Position numbers and translations under genes: made by a program
The notes under the pieces: model-generated
What the model was told of the DNA's origin: nothing
The model's database searches: none
The model's input: the letters and a program-made list of their open reading frames with translations, nothing else
Assembly: GCA_015488295.1 (NCBI GenBank)
Contig: WFOC01000070.1
Coordinates: forward strand, 1-45,657
Direction of reading: 5' to 3'
Source: Gammaproteobacteria bacterium
Lineage (GTDB): Bacteria; Pseudomonadota; Gammaproteobacteria; SZUA-229
Length of the DNA: 45,657 bases
Shown here: one piece after another, positions 1-45,657 of the stretch
Layout of the letters: the number at the start of each line of letters is the position of its first letter
How positions within the stretch are numbered: the stretch's first letter is position 1

Positions 1-162
1 CTGCCTTTAACTTTAAAAAGTGGATGAGGGAGGTTATTTTTTGGCTGAAAAAATTACAACAAATAAAAATGGTGTTGAAAAACATCTTTTTTAGAGTCGA
101 TATGACGTTGGCTTAAATACCTCAAATGTATATTTCAGGTTCGACTAATTATTTGCCCGGAA

Positions 163-411
163 TCACGCCGCAGACAGGCTGATCAAAAAATAAAGCTGCT
201 CATCGACCTCGCCCTGATCCACCAGTTGCAAATCACGCTGCTGGCAAAACGCTGGAACATCCGTCTGCAACGCCTGCTTGCCGGACACCACCAGCAATGT
301 CTGCCCCGGCAGCAGCACTTCCAGCGCATCACTCAAACGAGAAGCCGGAGCAGCACAGTCAATACCGGATATATCAACAAAAAGATTGCAGGGGATGGAA
401 TCAATGCTCAT
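163..411 (-). CDS. TusA-like small protein with altered CPxP motif
   Basis: The 82-residue product matches the TusA/SirA sulfur-carrier fold in length and pattern: a GIDC turn near residue 16, a helix, then a PGQTLLVV strand and the VPAFCQQRDLQL helix followed by a final strand. TusA proteins carry sulfur on the Cys of a CPxP motif. Here the motif reads C-A-A-P, so the Cys is present but the first Pro is lost. It may be a divergent sulfur carrier or a member with another job. It stands alone downstream of folK, with a palindromic repeat between them. The family is likely; the function is uncertain. Confidence 0.6.
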   Translation of the reverse strand: MSIDSIPCNLFVDISGIDCAAPASRLSDALEVLLPGQTLLVVSGKQALQTDVPAFCQQRDLQLVDQGEVDEQLYFLISLSAA

Positions 412-487
412 AGTTTCATTAATATGTATTCAAGTCTGGCAGGATAGTTTATGCCAAATGCTGCATGCTTGCTATTGGGTCAAAGGT

Positions 488-580
488 GAAGTTAGCAGTC
501 GTCAGTTAAAAACAAAAGCGATTAGAAATCATAGCCTGCCGCGCAAAAAACAATGTGTTGCTTTTACTGCAAACTTCCCT
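488..580. repeat. Palindromic intergenic repeat, copy 1
   Basis: The left arm (488-519, beginning GAAGTTAGCAGT and ending AAAAACAAAAG) and the right arm (556-579, TTGCTTTTACTGCAAACTTC) are imperfect inverted complements. The same arms recur at 1505-1634, so the folK-folB pair is flanked by two copies. It resembles a small non-coding palindromic element. I see no reading frame worth calling inside it. Confidence 0.55.
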
Positions 581-582
581 TC

Positions 583-1071
583 CTACAAAGAAAACTCGAT
601 GGGTTTCAAGCTCTCCCTGTTTTTATCAAAAGCCGCCCACAACTCGGCGTAAGTCCTCGCGACTTCAGGATGTTTCAGCTCAGGCGCAATCTCGGCCAGC
701 GGCCACAGTACAAACGCATTTTTCAGAATTTCACCACGCGGCAACTTCAGACCTTTTTCGTCCAGCATCAGGTCGTCATACAGCAACAGATCCAGATCCA
801 GCGTACGGGATGAAAATTTAGGGCCGCTGCGGTCACGACCATTGGCATCTTCGATGTCGCGTAGAATCTGGTTGGTTTCATGCACCGAAGTATCAACTTC
901 GCAGGCGATCACCATATTGTAAAAAGCGTCACCATCGAAACCCACGGCTTCACTCTCGTACACCGAAGATAGCTGCAACTCACCGAAAGCCCGTTTCAGC
1001 GCGGCAATGCCCGCACGGGTATTTTCCTCACGCCTGATGTTGCTACCCAGACTGATGTAAATCGTCGCCAT
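583..1071 (-). CDS. folK: 2-amino-4-hydroxy-6-hydroxymethyldihydropteridine diphosphokinase (HPPK)
   Basis: HPPK transfers pyrophosphate from ATP to 6-hydroxymethyl-7,8-dihydropterin, the step before dihydropteroate synthase in folate synthesis. The 162-residue protein begins with the family signature (IYISLGSNI) and carries the NGRDRSGPKFSSRTLDLDLL region, which holds the conserved R..R.gpR.LDlDll catalytic and Mg-binding motif near residues 85-105. Length is normal. It lies 14 bases downstream of folB on the same strand, forming a folB-folK operon, as in many proteobacteria. Cytoplasmic. Confidence 0.95.
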   Translation of the reverse strand: MATIYISLGSNIRREENTRAGIAALKRAFGELQLSSVYESEAVGFDGDAFYNMVIACEVDTSVHETNQILRDIEDANGRDRSGPKFSSRTLDLDLLLYDDLMLDEKGLKLPRGEILKNAFVLWPLAEIAPELKHPEVARTYAELWAAFDKNRESLKPIEFSL

Positions 1072-1085
1072 TATTCAGTCAACCA

Positions 1086-1445
1086 TCAACGTTGGCCACG
1101 CTCGATGATGACACCAACCGAACGCGAACCGGTGACTGCGCCCAGCTTGCTGAGCTTCAGCCGGCACCAGGGCACATTAAAGTCATTCAGAATAATCTCG
1201 GCCAGACGCTCGGCCAGCGTCTCGACCAGCTGAAACTGGCTGGCTTCTGTGAACGCAATCAATGACTTGGCAACCGCCTTGTAGTTAACCGCATCCTCGA
1301 TACTTTCTGTCGCGGCCGGCCTGGTATTATCCGCGGCCATCTCGATATCCAGCGCGATGGTCTGCTTCACTTCACGCTCCCAGTCATAAATACCAATAAT
1401 GGTATCGATGCGTAAATCTTCAATAAATACAATATCCTGCGACAT
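1086..1445 (-). CDS. folB: Dihydroneopterin aldolase
   Basis: FolB cleaves 7,8-dihydroneopterin to 6-hydroxymethyl-dihydropterin and glycolaldehyde, making the substrate of FolK. The 119-residue protein has the family features: an early I.DL.i.t.iGiydwEr stretch with the pterin-contacting Glu near residue 23, the VNYKAVAK segment near residue 74, the LVETLAERLA helix, and a C-terminal SVGVIIER strand. Length fits the family. It is the first gene of the folB-folK pair; its promoter should lie in 1446-1504 or in the repeat just upstream. Confidence 0.95.
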   Translation of the reverse strand: MSQDIVFIEDLRIDTIIGIYDWEREVKQTIALDIEMAADNTRPAATESIEDAVNYKAVAKSLIAFTEASQFQLVETLAERLAEIILNDFNVPWCRLKLSKLGAVTGSRSVGVIIERGQR

Positions 1446-1504
1446 ACAACAAGTCTCTGGCCTGAGATAGGAAAAACGGTATTATACATGGCTGCCGACC
1501 ATGA

Positions 1505-1634
1505 AGAGAAGTTAGCAGTTTGTAGTTGGCAGTTATCAGTTAAAAACAAAAGAACCTGAAAGCCCCCGTGATTACAGCATAAGCGTACGCTTTGTTTTTA
1601 CTGCAAACTGATAACTGACAACTGCCAACTTCTC
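1505..1634. repeat. Palindromic intergenic repeat, copy 2
   Basis: A long imperfect inverted repeat. The left arm (about 1505-1552) contains GAAGTTAGCAG, GTTGGCAGTTATCAG and AAAAACAAAAG. The right arm (about 1589-1634) contains TTTGTTTTTACTGCAAACTG and ATAACTGACAACTGCCAACT, its near-complement. The loop is about 36 bases. The arms share sequence with the copy at 488-580. It fills most of the gap between folB and rpmB. I see no coding potential. Confidence 0.65.
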
Positions 1635-1788
1635 CTTCAACGCAATAGTGAAATCTTCCCCTGAAATTACGCACGACAAACACTTGCCAGTGCCTGCTTT
1701 CTCCGTTAGAATTGCCGGCTCAATTTTTCAGAGGTCTCAACGCACACCAGAGGCCTTCAACATATATAGCTGGTTTGGAGTATTTACA

Positions 1789-2025
1789 ATGTCTAGAGTA
1801 TGTCAGGTAACAGGAAAACGTCCAGTTTCTGGTAATAACGTTTCCCATGCTCACAACAAGACTCGCCGTCGTTTCTTGCCTAATTTACACACTCACCGTT
1901 TTTGGGTCGAAAGTGAGAACCGTCACGTGAAACTGCGCGTTACTGCAAACGGCATGCGTATCATCGACAAGAAAGGTATCGACACGGTTTTATCTGAAAT
2001 GCGCGCTCGCGGCGAAAAGGTTTAA
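1789..2025 (+). CDS. rpmB: Large ribosomal subunit protein bL28
   Basis: bL28 is a structural protein of the 50S subunit. The start is placed at ATG 1789, giving 78 residues that begin [12 protein letters not shown], the canonical bL28 N-terminus and length; a longer in-frame opening to 1648 has no family similarity. The conserved [19 protein letters not shown] segment sits at residues 18-36. It is followed 11 bases later by rpmG, the classic rpmBG operon, and a strong terminator closes the unit. Confidence 0.97.
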
Positions 2026-2036
2026 GGGGAAACATC

Positions 2037-2192
2037 ATGCGTGAAAAAATTAAAATGGTCTCATCTGCGAAAACCGGTCACTTCTACACCACGACCAAAA
2101 ACAAACGCACTATGCCCGAAAAACTGGAAATGAAAAAATTCGATCCAGTCGTACGTAAATACGTCATGTACAAAGAAGCCAAGATCAAATAA
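2037..2192 (+). CDS. rpmG: Large ribosomal subunit protein bL33
   Basis: This 51-residue gene begins [19 protein letters not shown] and ends KEAKIK, matching bL33 of the 50S subunit over its whole length. It contains no cysteines, so it is the zinc-free (C-minus) form. It is preceded by AAGGGGAAAC, a good ribosome-binding site, and sits 11 bases after rpmB. It probably has no promoter of its own. Confidence 0.97.
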
Positions 2193-2212
2193 TCACGCTT
2201 CTTTTGCAACAT

Positions 2213-2252
2213 AAAAACCCGGCCACGCACTTTGCTTGAGCCGGGTTTTTTA
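2213..2252 (+). terminator. Intrinsic terminator of rpmB-rpmG
   Basis: The left arm AAAACCCGGC and the right arm GCCGGGTTTT form a 10-bp stem around a loop of about 16 bases, followed by a T-rich run. It starts about 20 bases after the rpmG stop. Confidence 0.9.
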
Positions 2253-2355
2253 TTGCCTGCAAGATATGGAAATCCGGATGACTCTCATCAAATTTATACT
2301 TGTTTTAATTTGCTACACTTGGGGTTCACCCCCTCAAATCTAGCGCAGGAAAATT

Positions 2356-3270
2356 ATGGCCACCAAAAAACGCACGAAAAAAGACCTGAAAGAAATTCTT
2401 GCCGATATGTCAGACCCGGAAAAGGTGCTGGCATCACCAAACATAATTTCAGCCGATGAATTACTGGAAGTCAGTTACGAGCTGGGAGAATACCCTTATC
2501 CGACCAAAATCGGCAAAAAAGAATATGAACACGAAAAGCAGTTACTGCAGGCAGAGTTGCTAAAGGTTCAGGTATGGGTAAAAGAAGAACGCAAACGCAT
2601 CGCCGGTTTTTTTGAAGGCCGCGACGCAGCCGGTAAAGGCGGCACCATCAAACGTTTCATGGAACACCTTAACCCACGTTCAGCTCACGTCATCGCACTG
2701 GAAAAACCCAACGAGAAAGAGCTGGGGCAATGGTATTTTCAGCGTTACATTCATCACATGCCAACCAATGGCGAAATCGTGCTGTTCGACCGCTCATGGT
2801 ACAACCGTGCGGGTGTTGAACGGGTGATGCATTTTTGTACGCCGGAAGAGCATCTGGAATTTTTGCGCACCGCACCCGAGCTGGAGCGCATGCTGGTACA
2901 TGCAGGCATGATCATGCGCAAATACTGGTTCTCGGTCAGCCGTCACGAGCAACTGCGCCGTTTTCACTCGCGCTCGCACGACCCGTTAAAACACTGGAAA
3001 CTCAGCCCTATCGATCTCGAATCACTGGATAAATGGGATGACTACACCGAAGCTCGCCGCACCATGTTTTTCCACACCGATACCGCAGACGCACCATGGG
3101 TGGTAGTAAAGTCAGATGATAAAAAACGCGCGCGCATCAACTGCATGCGGCATTTTTTATACAGCCTGGACTACCCGGCAAAAGACCCGACCATCGCATT
3201 CAAACCCGATGAAAAAATCGTCGGCACAGTAGACTCACTGTACCCCAAGAAACTGGCAAAATATGTCTAA
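2356..3270 (+). CDS. ppk2: Polyphosphate kinase 2 (PPK2 family)
   Basis: PPK2 enzymes transfer phosphate between polyphosphate and nucleotides, usually making GTP or ATP from the diphosphate. The 304-residue protein has the family's Walker A-like loop FEGRDAAGKGGTIKRF near residues 88-103, the FDRSWYNRAGVERVM Walker B/lid segment near 144-158, and conserved downstream residues (RKYWFSVS; SPIDLESLDKWDDYT). One-domain length suggests class I. The start at ATG 2356 follows AGGAAAATT. It stands alone, with a convergent dUTPase gene downstream. Cytoplasmic; preference for ADP or GDP cannot be read from sequence. Confidence 0.95.
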   Translation: MATKKRTKKDLKEILADMSDPEKVLASPNIISADELLEVSYELGEYPYPTKIGKKEYEHEKQLLQAELLKVQVWVKEERKRIAGFFEGRDAAGKGGTIKRFMEHLNPRSAHVIALEKPNEKELGQWYFQRYIHHMPTNGEIVLFDRSWYNRAGVERVMHFCTPEEHLEFLRTAPELERMLVHAGMIMRKYWFSVSRHEQLRRFHSRSHDPLKHWKLSPIDLESLDKWDDYTEARRTMFFHTDTADAPWVVVKSDDKKRARINCMRHFLYSLDYPAKDPTIAFKPDEKIVGTVDSLYPKKLAKYV

Positions 3271-3280
3271 ACAGCTTTGC

Positions 3281-3312
3281 TGCAGCTTGCCGCTTATAAA
3301 CGGCAAGCTGCA
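3281..3312. terminator. Strong hairpin between convergent ppk2 and dUTPase genes
   Basis: TGCAGCTTGCCG (3281-3292) and CGGCAAGCTGCA (3301-3312) form a perfect 12-bp stem with an 8-base loop, 10 bases after the ppk2 stop and just beyond the end of the opposing gene. There is no T-run, so it is a terminator-like or transcript-end-stabilising hairpin rather than a classical intrinsic terminator. Confidence 0.5.
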
Positions 3313-3321
3313 AGTGGTTGT

Positions 3322-3933
3322 TTATGCCGCGTAGTTCTGTGACAGCGCTGCGTAAACATCATCCTTAAAAGTCTGGCTGTCGCCATTCAGCTGTTTCATG
3401 ATGTCAGCAAGATGCTCATTATCTTCACGACCATTCCACACTTTATTGTAAGTTCCCTCCTTGTAACCGTTGTCCTGGCGGAACATGTTCAATACATTTT
3501 TACCGACATAAATCTCGTATAACTCATCAAAGGACATGTCCATATACTTCATGATGCCGGCAATAAAGGTAAAGTGCGCGCCCTGGTCAGTCAGAGTCAG
3601 CAGGGCAAGACATTCAATGGTCTTGCGAATATCTTCGGCCTGCATAATGTTTTCAAAATCCTTGGCTATTAACTCCGCCGTATCATCCAGCGACTGGTTT
3701 TGCTCCAGACGGATACTCAGGGCGAAATGCACAATATCCACAATTTCGAGCTTTACCTGCATGGTATCCGGCTCCTGCTTTTTCCACCATTTCCAGCCGT
3801 AGTGTTCCAGCATCTCGGAGGCTTCCATCCAGATTGCGCGATACCACTCATTACCGGCATTGCGCCAGTCGGGATTTACTTTGGAATTCATCGAGTCCTG
3901 TAACTCAAGCATGGTTATTATTTTCTGTTTCAT
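3322..3933 (-). CDS. dUTP diphosphatase, dimeric all-alpha type
   Basis: These enzymes hydrolyse dUTP to dUMP and pyrophosphate, keeping uracil out of DNA and feeding thymidylate synthesis. The 203-residue protein has the metal-binding E..E motif in IWMEASEMLEHYGWKWWKK (about residues 34-52), and the second helix motif EIVDIVHF (about 63-70), with an acidic D in each, as in the MazG-like all-alpha NTPases of the dimeric dUTPase family. It is unrelated to trimeric Dut. It is convergent with ppk2; its promoter lies in 3934-4100. Confidence 0.85.
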   Translation of the reverse strand: MKQKIITMLELQDSMNSKVNPDWRNAGNEWYRAIWMEASEMLEHYGWKWWKKQEPDTMQVKLEIVDIVHFALSIRLEQNQSLDDTAELIAKDFENIMQAEDIRKTIECLALLTLTDQGAHFTFIAGIMKYMDMSFDELYEIYVGKNVLNMFRQDNGYKEGTYNKVWNGREDNEHLADIMKQLNGDSQTFKDDVYAALSQNYAA

Positions 3934-3979
3934 AAAGGCTTCACAATGGCGGAATAACGCACGTTAAAATAGTGCGCCA

Positions 3980-4022
3980 ATACTAAATAGTATGCCCCGG
4001 TGACGCAAACATACTTTAGTAT
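3980..4022. promoter_or_regulatory. Pair of similar palindromes, possible operators
   Basis: ATACTAAATAGTAT (3980-3993) and ATACTTTAGTAT (4011-4022) are both perfect dyads of the ATACT..AGTAT type. Their centres are about 30 bp apart, close to three helical turns. They lie 47-89 bases upstream of the minus-strand dUTPase gene, in the divergent gap with the gene at 4213. Binding by a regulator is inference. Confidence 0.35.
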
Positions 4023-4212
4023 TCAGCCGCAGATTTACAGCATTTTGTAGCAAAATATACCGTTAATCCGAAAAATGCCTCGACTCGCCTCAAACAGCTT
4101 GAACACGGGGTATCAATATGTTTAAAATCAACCAGTTGCTAAATTCAGCCAGACGAATCTGCAACCTAAATTGACCAAACAATAGGGATATCCGAACCAC
4201 AGGCAGCATCCC

Positions 4213-4497
4213 ATGAGCAAACAGCTAAGAGAACTACACGACGCAATCGCCAACTATGCACTGGAGCACAGCGTCGCTGAAATTCCTCAACGTTATTTTG
4301 AAAGAATAGAGAAAACCTGGCATGACATGAACCTGAGTGGTCATGACTGGGACAAGTCCAAAGCCGCAGCGGCACTGCTGTATACCGCTGTTGTCGATGG
4401 CATCGTGCATCAAAGCCAGATGACACCTCAGGGCTACCGCGCTTTAGACTGGGCAGAAGATTTTCAGAAATCATTCGAGACCAGCACATCCGCATAA
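4213..4497 (+). CDS. Conserved-looking small hypothetical protein
   Basis: A 94-residue, mostly helical, soluble protein with no signal peptide or membrane segment. It has an acidic C-terminus and Trp/Tyr-rich middle (RYFERIEKTWHDMN; GHDWDKSKAAAALLYTAVVDG). I do not recognise the family. No strong ribosome-binding site precedes ATG 4213. It is convergent with the CBS-domain gene 38 bases downstream. Amino-acid composition looks like a real protein rather than a shadow, but its function is unknown. Confidence 0.6.
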   Translation: MSKQLRELHDAIANYALEHSVAEIPQRYFERIEKTWHDMNLSGHDWDKSKAAAALLYTAVVDGIVHQSQMTPQGYRALDWAEDFQKSFETSTSA

Positions 4498-4535
4498 TCA
4501 AAACTGCAGGCTTCGGAAGCAGCGACTTCCGGGCC

Positions 4536-5009
4536 TCAGACAGCGGCTTCCTCTGTCTCAAGTTCCATCATCGCTTCTTCTTCTGTTATCTCAACCTGTT
4601 CCAGAAGATTAATCGCGATGTCGATAAAATCACTGTCTGTAATAATGCCAACCAGACGGTTGTGTGACAGGACGGGCAGGCAACCGTATTTATGTGATCG
4701 AATATACCGCGCCGCCTGACGCAAGGAATCGTTCTGATGAATAACACTGACATCGCGCACCATAATATCTGATAGCTTAATGTCTGCATCACCTTCGTGT
4801 GGCGCACTTTTTGTCTGCTGCCTTGATGTCGGTACAGTAGCGGCAAGCACATCACGCTGCGTCACCAGCCCCAGTAAATGCCGGTCATCATCAGTAATGG
4901 GGATATGACGTATATTTCTCTCCGTCATGATTTTCCTCGCATCACTCAACGAGTGTGTCTCACGCAATGTATAAGGCTCCGCCGTCATAAACTCGTCTAT
5001 TGCAATCAT
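4536..5009 (-). CDS. Tandem CBS-domain protein
   Basis: Two CBS domains fill the protein: the first from the start (EFMTAEPYTLRETHSLSDA) to the LLGLVTQRDVL strand, the second from LSDIMVRDVSVIHQND to the RLVGIITDSDFI strand. Such pairs form a Bateman module that usually senses adenine nucleotides. No catalytic or channel domain is attached. The C-terminus is a Glu-rich tail. The start is taken at ATG 5009, preceded by GGAAGATAGAGAG; a GTG at 5036 is possible. A near-consensus FNR/ANR box lies at 5072-5085, so anaerobic control is plausible. Confidence 0.85.
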   Translation of the reverse strand: MIAIDEFMTAEPYTLRETHSLSDARKIMTERNIRHIPITDDDRHLLGLVTQRDVLAATVPTSRQQTKSAPHEGDADIKLSDIMVRDVSVIHQNDSLRQAARYIRSHKYGCLPVLSHNRLVGIITDSDFIDIAINLLEQVEITEEEAMMELETEEAAV

Positions 5010-5071
5010 CTCTCTATCTTCCGCTAATAAAACCACACTCTATAAGTTTGCAGATAGTGAGGATAAAAATG

Positions 5072-5085
5072 TTGACTTGAATCAA
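5072..5085 (-). promoter_or_regulatory. Candidate FNR/ANR box upstream of the CBS-domain gene
   Basis: On the minus strand the site reads TTGATTCAAGTCAA, matching TTGAT-N4-ATCAA at 9 of 10 positions. Its centre is about 42 bases from 5037, which would leave a leader of about 28 bases before ATG 5009, the usual class II activator geometry. The -10 element is weak. Confidence 0.45.
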
Positions 5086-5149
5086 TCAGAAAGAACAAAT
5101 AAAAATAAAGAAAAAACTGTTTTTTGCCTGACATTCTGGCGCAACAGCA

Positions 5150-5983
5150 TTATTTCTCCAGCAGCCGGATACCATCTTTCTCAATACTGATAAGCCGTTG
5201 CTTATACAGGCCGCCGATAGCTTTCTTAAACGCCCCCTTGCTCATGCCAAACAGTTCAGAGATCAGCTTCGGATCGGACTTATCATGTACCGGTGCAAAA
5301 CCATTCTGCCTGTTTAAATAGTTCAGAATAATTTTGGCGTATTTATCACGCGTTTCCTGGCCACCCTGAAGGCTTAAATCAATTTTTCCATCAGGGCGAA
5401 TATGTTTAATAAAGCCCTTTTTATACTGACCAAAACTCAAACGCTGAAACACATCGTTCTTATATAACACACCCCAGTGGCTGTGATTAATAATCGCCTT
5501 GTAACCCAGATCCGTGCTGTTAGCGATAATCAGATCAACCTTCTGCTGCGGCTTGAAGCTATGCGGTTTTTCATCATCGAGGAATTTATCAATTTTTGAC
5601 GAAGCAATGATACGGCCATCAAGCCCGATATAAACATGCACCAGATAAGAATGCCCGACTTCCATCGGCCGGTGCTGCTCGGCAAACGGCACAAACAAAT
5701 CCTTATCCAAGCCCCAGTCCAGAAACGCGCCAACAGATGAAGTGTCGACAACTTTCAGATAAGCAAACTCACCAACCTCGACCTTCGGTGCCTTGTTGGT
5801 CGCCACCGGCCGGCCTTCTGAATCAAGATAAAGAAACACGCCGACCGTGTCACCCACAGCCAGATCCTGCGGCGCGTTTTTATTCGGCAACAACACCTCG
5901 CCAAGGTCTTCGGCATCCAGATAAAAACCAAAATCAACAGCCTTCACTACTTCCAGCTCAACAATGTGCCCGATACTAATCAT
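5150..5983 (-). CDS. cvfB: S1-type RNA-binding protein of the CvfB/YitL family
   Basis: The 277-residue protein has the CvfB order: three S1-like OB domains (about residues 1-62, 68-130 and 145-212), the last ending in GKIDLSLQ, and a C-terminal winged-helix segment (about 222-277; FGMSKGAFKKAIGGLYKQRLI). In staphylococci CvfB affects virulence gene expression; in proteobacteria it is a poorly studied RNA-binding protein. Length and order are normal. It is a single gene with its own promoter region at 5984-6060. Confidence 0.85.
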   Translation of the reverse strand: MISIGHIVELEVVKAVDFGFYLDAEDLGEVLLPNKNAPQDLAVGDTVGVFLYLDSEGRPVATNKAPKVEVGEFAYLKVVDTSSVGAFLDWGLDKDLFVPFAEQHRPMEVGHSYLVHVYIGLDGRIIASSKIDKFLDDEKPHSFKPQQKVDLIIANSTDLGYKAIINHSHWGVLYKNDVFQRLSFGQYKKGFIKHIRPDGKIDLSLQGGQETRDKYAKIILNYLNRQNGFAPVHDKSDPKLISELFGMSKGAFKKAIGGLYKQRLISIEKDGIRLLEK

Positions 5984-6089
5984 TTTTTCTCAACAACCCT
6001 GATTCAATAATCTTGTTCAATATAAGCATTTTACAGCTATCAGAAAACATTATCGTCATCTCATTGCCGCCGGTAAGCAACCTGTAAAA

Positions 6090-9000
6090 TCATGCATCCG
6101 ACAACTCATTCCAGTAAGTTCTCAGCCTTTTCTCTGACACCGGAAACTTTGTTTTAAGCTCCTGCGCAAACAACGAAACCCGGTATTCCTCCAGCATCCA
6201 GCGATAGTGATGCAATTGCGGTGAATCGATATGCTGCTTTTCCAGAGATGCCTGCCGCCTGATGTATTCATCCCATAACCTTGCATACTCGATTCTCAAC
6301 TGACGATCACGCGTTACATTCGTTTTTGATTTTTCGATACGTTTTTTGATCGCCGTCAGATACCGGGGATATTCCCGCAGCCACTCGCTGTCCGTCCGGG
6401 TGATAAAGTTTTCAGGAAAAAGGCTGCCCAACTGCTGCTGAATATCGGCCACCATATCAAGCTGCGACAGCGCCGGACGTTTCATCAGTTTTTTAATGGC
6501 ACGGTATTCATCAAGAATATTGCTCAGCAACAAACACCATTGCTCCACACGATCCAGCAACTGGCTTTTTCCCGCTTCAATCCGTTGATGAAATTCTTTT
6601 TCTGATGAAATGTCTTCATACAAAAATACTTCATCTACCACTTTATCGATGATTTCCTGCTTAAGCGCATCACAACTGCCAAAGTCATTGTACTTTAAAC
6701 ACAGGTTCTGAATATCAGGAATTGAGTGCCGCAGAAACTTCACCTGCTCTTTCAGCGCATTAAAGCAAAACAGCCTTAACGCCTGACGGGTTTCAGCGGT
6801 AGCAACTTTCCGGTTTTCCAGCGCGCGAAGATTTACCTGTCGCCCATCCCGAACCAGAGCCGGGTACGCCTTGAGCATAACGCCATGCAAATGAAGCTCG
6901 ACCGTTTCCGGCATGTCATCCAGCACACCCGGGCCAACGTCATCCTGACCGTAGGCCGCACCCTTATCCACTGCCTGCTCAACAGCGGGCGGCTGATCAG
7001 CCACACCAGACAACCGGGCTTTTATCGCCTGCAGATCACGGTCTTCATCGATAACCCTGCCATCTGCATCAATTACCCTGAAATTCATCCGCAGATGTGC
7101 GCTGATATTCTGCACGTTCCAGGCATCATAGGGAATCTGCACGCCAGTCATTTTTTTAAGCTGCCTGGCCAGCACCGTACATAACGCCGTATCCGAAGGC
7201 TCCAGCGCCTGCACGCAGGCTTCTGCAAAATTCGGCGCGGGCACAAAATTCTTTCTCAACTGTTTAGGCAGGGATTTAATCAGCGCAACTATTTTTTCCT
7301 GAAGCAGACCCGGGATCAGCCACTCACAACGTTGCGGGTTAATGGCATGGATCGCCGCGACGGGCGTTATCAGCGTCACACCATCACAATGATTACCGGG
7401 GTCAAAATGATAAGCCACAGGAAACAGTGATCCATTCATCGCCAGAGTATCAGGAAACAACGCATCAGAAACCAGCGTGGCTTCATCACGCATCAGATCC
7501 TCAGCACTTAAAAACAGAGGTTTTGCCTGCCCCGGATTATGGCGCAGCCATTTATCCAGTGATGCACCACTGCATATATTATCCGGCAGATGCCTGTCAT
7601 AAAAATCATACAGGATGTCTTCATCAACAATAATGTCACGACGACGGGATTTAGCTTCCAGCGATTCAAGCTCTTCAACAAGCTTCTGATTATGCAGATA
7701 AAATTTCGCACGACTTTCAAAGTCACCAGCGATCAACGCACAGCGAATAAAAACCTCTTTCGCCTCAGCAGGATTAATTCTTCCGTAACTGACTTTTTTA
7801 TCTGCGTGCAGAATCAGGCCGTATAACGATGCCTGTTCTAGTGCGACTACCTGCGAGCGCTTTTTCTCCCAGTGCGGATTGCTGTAATGATACTTAAGCA
7901 GGTGCTTTGCTTTCTCTTCGATCCACGCCGGGTCGATCCGGGCATTGATGCGCGCATAAACCTGCGAGGTTTCAACAATCTCGGCAGACATCATCCATTT
8001 GGGCGGCGCTTTAAACAAGGCTGAACCGGGGAAAATATAAAACTTTTTATTCCGTGCCCCGATAAATTCTCGGCCTTCATTTTTATAGCCGATATTGGCC
8101 AGCAACCCGATAAGCAGCGAACGGTGTATTGCATCATAATCAGCTGCACAGCTATTCAATGATATCTTCAGGTTCGACAACATGCGTTTTATCTGGTTAA
8201 AAGTATCAATCCATTCACGCATTCGCATCCATGAAATAAAATTCTTTTTACACCACTTGCGCAACTGGTTGCCGGACAGCTCTTTTTTTTCAGCATGATA
8301 CGCGTCCCACAGATTGATATAAAAAATAAAATCAGAAACCTTGTCTTTAAATGCAGCATGTTTTTCATCGGCAGCCTGCTGTTTGTCCAGTGGACGCTCA
8401 CGCGGATCCTGGGTAGCGAGCGCAGAAACAATAATCAGCACTTCTCTTAATGCGTTTTCATTTTTTGCCTGCAACAATATACGCGCCAGCCTGGGATCAA
8501 TGGGAAAATGTGCGAGGTGCTTGCCTGTCTTCGTTATCCGGTTGCCGGCATCGATGGCTCCCAGTTCAAACAACAGTTTATAACCATCATTAACCAGCCG
8601 ATCTTCCGGCGGCTCAACAAAAGGAAAATCATCGATATGCCCCAGCCTCATATTTTCCATCTGCAAAATAACCGCGGCAAGATTGGTGCGCTGAATTTCA
8701 GGCTCAGTAAACGCCTTACGCTGCTCAAAATCTTCTTCATCATACAGACGAATACAGATGCCGGAAGAAACACGCCCGCAACGTCCCTTGCGCTGGTTAG
8801 CCGATGCCTGTGAAATTTTTTCAACCGGCAAGCGCTGGATTTTGCTGCGCCATGAATAACGCGAAATACGCGCCACGCCCGAGTCGATAACATATTTAAT
8901 GCCCGGCACGGTCAGGGATGTTTCGGCAACATTTGTTGCCAATATAATACGGCGTTTATTCGACGGATGAAAAATACGATTCTGTTCTGTACTGGACAAA

Positions 9001-9977
9001 CGCGCCAGCAGCGGTAAGACCTCTGTATTTTTCCACACTGCACTTCTGGCCATTTTTTGTGCTTCTTTTAACAGCGCATCGGTCGTTTCACGAATATCTC
9101 TTTCACCACTCAGAAAAACCAGGATGTCACCATGATCAATTTTCGACAGCTCATTAACCGCATCAATAATGCCCTGCTGTAAACTTTTATTCTCTTCGCT
9201 GTCAGCCACCTGATACGGGCGATAACGTACTTCCACCGGGTAAGTACGGCCGGAAACATTGATCACCGGCGCATCATTAAAATGTTTTGCAAACCTGTCG
9301 GGGTCAATCGTCGCCGAAGTAATAATAATTTTCAGGTCTTTGCGCTTCGGTATAAGCCTTTTCAGATAACCCAGAAGAAAATCAATATTCAAACTGCGCT
9401 CATGCGCTTCATCGATAATAATCGTGTCGTACTGGTTCAAAAAAGCATCATGATGACATTCCGCCAGCAGGATGCCATCGGTCATCAACTTGATGTAACT
9501 TTTTTCATTTGAGCGATCCGAGAAGCGGACTTTAAAACCAACTTCGTTTCCCAGCTCGGTATTCAACTCTTCGGCGATGCGTTGCGAAACAGCTCTGGCT
9601 GCCAGCCGGCGCGGTTGCGTGTGACCGATTTTCCCACGCACACCAAGACCGATATCCAGACAGATTTTTGGCAGCTGCGTGGTTTTTCCCGAACCGGTTT
9701 CACCGCATAAAATCGTTACCTGATTATCACGGATGGTGTTTTTGATCAGCTCGCTTTTCTGCACAATCGGCAGATCATCAGAATACGTAATTTGCGGTAC
9801 ATGCTGCCGGCGCGCTTCCACCAGTGCAACAGAGTGTTCGATTTCCTGCGCTATTTTTTCATACACCTCTTTATCAAATCGCTTCGCTTTTTTGAGGCGA
9901 TGCAAACGCCGGCGAAAACCATGCACATCACTTAACATGCATTTATCCAGTTGCTTATTGAGCGCTTTAATATCCAA
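6090..9977 (-). CDS. hrpA: ATP-dependent RNA helicase HrpA (DEAH box)
   Basis: The protein is 1295 residues, the normal length for bacterial HrpA. The helicase core shows motif I GETGSGKTTQLPK (about residue 91), motif II DEAH in IIIDEAHERS (about 187), motif III SAT (about 220), and motif VI QRKGRCGRV (about 397). Then come the HA2 and OB-fold regions and the long C-terminal extension (DUF3418-like) typical of HrpA. Family work links HrpA to rescue of stalled ribosomes and mRNA processing. It is monocistronic, with no sign of truncation. Confidence 0.97.
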   Translation of the reverse strand: MDIKALNKQLDKCMLSDVHGFRRRLHRLKKAKRFDKEVYEKIAQEIEHSVALVEARRQHVPQITYSDDLPIVQKSELIKNTIRDNQVTILCGETGSGKTTQLPKICLDIGLGVRGKIGHTQPRRLAARAVSQRIAEELNTELGNEVGFKVRFSDRSNEKSYIKLMTDGILLAECHHDAFLNQYDTIIIDEAHERSLNIDFLLGYLKRLIPKRKDLKIIITSATIDPDRFAKHFNDAPVINVSGRTYPVEVRYRPYQVADSEENKSLQQGIIDAVNELSKIDHGDILVFLSGERDIRETTDALLKEAQKMARSAVWKNTEVLPLLARLSSTEQNRIFHPSNKRRIILATNVAETSLTVPGIKYVIDSGVARISRYSWRSKIQRLPVEKISQASANQRKGRCGRVSSGICIRLYDEEDFEQRKAFTEPEIQRTNLAAVILQMENMRLGHIDDFPFVEPPEDRLVNDGYKLLFELGAIDAGNRITKTGKHLAHFPIDPRLARILLQAKNENALREVLIIVSALATQDPRERPLDKQQAADEKHAAFKDKVSDFIFYINLWDAYHAEKKELSGNQLRKWCKKNFISWMRMREWIDTFNQIKRMLSNLKISLNSCAADYDAIHRSLLIGLLANIGYKNEGREFIGARNKKFYIFPGSALFKAPPKWMMSAEIVETSQVYARINARIDPAWIEEKAKHLLKYHYSNPHWEKKRSQVVALEQASLYGLILHADKKVSYGRINPAEAKEVFIRCALIAGDFESRAKFYLHNQKLVEELESLEAKSRRRDIIVDEDILYDFYDRHLPDNICSGASLDKWLRHNPGQAKPLFLSAEDLMRDEATLVSDALFPDTLAMNGSLFPVAYHFDPGNHCDGVTLITPVAAIHAINPQRCEWLIPGLLQEKIVALIKSLPKQLRKNFVPAPNFAEACVQALEPSDTALCTVLARQLKKMTGVQIPYDAWNVQNISAHLRMNFRVIDADGRVIDEDRDLQAIKARLSGVADQPPAVEQAVDKGAAYGQDDVGPGVLDDMPETVELHLHGVMLKAYPALVRDGRQVNLRALENRKVATAETRQALRLFCFNALKEQVKFLRHSIPDIQNLCLKYNDFGSCDALKQEIIDKVVDEVFLYEDISSEKEFHQRIEAGKSQLLDRVEQWCLLLSNILDEYRAIKKLMKRPALSQLDMVADIQQQLGSLFPENFITRTDSEWLREYPRYLTAIKKRIEKSKTNVTRDRQLRIEYARLWDEYIRRQASLEKQHIDSPQLHHYRWMLEEYRVSLFAQELKTKFPVSEKRLRTYWNELSDA

Positions 9978-10060
9978 GAAAATAATTCTTTATGACGCGG
10001 TGAAAATATTATTGATATAAAAAGAAAAGGTGCGAACCGGCCAGCGATTCATACAAAAAA

Positions 10061-10954
10061 CTAACGTGACCCTTGCAACACATCACCAAGCCGGTCTGCG
10101 ATGAAGCCGACCACCGCACGAATGCGTGACATGTGCCGCAGGTCCTGGTGGTAAACCAGCCAGACTTTATGCGCGGGCAGTTTTACCGAGCGGAACAGGC
10201 GAACCAGATCCGCACTGGTCTGCGCCAGCACTTCCGGCTGAACCGAAACACCAACACCCGAAACCGCTGCCCTGAATCTGGTTGCGGTACTGTCGCTGCA
10301 CAGAATTCTTTTTTTCTCGTCAGAATGATCAAGCAACCACTGGTTTTCCGGCAGGATAGACAGGTGCTCGCCGTAAGTGATCACCTTGTGTTTGCGTATA
10401 TCTCTGAGCTGCTTTGGCAAGCCATAATTTTTTTCATAGTCTTTTGCCGCGTACAGTCCCAGCCGCATATCCCCCAGGTATTTCACCACCAGATCAGACT
10501 CTTCCGGACGAAACAATCGCACCGCAACATCGGCCTCACCCTGGGTCAGGTTGGCGGTGGTGGCAGAAACATTAAACACAAGTTTTACTTCGGGATACTG
10601 CTGGTAGAAATCATCCAGCACCGGAATCAGCACTTCCAGCCCCAGACCTTCGGGCAAAGACAGACGCACCGTGCCGCGTGCAGTTGCCTCACCGCCCTGC
10701 ACCGTACGCTGGATCTTGACCACCGTGCCCTGCATACTCTGCGCCTGCTCAAAAACAGCCTGACCTTCTTCCGTCAAACGCAGGCCCTTGACCGAGCGCT
10801 GAAATAATTTTACACCCAGCGCCGACTCCAGCGCATCGATATGCCGCCCCACGGTTGACTGGTTTGAAGACAGCACATTTGCCGCCGCCGACAGACTACC
10901 GGCTTCAGCCGCCGCGATAAAATAACGAAAACCGTCCCAATTCATACTATTCAT
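10061..10954 (-). CDS. LysR-family transcriptional regulator
   Basis: The N-terminal winged helix-turn-helix (MNWDGFRYFIAAAEAGSLSA, then ANVLSSNQSTVGRHIDALE) is characteristic of the LysR family, followed by a substrate-binding domain (about residues 90-295). The start is placed at ATG 10954 (ATG 10945 is equally good; longer forms to 11020 add a non-homologous leader). A perfect 10-bp dyad overlaps both candidate starts and may be an autoregulatory operator. No divergent partner gene is evident: the upstream region holds only a decayed frame. The effector is unknown. Confidence 0.9.
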   Translation of the reverse strand: MNSMNWDGFRYFIAAAEAGSLSAAANVLSSNQSTVGRHIDALESALGVKLFQRSVKGLRLTEEGQAVFEQAQSMQGTVVKIQRTVQGGEATARGTVRLSLPEGLGLEVLIPVLDDFYQQYPEVKLVFNVSATTANLTQGEADVAVRLFRPEESDLVVKYLGDMRLGLYAAKDYEKNYGLPKQLRDIRKHKVITYGEHLSILPENQWLLDHSDEKKRILCSDSTATRFRAAVSGVGVSVQPEVLAQTSADLVRLFRSVKLPAHKVWLVYHQDLRHMSRIRAVVGFIADRLGDVLQGSR

Positions 10955-10967
10955 ATTTGAATAGTAT
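10944..10967. promoter_or_regulatory. Perfect dyad over the LysR gene start
   Basis: ATACTATTCA (10944-10953) and TGAATAGTAT (10958-10967) are exact inverted complements with a 4-base spacer. The dyad covers both possible ATG codons of the LysR gene, so it could be an operator or an mRNA hairpin that hides the translation start. Confidence 0.5.
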
Positions 10968-11108
10968 ATCGTCGTTTTTGACGCTATACGATATTTATTT
11001 GAACTGTTACAGTAAGTCATGCAAAAACAATTATGCTTTCATGAAAAACCGGTAACGGTATAACTTTCAGCAGCAGCCAGCTCACAGAGCTCCCGGGTTG
11101 AAGCAGTT

Positions 11109-11490
11109 TTGCTGATCAAAATCCAGATTTATTTCAGCTGCCTGCCGGGCAAGCGGCTCGCCTTTTACAGCGACACAGAAATGGACGGCGCATGGCGGGT
11201 AGAAAAAGAAACATTCGCAGCCATGCTGGATAACGCGCAAAAATTAACCAACAACATCTACATCCGCTTCAACACGGTAATGACCAAAGCCTGCCCGGTT
11301 TCCGACTATGTCGGGCTACCACCGGGTGACCGACTTCACCATTAAAAACCAGAAACCCTACGTACCGAGCTGGCTGAACATCGATTTCAGAAAGGGAGAA
11401 CGGTCAGGCGAATACGGCTGGCCAAAGAGCCAGACCGGGCAGAGAAACACCAAACAGGTCAGAGGCCAGGCGCGACTCACCCGTTCATAA
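11109..11490 (+). pseudogene. Decayed reading frame of unknown family
   Basis: Two overlapping frames read as one protein with a one-base shift near 11308-11340. The first (from about 11109) gives KRLAFYSDTEMDGAWRVEKE and continues to ACPVSDYVG. The second continues GYHRVTDFTIKNQKPYVPSW to about 11490. Composition is protein-like in both halves, there is no clear start site, and no family is recognised. It fills the 550-base gap between the LysR and DsrE-like genes. A remnant is the most economical reading; chance frames are possible. Confidence 0.3.
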
Positions 11491-11501
11491 AACAGCTACG
11501 A

Positions 11502-11930
11502 TCAAGGCCGCCAGTATTTATAACCCTGCATCTGAAGCCGGATCATCTCGGGTGCACCGGCTGGCACAAACTCGACTTCCAGCGGAAAATCTTCCTCCTT
11601 CAAACCCCAGGCACGCATGCTGATGCGGCAGGCCTTGAAGGTGACACCGCGATTGGCCAGTTTGGTCAACAACTGTGATGTTGCTTCATTATTTTCCAGC
11701 AGGGCATGAATGCCATCTTCGTAGGCGACGACTTCTATCTTCAGGTTTTTCTCACCCAGGTCATTCAATACTTTATCAATCTGCATAAAAGCGCGACGAT
11801 GGCCGTAATTATCGCCACTGCGAGTCAGCTGCATAACAAAAGGGACGGGGTCTGCCGTTTCCGCATGCACCGGCATAAGCAGCATGCAGAGCAACAGCAG
11901 CACAAAATTAGATATAATTTTTTTCTTCAT
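11502..11930 (-). CDS. Secreted DsrE-family protein
   Basis: A 142-residue protein with a clear signal peptide (MKKKIISNFVLLLLCMLLMP..HA, about 24 residues). The mature part has the DsrE/F alpha-beta pattern: a first strand, RAFMQIDKVLNDLG helix, KIEVVAYEDGIHALL, then a GVTFKACRISM strand with a Cys at the position where DsrE-type proteins often place their sulfur-binding residue. The C-terminus is EMIRLQMQGYKYWRP. Periplasmic DsrE-like proteins are common in sulfur-metabolising proteobacteria, but most are uncharacterised. It stands alone here. Confidence 0.8.
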   Translation of the reverse strand: MKKKIISNFVLLLLCMLLMPVHAETADPVPFVMQLTRSGDNYGHRRAFMQIDKVLNDLGEKNLKIEVVAYEDGIHALLENNEATSQLLTKLANRGVTFKACRISMRAWGLKEEDFPLEVEFVPAGAPEMIRLQMQGYKYWRP

Positions 11931-12166
11931 AGTTTTTTACCGAACCGGTTTTTATTTATTGAAAACATTAACGACTAAAGATTTTACCGCCAGCCACCTT
12001 TCTACAGGCTGTTCTACCAAAGCAGCACCATTTGTTTTTAACACACGCAAGATAAAGCGATGCGAAACAGCCGCTGCTATCACACAATCATCAATACCTT
12101 TGTATTTAATCCATTCACCCTGTCCCTCCAATGTCACTCCGTAGCTAAAACCCGGAGCACAAAATA

Positions 12167-12514
12167 TTAGCCGCTCTTACCGCCACTGTAGGCGCGTTCG
12201 ACTTTCGCAACACGCAAGCTATAACTTTGATACCATTTTTCCCTGCCCAGCTTTTGCGCCCATTGATGCTCGGCATTATTTTTCCACGCCAGAATCGATT
12301 CCTCATCTTTCCAGTACGAAATCGTCATGCCATATAACGCCCCCTCTCTCGCCGTTTCAACACCAAGAAACCCCGGTTGTTGTGCTGCAAGCTCATTCAT
12401 TTCAACTGCCATGTCGTTGTAACCCTCTACCTCTCCACGCAGAATTGACGTGAATATCACCGCGTAATAGGGCGGCTCAGGTGTCTTCACAATGCTTTTT
12501 TTTGTTTTAGTCAT
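12167..12514 (-). CDS. Antibiotic biosynthesis monooxygenase (ABM)-fold protein
   Basis: The pattern PPYYAVIFTSIL, then YNDMAVEMNELAAQQPGFLG and a Y-W-KDEESILAWKNNAEH segment, is that of the ferredoxin-like ABM domain. Members range from quinone-forming monooxygenases to haem-degrading IsdG, and many are of unknown role. The start at ATG 12514 is chosen over 12535 because GAGG lies 9 bases upstream of it. The C-terminus is basic. Cytoplasmic, single gene; the substrate cannot be assigned. Confidence 0.8.
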   Translation of the reverse strand: MTKTKKSIVKTPEPPYYAVIFTSILRGEVEGYNDMAVEMNELAAQQPGFLGVETAREGALYGMTISYWKDEESILAWKNNAEHQWAQKLGREKWYQSYSLRVAKVERAYSGGKSG

Positions 12515-12610
12515 ATAACTCAACCTCGATGGCATAAATTTACATAGCTTTTACATCTGTATTTTTTCTGGTTAATTATAACTGCCTCAAACTCTCATCT
12601 TCCTTCTTTT

Positions 12611-12964
12611 TTATTTTTTCTTTTTTTTCACCCCGGCACGCAATGCCGCACCGTAGGCTTTATTCGCCCAGAGATTCATCTCCTCTACATCTTCCAACGC
12701 TTCTTCAGGTGACTGATAATACGACATTCTGAAGACCTTACCGTTCTTGATATAACTGAAAGCCGCAAGCCCTTTCTTCTCAAACTCCGGGATAGTTTCC
12801 TTATCTACTTTCAGGTAGAGAGTACCATCCGCCACCAGTGCAAACATCAACTTATCAAGAAAAATTCCATGCCCGCCAAACATTCCCTTCGCACTAACCG
12901 GCCCGACCGACTGCATAAGATCGACCACATAAGAGACGAATTCTTTTTCAGTATTTAAAGACAT
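12611..12964 (-). CDS. TfoX N-terminal domain protein
   Basis: The product, starting MSLNTEKEFVSYVVDLMQSV, contains a complete TfoX-N domain (about residues 10-95), with the signature KGMFGGHGIFLDKLMFALV and the VFRMSYYQSPEE region. It lacks the C-terminal TfoX domain of the competence regulator, so it is a stand-alone TfoX-N protein of unknown role. The tail is a lysine run. ATG 12964 gives the family N-terminus; an upstream ATG at 13006 adds unrelated residues. The 283 bases upstream contain only a short hydrophobic frame I could not support. Confidence 0.8.
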   Translation of the reverse strand: MSLNTEKEFVSYVVDLMQSVGPVSAKGMFGGHGIFLDKLMFALVADGTLYLKVDKETIPEFEKKGLAAFSYIKNGKVFRMSYYQSPEEALEDVEEMNLWANKAYGAALRAGVKKKKK

Positions 12965-13247
12965 TATGAAATACCAATAAGGCAACTTTAATACAGCTGC
13001 TGCCACAATGATAAACGCAAGAGCCTCTCAGAAAATGCCTGCCCCAAATATAATATTTCAGCTTCTGAAAAAGCAATGAATGGAACCAGAAAGACCAGAA
13101 TCACGCTACTAAAAAAAGCACCAGGCTTACACCTATAGCCCACACAAGAACCATCTCACGAAACACGCCTTTTAAAATTACTGCAGCAACAATCACGAGC
13201 CATATAGCTGTTGCCTTAAATTTCTGACAGGGCTAATTATTACATTT

Positions 13248-14048
13248 TCATTCTTCAGACTGAGACATTAATCTAATTTCATTTTCAGTGATTTCATCTC
13301 GACCAACTAACATATAATGGCGCTCATCAACTACCGAAAGATGGAATATGTCATTACTTTCTTCAACGGCCAATTCTAAAATTGCAACATCATTTTCTGA
13401 TAAAAATTGTAATGCGATTGGCTTACAGATTGCATAAGGAAACCTTGCTCTACAAAATTCAATATCCTGCATAACCTGCACAATCCCAAACCTGTCTCCT
13501 GGCGACTTTGCCTGACAAGGAATAACAAAATGAGCCCCTCTTTTATTTATACCAAGATAGACCTCGTCAATTTCTATTTGCCCAACATCCTGAATAGTCG
13601 TTCTAAGGTGATTTTGAATTGAATAACATGTCAAACCTGTGAACAGATCAATGAAACGGTTATATCTAACCTTAGTAAGAAGTGCTTGCTCATCAGTACC
13701 CGCTGCGTATCTTTTCACAATTTCAGGTGTCGCATCTGGAACCTTTATTCTTTGCCTGTTGCCCGTTGGTTTAATTTTTCCCGGGGAAGCAAGCCTGAAC
13801 TCATAAGAACCAATTCCCGTACCAATTATTATCCACTCTGAATTGCTTTGGCATTTTTCTTTTATACTATCTGGCAACTCCTTACGAAATCGATATGAAT
13901 AAGGAACATCACCTAAGTTTTTAATCCTTGCAATATTGAGGTCATCACATGCTTGAGCCAACTCATCTCGGCTAAAAGAAACCTTAAATGCACCATCAAT
14001 ATAATTTTTCAGAAAAACTTTTTCTATAACTTTATCGTACTTACTCAT
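13248..14048 (-). CDS. Putative type II restriction endonuclease (PD-(D/E)XK-like)
   Basis: The 266-residue protein follows the methyltransferase gene with a 4-base ATGA overlap, so the two are translationally coupled. No family is recognised by overall sequence. Near residues 157-181 it has QIEIDEVYLG, a short loop and HFVIPCQAK, which fits a PD-(D/E)XK nuclease core with D161 and a Q-x-K (Q179, K181) in place of (D/E)xK. The N-terminal half would carry target recognition. The AT content is higher than in neighbouring core genes, in keeping with transfer. Position and motif support an endonuclease; the recognition site is unknown. Confidence 0.65.
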   Translation of the reverse strand: MSKYDKVIEKVFLKNYIDGAFKVSFSRDELAQACDDLNIARIKNLGDVPYSYRFRKELPDSIKEKCQSNSEWIIIGTGIGSYEFRLASPGKIKPTGNRQRIKVPDATPEIVKRYAAGTDEQALLTKVRYNRFIDLFTGLTCYSIQNHLRTTIQDVGQIEIDEVYLGINKRGAHFVIPCQAKSPGDRFGIVQVMQDIEFCRARFPYAICKPIALQFLSENDVAILELAVEESNDIFHLSVVDERHYMLVGRDEITENEIRLMSQSEE

Positions 14049-15334
14049 GCCGCATCCCTATTAAGTCTTTTTCTCTTTGGTATTACATCATCAGGAATAT
14101 TCCAATATTTTGATGCTTTTCCCATATTATATTTTAATACTCCCTCATCCTGCTGGCTTAACACATAAGTTTCAAAACCACTGGGATTCAACTCCATTGC
14201 TTTTATAATTTGACTGCCTAATGACTTGGAAAGCAATGGTATTACAGCATTCCCAATTTCTCTAAATCCATGCCAAATAGTATTATGAAAACGAAACCAG
14301 TCAGGAAAGGTATGTAACCTAGCGGCTTCTCTAACAGTGATACACCTTGGAACAGCGTAATGTATTGGTCTGGGCGCAGTATATGCTCCTTTATCACTTG
14401 CCGTTCCAGCTCTTAATGTATTACATTGCCCGCCAGCTGCCAATTTAAAAAACCTGCTTGTTTTTTCAATAGCCCCTGGCTTAGTCGCCTGAAACCTGTC
14501 TATAGATTTTTCAGTATGCCTGGATCCTATATGTCCATAAACTAAATTTGAAACCTGCCTGGCATGACAAAGGTCAAACTCACCACTGGGTTCAAGTCTG
14601 AAACTGCTTCTGAACCCTGAATAATCCAGCTGCAGTGAATCTATGCCATGGTCATTTTCAATATATGCATTATGACTCACAAGATCACCTATAGCGTCTT
14701 CACAAGTTGTTAGCGGCATTATTCCAGAATCAAATAATGATAACTCATTTTTATTTATCTCCGAATGTGTTTTCACGGGATAAACAGCTTTGTTAACATC
14801 CAGCCTTGAGCCAATAATAATAAGTCTTTTTCTCTTTTGCGGAGCACCATAAAGTGATGAATCAAGAATGGAGACAGGACTTTCAACTAAATATCCGATG
14901 CTTTCAAATTCCAGAATCAGCTCTTCTAAAAACCTTCTATGCCGCCCTGAAGAGATACCCGGTACATTTTCAAATATAAAATATTTTGGCTTCACTTCTT
15001 TTATAATACGAACATACTCAAACACTAATGAGTTTCTTGGGTCATCAAGCTGCCTTTTTCCTATGTGTGAAAAACCTTGACATGGTGGGCCACCCGCTAT
15101 CAAATCAACTTCACGAGAGAATCCTTTTTCTTCAAGAGACTGAAGAAGCTCTTCTGAAGTAAGTTTTGATATATCTTTACAAATACTGGAGCCATAAGGA
15201 AAGTTGAAATGGTGAACCAGCGTATGAATAGCATCAAACTCAACAGATGCCGCAACATCAAAACCAGCGGCTTCAAGCCCTAGGGACATGCCCCCACACC
15301 CAGAGAAAAGGTCAATAGCTATAGGTCGATTCAT
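14045..15334 (-). CDS. DNA (cytosine-5-)-methyltransferase
   Basis: All main C5-methyltransferase motifs are present: motif I DLFSGCGGMSLGLEAAGF (about residues 8-25, AdoMet binding), motif IV GGPPCQGFS with catalytic C85, motif VI FENVPG (E122), motif VIII QKRKR (166-170), a target-recognition region (about 200-310), motif IX REAARLHTFPDWF and motif X GNAVIP. The 429 residues are normal. It is the first gene of a two-gene restriction-modification unit; its upstream gap (15335-15571) should hold the promoter. The sequence is AT-rich beside its neighbours, suggesting horizontal transfer. Confidence 0.95.
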   Translation of the reverse strand: MNRPIAIDLFSGCGGMSLGLEAAGFDVAASVEFDAIHTLVHHFNFPYGSSICKDISKLTSEELLQSLEEKGFSREVDLIAGGPPCQGFSHIGKRQLDDPRNSLVFEYVRIIKEVKPKYFIFENVPGISSGRHRRFLEELILEFESIGYLVESPVSILDSSLYGAPQKRKRLIIIGSRLDVNKAVYPVKTHSEINKNELSLFDSGIMPLTTCEDAIGDLVSHNAYIENDHGIDSLQLDYSGFRSSFRLEPSGEFDLCHARQVSNLVYGHIGSRHTEKSIDRFQATKPGAIEKTSRFFKLAAGGQCNTLRAGTASDKGAYTAPRPIHYAVPRCITVREAARLHTFPDWFRFHNTIWHGFREIGNAVIPLLSKSLGSQIIKAMELNPSGFETYVLSQQDEGVLKYNMGKASKYWNIPDDVIPKRKRLNRDAA

Positions 15335-15571
15335 CGTTCATCCAATATTTTATTCATTGTGCTAATTCTACCTGAAACCATGTGATTGATCTTAAGCCAC
15401 GTAAAAACCAGCAACATAACAAGAACCTCAAATCATAAACGACATGATACATTTTTAAAATCTGGCACAGTTCTTTTATCAGAAATTCAATATCGGCATT
15501 TTTCTTTTCACATTTATAAACTGAATAACAAAGCACCAAAGCCCTACCTTCGTTTTACACGTCTACCCTGC

Positions 15572-16393
15572 TTAAAGCAACTGACAGCCCGGGCAGTAAA
15601 AACATGGCTGCCCTGCCAAAGATTTTTTTTCGATACGTGTGCCGCAGCGATAACAGGGCAACGCCTCTCGCCGAAAAACATAAAACCGGGCCTCTTCAAA
15701 GGTCGCGCCCTGTTTCATCCGCTTTTTTGCATCGCTCAGATTATTGGTAATACCCGCTGTTTGATATGATTGCCGCGACAGATGCAATATGCTTTTCGCC
15801 AGCAACTTCCGTTTTTCCTCATCCAGATTCCTGCTGCGAACAGTCGCACTGAGACCGGCATAAAAAAGAATTTCACAACGAAGATAATTGCCGAGACCGG
15901 CAACAAACGACTGGTCGGTAAGGATGCTGCCCAGCTGCCGATTGCTGAATTTTTTTGAACACAGACGCTCGATGATGTGTTCAACCGTGGTCTCACTGCT
16001 CAACACATCCGGGCCAAGCTTGCTCAAAAACGGATGCGATGACAACGCTGCAGCATCCAGCACAGCAATTTCCGAGGCGCTGTACAGCAGTGCAGATTTC
16101 CCCTGGCAATCTATCGCCAGGCGCAACTGGCGTTTGGTTTGAGGATAATCATCGCTGTCGCAAAAAATCCAGCGGCCGTATAACTGGTTGTGGCTGTAGA
16201 TGGTCAGGCCGTTATCGAGCCGGGTCAGCATTGCTTTACCGCGTGTTTCTATTTTTTCAATGTAACAGCCTTTCAGGCAGGACTGCCATTTTTTTAATGG
16301 CGGCAAACCAAAAAAGATTCTGTCGATGACACGACCGCCCACCTGTGCCTGCAGCGCATCGGCGACACGCCTGATCTCCGGCCCTTCAGGCAC
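15572..16393 (-). CDS. nei: Endonuclease VIII, DNA glycosylase/AP lyase
   Basis: Nei removes oxidised pyrimidines and cuts the abasic site. The protein begins MPEGPEIRRVADAL: the Pro after Met is the catalytic nucleophile, and E3 is conserved. The helix-two-turn-helix region (DQSFVAGLGNYLRCEILF) lies near residues 160-180. A C-terminal zinc finger is formed by CYRCG and CFYCPGC. Length (273) is typical; the MPEGPEI start favours Nei over Fpg (MPELPE). It sits beside the restriction-modification unit but belongs to the core genome. Confidence 0.92.
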   Translation of the reverse strand: MPEGPEIRRVADALQAQVGGRVIDRIFFGLPPLKKWQSCLKGCYIEKIETRGKAMLTRLDNGLTIYSHNQLYGRWIFCDSDDYPQTKRQLRLAIDCQGKSALLYSASEIAVLDAAALSSHPFLSKLGPDVLSSETTVEHIIERLCSKKFSNRQLGSILTDQSFVAGLGNYLRCEILFYAGLSATVRSRNLDEEKRKLLAKSILHLSRQSYQTAGITNNLSDAKKRMKQGATFEEARFYVFRREALPCYRCGTRIEKKSLAGQPCFYCPGCQLL

Positions 16394-16410
16394 GATACTT
16401 CATCACAAAC

Positions 16411-18102
16411 TTATGCCAGCACATCTTTTATCTTATCCGCCACACGAAAGGCGTTGGCATAGATCGTCCAGGTATATGGCACGCTGCCGCCAGTGGGCAT
16501 AAAGCTGCCATCAGTAACGTAGAGATTTTCGACATCATGTGCGCGGCAATCAGCATTCAGCACAGAGGTTTTTGCATCATCACCAAAACGGCAACCACCA
16601 GCGACCAGATTTGCTGGCGGTGAACCGCTGATGCTAGAACGAATATTTGTCGCGCCCATTTTTTTAAAAATATTTTCACAGTGCGCGTTAATATACTCAC
16701 CCACTTTCAAATCGTGCTCATGATAACCGATGCGCACTTTTGCTACCGGCGAGCCCCATTTATCTTTTACCGAATTATCCAGGCTGACAAAACAGTCATC
16801 GGTCGGCAACCAGTCGCAAAAAATCTCATAACGTAAAGTCTGGCTTTCAGTAAAAATGGCTTTAAGCTTTTTCTGCAGGACTTTGCCCCATACCAGATCA
16901 TCACCGTCCCACCTGGCGCTCATGGCACGGCCCATGGCGTTTGGGTGACGCAATAAAAAATCCACGGTACCGCCCTTTAGTCTGCCACCCATTTGTTTAT
17001 CATTTATGAAATACCAGTCCTGCAAACCACGGTTTACAAACGGGCCTCTTGTTCTCATGGCATCGGCGGCACTCTGGCTCATGCTGGCATAATCAAAGTC
17101 TCCATTGCCCGAACCACCGGCGGAAAACAGTAAATTCTTTCCGACCTGGCCGCTGTTGTTTGCCAGCCCCTGCGGATGTTTTTCGCCGGTCGATGCCAGC
17201 AAAAGACGGCTGGTCTCGATAGCCTGGCAGGCAACCACAAAAAGCTTTGCTCGAATACTCCGGCTATCACCACTGACATCATAATAATCAGCAGAGACCA
17301 CTTTGCCGCTGGCATCGCTACGCAACCTGTAAACCTTGCACAGCGGTTTTATCTCACAGTTTTTTGTCGCCACTGCCTGGTCAAGCAGAGCGGCACGCGA
17401 GCTGCCCTTGGCACCGGATGAGCAGCCATAACTGCCACAGAAGCCGGAATATTCACAACTGCGCCGGTTATCTTTTTTCTGCGACAGTATCGCGCGCGGT
17501 GTTGGCAGCGAATGCAGCCCCATGTCTCGACAGGCTGTATCGATCTGCTGCGATATCGGGTGTTCACGTGTTGGCGGGTAAGGAAAATCGCTGGTTGAGC
17601 GCGGCTCGGCGAACGGGTGATCCATAAAGCGCCCGGAAACACCGACCTCTTTTTCAACCAGTGCGTAATACGGCTCCAGCTCATCATAAGTGATTGGCCA
17701 GTCAACCACGTTGGCATCCTTGATTTCACCAAACTCGGAACGCAAACGGAAGTCTTCCGGCTTTAAGCGATAGAAAAAACCGCTCATCAAATTGGATGAA
17801 CCACCAACAAGACTGCCATTCCAGAAATCCCAGCCCGACTCCCCGGTGGCTTCACCCACCCAGTTGCCATCACTGTCCGTATCTTCAATAACATGCTGCT
17901 CTTCAGAAAGTTTCGGTGTGTAAACACTGCGCCGGCAACAGGCAAGCTCGTCTTTATAAAAATCCTTTTCAGTAAACCAGGGACCTTTTTCCAGCACCAC
18001 CACAGAATAACCCGCTCTCGCCAGCGTCAACGCAACCGGCCCGCCACCTGCGCCGCTGCCGATGATACAGACATCATAATCTTTTGTTGCAACGCGACTC
18101 AT
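16411..18102 (-). CDS. GMC-family oxidoreductase, FAD-dependent dehydrogenase large subunit
   Basis: The 563-residue flavoprotein has the N-terminal FAD-binding Rossmann motif (CIIGSGAGGGPVALTLARAG, near residue 12), a GGSS-containing substrate region and the GMC C-terminal signature (NLYVTDGSFMPTGGSVP). It resembles the large subunits of membrane-associated gluconate- or sorbitol-type dehydrogenases. It overlaps by 4 bases the upstream gene for a gluconate 2-dehydrogenase subunit 3-like protein, its likely partner. The usual cytochrome c subunit is not adjacent. It lacks its own signal and may be exported with the partner. The substrate is unknown. Confidence 0.88.
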   Translation of the reverse strand: MSRVATKDYDVCIIGSGAGGGPVALTLARAGYSVVVLEKGPWFTEKDFYKDELACCRRSVYTPKLSEEQHVIEDTDSDGNWVGEATGESGWDFWNGSLVGGSSNLMSGFFYRLKPEDFRLRSEFGEIKDANVVDWPITYDELEPYYALVEKEVGVSGRFMDHPFAEPRSTSDFPYPPTREHPISQQIDTACRDMGLHSLPTPRAILSQKKDNRRSCEYSGFCGSYGCSSGAKGSSRAALLDQAVATKNCEIKPLCKVYRLRSDASGKVVSADYYDVSGDSRSIRAKLFVVACQAIETSRLLLASTGEKHPQGLANNSGQVGKNLLFSAGGSGNGDFDYASMSQSAADAMRTRGPFVNRGLQDWYFINDKQMGGRLKGGTVDFLLRHPNAMGRAMSARWDGDDLVWGKVLQKKLKAIFTESQTLRYEIFCDWLPTDDCFVSLDNSVKDKWGSPVAKVRIGYHEHDLKVGEYINAHCENIFKKMGATNIRSSISGSPPANLVAGGCRFGDDAKTSVLNADCRAHDVENLYVTDGSFMPTGGSVPYTWTIYANAFRVADKIKDVLA

Positions 18103-18731
18103 GCTTTGCGCTCTCTTGTTTTGCGCTCTCTTGTTTTGTAGCGCTGCTGCAAAAGTTTATCCCAGGTTTTATCAACCGGCGGCAATGGAAAACCCGGCTG
18201 GTACGCCAGCCATTTCCAGCCGATGCCATCAGGGTTTCCACCATATACCGGGGCCATCAGCAGGGCTTCGAGTGTGTAGCCAAGCAGCAATGAAACCCAG
18301 TTTTGTCCAGCCTGACTTTTAACGATGACTTCAATGGTCGCCTGCTGCTCGGCTTCACTTAACTGCAAAAAACTTTTTTTGTGATGCTCATTAGTCAGAC
18401 CATTTAACCAGCCGACTCCACGAAAGATGAAGCCCTTGTCCTCGCCATCAGCATCCGGATTTTCAATAGCCTGATGCAGATAGATGGTGGCACCAATGTC
18501 GCTGGCACCGGGTGCATCCTCTGTCGCCGGAAATAAAATTTCCTGCACCTGCGCCAGTGTTTGCCACTCGGCCTGTTGCTGCCATTTTTCTGCTGCAGGC
18601 TTTTTTGACTGGCGAAGTTCAGCGAGCACGGCAGGTGGGCAACTCATTGCCAGCGATCCCAACAGGCTGGCACGGGCGATAAATTCACGACGGCTAATAC
18701 CTGCTTTTTTTATATTATTCTGCTCACTCAT
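18099..18731 (-). CDS. Gluconate 2-dehydrogenase subunit 3-like protein with Tat signal
   Basis: The start at ATG 18731 gives a twin-arginine signal, SRREFIARASLLGSLA, near residues 12-27. The mature region resembles the small subunit 3 of gluconate-type dehydrogenases, which helps export and stabilise the FAD subunit. A longer frame reaches 18914 but overlaps the upstream thioredoxin-like gene and lacks homology. The C-terminus is KTRERKTRERKA, made by a 15-base tandem duplication. It overlaps the downstream GMC gene by 4 bases and the upstream gene by 8, so the three genes form an operon. Confidence 0.8.
   Translation of the reverse strand: MSEQNNIKKAGISRREFIARASLLGSLAMSCPPAVLAELRQSKKPAAEKWQQQAEWQTLAQVQEILFPATEDAPGASDIGATIYLHQAIENPDADGEDKGFIFRGVGWLNGLTNEHHKKSFLQLSEAEQQATIEVIVKSQAGQNWVSLLLGYTLEALLMAPVYGGNPDGIGWKWLAYQPGFPLPPVDKTWDKLLQQRYKTRERKTRERKA
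18106..18135. repeat. Two perfect 15-base tandem repeats
   Basis: TTGCGCTCTCTTGTT occurs twice head to tail and encodes the repeated KTRER at the end of the small subunit. The unit is a multiple of three, so copy-number changes would keep the frame. Confidence 0.9.
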
Positions 18732-19215
18732 TTTTGTTTTGCCAGCGATCAAAAAAAACCATAAAAAGCCTTTCGGAATATTGTTTGTTTTCACGAAACT
18801 CCGCCGTGTCCTGCGAGTGCAGGATGTTACCGCTACTATCGGTAACATACATATGCGGGTAACCCTGCGCGGGCGGGAAGGCAGACATGAATTCGGCGTT
18901 ATCATTCTCATCACTGATATTCACCTTGAGTAAAACAAAGGTTTCATGCAGACGTTTTTCCACCGCAGGATGATCTTTGATGAACTTGTCCAGTACATGA
19001 CACCAGCGACACCAGTCACCACCCACTTCTATCAGCACCTTTCGCCCGGTTTCTTTCGCCAGCTTCAATGCCGAGCGACCATCCGCATTCGGGTTACGGG
19101 TTTCATCATACCTCTGACTGTAGGCGGGCAAATTGCTTGTTAGCTGGGATGCGTAAACATTCGGCGCGAGCAGAAACAATAACAGTAGGGTTTTCTGTAA
19201 AAAAAATCTCATCAA
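18724..19215 (-). CDS. Exported thioredoxin-like protein (WCRWC)
   Basis: A 163-residue protein with a signal peptide (MMRFFLQKTLLLLFLLAPNVYA) and a thioredoxin fold of the DUF255/thioredoxin-7 type: KETGRKVLIEVGGDWCRWCHVLDK (residues about 54-77) with the CxxC pair C69/C72, followed by LLKVNISDENDN and GYPHMYVTDSSG, where a cis-Pro-like Pro sits. It is likely a periplasmic thiol-disulfide protein. It is the first gene of the operon with the GMC dehydrogenase pair, so it may help fold those subunits. Confidence 0.85.
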   Translation of the reverse strand: MMRFFLQKTLLLLFLLAPNVYASQLTSNLPAYSQRYDETRNPNADGRSALKLAKETGRKVLIEVGGDWCRWCHVLDKFIKDHPAVEKRLHETFVLLKVNISDENDNAEFMSAFPPAQGYPHMYVTDSSGNILHSQDTAEFRENKQYSERLFMVFFDRWQNKNE

Positions 19216-19229
19216 TATGCCTGCTTATA

Positions 19230-19631
19230 CTAACCAGCTGCCGTTCTGCTTTCAGGTAACGGGCTGCTGTAATGCAAACCAAACTGCACTTTAAAGTCTG
19301 TTGCTTTTACTTTTGGCACCAACCTGCCTTTTTCCGTTGTCAGTTCGACGATGCCATATCTTTCCAGCGTTTTGAGCGTTCTTGATAAATTTGATTTTTT
19401 TCGTTTGCTTAGTTTTTCCAGTTCAGCAAGTGATGCCGGCTTTTTCTCAATAATCAGTTTTAATAAATTCTGGTTTTCATTACTAAGCACCTGTGACATC
19501 GACTTTAGCGACTCGAACCATACTTTCGGCTCATCCTTGCGAGGCTTGTATTTTCCTTTGGCAATCGCAACGGTTCTTTTTACATAATCATCTTTAGAGA
19601 TGATCCCCACCTTCATAACTTTTGTAAGCAT
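19230..19631 (-). CDS. TumA-like DNA-binding antitoxin (HTH)
   Basis: The protein matches the HVO_A0114/TumA-type antitoxin pattern: an N-terminal segment (VKRTVAIAKGKYKPRKDEPK) then VWFESLKSMSQVLSNENQNL and a winged helix-turn-helix (ASLAELEKLSKRKKSNLSRT). These proteins repress and neutralise TumE/DUF6516 toxins encoded just upstream. ATG 19631 has AGGTGG 6 bases upstream; a GTG at 19640 is an alternative. The upstream toxin is broken here, so this looks like a surviving antitoxin, possibly repurposed as a regulator. It ends 14 bases before the thioredoxin-like gene. Confidence 0.8.
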   Translation of the reverse strand: MLTKVMKVGIISKDDYVKRTVAIAKGKYKPRKDEPKVWFESLKSMSQVLSNENQNLLKLIIEKKPASLAELEKLSKRKKSNLSRTLKTLERYGIVELTTEKGRLVPKVKATDFKVQFGLHYSSPLPESRTAAG

Positions 19632-19642
19632 TGTTGCCACCT

Positions 19643-19870
19643 TTAAAAACTACGCGTTATGCGACTCACATCTTTCCAGAAATCTTCTAACAACTGACCG
19701 GCACTTATAAAATCATAATGTCGTGCAACGTTAACGAATATCGAACACCATGTGGAATATTATTGTTTGGCTCGACCAGCCTGACTTCAAACTTCGTCCA
19801 ATAGCCGTTATCCATCGGGAAAACTTCGCCAGCAAGTTCCAGCAAATACTTTAAACCTTGATCCATCATT
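19643..19870 (-). pseudogene. Broken TumE/DUF6516-like toxin
   Basis: From ATG 19870 the frame reads MMDQGLKYLLELAGEVF and ...GYWTKFEVRLVE, then IPHGVRYSLTLHD, the TumE-like N-terminus, then stops within six codons. In another frame the sequence continues HYDFISAGQLLEDFWKDV to a stop at 19643-19645, which is the expected C-terminus. The central part of about 30-40 residues is missing, so an internal deletion with a frameshift joined the ends. GGTGG precedes the start. The partner antitoxin follows directly. Confidence 0.65.
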
Positions 19871-20011
19871 TTTTAATCCACCACTGTTCAATCCTTGCAC
19901 AGGGAAGCCGTTATCACTAGATGATAACAAATATTCCAGGAAATACCTAACCCACTGCAAAGGCCAGACCAAACTAAACACTTTTATACTTCCAGCGAAT
20001 ATTCCGCATAC

Positions 20012-20083
20012 ATCAGTTTCACCGCTTACTTCATATTTTACGCCGCCGCATAAACAACTGCCTTTCACCGTTACTTCAGACAT
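20012..20083 (-). pseudogene. 5' fragment of a GFA-domain gene
   Basis: The first 22-24 codons (MSEVTVKGSCLCGGVKYEV) are the start of a GFA/CENP-V-like protein (glutathione-dependent formaldehyde-activating family), including the C-x-C zinc ligand pair. The frame then runs into unrelated sequence and ends at 19808, without the later CxxC motif. The gene is therefore truncated, probably by the same rearrangements that broke the neighbouring toxin gene. Confidence 0.6.
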
Positions 20084-20211
20084 AGTATTTCCCTTTGTTC
20101 ATTAATATACCTGACATATAAAAACAACGATTTGTCAGCGCCTCCTTTTGTTGATATTGTGAGACTCAGGAGCCGCTGTTCGCGCCGTTAAAATAACACT
20201 ACGAGAGGGTA

Positions 20212-21159
20212 ATGACAAAGTCTGAATATCCAGTCGTTAGCAACGCTTTTGACCTGCTGGCCAAAAGCACCAGGTTGTCTCTGGGCGAATACACCTCGAT
20301 CACACAGAGCCAGGCTGACATCGAGCAGTACCTGATGCAGCACATCGGTACTTTTAGCACGGTGCTGTACGGCGCTTTTTCTCGCAAGACCATCATCTCT
20401 CCACTGCACGGCAATGTTATCGACATGCTGGTTCTGTACCGCGACATTGATGTGCGAAATATTTATCCCTCGCGAATATTTTCAAAACTGCGCGATGTCC
20501 TGATCGAACAATACCCCGAAGCTTATGCGATAAAAGACCAAAGCATTCTGATCCTTCCGGTGAAGAGCTTTCAATTCAGGATTCATCCTGCTTACCCGGT
20601 ATCGACCCACACCTACATGCTACCCGATGAAAAGTTTAATGAGTGGGCGAAGTACGACATTAATTCATATAACGAAATTTTTACCCGGGAAAATGTTCGC
20701 CACAAGGGAAAGCTGATGGAAATTATTCGCATGATAAAAACCTGGAACCGTGTTTCCGGTAATTTATTTAACGGCTATTACCTGGAGCTTCTGGTCACCG
20801 AAATTCTATCTTCCTACGAGATGAGCAACCATGCCGAAACGCTGCGCCATATATTCCGCGCCGCCGTTGCAGAAGTGGTTTTTCAAAAACACGACCCGGC
20901 CAATATGGAATTTCAGATAGAAGGTTTAAACAACATCGACGACCTGATTAAAGCCATGCGACTGCTACAAAAATCATTCGCGCTGGCAGATGAGGCTGTT
21001 TTACTCGAACACGAGGGCAATACAGAAGACGCGCTGAACAGCTGGCACAAATTATTTCCGCAGGTTTTTCCGACACCGGTCGACATGCTGGTCGGACAGG
21101 CTCAACGTGCAGGTATAAAAGGCGCAGATGCACTGCGCATGATAATCACTCAGAAATAA
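20212..21159 (+). CDS. CD-NTase-like nucleotidyltransferase with degenerate active site
   Basis: The 315-residue protein follows the SMODS/CD-NTase layout: an N-terminal helix, then a nucleotidyltransferase loop at residues 54-74 (GAFSRKTIISPL...IDMLV), the core strand FQFRIHPAY and a helical C-terminal domain (IRMIKTWNRVSG). In active enzymes the loop is GS....T.I.P..DVD, with a third Asp in the later strand. Here the Ser is Ala55, the first Asp is Val69, Asp71 remains, and the third Asp appears replaced by Arg. No CBASS effector gene is adjacent. It could be a pseudoenzyme that binds nucleotide or partners. The start has GAGAGGG upstream. Confidence 0.7.
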   Translation: MTKSEYPVVSNAFDLLAKSTRLSLGEYTSITQSQADIEQYLMQHIGTFSTVLYGAFSRKTIISPLHGNVIDMLVLYRDIDVRNIYPSRIFSKLRDVLIEQYPEAYAIKDQSILILPVKSFQFRIHPAYPVSTHTYMLPDEKFNEWAKYDINSYNEIFTRENVRHKGKLMEIIRMIKTWNRVSGNLFNGYYLELLVTEILSSYEMSNHAETLRHIFRAAVAEVVFQKHDPANMEFQIEGLNNIDDLIKAMRLLQKSFALADEAVLLEHEGNTEDALNSWHKLFPQVFPTPVDMLVGQAQRAGIKGADALRMIITQK

Positions 21160-21197
21160 GGTATCAGGCAGCGACTACGCAGCAGCCGGCTTTCCAT

Positions 21198-21722
21198 TTA
21201 CTGCGCAAGCAGCTCCTGTACAAGGCTAACCGCATCGGGCGACAGCCAGTCTTCAGTACCAACGATACGCGCAATAATTTTACCATTGCGGTCAATCAGA
21301 AAACTTGTCGGCACACCGGAAACTTCATACAGGTCACTGACCTCGCTTTCCGGGTCGAGCAGGATAGGAAAATTTATACCAAACATTTTTGAAAAATTTT
21401 CAATCCGGCTACGGGAGCCTTCATCAACCGAGACCGCAACAATTTCCAGCCCCTGATCTTTATAATCCTGCCACAGCGTTTCCATACCCGGCATTTCTTT
21501 GGTACAGGGAACACACCAGGTCGCCCAGAAGTTCAGCAATACCAGCTTGCCTTTATAGTCAAGCAGCGAGGAATTACCGCCGCGCAGGTTTTCAATTTCG
21601 AAAGCCGGCGCAACGGGGCGGTCGGCTTCTGCTATGACAGAGATTTTGGCAAGCGGTGTCGCAGCCTGCGTGATGCCACCAGCCATCATCAATAGCAGAA
21701 AGAGTATTTTTCTGTTCAGCAT
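21198..21722 (-). CDS. TlpA/ResA-like periplasmic thioredoxin
   Basis: The 174-residue protein has a signal peptide (about 20 residues) and a redoxin domain with VLLNFWATWCVPCTKEMPGM: the CxxC pair is near residues 75-78. The later GVPTSFLIDRNGKII has the cis-Pro. ResA/TlpA proteins keep apocytochrome CxxCH thiols reduced for haem ligation. It is the last gene of a five-gene operon that lies beside a cytochrome operon, so a maturation role is reasonable. It is convergent with the CD-NTase-like gene. Confidence 0.9.
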   Translation of the reverse strand: MLNRKILFLLLMMAGGITQAATPLAKISVIAEADRPVAPAFEIENLRGGNSSLLDYKGKLVLLNFWATWCVPCTKEMPGMETLWQDYKDQGLEIVAVSVDEGSRSRIENFSKMFGINFPILLDPESEVSDLYEVSGVPTSFLIDRNGKIIARIVGTEDWLSPDAVSLVQELLAQ

Positions 21723-21742
21723 TTTATCTTCCGCTTTACTGG

Positions 21743-22069
21743 TTACTGCCGCGCATGCGTCGTCAGATATTCCAGGATCATATCATGCTCCTGCGCCTGC
21801 AAAGGCGGCACATTTGCCTGCTGCATACGCTGCTGCATGGTGACTAAAATCAACTCCCACTGCTTCGGTTTCAGCATGCCCGGTTCGGGAAGCTGGTGAC
21901 ACATGGCGCAGCGGCCGGTGAACAATGCTTCTGCATCATTCGCCGAAGTGCTTTCAGATTGTGCCGGCGCTTCCTGCGATTCATCAACCTTCGCATCTTC
22001 CGCCTGCACAGAAAACAGCGGCACTGCAGCCAGCAACAGGCCCAAAAATAATGTCCGCACTATCCTCAT
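21743..22069 (-). CDS. Small monohaem c-type cytochrome
   Basis: A 108-residue exported protein: signal peptide (MRIVRTLFLGLLLAAVPLFS to about residue 23), a Ser/Glu-rich linker, then one CAMCH haem motif (ALFTGRCAMCHQLPEPGML), with possible Met ligands downstream. Its start overlaps the end of the redoxin gene by 4 bases. It is probably an electron carrier or redox partner for the thioredoxin-fold proteins coded on either side. Confidence 0.85.
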   Translation of the reverse strand: MRIVRTLFLGLLLAAVPLFSVQAEDAKVDESQEAPAQSESTSANDAEALFTGRCAMCHQLPEPGMLKPKQWELILVTMQQRMQQANVPPLQAQEHDMILEYLTTHARQ

Positions 22070-22632
22070 GGCAGGGTACTCAACACTTCAGCCAGTTTCA
22101 CACCATCCTTGTAATCTTCATTCATCATGACGATACCAGCGCTGTCAATAACAATGGTGGTTCCCATCGAGGCTTCATACAGATTAAACACAAACTGATC
22201 GGCATCAACCAGAACTTCCATACCGGCATAACCATTTGACAGCTGCGCTGCACGCGAATTAGCCACCGAACCGGTCACATAGTCCACCAGGAAAAAGCTC
22301 ACATCGGGAAAGTCGGGCATAACCTGCGCACGCATGTGGCTGGCATGAGCATCACAAATAGGACACCACATATTGAAATACAGCACCACGCCCCTGGCAC
22401 GACTAAGTTCATCATACAGGCCACGGCTGTTGCCGAGTGTATCCAGCATGGAAAAGTCCGGCGACTGCTGCCCCACCTGTATACCAATGGTGCCGGCATC
22501 AACCGCTGGTCGCTCATCATCACCGGAAGGGGTCAGGTCGTCAGTCAAGCCCTCACAACCGGCCACCGTGAGCAGAGATGTCAGCAACACCGCCATCAAT
22601 ATAAAACGCCAGATTAATTTAACGGAAAACAT
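22066..22632 (-). CDS. Redoxin-domain lipoprotein (WCPIC)
   Basis: The 188-residue protein has a lipoprotein signal with lipobox LTVAGC near residue 26, then a redoxin/AhpC-TSA-type fold: QSPDFSMLDTLGN, and VVLYFNMWCPICDAHASHM with the CxxC pair, then TIVIDSAGIVMM. The anchoring suggests inner- or outer-membrane attachment in the periplasm. It overlaps the cytochrome gene at 22069 and, by 14 bases, the barrel gene upstream at 22619. The role is likely thiol-disulfide chemistry or metal handling linked to cytochrome assembly. Confidence 0.85.
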   Translation of the reverse strand: MFSVKLIWRFILMAVLLTSLLTVAGCEGLTDDLTPSGDDERPAVDAGTIGIQVGQQSPDFSMLDTLGNSRGLYDELSRARGVVLYFNMWCPICDAHASHMRAQVMPDFPDVSFFLVDYVTGSVANSRAAQLSNGYAGMEVLVDADQFVFNLYEASMGTTIVIDSAGIVMMNEDYKDGVKLAEVLSTLP

Positions 22633-23599
22633 GGCTAACCCCCACGGTCACAATATCGGTAACCGGAAAATTCTGTCCCTGACCACTGTACGGGCTGGCA
22701 TGAATAAAAGACAGCTTATACACCCACTCACGACTCATGGTGGAGTAGGCAAGTATCGCACCGACAGAATTTTTTTCCATCTCAGTGGTGAAATCAACAC
22801 GGCCATCAATGTCACCGGCATCTTCCTGTAAATGTGAATAGCTAAGGCTGAAAGTCATGGTATCCATGTTATCAAGAAAAAGCGTATAACCAACCGTTGC
22901 TGTACCCAGCATACGGTCGCCCAGTGTCTTGCTGTAAGGTTCAACATATTTGCCGTACTCGCGATTCACATCCCGCGACAGATATTTTCCATAGGAAAAC
23001 AGCAACGTTGCATTCCACGGATAAACCGTTTTATCGACCATCACATTGGCATCCAGTCGATAAAAACCACGGCCGGTAATATCGAAGCTGTTGACCACGT
23101 CATCGTAAGGCGAGATACCCGTCGGCACCGTCAGCGACAAACCAAAATATGTCGCCGGCACCAGGTCTTTCCAGTCCTTCACTTTCCACACGCACTTGAT
23201 GCCGTCGAAAGCTTCATAGGTAACACCCAGCGTCATATCACCCAGCCCGCGGGTGTTAGACGACAGTCCCGCGTACTGATTGCTGTTCCACACATAAGGC
23301 GCAACGACGGCGGCCTGCCAGCGCGAACCCAGCCGCATGGCATAACCCAGGTTCAAACGATACTGATTCAGATCAGAACCCGGCGGGTCATTGCGGTAGG
23401 TGCCATCACCATCCCAGAAACCGTTATAGCTTTCCATATCAAAAGAAACGTCAAGCATCGACTGGGAAAATTTTGGCAGAATCAGCGAGGTCGCCGAACC
23501 CCCACCACAACAGGAGGCCGCCCACGCAGCAGGCGAAGTCAAAGCGATGCCGCCCAGCGCAAGCAGCGCCAGGGGCATCTTCACACGAGAGTACATCAC
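22619..23599 (-). CDS. Outer-membrane beta-barrel protein with N-terminal CCGGG
   Basis: The 326-residue protein has a signal peptide ending AWA (about residue 28) and a mature start ASCCGGGSATS. The rest alternates hydrophobic and polar residues in short strands with aromatic ends (YRLNLGYAMRL, LFSYGKYL, SLSYSHLQED) and ends VTVGVSHVFR, with the terminal Phe-Arg typical of barrels. The di-Cys after the signal peptide is unusual and may bind metal. It lies between the lipoprotein and the redoxin in the operon, and could be a transporter or pore. The substrate is unknown. Confidence 0.75.
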   Translation of the reverse strand: MMYSRVKMPLALLALGGIALTSPAAWAASCCGGGSATSLILPKFSQSMLDVSFDMESYNGFWDGDGTYRNDPPGSDLNQYRLNLGYAMRLGSRWQAAVVAPYVWNSNQYAGLSSNTRGLGDMTLGVTYEAFDGIKCVWKVKDWKDLVPATYFGLSLTVPTGISPYDDVVNSFDITGRGFYRLDANVMVDKTVYPWNATLLFSYGKYLSRDVNREYGKYVEPYSKTLGDRMLGTATVGYTLFLDNMDTMTFSLSYSHLQEDAGDIDGRVDFTTEMEKNSVGAILAYSTMSREWVYKLSFIHASPYSGQGQNFPVTDIVTVGVSHVFR

Positions 23600-23605
23600 G
23601 TCGTT

Positions 23606-25288
23606 TTACATCCCGCCTGGAGTCACAAAGAACATACCGTAATCATTTGTGCCATCACCTGCAGGGGTCAGGCCGTCCATGGTTTTCTGCTCACCATTGA
23701 TGGTCAAACGAACATAGATAGTGCCGGCAGTGCCATCGACCAGACCGGCAACCGGTGTAGCTGACCACTTGCCGTTACCATTATCTGTAGCCTGTACCCA
23801 ACTGGTTACATCTGTGGGATTCGTAGAAACTTCAACAGTCATCGGCGTGGCTATCAACTCATAAGGCGCGCCCGCGCCAGCATTCAGCACTGTGCCATCA
23901 GACACGGCAGGGTAACTACTCATGCTTTCCATCGCTGCGACAAACATTGTGAAATCATGTGCACCAGTGGTACCGCTCAGGCTTTCCTTGAAGATAAAGT
24001 AACTGCGACTCATGTCACCCAGCATGCCCGGGATCACATCAGTGGTCATACCACCTTTCAGGGTAACTTTCGCTGTATCACCCATGGCCATCATTACTTC
24101 AGGGTAGAGCATTGCTGACTCACTCGTGCCAGCAACGGTGTCTTCCAGTGTCACCATCAATGTCCAGTAACCCATGGAAGTACCATCCGCCATGGCAGAT
24201 GCCATCAGATAATAAACAGTACAGTCATAATCACCAGAAACAGCAAGATCTTCAACGCAATCCATATCAGGTGAACTGTGCATGTGTTCAGCCATGTGCA
24301 TCATCGGCATCAGGGTCAGCGCCAAACCTGCCTGACCAACAAGACCAGTAGCTTTATCTGTAACACGCAGCTTGAACATGCTCTTGCCTTCCATTGCAGC
24401 CATCGCACCCTCTACATACTCGATTTTATAACTGTCAGTTAATGCGACTCTGGCAAACGGCAGATTACCGATCTGGTCATTTGTCAGTCCGGTCATATTA
24501 CGACCACCACCATGGAAGGTTTCCATCGCGATAACAAAACGGTTTTGAATATCCGCAGGAAGCACAGGGGATACAGAGCTTGCGGGATCAATAACAACAG
24601 GGCCGGAAGCATCAACACCATCCAGCACGCCATCAGATAAATCACGCGCCAGTGCGGCAAACATATCGAACTGATCGTTCTGCGACAAACCCAGATCCAT
24701 CGCCAGCTGACTAAAGGCAGCCGCACGTAAACCAGACAGCTTCTCAGCATCACTTACATCTGCTGCCGGTGCTATTGTTGCATCCACAGGCAGAACAGAA
24801 ACATCCGGCGTATAACCAAAAGTATCAGCAAAAATTGTTTGTGCCTCGGTCATGGTTTTACCATGCTCCAGAACAAGGCTGGCGATAATGGTCGAGCCCG
24901 GTGTAACCGATACGCTGCTACCATTGTTGATTGAATTTGCTGCCATGTAAGCAAACATGCTGCCTGCTGTTCCCGCATTACCGGTTGCTTCATCAATGAA
25001 ACTACCACCGCTGGAAGCAATAATCAGTTCCTGCCCCAGGCTGCCGGCAGGAATACTCAAACTGTACAGACCGTCAGCATCCGTTGTCACCGCATCCACC
25101 ACAATATTACCGCTGGCATCGACCACACTAACCTGTGCGCCGGCAACCGGTGCTGCAACAATGGCACCACTGACGGTCGCCGTGCTGTCAGTATCACTGT
25201 CACTACCACTACTACAGGCCGTAAGTAACGCCAGTAAACCGATAACCGGCAATTTAAATGTTGTCGAAATCTTCAAAGGGTGTTTCAT
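23606..25288 (-). CDS. Met/His-rich lipoprotein with carboxypeptidase-regulatory-like domain
   Basis: A 560-residue lipoprotein: lipobox LLTACSS near residue 25, a Ser/Asp/Thr linker, then a CarboxypepD_reg-like beta domain (about residues 38-95, VSGAIVAAPVAGAQVSVVD). The rest is unrecognised but rich in Met, with an unusual cluster LMPMMHMAEHMHSSPDMDC near residues 325-345, which could bind Cu(I) or another metal. It is the first gene of the second operon and has a ribosome-binding site GCGGAGAAAAC. A sigma54-type promoter lies 40 bases upstream. Confidence 0.75.
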   Translation of the reverse strand: MKHPLKISTTFKLPVIGLLALLTACSSGSDSDTDSTATVSGAIVAAPVAGAQVSVVDASGNIVVDAVTTDADGLYSLSIPAGSLGQELIIASSGGSFIDEATGNAGTAGSMFAYMAANSINNGSSVSVTPGSTIIASLVLEHGKTMTEAQTIFADTFGYTPDVSVLPVDATIAPAADVSDAEKLSGLRAAAFSQLAMDLGLSQNDQFDMFAALARDLSDGVLDGVDASGPVVIDPASSVSPVLPADIQNRFVIAMETFHGGGRNMTGLTNDQIGNLPFARVALTDSYKIEYVEGAMAAMEGKSMFKLRVTDKATGLVGQAGLALTLMPMMHMAEHMHSSPDMDCVEDLAVSGDYDCTVYYLMASAMADGTSMGYWTLMVTLEDTVAGTSESAMLYPEVMMAMGDTAKVTLKGGMTTDVIPGMLGDMSRSYFIFKESLSGTTGAHDFTMFVAAMESMSSYPAVSDGTVLNAGAGAPYELIATPMTVEVSTNPTDVTSWVQATDNGNGKWSATPVAGLVDGTAGTIYVRLTINGEQKTMDGLTPAGDGTNDYGMFFVTPGGM

Positions 25289-25327
25289 GTTTTCTCCGCA
25301 ATATCTTGTTTAATCTGGAGAAAATAT

Positions 25328-25343
25328 TGCAATTAGCATGCCA
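25328..25343 (-). promoter_or_regulatory. sigma54 (-24/-12) promoter of the lipoprotein operon
   Basis: Minus-strand TGGCATGCTAATTGCA matches TGGCACG-N4-TTGCW with one mismatch and the required 10 bases between GG and GC. The predicted start is near 25318, leaving a leader of about 30 bases before ATG 25288. A second such site precedes the cytochrome operon. Confidence 0.75.
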
Positions 25344-25393
25344 GATTATTAATTGAGAAATTTCAACAGTTTACAAAAACGCCCGTTTTTAAA

Positions 25394-25410
25394 GTGCGGC
25401 ATATAACACA
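25394..25410. promoter_or_regulatory. Shared upstream motif, candidate activator site
   Basis: GTGCGGCATATAACACA matches the site at 38052-38068 at 15 of 17 positions. Its centre is about 60 bases upstream of the -24 element, where sigma54-dependent activators bind. An extra dyad, TCTGTA-N9-TACAGA (25412-25432), lies next to it. Confidence 0.55.
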
Positions 25411-25455
25411 GTCTGTAGAATTCTTTTACAGAATAAATATTTTTGATATGAAAAA

Positions 25456-27900
25456 TTATCGTGACGACTCAAGATGGTAATACTTGTATTTGATTTTGGT
25501 TTCGATGCCGTGGCAATCCTGACAAAATGAATCCTGGATTTTTTTTCTGCGCAGAAAACTGCTTAAAACATTGCCGCCAGCAGCCTTTTCCTGCCAGCCT
25601 GTTTTGATTTCCTGCGCCTCAATATCTTTATACGCCGACCAGCGATGCGGGTTGTGACAGGTAATGCAGGCGATGCTGCCGAACTCGTTTATCGCATTTT
25701 TATCATCCAGCAATGGCATGTCTTTTTTGTCCGAGCGTAAAATCAGATCCTTTTCCGGGTGGCTGAAATATTTTATCTGCGCTGCATCCGCTACGCCGTC
25801 CTTGCGATGACAGTTAAGGCAGGCCTGGTCACGCGGCAGCGGTTTTTCTTTGCCCTGATAGTTTTCCTTTACTGTGGCATCAAGGAAAAATTTATCGTCT
25901 TCTGCCTGGTGCATGCTGTGACAGCTACCGCAAACACCGGCCTGCTGCGGCGTTTCATGGTAACGGTTTTCACTTTCTTTGGCGCTGAGGCGAAGGTCGT
26001 GCGCGGTATTTACCAGCTTTGCATAATCTTTGTGGCAGGCATTACAAAGCTCACCGTCTTTATTTTCAACCACCAGCAAAGCGCTGCCCGGCTTGCCATC
26101 GTGCGCGCTGTGACAACTCAGGCAATCAACAATCTCAATCTTTTTACCATTGATCTTCACCGGCTCGTCAAGTTTGATGTTCACCGGATGCACACCTTTT
26201 TTACGCGCCTCCTGCAGGTCTTTTGCATCATGGCGCTGATGACACTGCACACACATCTGTGCGCTGTCTGTTTTTATCAGCGTTAATTTTTCTTCATCTG
26301 AACCATGAACCTTGTGGCAACTCTGGCATATCATCTGCTGCTGATCATTCAGGCTGGCACCTACTGCTTTCATTTTTTCCGGCAGGCCTTTTTGCAGGTT
26401 TTCATCTTTTGCATAAAACTTGCTGGCCTCTCCCGGCTTCAGAAAAAAACCTACCGGATGGTTGACTCCCACCGCTGTGCGCTTTTTATGCTGAACGTTA
26501 TCGTATTTTGATTCGTGACATTGCAAACAGATTTCACCTGCAACATTTGATTCCCGCATCCAGCTGTTATTTCTTTCTTCTGTTATCTGCTCACTGTCAT
26601 CGCTTTCAAACTTATGCGGCGTATGGCAGCTACCACAATACAGTTCTTTATCTTCATTTTTACTTTCATCGCCATTTACACTTATCAGCGGAAACAGTTT
26701 TGCTATTTTGTCTGCCTCCTGGTCACGCGTTTTTTTATCATCACGCCGATGATGAATATCTGGATGCTGGTATTTTTCAGCAATGGCATTGCGCGAATCA
26801 ATAACCACGCCGTGGTGACAGCTGTAACACATGCGCTGATGTGCAACGGGGGCAACCGGCACATCGGGCTGGTCACGCGCATGCAGCGGTGCTTCAAAAT
26901 TACCAGCCCATGAAATATGACAGGCAATGCAGTTTTTTCCGGCACTGTGACTGCGCAGATCAGCCTCCGGTTTTTTATCCACCGCCTGCTGCGGCGTATT
27001 GATTAAACGAAAAATATCGATACTGTTATTCGCCGTGTCCGTAACATAAAGCCGGTCTTCATGCAGCGTAAGGCTGGTCGGCGACTCAAACCTCAGAACA
27101 GTATCACCAGCATTTAACAGCCCCAAAGACCGGCCATTTTTAAAAACCGCAAGCTCACCCAGATAGGCATCACTGACCAGAAGGTAATCCTGCGCATTCA
27201 GTGCAAGACCGTTCGGGCGAAACAGCCCGCCTTTTACGCCCACACCAAAACGCCCGACATTCATAACATGCCGGCCACCCGAGGTGAACATCTGCACCCT
27301 CGCATTGAGCACATCAACCGCAAAAATATAACCCTGTGCATCCACTGCCAGCTGGTAAGGATATTCAAAATGGCCATCGGTATCGCCTCTTTCACCCCAG
27401 CATTGCAATAATGTTCCGTCATTAATATCACTGCTGCACAGGCGATGATTCTCGCGGTCGCTCCAGATAATCCTGTTTTCCATAATCAGAAGTGATACCG
27501 GTGCCGGCCGAACGGCCGTTGAATTTTCATCCGACAAAAAAAGGTGGCGAACAAACCTTCCCTGCAAATCAAAAACCGCGATGCGTGCATTTCCGGTATC
27601 CGCAATATAAACCCGCTGACCGCTGATACTTATCGCCATCGGCAGCAACAACTCGCCCCTGCCCCTGCCCGCTTGTGCAAAGCTGTTTTTTTTCTTGCCC
27701 TGTCCGGAAAAAACCACAACCTGCGACTGCGCGCCATGCAACACATAAATATCACCGTTGCCAGAAACCGCTGTATCGGTGGGCTGGCCATAACCTGTTT
27801 TTATACTCAGCACACGCTCTGCCACCAGGGCCGCGTGCAACGGCTGGCAACACAACAGCCACAGCATGAATACAAAGGCTTTTATGGCAACACGGATCAT
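25456..27900 (-). CDS. NHL-propeller / dodecahaem c-type cytochrome fusion
   Basis: The 814-residue protein has a signal peptide (about residues 1-24), an NHL/six-bladed beta-propeller (about 25-310; repeats such as ADTGNARIAVFDLQGRFVRH and VTDTANNSIDIF) and then a multihaem region with 12 CxxCH motifs (about residues 325-800: CIACH, CYSCH, CGSCH, CLQCH, CQSCH, CVQCH, CLSCH, CNACH, CGSCH, CLNCH, CITCH, CQDCH). I see no lipobox and no C-terminal anchor. The propeller may dock the protein to a partner. It is the last gene of the cytochrome operon and overlaps the previous one by 4 bases. Confidence 0.9.
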   Translation of the reverse strand: MIRVAIKAFVFMLWLLCCQPLHAALVAERVLSIKTGYGQPTDTAVSGNGDIYVLHGAQSQVVVFSGQGKKKNSFAQAGRGRGELLLPMAISISGQRVYIADTGNARIAVFDLQGRFVRHLFLSDENSTAVRPAPVSLLIMENRIIWSDRENHRLCSSDINDGTLLQCWGERGDTDGHFEYPYQLAVDAQGYIFAVDVLNARVQMFTSGGRHVMNVGRFGVGVKGGLFRPNGLALNAQDYLLVSDAYLGELAVFKNGRSLGLLNAGDTVLRFESPTSLTLHEDRLYVTDTANNSIDIFRLINTPQQAVDKKPEADLRSHSAGKNCIACHISWAGNFEAPLHARDQPDVPVAPVAHQRMCYSCHHGVVIDSRNAIAEKYQHPDIHHRRDDKKTRDQEADKIAKLFPLISVNGDESKNEDKELYCGSCHTPHKFESDDSEQITEERNNSWMRESNVAGEICLQCHESKYDNVQHKKRTAVGVNHPVGFFLKPGEASKFYAKDENLQKGLPEKMKAVGASLNDQQQMICQSCHKVHGSDEEKLTLIKTDSAQMCVQCHQRHDAKDLQEARKKGVHPVNIKLDEPVKINGKKIEIVDCLSCHSAHDGKPGSALLVVENKDGELCNACHKDYAKLVNTAHDLRLSAKESENRYHETPQQAGVCGSCHSMHQAEDDKFFLDATVKENYQGKEKPLPRDQACLNCHRKDGVADAAQIKYFSHPEKDLILRSDKKDMPLLDDKNAINEFGSIACITCHNPHRWSAYKDIEAQEIKTGWQEKAAGGNVLSSFLRRKKIQDSFCQDCHGIETKIKYKYYHLESSR

Positions 27901-28613
27901 TTCAATAAATCAGTCATGCGCAAACGCTGCTCATCTTTTTTGAAGCGACTGAAGAAGCGCGGTATGGCATGACGCTGCAGTTTTTTGATTTCTTTTTCGC
28001 TATAACCCAGCGCATCCAGATCCAGCAGCTGTTTTTTATTATCATGACACGCCAGGCATTTCGGCCCCTGCTCACTAAGCGGCGCATGCACTTTTGCTTT
28101 CAGCTCTGCGCGCTGCACAGGCGATTCTTTTTCCCATGCCTGCTGAATTTTTACCGCAAACTCATTATCTGAAAAAACCGGCACCGGCTGAGCATCATAA
28201 AATGGCGTAATACGTTTTGTCGAATCTTCATTCTCATTTTCATCAAACGACAGCCAGCGATATTCAAGCGGCACATCCTGCGGCTGAAAATGACAGCTCA
28301 AACAGCTGATATAACGACTGTGCATATTCAAAAAACCCCGCTTTCGCTCATCCTTTTTATGCGGCGGTGACAGGTGGCAGTCATTACAGAATTCTTTTTT
28401 ATCCGTCAGCTGCGGCGGCTTCTGCTGATGAAAAGGCGGGACAAAAATATTTTCCTTTATTTCTACGACCTTGTGATCTTCTATCTGCTTGCGCGCTTCC
28501 TGCAGTGTTTTATCATCGACTGTCGCATTCTCAAACTGCTCGACATACAATGACTGTGCCTGCACCACAAAAACAAACAGGCATAAACCGATGAAACTGA
28601 AAAACCTCTTCAT
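27897..28613 (-). CDS. Periplasmic trihaem c-type cytochrome
   Basis: The 238-residue protein has a signal peptide (MKRFFSFIGLCLFVFVVQAQS) and three CxxCH motifs: CNDCH, CLSCH and CLACH. The long acidic and basic linkers contain several His (HSRYISC; PPHKKDERK) that could serve as distal ligands. It overlaps the 12-haem gene by 4 bases and abuts the quinol-dehydrogenase fusion by one base. It is a probable soluble carrier between the inner-membrane complex and the larger cytochromes. Confidence 0.88.
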   Translation of the reverse strand: MKRFFSFIGLCLFVFVVQAQSLYVEQFENATVDDKTLQEARKQIEDHKVVEIKENIFVPPFHQQKPPQLTDKKEFCNDCHLSPPHKKDERKRGFLNMHSRYISCLSCHFQPQDVPLEYRWLSFDENENEDSTKRITPFYDAQPVPVFSDNEFAVKIQQAWEKESPVQRAELKAKVHAPLSEQGPKCLACHDNKKQLLDLDALGYSEKEIKKLQRHAIPRFFSRFKKDEQRLRMTDLLK

Positions 28614-30838
28614 TATTTTTTCTCCGCCGAAGGTTTCTTCTGTTTATTTTTTTTGTTTGACACATTCGAACGCTTCACTTTTGCTTTCGGCTTACGGCCA
28701 ATCATGTGCTGCTGAAAATGGTCGCCACCGAACAATGAGAAAACCACCGACTTTTTCTTTTTGGCAAACAGGCTCCACAACAATGAACCAACGATGAGAA
28801 CGGCAATAACAGGAACAACAAAGGCCAGAAAACGTTTCCATGGCGAATCCAGATTAAACATCTGTGAAAAAACCGTTCGCTCATAAACCGGAATGTAATC
28901 GATGTCATGCATATCACTGTTAACAAAAACACTGTTAATTGCCTTGCTGGAAAAGGCATGACACCCCGAAGCCGAGCAGGTTTCAGACAGATTGTCTTCA
29001 TGCGTCGAGGCCGTTACATCCTTGCTTCCCTGTATTGCATGTTTGTCTTTTTTTGTTGCGTGACAATCATTGCATGACACGCCATCCTCATCACCGTTCG
29101 CCAGCAGACGACCATGCAATGTCATCGCGTAGGAGTCGCTGGCCAGAATAAAACGGTTACTTGCCGCGTGCTCTTCTTTTGTCTCACTGTCCTCGATCTC
29201 AACCTTTTTCATTCGTTCCCTGTCTGCATGACACTTGTTACACATTTTGTTTTCATCTTCCTTGCTCTGCCGCCCGGAAAGAAAACGGCGCATAATGTGG
29301 CCGCCAAAACGGTTGAGCCATACCTTGCCCTGGTGACAGTTACCACAGGTGGTTTCGGTATGTGAAAATACTTCTTTAAACGCCGGCATTACCTCGGCAT
29401 CGATATACAGACTGTTCTGATGACATAAGCGGCACGATGGATTCTGTTCCTGTTCGGCTTCCTGCAAACGGTTGCCGCCAGTGAAGCCTTTGCTCCAGCC
29501 GGTGCCGTGTATCGATTTTTCAAATACCTCGGTGGCCTCTTTATGCGTATAAGCTTCGCCTTCAGAGGGCTCTTCCAGATGACAGGATGCGGCGCAGTCA
29601 ACTTCACCATTTTCTACCTTGTGCGGAAATGATTCGATTTTCCGGTGACAATCGGTACACGGCACACTGCCGTGCAGGGAACTGAGATAATGCTGCTGAT
29701 CAATACTGGCGTTTCGCAGCACGCCTTCGTCATCGATAAATTCCAGCCCCTGCAGCGCATGACAGGAAAAGCAGCCATCAAGATCAACCTGCCGCTGCTT
29801 CGCCTGCACCTGGGTGATGGTGACAAATAAAATACTCAGCCCGATAATCAACCCCAGTATCACACGCTGCCAGTTGATCGCTTTCAAACCCCTAGCCTGC
29901 GGTTTTTTGAAGTGTATTGCCTGCCATTCAGGCAGCGGATGAAAATCGATACCTTTCTTTTTTCGTTTGGGCTGATTATCCGGTGGCAGCGCCAGCCAGT
30001 CGATGGCGTGCCAGTCGCAAACATCAACACACTCATGACAGGACATGCACGACAGCTGATCAACCACCGCCACCCGGTCAACCATTTTTATCGCACCGGT
30101 CATGCAGTTACGCGCACAGATATTGCAACCGGTGCAGCGATCACGCTCGACACGAATGCGACGGGTAAAACGGAAGTTTGCACCGAGTCGATTAACCAGC
30201 CCGTCCATAGCACCGATGGGACACAAAAACTGGCAGTACGCCCGGCCTTTGCTGGCAAAAAATCCCAGTAAAAAAAGCAGCGCCAGATTAACCAGGCCTA
30301 TGCTTGAAAAAATAAAAAGAAAGCCGCGAATATTATCTGTGATGCCGGCACTGAACGCTTCGAACACACGCGGCACGGTTATAAAATTACACAGGGTGCA
30401 GGCACTGATACCAAGCGTTGGCATCAGCAAAACATATACCGAAAAATAACCGTAGCGAATCGGCACCTGCGGCAACGAGCGATATTCTATTTTCCATCGA
30501 TCATTCAGGCTGCGACTGACCAGTTCAGGAAAGCCGCCAACCGGGCAAATATATGAACACCACAGGCGGCCATAAAAAAACGTGGCGACAAAAATACCTG
30601 TCAATAGAAGAACGCCTATCCACGCTACGGAAATTGCAGTATTAAAATCCTCCAGACTCATCTCGGGGAAATAAAGAAAAAACCGGCGCATGCACATTTT
30701 TCCACACAGGTCATCATTACCCAGCGCTGCTGGAATAAGCGCAAATGGCGCAAAAAACAGCAGACAGGAAGTCATGATAATGAGGTAACGGTATTTCTGC
30801 TCGCGCGGAATATCTTTTATTTTCTGTATGAATTTCAT
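28613..30838 (-). CDS. NapH-like quinol dehydrogenase fused to an octahaem domain
   Basis: The N-terminal third is NapH-like: four membrane helices (about residues 25-205 of the longest form), two CX3CP sites (LWCSYICP, AYCQFLCP) and two ferredoxin [4Fe-4S] motifs (CTGCNICARNC; CMSCHECVDVC). A fifth helix (about 333-352) leads into a periplasmic region with six CxxCH motifs, one CX3CH (CAASCH) and one CX4CH (CSASGCH). A C-terminal helix (about 677-697) and a lysine-rich tail follow. It could pass electrons from quinol through iron-sulfur centres to haems in one chain. ATG 30838 follows the upstream stop; ATG 30856 is an alternative. Confidence 0.88.
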   Translation of the reverse strand: MKFIQKIKDIPREQKYRYLIIMTSCLLFFAPFALIPAALGNDDLCGKMCMRRFFLYFPEMSLEDFNTAISVAWIGVLLLTGIFVATFFYGRLWCSYICPVGGFPELVSRSLNDRWKIEYRSLPQVPIRYGYFSVYVLLMPTLGISACTLCNFITVPRVFEAFSAGITDNIRGFLFIFSSIGLVNLALLFLLGFFASKGRAYCQFLCPIGAMDGLVNRLGANFRFTRRIRVERDRCTGCNICARNCMTGAIKMVDRVAVVDQLSCMSCHECVDVCDWHAIDWLALPPDNQPKRKKKGIDFHPLPEWQAIHFKKPQARGLKAINWQRVILGLIIGLSILFVTITQVQAKQRQVDLDGCFSCHALQGLEFIDDEGVLRNASIDQQHYLSSLHGSVPCTDCHRKIESFPHKVENGEVDCAASCHLEEPSEGEAYTHKEATEVFEKSIHGTGWSKGFTGGNRLQEAEQEQNPSCRLCHQNSLYIDAEVMPAFKEVFSHTETTCGNCHQGKVWLNRFGGHIMRRFLSGRQSKEDENKMCNKCHADRERMKKVEIEDSETKEEHAASNRFILASDSYAMTLHGRLLANGDEDGVSCNDCHATKKDKHAIQGSKDVTASTHEDNLSETCSASGCHAFSSKAINSVFVNSDMHDIDYIPVYERTVFSQMFNLDSPWKRFLAFVVPVIAVLIVGSLLWSLFAKKKKSVVFSLFGGDHFQQHMIGRKPKAKVKRSNVSNKKNKQKKPSAEKK

Positions 30839-30839
30839 A

Positions 30840-31715
30840 TTACTTTTCAAAGGCATGACATGCCAGACACAGGCTGCCGTCTTTTGCCGGCAGCCTTAGC
30901 AAAATTTCTTTTTCGATACGCTGATAATTCAGCACATAACTTTTACCCGTCTCTGCATTTAATTTTTGCAGGCGGTTTTTCTTGTCCTCGGCAAACACCT
31001 TGCCCCAGGCATGTGCGCGATAAACAACGCCTTTTTCCAGATCGTCATTAGCGACCTGTTTGCCCGCAGGTTTATCACGATCAATCACATCAATCGGGTG
31101 CGCGCTATGACAGGTAACACACATAACCTTGCCATCATCAGAAAGCGGCATCATTATTTCGTGTTCATCCTGATAGCGGCGAATTCGCTTTGCCATTTTT
31201 TTATCCGGTTTTTTCTGATGGGCCAGCGCATTGATGTGTGGCGTAAACAGGTGACAGCCATAACATATTTTTTCTGCCGGCAAGCGCAGATTGATTTCGT
31301 CGCGTTTAATATCGTCTTCCGGCTTCAGCACTTTTTTATGGCAATAAAGACAGCTGCTCTCGATGATCTCACCCTCGTCATCCAGCATCTTATGAACATT
31401 GTCTCGCTGGTAGTTATCCACCTCGTGACAGCGGTAGCAAAAATCACTTAATTGCGAATATGGCCCTTCACGCAAAAAATCTTCTGACTGCTTATCAATT
31501 TTTTCATAATCCTGCTGCTTCATATCTTTTATGCCGTGACAGGTCTGGCAGTCGACACGCTTCTTTTTGTTGAGCGGAAAATCATCCGGCACACTAATAG
31601 CCGCCGATGGTTCCACATCAAACACATGATGCATAGCCGGCATTTCCTGATCATCTTTTGCGTTAACCATCGAAACCGAAATCAACAGTAAAAGCATCAT
31701 CAAACAGCGAAACAT
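30840..31715 (-). CDS. Periplasmic hexahaem c-type cytochrome
   Basis: The start at ATG 31715 (coupled as TGATG to the upstream stop) gives a protein of 291 residues with a signal peptide (MFRCLMMLLLLISVSMVNA). It has six CxxCH motifs: CQTCH, CYRCH, CLYCH, CYGCH, CVTCH, CLACH. Charged linkers and extra His suggest bis-His ligation. A longer frame to 31754 adds a non-signal leader. It lies between the octahaem lipoprotein and the quinol-dehydrogenase fusion, a sensible relay position. Confidence 0.88.
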   Translation of the reverse strand: MFRCLMMLLLLISVSMVNAKDDQEMPAMHHVFDVEPSAAISVPDDFPLNKKKRVDCQTCHGIKDMKQQDYEKIDKQSEDFLREGPYSQLSDFCYRCHEVDNYQRDNVHKMLDDEGEIIESSCLYCHKKVLKPEDDIKRDEINLRLPAEKICYGCHLFTPHINALAHQKKPDKKMAKRIRRYQDEHEIMMPLSDDGKVMCVTCHSAHPIDVIDRDKPAGKQVANDDLEKGVVYRAHAWGKVFAEDKKNRLQKLNAETGKSYVLNYQRIEKEILLRLPAKDGSLCLACHAFEK

Positions 31716-32683
31716 CACATACCCGCCTGCACAGCTTCGCCGTGACTGTGACATTCGATACAGCTCTCACCGGTAAGATGCACGCCGGCAAGACCGTTGC
31801 CGGTATCAACATCACCCTGATCCTGCAGCACATCCATGGCATGACATAACACACATAACTGCGAATAATCATCGCCGTTAATGTTCACCCGGTAGGGCTG
31901 TTGACGGATGGCACTTTCGAGTTTGCTAACGCCTTTGTCCGAAGCATCAATCAGCAGCTTGTTATTGTCGGTGCCGTGCATGGCGTGGCAGTCACCGCAT
32001 GCCACGCGACTGCCGTAGCGATACGCCGCACGCAACCCGGCATAAGTACCGTTGCCTGTGGCACTTATCTCACCGTGCTTATCAACCAGCGTGTAACTGT
32101 CTTCAATCGCGATCAGGGTGTCGTCATAGGCTTTACCACTAATCTCAAATCCTGCCTGCTGGTGATCACGGTTGTGACAACGCAGACAAAAATCCGCATC
32201 GCTGGTATAAGGCGAGTTGATGCCGTTTTTATCCGGGTAGCGCGTCAGGTCACGATTGATCTCGAACACACCGTTCATATCAGAGGCGTAGTGACAGTCG
32301 ACACATTGTTTATCCTGCAGCGCATTATCAACACCCGCTACAAAATCGTGCCGATGCCGACCGCTCTGCAACGGCGACTCCGGCAAAGCACTGTCGTTGT
32401 GACAGATAAGGCACTGGCGCTTTTCGTCCGTGCCGTTGCTGCCGTGACAGCCGGTGCAGGTATCATGACCATAGTCGTTTACGATACCTCTAATGCTGTC
32501 TTCATTTTTATGGATCACCGTCAGGGCGTGACATGCAGAACAGTCTGCCAGCCCCCAGGCAGAGCCACCGCCGTGCTGCGTATCGAGCAGCAGGTCGGTG
32601 TCCGCTGATAAAATATTTTCACTGCCCGTGTCACAGGCATTGAGCAACAATAAAAAAACAAACACCAGCAAGCCGCGACTCAT
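31715..32683 (-). CDS. Octahaem c-type cytochrome lipoprotein
   Basis: The 322-residue protein has a lipoprotein signal (LLVFVFLLLLNAC, Cys near residue 17) and eight CxxCH motifs: CSACH, CTGCH, CLICH, CVDCH, CLRCH, CGDCH, CVLCH and CIECH. It has the spaced His residues of doubled multihaem domains. The Asp at +2 after the lipid Cys would, by the enterobacterial rule, favour inner-membrane retention, though this rule is not universal. It overlaps both neighbours by a few bases. Confidence 0.88.
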   Translation of the reverse strand: MSRGLLVFVFLLLLNACDTGSENILSADTDLLLDTQHGGGSAWGLADCSACHALTVIHKNEDSIRGIVNDYGHDTCTGCHGSNGTDEKRQCLICHNDSALPESPLQSGRHRHDFVAGVDNALQDKQCVDCHYASDMNGVFEINRDLTRYPDKNGINSPYTSDADFCLRCHNRDHQQAGFEISGKAYDDTLIAIEDSYTLVDKHGEISATGNGTYAGLRAAYRYGSRVACGDCHAMHGTDNNKLLIDASDKGVSKLESAIRQQPYRVNINGDDYSQLCVLCHAMDVLQDQGDVDTGNGLAGVHLTGESCIECHSHGEAVQAGM

Positions 32684-33324
32684 TGCATTCTCCGGTGACA
32701 GTCACTGCAATAACCCGTTTGATGACACGCGCCGCATTGCGCCGGTGCCATGCGCGCATCCAGCCCATGCAGGGTTTTGTAACCCAGAGGATGCATGTCA
32801 CCTTTACTCATGTTTCGTTTGAAGTGACAGTCTGTGCAAAACGCCGTTTTTTTGTGACAGGTATTGCAGGCAGCCTGATCCTGCTGCGCATCAAGGGCGT
32901 GATTATTTGTATAATCGTAATTATGATCCGCCGGCCAGATTGACGATGGCTGTATGTGACACAAACGGCACTCGGACGGCGCGTTCATTTTTTCAACATG
33001 GCAATCATGGCAGATAACTTCCAGCGCTTCGTTGTTTATCTGCCGGAGTTGCGCCAGGATTTTTTCATCGTGCACATTATTTTTACTGAAAGGATGACAT
33101 AACATGCAGGCATCACCACCGGCCTCCATTACATCCATATGCGGTTTATGCGGATAAAAAATATCCGCCTTATCCTGACGAATCTGCCACCAGCTTTTTT
33201 CTTTTTTGTCTACTGCTTCTTTTTTACCGAACACTTCAGGCAGTGCCTCCGCTTCACCCTGCACAGCAAGCGGCAACATCAGCGGCGATATAAACAACAG
33301 CAGCATAAAAAAGCATTTACTCAT
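32680..33324 (-). CDS. Periplasmic heptahaem c-type cytochrome
   Basis: Starting at ATG 33324 (GGAG six bases upstream), the protein is 214 residues with a signal peptide (MSKCFFMLLLFISPLMLPLA). It has seven CxxCH motifs: CMLCH, CHDCH, CRLCH, CNTCH, CTDCH, CGACH, CSDCH. The last four are closely spaced at the C-terminus, as in compact NrfB/CymA-like or Shewanella-type carriers. It lies directly after the barrel gene in the operon, so it may plug or feed the barrel as MtrA does MtrB; this is inference. Confidence 0.85.
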   Translation of the reverse strand: MSKCFFMLLLFISPLMLPLAVQGEAEALPEVFGKKEAVDKKEKSWWQIRQDKADIFYPHKPHMDVMEAGGDACMLCHPFSKNNVHDEKILAQLRQINNEALEVICHDCHVEKMNAPSECRLCHIQPSSIWPADHNYDYTNNHALDAQQDQAACNTCHKKTAFCTDCHFKRNMSKGDMHPLGYKTLHGLDARMAPAQCGACHQTGYCSDCHRRMQ

Positions 33325-33337
33325 TGACCGCTCCATT

Positions 33338-34639
33338 TCATCGACCACTCCAGCTGCTATCATCAAAGCGATAACTCAGCCTGAAACTGAAACGGTATTC
33401 ATCCTCAAGATTCTCATCGTAAATATAGCGTGCGTTAAAATCAATAAACAGATCCGATTGCAGCATCCGCTCTACCACCACCTGCAATGCCAGCACCCGG
33501 CTGTTTTTTTCTGGTGATGTATCTTTATACTGCAGGGCTGTGTTGAAGCGCGCACGCATGGTCGCTGACACGCTTTTGTCACAGCCCAGATAAAGACTGT
33601 GAACAACATCTTCTTTCAGCACCAGGCTATCCCACTGCAACTGCCAGTTGAACTTTTTTTCGCTGGCGGCTTTTTTCTCGAAGCCGGCACTGACTCCATA
33701 ACCGCTATTACCAAACTCTCGCCATACTTTCCGCCCGCGAACATAATACTGCTGATTCCATTGATGCTGGCGAAACAGTTCGCCCTGCAAAGTCGTCTGC
33801 CGGCCGTTGGCATATACCGAATAAAACAGCTCCTTAAAACTCAGGCGCGTCTGCTTTGGATTCCATCGGTTATAACTTACACGCGCCAGGCCAGCATCTT
33901 CTGAACTGAACTGAACGCCGGCGTTGATTGTTTCCGCTGCATTATTTTCCAGCAGGTAGTTGCCGGTAAAAAACAGCCTGACCGGCTGCAGCGCAGTTTT
34001 ATCTTTTGCCTGATCACCCTCAGCGGAGAAACGCCAGTGCAGGTAGTTTTGCTTTGTCTCTTTATACAGTTGCTGCCAGCCGGCATGCACACTGGCATTT
34101 TGCAGCAGGGCATTATCAATATGAGAAAACTGTTGCGTCACATCAAGGCCATAGATCCGGCCTGCATCAATGGCATGATAGTTTTCCAGTTGTCGCGGAC
34201 GACCAACATGAAAACCTGCCCGCCAGTCGTTGCCGGCATAATCTGCCTGCACACCATCCAGGCTGTAAAAACCCAGCAGGTCGGAACGATTGAAGCGACC
34301 CAGCGTGTAATCGATGGCAGCCGTGCGTTGTGAAAAAAACAGCTGGTTTATCTGCTGATCAGCGCGATTGTCCAGATAGTCCGGCACATCCGTTTCTTTA
34401 TAGCGCAGGTCAAACTGTGCACCAGCATGCATCGTCTGCTGTTCACTGAGCCAGTTAATTTCCGCCTGCTCTTCAATATAGTGCCTGCTGTAATACGCCA
34501 CCTGCTCTGTTTCAAGATGCGTATCCAGCCTGCCTGAAACATACGCGCGCGCGATACCGGAACAACTAAAAATCATCACACATACAACAACACGCTTTAC
34601 ATCTACCCGCAAACGGCCTCTGTTCGAGCCTGTAAACAT
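33338..34639 (-). CDS. Outer-membrane beta-barrel protein of the cytochrome operon
   Basis: The 433-residue protein (ATG 34639; 34672 is an alternative) has a signal region ending near SGIARA and then many amphipathic strands with aromatic girdles (RDTH-like, YTLGRFNRSDLLGFYSLDG, YLHWRFSAEGD, LFFTGNYLLE), ending RFSFRLSYRFDD. No CxxCH motif is present. In porin-cytochrome systems a barrel of this kind holds a multihaem protein to cross the outer membrane. I cannot match it by eye to MtrB, OmbB or ExtD. It is placed between the Cys-rich peptide and the heptahaem gene. Confidence 0.78.
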   Translation of the reverse strand: MFTGSNRGRLRVDVKRVVVCVMIFSCSGIARAYVSGRLDTHLETEQVAYYSRHYIEEQAEINWLSEQQTMHAGAQFDLRYKETDVPDYLDNRADQQINQLFFSQRTAAIDYTLGRFNRSDLLGFYSLDGVQADYAGNDWRAGFHVGRPRQLENYHAIDAGRIYGLDVTQQFSHIDNALLQNASVHAGWQQLYKETKQNYLHWRFSAEGDQAKDKTALQPVRLFFTGNYLLENNAAETINAGVQFSSEDAGLARVSYNRWNPKQTRLSFKELFYSVYANGRQTTLQGELFRQHQWNQQYYVRGRKVWREFGNSGYGVSAGFEKKAASEKKFNWQLQWDSLVLKEDVVHSLYLGCDKSVSATMRARFNTALQYKDTSPEKNSRVLALQVVVERMLQSDLFIDFNARYIYDENLEDEYRFSFRLSYRFDDSSWSGR

Positions 34640-34643
34640 GGAC

Positions 34644-34874
34644 TTATTTATATGCGTCCTTGCCTTCAACAAAAAACTCGCTTCGCCGTTTTTTTAATTT
34701 CGCCCAGGCAACGATAGAACCCAGGGCGATAACACAACTGCCGCAACTGATACAACGCCCCTGCGTTGTCAGTGTGCAGTTACTGGTAACGGCGATATGG
34801 CCGAGCGCAAACCCGGCACCAGCCAGCCATGGCATTACCTTTTCGAAAGTTACTTTTTTCTCTTCATACTTCAT
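34644..34874 (-). CDS. Small Cys-rich membrane protein
   Basis: A 76-residue protein (ATG 34874; a longer frame to 34940 has no clear site). Two hydrophobic segments (about residues 14-30 and 47-58) flank a loop with four Cys, C33, C41, C44, C47 (NCTLTTQGRCISCGSC), spaced CX7CX2CX2C. The C-terminus is basic. The Cys set could bind an iron-sulfur cluster or zinc, or take part in thiol chemistry. It sits between the octahaem and barrel genes, so it is part of the operon. I do not recognise the family. Confidence 0.7.
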   Translation of the reverse strand: MKYEEKKVTFEKVMPWLAGAGFALGHIAVTSNCTLTTQGRCISCGSCVIALGSIVAWAKLKKRRSEFFVEGKDAYK

Positions 34875-34955
34875 GGCGTGACTCTTTATTACTGCGACAA
34901 AAGGCTGTTGCCGCGAAGCGGGTAAGCTGCGCGGCAACATGCTTTTTTTATAAAC

Positions 34956-37898
34956 TTACACTGACTGTTTTTTAGCCCTGATACGCAAGCTATATAAAGC
35001 CGGCAGCAATAACAGCAGCCACGGTGCTGAACCGCCGCCACTGGACGCGGCTTCAGCCACTGATGATGAGACATTGCTCTCATCTGCCAGTGCGATGGTG
35101 TAATAACTGAAGTGCACCGTTCTGAATACCAGGTAGCCATCTTCTTCATCGGTCTGCTTGTTCAGCAGGACGATGTTGGCCGCATCAACCGTTGACCACT
35201 GCTCACCATCGCTGGAAGTGATCAGACGAATTTTATCCAGGCTGGTTTCCGAACCTTTATATGGCAGCTTGACCAGCACACTGGCACTGCCGAAGTTGCT
35301 CACATCGTTGCCACTGCTGTCACTCGCCTGCAATGAGAATACTGATGTATTCAGACCACCGAATCCGGCAGCCGCAGCAGAATTCACCACCGCTTTATCA
35401 GCCAGTGCAATCTTGAACTTATAATCAGGGAACACTCGTTCGGTCTGGCTGTTAACCACCGGCATCACTGCCACCTTGCGTACATCCGGTTCGCCGTACA
35501 CCGGTGCAAACACATACAGTTCATTTCCTGCCTGCTGAACAAGCGTATCGATATGATCCGCCCGGAGTACGCCGGCAAGCGCAGCAGCTTCTACCGTGCT
35601 GTGCCGACTGACCTTGCCAGACATTTCAGATGCTATGTCCGCATTCAATATACTCAGCGAAGGATTAATGCGCGTGCTTTGTAAAATATCCGCCACATTA
35701 ATGGAAACCACGCCGTTGGCATCGACTTTCATATAATCCTTATCCAGCTCGACAATGCCTTCTGTAATCAGGCGCGTATCTGGCAGGGTAAATATGTCCA
35801 GCGAGTTTGTTGTACCAAGCACACTGTCGTCAGCCACCAGCGCACTGAAAGCACCATTCTGTTTCCGCGCATGACAGTCTTCACACTGCAACGACTCCGG
35901 TCCCGGACGGGTGTTGTGGTTCATGATGTACTGGTTTGATTCAGTCAGCACCATGACGGCGTTGGCATTTTCAATACCTTTCATCTTGAACACTTTGTTG
36001 TAGGCGTTACGCAGCGCCAGGTAACCGGCGTAATCTTCCGGATCACCATAACGGATACTGCCATGTGATTCACGCGCACTGACCTGCGCCAGCTCGGCAC
36101 CGGTTTCCGGATCGACAATCACGCCATACATTTCATCCGTCGCCATCACCATGCCAGGCATGGATGTATCGGCACCACGCAACTCAAAAACTTTGTTGCG
36201 CTCGGTTTTGCTCAGGATGGTGCCGGTGTTTTTGTCTTTCCAGTAAGCACGATCACGCTGTGCGTAAGGAATAATACGCAGCTCACCATCTTCTTCCTGA
36301 CGGTAGCGATACAGGATGGGCAAGGTTCTGCCACGCGCAACCTTGTCTGTAATATGGCAGGCCTGACAGGTCATCACATCCAGATGCGTCTGCGTAATGC
36401 GCGACAATGAGTCGGCGGTATAACCAAACATGTCGCCCTGGGTTTTCCAGAGTTGTAAATGCGCATTCAGCATGCTGTCCTGACCGGAAGGAATCGCCGG
36501 TGTTTCTGCATCGTCATGGCAATACACACAACTGCGTGCATTCGGGCTGTAGTCCAGATCGTTACGCAGATCCATATCCGAATTTCCTTTCAGGAAATTA
36601 TGGTTGGCATCGAGATCAACGTTGGCATAATCAGGTTTGTAGTAATTGCGCGAATGACAGGCGTTGCAGTTTTCAATCTGCCGCTCGACACCGTTCTCTG
36701 TCCAGGTCAAACCTTTATGCACATCATCCTTGTAGTCTTCGATCAACAGACCGTCTTCATCATAAGTAGGCGTTGCATCTTCACCAAAACCGTAGAAACC
36801 ACGGCGTGAGTTACTAGTTCTGTGACAGGCCATGCAGTTTTCATTTTCAGGAAAACGCAACATGGGGATGGCCACTTTTTTGTTGGCATCAAACGCATCC
36901 ACATTCCAGTTGATAACAGGGTTCGCATCAGCATCAAGATTCAATGCATAGTTTGGCTCTGTTCGCATGTGGATGGCATCGGGCGATGCCGTGTCGCGAC
37001 TGAAGTTAAGCAGCGTCTTATCGTTCGCCGGATCAGCCGTCATATTCAGATTAAGAAATTCCAGAATGCCGGTGCCGGCATATTTGAAAAAGCCCTCGCG
37101 TACCAGCATGGTACGACGCAGCTCCTTGGCGTGTGCCGGCGCATCACTGGCGGTGTCTTCTCCGGTAAGCGGATCGATAGTCACCAGCTGCGGATCGGTT
37201 TTAACCATCGCGTTTCTATCGGCGTGACAAAGGAAACAATCGGCTTCAACCACGCCGCTTTTTTTCCAGTCCCACTGGGTAACCACATCTTCCTCGGCAG
37301 GCTGATTATTTTCATCCGTACCACGGTTAAAGTAATCACCATCAAACGGTTTTACAGTACTGGCATCGGTTTCATCATAGCGAACACCGTTGCGGTCTTT
37401 CTCCATCCAGCCACCACCGGTGTGGCAACCAACACAACGCTGCACCAGACCAGCTGAACCTTTGTCGGCAAAATCAGACTCACTGGTATTCGATTTTTTC
37501 GCCAGGCGATCCGGGTTACTGCTACCCATGCAGTTATAACCACCGAAATATCCCGGTGACACAAGAATTGGCACACCATGATTTTTACCAAAATTATCGT
37601 CCGCTTCATCCCGGCCCATTTCGAAATGGAAAGCGGATGTAATTGACTCGTAGTCATGACAACCCGAAGTACCACAGGTTGTTTTTGAACTATAAGGCTG
37701 ACCACTGTCCAACACATGGTTGCCCTGCTCATCAAGTATCGGTATCGCCGGATGCAACACAGGTGCAGCCTGAAGCTGCATAGCCGTCAGCGATAAAAGC
37801 AGAGCGATTAAAAATCTTGAAAAAATATTTTTACGGCCAACGTCCTTGCCAGGATTTATAACACTACCGGTAGCACCGGCCAATACATCAGTTTTCAT
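34956..37898 (-). CDS. Large octahaem c-type cytochrome with GlyGly-CTERM-like tail
   Basis: The 980-residue protein, first in the operon, has a long N-region then a hydrophobic signal ending near LQA (about residue 44). It has seven CxxCH motifs (CVGCH, CFLCH, CMACH, CNACH, CVYCH, CQACH, CEDCH) and one CX4CH (CGTSGCH, about residue 76), spread over residues 76-680. A Cys-poor C-terminal domain ends SSGGGSAPWLLLLLPALYSL followed by basic residues, as in GlyGly-CTERM sorting signals cut by rhombosortase and linked to type II secretion. It is the best candidate for a surface-exposed terminal cytochrome. Confidence 0.9.
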   Translation of the reverse strand: MKTDVLAGATGSVINPGKDVGRKNIFSRFLIALLLSLTAMQLQAAPVLHPAIPILDEQGNHVLDSGQPYSSKTTCGTSGCHDYESITSAFHFEMGRDEADDNFGKNHGVPILVSPGYFGGYNCMGSSNPDRLAKKSNTSESDFADKGSAGLVQRCVGCHTGGGWMEKDRNGVRYDETDASTVKPFDGDYFNRGTDENNQPAEEDVVTQWDWKKSGVVEADCFLCHADRNAMVKTDPQLVTIDPLTGEDTASDAPAHAKELRRTMLVREGFFKYAGTGILEFLNLNMTADPANDKTLLNFSRDTASPDAIHMRTEPNYALNLDADANPVINWNVDAFDANKKVAIPMLRFPENENCMACHRTSNSRRGFYGFGEDATPTYDEDGLLIEDYKDDVHKGLTWTENGVERQIENCNACHSRNYYKPDYANVDLDANHNFLKGNSDMDLRNDLDYSPNARSCVYCHDDAETPAIPSGQDSMLNAHLQLWKTQGDMFGYTADSLSRITQTHLDVMTCQACHITDKVARGRTLPILYRYRQEEDGELRIIPYAQRDRAYWKDKNTGTILSKTERNKVFELRGADTSMPGMVMATDEMYGVIVDPETGAELAQVSARESHGSIRYGDPEDYAGYLALRNAYNKVFKMKGIENANAVMVLTESNQYIMNHNTRPGPESLQCEDCHARKQNGAFSALVADDSVLGTTNSLDIFTLPDTRLITEGIVELDKDYMKVDANGVVSINVADILQSTRINPSLSILNADIASEMSGKVSRHSTVEAAALAGVLRADHIDTLVQQAGNELYVFAPVYGEPDVRKVAVMPVVNSQTERVFPDYKFKIALADKAVVNSAAAAGFGGLNTSVFSLQASDSSGNDVSNFGSASVLVKLPYKGSETSLDKIRLITSSDGEQWSTVDAANIVLLNKQTDEEDGYLVFRTVHFSYYTIALADESNVSSSVAEAASSGGGSAPWLLLLLPALYSLRIRAKKQSV

Positions 37899-37916
37899 TC
37901 AGTTACCCTTGGATAG

Positions 37917-37944
37917 ACTCATCAATTTAAATAATACGATGAGT
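37917..37944. repeat. Dyad in the cytochrome-operon leader
   Basis: ACTCATC (37917-37923) and GATGAGT (37938-37944) are perfect inverted repeats around a 14-base AT-rich spacer. If transcription starts near 37942 as the sigma54 site predicts, the dyad lies in the 5' leader. Confidence 0.4.
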
Positions 37945-37951
37945 GCTACAG

Positions 37952-37968
37952 AGCAACATCTGTGCCAA
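37952..37968 (-). promoter_or_regulatory. sigma54 (-24/-12) promoter of the cytochrome operon
   Basis: Minus-strand TTGGCACAGATGTTGCT fits YTGGCACG-N4-TTGCW with full TGGCAC and TTGCT blocks and exactly 10 bases between GG and GC. The start would be near 37942, a leader of about 44 bases to ATG 37898. An upstream motif lies at 38052-38068. Confidence 0.8.
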
Positions 37969-38051
37969 ATAATAATTTTTCAGTATTATTAGAAAGTTAC
38001 AAAAAATCAAAAATTTAAAAAGTCTGAAAAACTGTAAAGCTTTCCTTGCAC

Positions 38052-38068
38052 GTGCGTGATATAACACA
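38052..38068. promoter_or_regulatory. Shared upstream motif, candidate activator site
   Basis: GTGCGTGATATAACACA differs from 25394-25410 at two bases. Its centre is about 95 bases upstream of the -24 element, within the usual range of sigma54 enhancer sites. GTG-TTATAT-CAC on the minus strand is nearly palindromic. Confidence 0.55.
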
Positions 38069-38226
38069 AGCCGTCTGGATCGCGTCCAAAAAAAACTACA
38101 GCAAAATCCCAGCCTGCCTTGCATTCATGAAACAACAGGCGTAAAAATAAAGCCTCACGCTGCAAAAAGCACATCAAATTATTTCAGGCATTAGCACCAT
38201 AAAACCCCACAACACTCAAAGAACAT

Positions 38227-38466
38227 ATGTCTCAAACCACTGACCCTCTGGACAAGCTTCCCCCCATTCTCAGGAAAAATCTGGAACAGAACTTATGCAC
38301 ATGCAATGAGGTTCTCAAGATAGATATTATCAACGCTATTCTAGATGGCGCGACGACTGTGGGAGAGGTTAAAAAACAGACCTACGCCACAACAGGAACG
38401 GGCTGCTGCACCCAACAGGTAGAACGCCTGATTGAGTGTCTTTGCTCGCCAGAAAAAGAAAAATAG
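38227..38466 (+). CDS. BFD-like [2Fe-2S]-binding protein
   Basis: A 79-residue protein with the helical BFD pattern: LCTCNEVLKIDIINAILDGA (C24, C26), then TVGEVKKQT and GTGCCTQQVERLIECL (C60, C61). BFD domains bind a [2Fe-2S] cluster through CxC and CxxC. Here the second pair is adjacent (CC) with Gln at the usual fourth position, so cluster binding is possible but altered. It is divergent from the cytochrome operon. An FNR-type promoter follows it, so it does not clearly share a transcript with nrdD. Confidence 0.7.
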   Translation: MSQTTDPLDKLPPILRKNLEQNLCTCNEVLKIDIINAILDGATTVGEVKKQTYATTGTGCCTQQVERLIECLCSPEKEK

Positions 38467-38601
38467 TTTTACTCCTGAACAAACATACCTGGCAAGCAAA
38501 AAATCACACGGCTTGCCACCTCATGCACCAGGCATCAAAGCTGAACAAAACCGGCTCTGATAGCAACACCAGAACCAGACCACTTCCAAGCAAATCATTT
38601 A

Positions 38602-38615
38602 TTGATCTGGATCAA
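38602..38615 (+). promoter_or_regulatory. Perfect FNR/ANR box upstream of nrdD
   Basis: TTGATCTGGATCAA matches TTGAT-N4-ATCAA exactly. With the site at -41.5 the start would be near 38650, and an AT-rich -10 (AATATAT) sits at about 38634-38640. The position predicts activation of the riboswitch-nrdD transcript without oxygen. Confidence 0.8.
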
Positions 38616-38659
38616 ATAATCAAAAAACCAATCAATATATGGTGCGTACCTTAGTAACA

Positions 38660-38780
38660 AACCCAACATGTAGTGCCTGTTGGGAACGCAGGGGAATCCG
38701 GTGAAAATCCGGAGCTGTCGCGCAACGGTCACAGAGCCAGGCTAGCAATAGATCGCTCTTGAAGCCCGAATACCTGCCTG
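38660..38780 (+). ncRNA. Cobalamin riboswitch controlling nrdD
   Basis: The core has the B12 hallmarks: AGTGCCTGTTGGGAACGC, GGGGAATCCGGTGAAAATCC, then GGAGCTGTCGCGCAACGGT (the B12 box) and GAGCCAGG...ACCTGCC near the end. It lies upstream of the B12-independent ribonucleotide reductase and is followed at once by a terminator, as expected for a switch that stops transcription when cobalamin is present. The exact ends are approximate. Confidence 0.88.
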
Positions 38781-38805
38781 CAAATGCTTCGGCGTTTGTT
38801 TTTTT
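38781..38805 (+). terminator. Riboswitch terminator
   Basis: CAAATGC and GCGTTTG form a 7-bp stem (one G-T pair) capped by a TTCG tetraloop, followed by seven T. It directly follows the riboswitch core and precedes the nrdD start by about 105 bases, so it is probably the expression platform. Confidence 0.8.
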
Positions 38806-38910
38806 CCTATGGTCTCGCGTAAAGTCCCGGAAAGGTCGATGATAAAAATTTCAGCTGCCTGCCCGCCTGCGCGTCTCCTGTCATTATAAAAATCATAAAG
38901 GGGAAGCAAA

Positions 38911-41013
38911 ATGTCTTTAGACACCGATGTCAGTGAAAAACTGGCAAACATCATCAATGATCAACACGCGCTGGCATACCGGCTGCCACGCCGTATTCGC
39001 AAACGTGATGGCCGCGAACAGGCCTTCGACAGCGCACGCATCGAGCAGGCCATTTTAAAAGCCGCGCAATCAACCGGCGAGTTTTCTCAGACCGAGGCGC
39101 AGTTAATCTGCACCCACGTACTCAAGGTGCTGGCACACCTCAACGATGACACACCCGGCATCGAGCGTATTCAGGATACCGTGGAGCAGGTGCTGATCAG
39201 CGCCAACTATCTGAAAACCGCTCGCGCCTATATTGTTTATCGCGAACAGCACCAACGCCTGCGCGAAGACAAGAAAACTCTGGTCGATGTCTCACACGCG
39301 GTGAATGAATACCTTGATCGTGCCGACTGGCGGGTATCAGCAAACGCCAACCAGGGTTATTCGCTGGGCGGCCTGATTCTCAACAGCGCGGGAAAGATCA
39401 TCGCCAACTACTGGCTCAGCCACGTTTACCCACCCGCCATCGGCGAGGCCCACCGCACCGGTGACATTCATATCCACGACCTGGACATGCTCAGCGGCTA
39501 TTGCGCCGGCTGGTCGTTGCGCACCCTGCTCAACGAAGGCCTGAACGGGGTACCGGGACAGGTCGAGTCTGCACCACCAAAACACATGTCCAGCGCCATC
39601 GGCCAGATCGTGAATTTTCTCGGCACATTGCAAAACGAATGGGCCGGCGCACAGGCTTTCAGTTCCTTCGATACTTACATGGCTGCCTTTGTGCGCAAGG
39701 ACAAGCTGAATTATTCACAGGTGCGGCAATACATGCAGGAGCTGATCTACAACCTCAACGTGCCTTCACGCTGGGGCACGCAAACCCCGTTCACCAACCT
39801 GACCTTCGACTGGGTTTGCCCGGAAGACCTGCGTGAACAGATTCCACTGATCGGCGGTGAAGAAATGCCGTTCAGTTACGGCGACCTACAGGAAGAAATG
39901 GACCTGATCAACCGCGCGTATATCGAAGTGATGAGTGAAGGCGATGCCAAAGGCCGGGTTTTCACTTTCCCGATTCCAACCTACAACATCACTCCCGATT
40001 TTCCCTGGCACAGTGAAAACGCCGACCGCCTGTTCGAGATGACCGCCAAATACGGCCTGCCCTATTTCCAGAATTTCCTTAACTCATCACTGAAACCGAA
40101 CATGGTGCGCTCCATGTGCTGCCGCCTGCAACTCGACCTGCGCGAGCTGCTAAAACGCGGCAACGGCCTGTTCGGCTCGGCCGAGCAAACCGGCTCACTG
40201 GGCGTGGTCACCATCAACTGCGCACGACTGGGTTACCTGCACAAGGGCGACAAAGCCGGTCTGCTGAAAGCACTGGATCATCTGCTGGAGCTGGGCCGCG
40301 ACAGCCTGGAAATCAAACGCAAGGTTATTCAACGCCACATGGATGCCGGCCTGTTCCCCTACACCAAACGCTATCTGGGCACACTGCGAAATCATTTTTC
40401 GACGCTGGGAGTCAACGGCATCAACGAAATGATCCGCAACTTCAGCGATGATAAGGACGACATCACCACAGAATACGGCCACACCTTCGCGCTGGATCTG
40501 CTCGACCACATCCGCGCCCGCATGACCGAGTTTCAGGAAAGCACCGGCCACATGTACAACCTGGAAGCCACCCCTGCCGAAGGCACCACTTACCGTTTCG
40601 CCAAGGAAGACCGCAAGCGTTACGCCGATATTCTGCAGGCCGGCAGCGAGGAAAAACCCTACTACACCAACTCGTCACAGTTGCCAGTGGGGTTCACCGA
40701 CGATGCTTTCGAGGCACTGGAGCGGCAACAGACGCTACAATCCAAATACACCGGCGGCACCGTGTTGCACCTTTATATGAGCGAACGCCTTTCCAGCGGC
40801 GAAGCCTGCCGCCGCCTGGTAAAACGTTCACTGAGCAATTTCCGCCTGCCCTACATAACCATCACACCGACATTTTCCATTTGTCCCAGCCACGGTTATC
40901 TTAGCGGCGAACATGAATTCTGCCCGAAATGCGATCAGGAAATCATTCACAAAAAACAACAAGAAATCAATAACAACAACGATGAGGAGTTACGCCATGC
41001 AAACACAAACTGA
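38911..41013 (+). CDS. nrdD: Anaerobic (class III) ribonucleoside-triphosphate reductase, catalytic part
   Basis: The 700-residue enzyme makes deoxyribonucleoside triphosphates without oxygen. An ATP-cone (RKRDGREQAFDSARIEQAIL, about residue 30) regulates activity; the barrel follows, with MCCRLQLDLREL near residue 405 and a zinc-type end (CPSHGYLSGEHEFCPKC, about 668-684). Unlike standard NrdD it stops after an Asn-rich tail and lacks the glycyl-radical loop, which a separate overlapping gene supplies. It starts with AAGGGGAAGC. Upstream control is an FNR box and a cobalamin riboswitch. Confidence 0.93.
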   Translation: MSLDTDVSEKLANIINDQHALAYRLPRRIRKRDGREQAFDSARIEQAILKAAQSTGEFSQTEAQLICTHVLKVLAHLNDDTPGIERIQDTVEQVLISANYLKTARAYIVYREQHQRLREDKKTLVDVSHAVNEYLDRADWRVSANANQGYSLGGLILNSAGKIIANYWLSHVYPPAIGEAHRTGDIHIHDLDMLSGYCAGWSLRTLLNEGLNGVPGQVESAPPKHMSSAIGQIVNFLGTLQNEWAGAQAFSSFDTYMAAFVRKDKLNYSQVRQYMQELIYNLNVPSRWGTQTPFTNLTFDWVCPEDLREQIPLIGGEEMPFSYGDLQEEMDLINRAYIEVMSEGDAKGRVFTFPIPTYNITPDFPWHSENADRLFEMTAKYGLPYFQNFLNSSLKPNMVRSMCCRLQLDLRELLKRGNGLFGSAEQTGSLGVVTINCARLGYLHKGDKAGLLKALDHLLELGRDSLEIKRKVIQRHMDAGLFPYTKRYLGTLRNHFSTLGVNGINEMIRNFSDDKDDITTEYGHTFALDLLDHIRARMTEFQESTGHMYNLEATPAEGTTYRFAKEDRKRYADILQAGSEEKPYYTNSSQLPVGFTDDAFEALERQQTLQSKYTGGTVLHLYMSERLSSGEACRRLVKRSLSNFRLPYITITPTFSICPSHGYLSGEHEFCPKCDQEIIHKKQQEINNNNDEELRHANTN

Positions 41014-41158
41014 GATCAAACTGAAAGACGAAGAACGCACACGCTGCGAAGTATGGACACGGGTCATGGGTTACCATCGCCCGGTCGCCGCCTGGAACCC
41101 CGGTAAACAGTCAGAACACCAGGAGCGGGATTTCTTCAAGGAGACGAAAACATCGTGA
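40997..41158 (+). CDS. Separate glycyl-radical tail of class III ribonucleotide reductase
   Basis: A 53-residue peptide beginning MQTQTEIKLKDEERTRCEVW and containing RVMGYHRPVAAWNPGKQSEH. This is the conserved end of NrdD, with the radical Gly at residue 25. It overlaps nrdD by 17 bases in another frame and has its own GAGGAG Shine-Dalgarno 7 bases before ATG 40997, so it is translated separately. Its stop overlaps the GTG start of nrdG. It would need to dock onto NrdD and be activated by NrdG, as GrcA (YfiD) serves pyruvate formate-lyase. Confidence 0.88.
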   Translation: MQTQTEIKLKDEERTRCEVWTRVMGYHRPVAAWNPGKQSEHQERDFFKETKTS

Positions 41159-41868
41159 GTAGCCCGGTTGAATTCGAGCCGGTGTCATTTCGTGTGGGCG
41201 GCTTCGTGCCGCTCACCACGGTGGATTATCCCGGCGAACTGTCGGCGGTGATCTTCGCCCAGGGATGCCCCTGGCGCTGCCGCTATTGCCACAACCCGGA
41301 TCTGCTACCGGCACGCAGTGACAAGTCGCTGCCATGGTCGGACATTATGCAAACCCTGGAGCGCCGACGCGGACTGCTCGACGCGGTGGTTTTTTCCGGC
41401 GGCGAACCGGTGATGCAGGCCAGCATACGCGATGCCATTCATCAGGTAAAAGCACTGGGTTTCAAGGTCGGCCTGCACAGCGCCGGTATTTACCCGAAAC
41501 GCCTGGCCAAACTATTGCCGCTGATCGACTGGATTGGTCTGGACGTAAAGGCGCTGCCGGCAAATTATCCCGGCATCACCACGGTGCATGCCAGTGGTCG
41601 GGCGGCGTGGGCAAGTGTGGCACAGGTGCTGGCCAGCAAGGTAGCACACCAGTTTCGCATCACCGTGCATCCCGCACTGACATCGAACGAACAGGCCGAT
41701 GAAATCGAGCAGCGACTGCTGGCACTGGGCGCACAGGACGTGGTGAAACAGCCGGTTCGCACCGAACACTGCTTTGATCCCTCACTGCAGGGTTACCCGG
41801 AAACAGCGGTTAAAGCGCCGGTTAAAACACCGAAGCCGGCCGATACCTCAATAGAGGTTCTGGCCTAG
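41155..41868 (+). CDS. nrdG: Anaerobic ribonucleotide reductase activase (radical SAM)
   Basis: The 237-residue protein has the radical-SAM motif CPWRCRYCHNP (CX3CX2C, residues about 38-48) and a GGEP-type motif (VVFSGGEPVM), and matches NrdG-type activating enzymes that make the glycyl radical on NrdD. GTG 41155 overlaps the stop of the glycyl-radical peptide gene and has AAGGAGAC upstream. The C-terminal 25 residues form a Pro/Lys-rich tail. It is the last gene of the operon and is followed by a bidirectional terminator. Confidence 0.92.
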   Translation: MSSPVEFEPVSFRVGGFVPLTTVDYPGELSAVIFAQGCPWRCRYCHNPDLLPARSDKSLPWSDIMQTLERRRGLLDAVVFSGGEPVMQASIRDAIHQVKALGFKVGLHSAGIYPKRLAKLLPLIDWIGLDVKALPANYPGITTVHASGRAAWASVAQVLASKVAHQFRITVHPALTSNEQADEIEQRLLALGAQDVVKQPVRTEHCFDPSLQGYPETAVKAPVKTPKPADTSIEVLA

Positions 41869-41890
41869 AAAAGCTCTGATTCCGGACAAT

Positions 41891-41927
41891 AAAAAAGCCG
41901 GGCTGACGATGTCAGCCCGGCTTTTTT
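41891..41927. terminator. Bidirectional terminator between nrdG and rpsT
   Basis: A perfect 17-bp inverted repeat (41891-41907 with 41911-41927; AAAAAAGCCGGGCTGAC on the left) around a GAT loop, with A and T runs in the outer stem. It can serve both the plus-strand nrd operon and the minus-strand rpsT. Confidence 0.95.
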
Positions 41928-41948
41928 GCATTCATAAAAACGTAAAAC

Positions 41949-42212
41949 TTACGCCATGTTACGAATGTTGTTGTTCATACGACTCTTGGTGCGCGCCGCT
42001 TTGTTGGCGTGAATCAGGCCTTTACCGGCAACACGGTCGATGACGGGTGTTGCTTCTTTGTACGCAGCTTCGGCAGCGGCTTTATCACCGGCTTCAATTG
42101 CGTAATAAACTTTCTTAATATATGTGCGCATCATAGAGCGTACGCCAACGTTACGTGCACGATGGATGTCTGCCTGTCTAGCGCGTTTCTTTGATGATGC
42201 TGAATTTGCCAC
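41949..42212 (-). CDS. rpsT: Small ribosomal subunit protein bS20
   Basis: bS20 binds 16S rRNA in the 30S subunit. GTG 42212 is chosen as start because it gives [20 protein letters not shown], the family N-terminus, and 87 residues, the usual length; a frame to 42266 adds an unrelated leader. GTG or TTG starts are common for rpsT. The helical, lysine- and alanine-rich body ends [15 protein letters not shown]. It is divergent from murJ, as in many gammaproteobacteria. Confidence 0.96.
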
Positions 42213-42412
42213 TGTATTAACCGTTCTTGAAAAAAAGAGGGCGTAGGATGCCTGTTTTATCGCCATTTGTCAACCAAATTCCGCACGGCCGACAGAAATC
42301 ATCACGCCGGATAGCCAGACAAAATAACCAGACAAACCGTGGTCTGGAATAGTGGTTTAGAATTGGGCAAACAGCAGGTACAATCTCGCCATCAATCAAC
42401 AAGGAGAACATC

Positions 42413-43972
42413 CTGAGCACTAAACTACTGCGTTCCACTTTTACCGTGGGCGGAATGACGCTTTTATCCAGGGTTTTCGGGCTGTTACGTGACATCACGA
42501 TTGCCACATTTTTTGGTGCCAGTGGCGGCACCGATGCTTTTCTGGTGGCCTTCAAAATCCCCAATTTCATGCGCCGCCTGTTTGGCGAAGGCGCCTTCTC
42601 GCTGGCGTTTGTACCGGTGTTTTCCGAATACAAGGAGACCCGCGACCGTGCGGCACTGAAAGACCTGGTCAACCACGTTGCCGGCACGCTGGGCGGTTTT
42701 CTGCTGGTGCTGTCAACTCTGGGCATGATCTTTTCACCCGCGCTGGTTTACCTGTTCGCGCCGGGCTTCACCAGCGATGCCGCACAGTTTCAACTCACCG
42801 CCGACTTGCTGCGCATCACTTTTCCCTACATCTTTTTTATCGCGCTGGTAGCTTTTTCCGGCGGCATCTTAAACAGCTTTCACCAGTTTTCGATTCCCGC
42901 ATTCACCCCGGTGCTGCTCAATATCAGCCTGATCGGCTCGGTATATTTTCTCGCACCGTATTTTGACGAGCCACTGATGGCGCTGGCCTGGGGTGTGGCG
43001 ATTGCCGGCGTGGTGCAGCTGCTGCTGCAGTTCCCGTCGCTGATCAAGCTGGGGCTGATGCCGATTCCAAAAATAAAACGCGGCCATGAAGGCGTTAAAA
43101 GAATTCTCAAACTGATGATTCCGGCGATTTTTGGCTCTTCTGTGGCGCAGATCAATTTATTGCTGGACACCGTCATCGCCTCGTTTTTGATTACCGGCAG
43201 CGTCACCTGGCTGTATTATTCCGACCGCCTGCTGGAGTTTCCGCTGGGTGTGCTGGGCATCGCCATCGCCACCGTGATCCTGCCCACGCTGTCGCAGCAA
43301 CACGCGCGGCAGTCAGGCGAGCAATTCAACCAGACGCTGAACTGGGCGCTGCGGCTGGTGACGCTGATCACCATTCCGGCCTGTGTCGGTCTGTTCATTC
43401 TCGCCGGGCCGATCCTCGCCTCGCTGTTTGAATACGGCAAATTTACCGCCAGCGATACCTATCTTTCCAGCCTGAGCCTGATGGCCTACATGCTGGGACT
43501 GCCGGCGCTGATCGTAATCAAGATTCTCGCACCCGGTTATTACGCACGGCAGGACACAAAAACCCCGGTGAAAATCGGCATCATCGCCATGGTATGCAAC
43601 ATGGTGATGAACATCGCGTTTGTGGTGCCGCTGGTGTACTCAGGCTACGAAGCGCCGCACGTCGGGCTGGCGCTGGCGACCAGCATGTCGGCCTACATCA
43701 ACGCCATGCTGCTGTATAACGGCCTGCGCAATATCGACGTGTTTACGCCGCAGGCCGGCTGGCTGGCGTGGCTGTTCCGCATCGTGATCGCCAGCACCGC
43801 ACTGGCCGCCGTGGTCATCTGGCTGAATCCCGGTGCAGCAACGTGGAGCCAGTGGCAGCTGGGCGAGCGCCTGCTGAACCTCGCCATGATTATTTTTGCC
43901 GGTCTGTTTACCTATCTTGCCCTGCTCTGGTTGCAGGGTTTGCGGCCGTCACAGCTTAAAAAATCTACCTAA
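42413..43972 (+). CDS. murJ: Lipid II flippase MurJ
   Basis: MurJ flips lipid II across the inner membrane for peptidoglycan synthesis. The MOP-superfamily protein shows about 14 hydrophobic helices and family motifs (TLLSRVFGLLRDITIATFFG; FKIPNFMRRLFGEGAFSLAF). The start is placed at CTG 42413: AAGGAG lies 6 bases upstream, and the codons that follow (STKLLRSTFTVGGMT) match the family N-terminus. The first GTG or ATG in frame (42446, 42455) would cut the first helix. The product is 519 residues. It is followed by ribF and ileS. Confidence 0.92.
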   Translation: MSTKLLRSTFTVGGMTLLSRVFGLLRDITIATFFGASGGTDAFLVAFKIPNFMRRLFGEGAFSLAFVPVFSEYKETRDRAALKDLVNHVAGTLGGFLLVLSTLGMIFSPALVYLFAPGFTSDAAQFQLTADLLRITFPYIFFIALVAFSGGILNSFHQFSIPAFTPVLLNISLIGSVYFLAPYFDEPLMALAWGVAIAGVVQLLLQFPSLIKLGLMPIPKIKRGHEGVKRILKLMIPAIFGSSVAQINLLLDTVIASFLITGSVTWLYYSDRLLEFPLGVLGIAIATVILPTLSQQHARQSGEQFNQTLNWALRLVTLITIPACVGLFILAGPILASLFEYGKFTASDTYLSSLSLMAYMLGLPALIVIKILAPGYYARQDTKTPVKIGIIAMVCNMVMNIAFVVPLVYSGYEAPHVGLALATSMSAYINAMLLYNGLRNIDVFTPQAGWLAWLFRIVIASTALAAVVIWLNPGAATWSQWQLGERLLNLAMIIFAGLFTYLALLWLQGLRPSQLKKST

Positions 43973-44141
43973 GGTAGTGCACTTACCATGACGGCGTGCA
44001 GTGCCCGCCCTGCATATCACTGCCCGCCCTACAGGCTAATCACCCGCTGACAACACCCCTCCAGTGAATCTCAAATCAAAATAAAGCGACATATCTGCTA
44101 GAATACCGCGCTTTAATGCTTTGCCAGTAATCGTATAAACC

Positions 44142-45089
44142 ATGCAAGTTATCCGCGGTCTACACAACTGCCGACCCGAACATCAAAACGGCGTGCTCAC
44201 TATCGGCAACTTCGATGGTCTGCACCTTGGCCACCAGAAAATTCTGCAACAGCTGCGCAGCGAAGCCGAGCGGCTGAACACCCACGGCTGCCTGATGACA
44301 TTCGAACCGCTACCCAGAGAATATTTCGCCAAAAACAGCGCCACGCCACGGCTGATGAACCGCAGCGAAAAAATACGCATACTGAAAAACTTCGACCCGG
44401 CAATTCGACCCGACTACCTGTTATTTTTGAATTTCAACGAAGCTCTGGCCAGCATGCGCGCCACCGAGTTCATCGAAAAAATCCTGATCGACAAGCTTCA
44501 GGTAAAAGCCGTTATCGTCGGCGATGATTTTCGTTTTGGCTGCGACCGTCAGGGCGACTTCGCCATGCTGCAATCCTATGGTAAGTCGCACGGCCTGTCG
44601 GTAATCAGCATCGAGTCACACCTGGTCGAACAGCAACGCGTCAGCAGCACCCTGATCCGTCAGGCACTGATCGACGATCAACTGGCCAGCGCTGATAAAA
44701 TGCTGGGCCGGCCATACACCATCTGCGGCCACGTCAGCCACGGCGAAAAACGCGGCCGCACCATCGGTTTTCCGACCGCAAATATTCATCTGCACCGCTC
44801 AGAAACGCCACTTCGCGGCGTATATTCTGTTACCATGCACAGTCCGAAACACGGTGATATCGCGGGCATCGCCAATATTGGCTTCCGGCCAACGGTCGAT
44901 GGCAAACACGTGCAACTGGAAGTCCACCTGTTCGACTTTAACGAGTCGATTTATGGCGAAGCGATATGCGTTTCCTTCCAGCATAAAATCCGCGATGAGA
45001 AAAAATTTGACTCTTTTGAAGAGTTAAAAAAGCAGATTCAAATCGACTGCGATCAAGCCAGAAAACGGCTTGAAATGAAAAATGAATAA
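44142..45089 (+). CDS. ribF: Bifunctional riboflavin kinase / FMN adenylyltransferase
   Basis: RibF phosphorylates riboflavin to FMN and then makes FAD. The 315-residue protein has the N-terminal adenylyltransferase signature (GNFDGLHLGHQKIL, about residues 23-36; ISSTLIRQ-like VSSTLIRQAL) and a C-terminal kinase domain (GEKRGRTIGFPTANIH; IGFRPTVDGKHVQLEVHLFD). Length is normal. It lies between murJ and ileS, the standard gammaproteobacterial order. Confidence 0.96.
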   Translation: MQVIRGLHNCRPEHQNGVLTIGNFDGLHLGHQKILQQLRSEAERLNTHGCLMTFEPLPREYFAKNSATPRLMNRSEKIRILKNFDPAIRPDYLLFLNFNEALASMRATEFIEKILIDKLQVKAVIVGDDFRFGCDRQGDFAMLQSYGKSHGLSVISIESHLVEQQRVSSTLIRQALIDDQLASADKMLGRPYTICGHVSHGEKRGRTIGFPTANIHLHRSETPLRGVYSVTMHSPKHGDIAGIANIGFRPTVDGKHVQLEVHLFDFNESIYGEAICVSFQHKIRDEKKFDSFEELKKQIQIDCDQARKRLEMKNE

Positions 45090-45197
45090 CGAACAATGAA
45101 AAATAAAAAGCAACAGCCAGAACAGCCTTGCCGATACAAATCTGTTCCTGTTCATTTACAACTTATAACTTACAACTTTTGACCATTCACTGATTCC
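45090..45197. other. ribF-ileS gap with AT-rich simple repeats
   Basis: The gap holds short motif repeats (AATGAAAAATGAATAACG, AACAATGAAAAATAAAAAG; TTACAACTTATAACTTACAA). They are similar in style to, but not copies of, the palindromic elements at the folB-folK locus. No gene or clear terminator is seen; an ileS promoter may lie here. Confidence 0.4.
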
Positions 45198-45657
45198 ATG
45201 GATTACAAAGCAACCCTGAACCTCCCCGCCACCGATTTTCCCATGCGCGGCAATCTTGCCAACCGCGAACCGGAAATGCTCAAGCAGTGGCAGGCATCCG
45301 GCCTCTATCAAAAAATTCGTGAAGCCTGTGACGGTCGCCCGACGTTTGTGCTGCACGACGGCCCGCCGTATGCCAACGGTGACATCCATATCGGTCACGC
45401 GGTCAATAAAATCCTGAAAGACATCATCGTTAAAAGTCACACCATCGACGGCTTTAATGCGCGTTATGTGCCGGGCTGGGATTGCCACGGTCTGCCCATC
45501 GAATTGATGGTCGAGAAAAAAGTCGGCAAGGCCGGCAACAAGGTCGATGCCAGAACCTTCCGCGAAAAGTGTCGCGAGTACGCCGCGAAACAGGTCGATG
45601 GCCAGCGCAAGGATTTCATCCGCCTCGGCGTGCTGGGTGACTGGGACAAACCCTACC
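45198..45657 (+). CDS. ileS: Isoleucyl-tRNA synthetase (5' part, runs off the window)
   Basis: The first 153 codons encode a class I synthetase N-terminus: [20 protein letters not shown], the ATP-binding HIGH motif in [19 protein letters not shown] (about residues 55-73) and the [12 protein letters not shown] motif (about 92-103). This is the standard IleS order. The rest, with the KMSKS motif and the editing domain, lies beyond the window. Confidence 0.97.

Follow-up and report, generated by a model that had tools for sequence, protein, structure and literature searches.

A conserved, little-studied multihaem cytochrome operon of the Methylococcus capsulatus MCA0424-0433 type in a gammaproteobacterium

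Gene content of the locus

The window analysed here is a whole contig (C70; 45,657 nucleotides) from a 2.7-Mb, 88%-complete gammaproteobacterial genome, and an ORF check confirmed all 14 of the open reading frames listed in Table 1, every one on the minus strand. Within A-I, neighbouring genes overlap or are separated by gaps of at most about 15 bp, and within J-N the gaps reach 20 bp; the sole larger gap, of 167 bp (25289-25455), separates I from J. A promoter scan returned sites no more numerous than in shuffles. As the same genome encodes dsrA (rDsr-type) and two RuBisCO large subunits, the host is likely a sulfur-oxidising autotroph.

Table 1. Position and predicted product of the 14 genes (window coordinates)
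Gene	Position	Strand	Product	Remarks
A	34956..37898	-	980-aa octahaem surface cytochrome	signal peptide; haem region about 75-680; ZU5/GAIN-like domain 756-942; HFS 929-931; GlyGly-CTERM-like tail
B	34644..34940	-	small membrane protein, four conserved Cys, no known family	
C	33338..34672	-	predicted 22-strand outer-membrane barrel	likely true start ATG near 34639
D	32680..33366	-	heptahaem cytochrome, candidate wire in barrel C	place in barrel putative; likely true start downstream of listed TTG
E	31715..32683	-	octahaem cytochrome with lipoprotein signal	
F	30840..31754	-	hexahaem periplasmic cytochrome	likely true start ATG near 31715
G	28613..30856	-	NapH-like Fe-S membrane protein fused to eight-haem domain	predicted quinol dehydrogenase
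H	27897..28613	-	trihaem cytochrome	
I	25456..27900	-	NHL beta-propeller and twelve-haem cytochrome	
J	23606..25288	-	Met-rich lipoprotein	first gene of separate module J-N
K	22619..23599	-	second barrel, Phenol_MetA_deg family	module J-N
L	22066..22632	-	AhpC/TSA thioredoxin-fold protein	module J-N
M	21743..22069	-	monohaem cytochrome	module J-N
N	21198..21722	-	TlpA/ResA-like thiol-disulfide protein	module J-N

An earlier, sequence-only reading of this locus had listed eight c-type cytochromes with 53 haem motifs. Our recount (CXXCH plus CX3CH plus CX4CH, minus the ferredoxin motif of G) arrives at the same total and the same split between genes - A 8, D 7, E 8, F 6, G 8, H 3, I 12 and M 1 - with 52 haems in A-I; the motifs of A comprise seven CXXCH and one CX4CH (residue 75). 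In the six cytochromes tested, the motif histidine is kept in 93-100% of relatives, so the motifs are not chance occurrences. A ninth haem in G was ruled out: the additional apparent CXXCH (C270) lies in a 4Fe-4S ferredoxin motif, its histidine is not conserved, and where G is split into two genes, as in methanotrophs and some others, the haem-carrying half retains exactly eight haems. The other parts named in that reading were recovered too, on one strand with overlaps or small gaps: two barrels (C and K), a Met/His-rich lipoprotein (J, in which Met and His residues are conserved), two thioredoxin-fold proteins (L and N) and a Cys-rich membrane peptide (B).

A conserved nine-gene unit

An order-wide search of 54 genomes with barrel C as query found it in six, and those of the six with enough sequence carry the genes in the order A-B-C-D-E-F-G-H-I, B not being picked up in two of them (G040 and G050). 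With G as query, a single scan of named genomes recovered 44 loci, almost all of them under the titles Gammaproteobacteria or proteobacteria; the hosts are Chromatiales-like bacteria, Sedimenticola, Candidatus Venteria and Methylococcales, including Methylococcus capsulatus. Most of these loci preserve the A-to-I order, with D immediately after C in nearly every one. One locus, titled Polarisedimenticolaceae (Acidobacteriota), nests among the others on the tree, which could reflect either mis-binning or transfer. Across the class the distribution of A is patchy: an even sample yielded it in 7 of 369 genomes, representing 6 of 272 genera. In 22 loci the distances of eight of the proteins correlate (r 0.77-0.95). 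Given this correlated evolution and the order shared by most loci, A-I (25456-37898) is the conserved, co-evolving unit.

Relationship to an operon of Methylococcus capsulatus

When the window proteins were searched by tblastn against M. capsulatus strain Texas, they fell in the order A, B, A', C, D, E, F, a NapH-like gene, an 8-haem gene, H and I, with 7+7+7+8+6+6+3+14 = 58 CXXCH motifs. Strain Bath, which enters our comparison by published order and counts, the sequence being from Texas, has an eleven-gene operon, CRC1, running from MCA0424 with eight multihaem cytochromes, 58 CXXCH motifs and a barrel, MCA0427 (Larsen and Karlsen, PMC4831470); the MCA0424-0433 region is noted too in PMC517821. 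In gene order and in haem number (58) the Texas and Bath sets agree, which makes them one and the same operon. The window proteins are orthologous and follow that order, A-B-(A)-C-D-E-F-G-H-I; A-I belongs to this operon type and is a little-studied relative of MCA0424-0433 rather than an entirely new system.

In Bath, copper starvation induces the operon, and its two A orthologues, MCA0424 and MCA0426, have been detected at the cell surface; Larsen and Karlsen rate electron export as 'highly plausible', noting the absence of biochemical evidence (PMC4831470). Tanaka et al. report that copper-starved M. capsulatus reduces ferrihydrite and gives anodic current, and that deletion of MCA0421, which neighbours the operon but lies outside it, cuts the current by only about a quarter (PMC6281684). 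Anodic current and ferrihydrite reduction rise, then, under the same starvation that induces the operon. We know of no mutant of MCA0424-0433 itself.

A candidate electron path across the envelope

In G, the NapH-like Fe-S membrane part is followed by a transmembrane segment, then by eight haems and a further transmembrane segment. It matches nearly the whole of the napH model TIGR02163, at 76 bits against a cut-off of 213, and is best described as a relative of NapH rather than NapH itself. Paralogues of its haem domain lie beside cytochrome b561 proteins elsewhere in the genome (contig C20), which points to a quinol-handling role, and G is predicted to be a quinol dehydrogenase. In A, D, E, F, H and I, the conserved histidines outside the motifs equal or exceed the haems in number, a pattern favouring conductors rather than enzymes.

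In structural alignment, the predicted 22-strand barrel of C (pLDDT 85.7) matches TonB-dependent receptors (Z about 20, rmsd 3.8-4.8). The barrels of these receptors likewise have 22 strands, and their lumen accommodates an entire plug domain. The best candidate for a wire inside C is D, since it directly follows C in nearly all loci and carries seven haems on a short chain.

A-I probably forms one envelope-spanning conduit of the same kind as MCA0424-0433, its net flow most likely outward. G would oxidise quinol, and electrons entering its haem domain would pass to periplasmic F, H and E; from these relays they would reach D, seated in barrel C, and then octahaem A, whose place as surface terminus is suggested by the orthologues at the M. 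capsulatus surface. A itself would be exported by type II secretion and probably anchored by rhombosortase via its GlyGly-CTERM-like tag. Outward net flow would serve as an overflow for electrons or deliver them to an extracellular acceptor. The NHL-propeller cytochrome I is given no fixed place in this path. Caveats on the conduit reading are that the similarity to NapH is under its cut-off and that the structure model of A is of middling confidence (pLDDT 69).

Could the conduit run inward, with A accepting electrons, whether donated by Fe(II), minerals, an electrode or a partner cell, and feeding them to an autotroph's respiratory chain or quinone pool? The dsrA and RuBisCO genes of the host would suit such a role. 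The Uet system, which shares the NHL and trihaem parts, has been tied to cathode and iron oxidation (Candidatus Tenderia, Gallionella; PMC10734462, PMC5371394), and Tanaka et al. also discuss electron uptake, proposing that reducing power is gained under copper starvation (PMC6281684). However, G resembles quinol dehydrogenases rather than oxidase-side carriers, and the current measured in M. capsulatus is anodic, or outward, only (PMC6281684), so that we regard inward flow as unlikely. Host metabolism leaves the direction open; it is the quinol-dehydrogenase-like G, together with the anode data, that leads us to favour export.

A separable module downstream

An envelope-spanning conduit with quinol dehydrogenase, periplasmic relay, barrel and surface cytochrome is what the sequence-only reading had proposed as an extracellular electron transfer locus, and this much remains the best-supported reading; the second barrel, the lipoprotein and the thioredoxins, which it had included, fall in J-N. 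K is present in 18 of the 54 genomes of the order against six for C. J-N genes adjoin A-I in several loci but not all, so that the shared neighbourhood extends over A-I in most of the 44 loci and over J-N in some only. Together these distributions identify J-N as a separate accessory module, often present alone, and on the same grounds we rejected the 'two-operon, 14-gene' system: relatives instead show a conserved nine-gene unit and an independent five-gene module.

That A-N act as one system, J-N handling copper and coupling copper status to the conduit, would accord with the Met-rich J and its conserved Met/His, with the copper-starvation response of the M. capsulatus operon and with those loci where the two sets are neighbours. 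We nevertheless consider it quite improbable, given the threefold wider occurrence of K than of C in the order, the location of K on a different contig in G040 and G050, and the failure to see a J-K-L set in the methanotroph loci.

Sorting of the surface cytochrome

Outside the methanotrophs, most loci have an A whose end combines a GGGS-type motif with a hydrophobic stretch and basic residues; the methanotroph and Sedimenticola orthologues have no tail. The window protein scores 14.3 bits with the GlyGly-CTERM model TIGR03501, just under the cut-off of 15.5, and is the sole match in its genome at E<=1; the orthologue at locus L036 scores 15.4. The window genome encodes a rhombosortase (153.7 bits, cut-off 84), and GspD is present in 10 of 10 genomes tested. 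Rhombosortase exceeds its cut-off in 18 of 19 genomes with a tailed A, the exception being 85% complete, versus 2 of 14 whose A lacks a GlyGly-CTERM-like tail (Fisher 3e-6, before the tree is considered). The tree implies at least four changes of tail state but only about three independent pairs that test the association (p about 0.25), so the link rests on matching enzymes and not on statistics. The A orthologues of L028 and L030 end in JDVT-CTERM, a tag unrelated to GlyGly-CTERM (NF033191, 36.7 and 44.8 bits, cut-off 27). Their genomes encode MrtJ, the JDVT protease (107.1 and 106.6 bits, cut-off 75), and no rhombosortase above cut-off was found in them.

Foldseek gave no match at E<=0.001 for A as a whole. 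Its segment 756-942 can be aligned by structure to ZU5, FIIND and GAIN domains over 126-137 residues (Z 8-10, rmsd 3.0-3.7); some domains of these kinds can self-cleave, the sites being HFS or HLT motifs. In A, an HFS lies at 929-931. Tailed orthologues keep this motif with two exceptions, the G011 locus (L016/L027), which has KFS, and L041, which has HFG; it is missing from every tail-less orthologue. The two exceptions make obligatory self-cleavage doubtful, and a structural role for HFS is equally possible.

We tentatively suggest, as a possibility that falls somewhat short of a probability, that these loci represent a distinct conduit class whose terminal cytochrome is sorted by exchangeable tags (GlyGly-CTERM with rhombosortase, JDVT-CTERM with MrtJ, or none) and bears an HFS-containing ZU5/GAIN/FIIND-like domain, absent wherever the tag is absent, that may self-cleave. 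If so, surface cytochromes could be displayed via rhombosortase or MrtJ and not only as lipoproteins. In the literature searched, 'multiheme cytochrome' and 'GlyGly-CTERM' were not found together in one paper.

It is very unlikely that A is instead an OTR-related octahaem reductase at the surface, an enzyme whose substrate would be some soluble compound of sulfur or nitrogen and whose electrons would come from the products of the other genes: TIGR04315 matches at 1e-9 over half of the model and the OTR structure 1sp3 aligns over 202 residues (Z 5.4, rmsd 5.3, 17% identity), but the score is 38 bits against a cut-off of 375, and A has eight conserved non-motif histidines for its eight haems and no obvious open haem, while OTR has one Lys-ligated haem.

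Comparison with known systems

MtrCAB, PioAB and MtoAB likewise combine a barrel with periplasmic and surface multihaem cytochromes. The window differs in having octa- and heptahaem rather than decahaem cytochromes, a 22-strand barrel and its own NapH-like quinol module. In profile searches of the kind that the sequence-only reading had proposed as a check, no Mtr or Ext model reached its cut-off: A scores 24.4 bits with MtrC (TIGR03507, cut-off 209.3), F and I score 28.4 and 47.7 with MtrA (TIGR03508, cut-off 192.2), and ExtS (NCBIfam) gives 24.3 against 100, with no other Ext model among the matches listed. As for an MtrB-type barrel, neither an NCBIfam nor a Pfam family matches C, nor does any PDB sequence at E<=1; solved MtrB is absent from the rows shown for its structure search, which proves nothing. 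OmcS, OmcE and OmcZ were not listed in profile searches of A, D, F and I, searches that would miss distant relatives.

PCC3 pairs a periplasmic cytochrome of 21-27 haems with an extracellular one of 10-35 (PMC10734462), and membership is ruled out by the haem counts of the window. Uet comprises tetrahaem UetA, the PPIase UetB, three trihaem cytochromes, a separate NHL protein and undecahaem UetJ (PMC10734462). The window shares with it an NHL propeller, a trihaem cytochrome, a cytochrome of about 12 haems and a barrel, but its gene list rules out membership: there is no tetrahaem cytochrome and no PPIase, one trihaem cytochrome instead of three, NHL is fused to a haem part, and a NapH-like module is added. 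The 2026 Methylobacter anode cluster was rejected as a published match, being a four-gene MtrA/MtrB-type locus (PMC13322032). The tail of A resembles those of GlyGly-CTERM/rhombosortase surface proteins (PMC3237569, PMC6219818) in its Gly/Ser motif, hydrophobic stretch and basic end, with rhombosortase and GspD in the genome, and departs from them in its multihaem cargo and a score slightly under the family cut-off.

The view that the gene set matches no named system therefore holds for MtrCAB, Ext and PCC3, but an operon of the same order, though of unproven function, had been described in M. capsulatus, which goes half of the way to the refutation that the sequence-only reading had set itself. 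The window and the M. capsulatus operon share gene order, barrel and surface cytochromes. They differ in that the window has one A rather than two, a fused rather than split G, and an I of 12 haems rather than 14; its E is a lipoprotein, its A has a putative sorting tail, and TlpA and further downstream genes differ. By this comparison the conduit type appears real and conserved, already noted in one methanotroph, as yet unnamed and of unproven function. What we add to the prior record is a host range outside methanotrophs, the nine-gene boundary, the fusion of G and, for A, a surface tag that may be exchangeable. An operon that stood as an orphan in a model methanotroph, where copper controls it, is thereby tied to a conserved conduit in sulfur-oxidising autotrophs, which are not usually counted among electron-exporting bacteria, and, with a gene deletion method available for M. 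capsulatus (PMC6281684), the function of the conduit is directly testable.

Sequence features of proteins A and B

In the octahaem surface cytochrome A, an HFS motif stands just ahead of the C-terminal sorting tail, and comparison of orthologues reveals that it is missing from every one lacking this tail. The small membrane protein B matched no known family when the window protein was searched; all its relatives (in L010-L068) keep four cysteines, which form a CT-x-GxC-x2-CGxC type pattern adjoining hydrophobic segments.

Features in the window and related loci
Feature	Position	Strand	Remark
HFS motif of A	window 35073-35112		residues 929-931 and nearby; in ZU5/GAIN/FIIND-like domain
Protein B	window 34644-34940
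CBASS-like nucleotide cyclase	window 20212-21159	+	SMODS domain; profile match NF041117, 107.8, below cut-off of 200
Cobalamin riboswitch	window 38623-38795	+	Rfam RF00174, 42.2 bits
Anaerobic class III ribonucleotide reductase	window 38911-41013
Its radical-SAM activase	window 41155-41868
Restriction-modification-like genes	L060 12322-20486		also in L061
Cytochrome c maturation genes	L063 16122-22067		CcmA-like ABC, CcmB, CcmC-like, CcmF, TlpA

Genomic setting of the probable conduit

In the window, the cyclase gene lies in convergent orientation at the end of the five-gene module J-N, and the riboswitch directly precedes the reductase and activase genes.

Among methanotrophs, maturation genes directly follow the conduit in L063, and gene sizes after the conduit in L055, L056 and L064 resemble those of this set; we regard these genes as a putative dedicated haem-loading set for the conduit. 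In L060 and L061 the conduit operon is interrupted between G (NapH-like, with eight haems) and H (trihaem) by genes for an Eco57I-type methylase and an SNF2/PLD helicase. The L036 conduit nests among gammaproteobacterial copies in the tree of loci despite its contig being titled Candidatus Polarisedimenticolaceae (Acidobacteriota), indicating either mis-binning or horizontal transfer.

A second multihaem region in the same genome

Contig C20 of the window's genome (L023, L024) carries a second region with NHL and multihaem genes. It encodes one cytochrome with 24 haems and one with 12, three NHL proteins, two trihaem proteins and two eight-haem proteins, the genes for the last each adjoining a cytochrome b561. 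This region looks similar to the known Uet system.

Follow-up and report, generated by a model that had tools for sequence, protein, structure and literature searches.

Coenzyme B12 reportedly controls a B12-independent ribonucleotide reductase (RNR) through a riboswitch on Streptomyces nrdABS (work attributed to Borovok, 2006), an arrangement like the one proposed below except that the Streptomyces target is a class Ia enzyme. For the class III enzyme the closest precedents come from several other bacteria. In the delta-proteobacteria, B12-repressed nrdDG genes beside nrdJ were already proposed in 2004 (PMC545781): as at our locus, Desulfovibrio vulgaris and Desulfuromonas have a B12-element before the class III RNR together with an NrdJ, and the same isozyme logic applies, whereas the available text mentions neither of the FNR and NrdR layers that are found here. 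In Propionibacterium acnes, a cobalamin riboswitch and NrdR boxes occur on both nrdAB and nrdDG, and NrdJ is present (PMC3848588), again as in our genome; however, the NrdR boxes of the P. acnes nrdDG are located far 3′ of the active promoter, whereas ours overlap the inferred promoter and adjoin the aptamer, and no FNR input is mentioned in the available text of that report. The nrdD promoter of Pseudomonas aeruginosa likewise bears NrdR boxes in a genome with NrdJ, and its expression is higher without oxygen (PMC4409342); the available account of a B12 effect on the nrd genes of this organism describes it as riboswitch-independent (PMC5962746), unlike the riboswitch that we propose. More generally, cobalamin regulons are described as including isozymes of B12-dependent enzymes (PMC3766115). 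On the RNA side, the AdoCbl-II/AdoCbl-variant family RF01689 (PMC2864571) is a compact aptamer like ours, and its model passes the cut-off here from position 38677; it is listed as marine, and the accessible description does not mention RNR leaders with NrdR boxes, which is what our locus offers.

Here we consider the window, i.e., the whole stretch of 45,657 nucleotides of a gammaproteobacterial contig (WFOC01000070.1) that was analysed, in which an initial annotation had read the segment upstream of nrdD–nrdG (38602–38805) as a two-input gate for oxygen and B12. The core of that logic is mostly right, being sound and biologically sensible, but it is not new: a B12 riboswitch before nrdDG has been known since 2004. 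By comparison, the compact form directly behind NrdR boxes seems to be undescribed, and we found no description of compact cobalamin aptamers adjoining NrdR boxes in the open-licence literature. The oxygen and B12 elements of the gate, as well as NrdJ and Fnr, are all found, but the gate has to be counted as having three inputs rather than two because an NrdR operator pair is also present. Hence, the nrdD–nrdG control region probably stacks oxygen (via Fnr), dNTP (via NrdR) and B12 (via the riboswitch).

In the scheme that we propose, Fnr bound at about −41.5 would start nrdD transcription only without oxygen, and NrdR, occupying boxes 31 bp apart that cover the −10 element and the first transcribed bases, would repress it when dNTPs are plentiful. 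At its 5′ end the nrdD mRNA would then carry a cobalamin riboswitch of the compact, P1-less AdoCbl-II type, in which the binding of cobalamin would lead to formation of an L5–L13 kissing loop and a fall in nrdD expression, and the cell would therefore use the B12-dependent NrdJ. The predicted sign of this response, with B12 lowering nrdD, follows from the isozyme logic. If the scheme is true, it would show how a single short leader, on which oxygen, dNTP and cofactor signals are stacked, lets bacteria with all three RNR classes choose among them.

The nrdD–nrdG locus

All coordinates refer to the window and, unless stated otherwise, to its plus strand. The nrdD gene (38911–41013) codes for a class III RNR (NF006126, 1145 bits; TIGR02487, 455 bits; PF13597) without the C-terminal glycyl-radical piece. 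The latter is encoded by a separate small ORF (40997–41158) that overlaps the end of nrdD, carries the glycyl-radical motif RVMGY and was recognized from the C-terminal positions 532–561 of PF13597 and its frame relation; it is followed by nrdG (41155–41868), coding for the NrdD activase (TIGR02495 NrdG2, 196 bits against a cut-off of 131). In a survey of 82 loci, comprising 80 relatives, the window and a second genome of the same order (G033), the motif has its own ORF in 78 and lies within the nrdD frame in none, the other loci being three in which it was not found and one that was cut off. Among the relatives this ORF is seen in all three frames relative to nrdD, for which reason a split gene is a better fit than a frameshift, and the two genes look like an apparently stable two-gene enzyme. 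A programmed frameshift at the end of nrdD was considered and ruled out on the same ground.

Directly 5′ of the nrdD promoter and in the same direction lies a gene for a BFD-like [2Fe-2S] small protein (PF04324; 38227–38466). Farther upstream, the minus strand codes for a multihaem cytochrome of 980 aa that has an MtrC/MtrF-like domain (34956–37898).

The promoter and its FNR and NrdR boxes

The perfect FNR box that had been noticed upstream of nrdD, TTGATCTGGATCAA at 38602–38615 (centre 38608.5), is present in a single copy in the window, where 0.07 would be expected by shuffling. Reading of the sequence offers TATATG (38636–38641) or TATGGT (38638–38643) as candidates for the −10 element, from which we infer a transcription start at 38648–38650, with the FNR box then centred at −39.5 or −41.5. 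The claim that the box stands at an activating distance would hold with TATGGT, which places the start at 38650 and the box at −41.5, but a sigma-70 consensus scan returned no passing consensus promoter at the nrdD leader. The Fnr protein itself is encoded in the genome (NF008365, 257.6 bits against 228), with a CSECNLRELC stretch and the residues ETVSR.

The control elements recognized initially, namely the FNR box, aptamer and terminator, are real, but a tandem pair of NrdR boxes at 38630–38676 had been missed. NrdR-like box 1, AATCAATATATGGTGC (38630–38645), overlaps the −10 element, and box 2, ACCCAACATGTAGTGC (38661–38676), which was picked up in the NrdR box scan, ends at the start of the aptamer, so that the pair adjoins the latter. 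Each box matches the consensus at only 12 of 16 positions, and the pair score of 24/32 at a spacing of 31 bp was reached by none of 500 dinucleotide shuffles; a tandem arrangement about three helical turns apart is that of the NrdR regulon. Indeed, among 81 upstream regions (79 nrdD relatives, the window and G033) pair scores of 25 or more are found in 24 regions at spacing 31 and in 14 at spacing 32, against 0–8 regions at each of the other spacings within 26 to 37. The NrdR protein (TIGR00244) was not found in the window's genome, an 88%-complete assembly, and is present in G033. In front of the nrdA of the window's genome stands a strong NrdR pair (spacing 32), unaccompanied by any riboswitch match.

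These elements recur beyond our locus. In 80 upstream regions (79 relatives plus the window), boxes of the form TTGAYNNNNRTCAA precede nrdD in 32, as against 0.05 expected per shuffled set; an NrdR pair scoring 24 or more is seen in 51, and both elements in 27. In 10 of these two-element regions the FNR box and NrdR box 1 are separated by a step of 28 or 29 bp, the step in the window being 28. A comparable layout, combining one FNR-like and one NrdR-like box with a short leader, lies upstream of nrdD in a Lamellibrachia endosymbiont. Because both the elements and their step recur in this way, the window's promoter resembles the usual nrdD promoter of the relatives, a riboswitch apparently having been inserted between promoter and gene. 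The nrdD leader of G033 has no good FNR box (the best has two mismatches), and hence the combination of FNR box and riboswitch rests on one genome; in the set of 30 compact-aptamer leaders described below, a perfect FNR box is likewise found in the window's alone.

A compact cobalamin aptamer

The cobalamin riboswitch posited upstream of nrdD was recovered by two Rfam models, each above its gathering cut-off: RF00174 at 38623–38795 (42.2 bits against 31.5) and RF01689 (AdoCbl-II) at 38677–38783 (37.5 bits against 36.5). A third model, RF01482 (AdoCbl), has no match at E 0.001 in the window's genome; seven of the nine genomes searched with it have a match, one of them over the cut-off. The compact core of AdoCbl-II type (38677–38783), delineated by RF01689 and by covariation in 9 and 31 sequences, consists of P3 (38688–38692/38773–38777), P4 (38697–38701/38709–38713), P5 with the loop L5 CGCG (38719–38722) and the base of P6 (38726–38728/38766–38768). 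It is complemented downstream by the hairpin P13 (38811–38827), whose loop L13 CGCG (38816–38819) is complementary to L5 and may form a kissing loop with it. All five P13 pairs are changed on both sides among 31 sequences, and the window's stem has one U·U mismatch; the CGCG pairs of L5 and L13 are invariant, and covariation is therefore mute on the kissing itself. Thus, the elements placed within 38602–38805 stand, but the riboswitch extends past that boundary to a hairpin that had been overlooked.

The start site placed by the FNR box, at about 38650, falls inside the RF00174 match, whose P1/P2 portion would consequently stay untranscribed, and several pairs of the P1 closing helix are non-standard in the alignment; together these two points argue for an aptamer smaller than the Rfam outline. 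The P1/P2 segment (38623 to about 38676) was accordingly rejected as RNA, since it reads as promoter DNA with NrdR boxes, and RF01689 starts at 38677. As far as its sequence tells, the nrdD aptamer is a compact, P1-less AdoCbl-II-type RNA and a predicted binder of cobamides. The end-to-end alignment of RF00174 over 38623–38795 would suit the contrary interpretation of a full-length, class I aptamer, whose P1/P2 would belong to a transcript started farther upstream, with the FNR box in a repressing position. We consider this highly improbable, given the non-standard P1 pairs, the RF01689 match that passes its own cut-off from 38677, and an FNR–NrdR spacing that matches that of relatives without any riboswitch. 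Improbable too is the notion that the aptamer has decayed and no longer responds to a ligand: the low RF00174 score of 42.2 bits and the U·U mismatch in P13 are what decay might leave behind, but core and kissing loops (L5 and L13) alike conform to the family, and the same aptamer is present in a second nrdD leader, that of G033.

The terminator, the Shine-Dalgarno hairpin and the proposed B12 read-out

The TTCG-capped terminator described after the riboswitch is confirmed as an intrinsic terminator at 38780–38805, with an 8-bp stem, a UUCG tetraloop and a U tract (−8.4 kcal/mol; predicted probability 0.94 on folding). Constrained folding forms it with or without an imposed aptamer core, and yields no competing antiterminator when either the core is imposed or the terminator banned. 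Within the leader it precedes P13, and among 30 homologous leaders a U-tailed hairpin is found in one, the window's, so that the terminator was probably acquired locally; an expression platform is not usually ordered in this way, with the terminator between the aptamer core and the kissing-loop hairpin. While the terminator is real, a further leader element had gone unnoticed before the start codon: in the hairpin at 38874–38904, UCUCCU (38874–38879) pairs with the Shine-Dalgarno sequence AGGGGA (38899–38904) with a pair probability of 0.78–0.88.

Taken as the B12 read-out, termination fares poorly against these same three observations, i.e., the missing antiterminator, the placement ahead of P13 and the occurrence in one of 30 leaders. 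A switch in which cobalamin binding frees the terminator, with an antiterminator forming in its absence, does draw some appeal from a strong U-tract terminator beginning 3 bases past the 3′ strand of P3. The repeated CCUGC (38773–38777 and 38777–38781) could also, on a reading of the sequence, allow a shifted P3 register in which the lowest two bases of the terminator stem would be taken up. Nevertheless, the switch would need to operate before P13 has been transcribed, the nascent-RNA fold contains no competing structure and is otherwise unchanged by the terminator ban, and the homologous leaders do not have this terminator; we regard such a switch as unlikely. A more serious possibility, if one still short of probable, is that the terminator is a fixed attenuator and that B12 control is purely translational, via P13 and the hairpin that sequesters the Shine-Dalgarno sequence. 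The pairing of the latter with UCUCCU, the folding of a Shine-Dalgarno hairpin in two other leaders (G051 and G052) and the status of P13 as a covarying element of the aptamer family are all consistent with it, but no anti-anti-Shine-Dalgarno element linking P13 to the hairpin was identified, and the Shine-Dalgarno sequence is paired in both imposed states. Given the position and rarity of the terminator, the lack of an antiterminator and the hidden Shine-Dalgarno sequence, we retain the reading in which the B12 switch could act at the terminator, at the Shine-Dalgarno sequence or at both; translational control is favoured as the inherited mode, to which the terminator would have been added here, since the homologues have P13 and no terminator.

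The B12-dependent counterpart, NrdJ

A class II reductase had been predicted to reside elsewhere in the genome, and a profile search located it: an intein-interrupted NrdJ_Z (TIGR02504, 553 bits against a cut-off of 400), accompanied by a separate NrdJb, provides the B12-dependent counterpart to nrdD in the same genome. NrdJ is also present in G033. The intein of the window's NrdJ gene (L004, 1159–4476) contains a LAGLIDADG domain, and NrdJ matches are broken at about the same place in four other genomes (G143, G254, G291 and G321); an NrdJ intein is reported from Azotobacter chroococcum (PMC4465626).

Across the class, NrdJ is found in 20 of the 22 genomes with a listed compact aptamer before nrdA (the exceptions being G368 and G257), in 15 at E 1e-125 and in five more in pieces or across an intein. 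At the single strict threshold the association is weak (15/22 versus 159/347, Fisher p 0.048). The background of at least 174 of 369 genomes at E 1e-125 is a lower bound because this threshold missed intein-split NrdJ, the window's genome among them, with split genes rechecked in 15 genomes only.

A family of compact aptamers in Gammaproteobacteria

The weak RF00174 matches of the order (28–57 bits) have three features in common: CUGUCGCGCA(A/G)CGGU, a stretch UCCG...ACCUG and, downstream, a hairpin whose loop contains CGCG. In the order this motif precedes nrdA (four genomes), a CWC cysteine-rich gene (three genomes, with the gene's identity from Pfam runs on two of the three) and nrdD (two). 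In alignment A1, of nine sequences, 6 of 23 pairs are changed on both sides, a figure reached by none of 500 shuffles; among 31 aligned matches, in an alignment fitted to our model R1, the same is true of 13 of 19 pairs (alignment A2 includes one spurious antisense row, of 16.8 bits). Model R1, which was trained on the window and G033 among others, so that its score at the window is by construction, matches 86 of the 369 genomes of the class at an E value of 0.001 or below. Of its top 30 class loci (L102–L131), 22 lie before nrdA, one before nrdD (the window), two before BtuB, one before CobN and four have no identified gene. Placement of the compact aptamer immediately after NrdR boxes is thus widespread upstream of class I nrdA in Gammaproteobacteria.

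For the NrdR boxes we compared 30 leaders (25 nrdA, three CWC and two nrdD), leaving aside the two BtuB, one CobN and four unassigned loci of L102–L131 and the duplicate L088. Pairs scoring 24 or more occur in 11 leaders at spacing 31, in seven at spacing 32 and in 0–2 at the others. In the 25 nrdA leaders, the end of NrdR box 2 of the best pair lies anywhere from 28 bases upstream of the R1 model start to 7 bases within the model. No NrdR pair was found in any of the three CWC leaders (best score 17–18).

On this basis we tentatively suggest, as a possible rather than a probable generalization, a conserved composite leader of Gammaproteobacteria in which a transcribed NrdR box 2 runs into a P1-less AdoCbl-II riboswitch. 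Such a leader would be a movable RNR-control cassette responding to dNTPs and B12, common on class I nrdA, taken over by nrdD in the order and combined here with an FNR promoter and with a terminator between core and P13. A compact RNR-associated family of B12 switches that the main cobalamin model of Rfam scores weakly also matters for annotation: surveys of B12 regulation may misplace the 5′ boundary of compact switches, or miss them, because RF00174 is weak on them and, in the window at least, aligns into promoter DNA.

The CWC-gene loci L087, L089 and L091, without NrdR boxes, come from three genomes of one genus and have an ABC-type ATPase gene downstream, assigned by reading. At L124, L125 and L128, in three genomes of a single genus, the compact aptamer has no recognized downstream gene.

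Occurrence upstream of nrdD

At Rfam gathering scores, a cobalamin match lies upstream of nrdD in one of 79 relatives (L066), L076 having been left out of the Rfam and upstream counts for its short upstream DNA. The L066 element (2151–2349), from an alphaproteobacterial MAG, is a full-length aptamer (RF00174, 122.9 bits) that precedes nrdD and has no FNR box nearby. When model R1 was applied to 80 relatives, the window and G033, two sequences matched under E 0.01, those of the window and of G033, both of which are training sequences; a short motif in L059 was set aside as a further riboswitch, being unsupported by Rfam and R1. NrdD itself was found in two of the 54 genomes of the order, the window's and G033; each has the aptamer immediately upstream of the gene and also encodes NrdJ, and the compact aptamer is seen on nrdD only in these two. 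As to separate origins of their nrdD genes, an AU test does not reject a single clade (p 0.296; G033 is a long branch); a quick nrdD tree, with L045 omitted, separates them, placing the window's with L005 (support 99) and that of G033 with Thioalkalivibrio (92).
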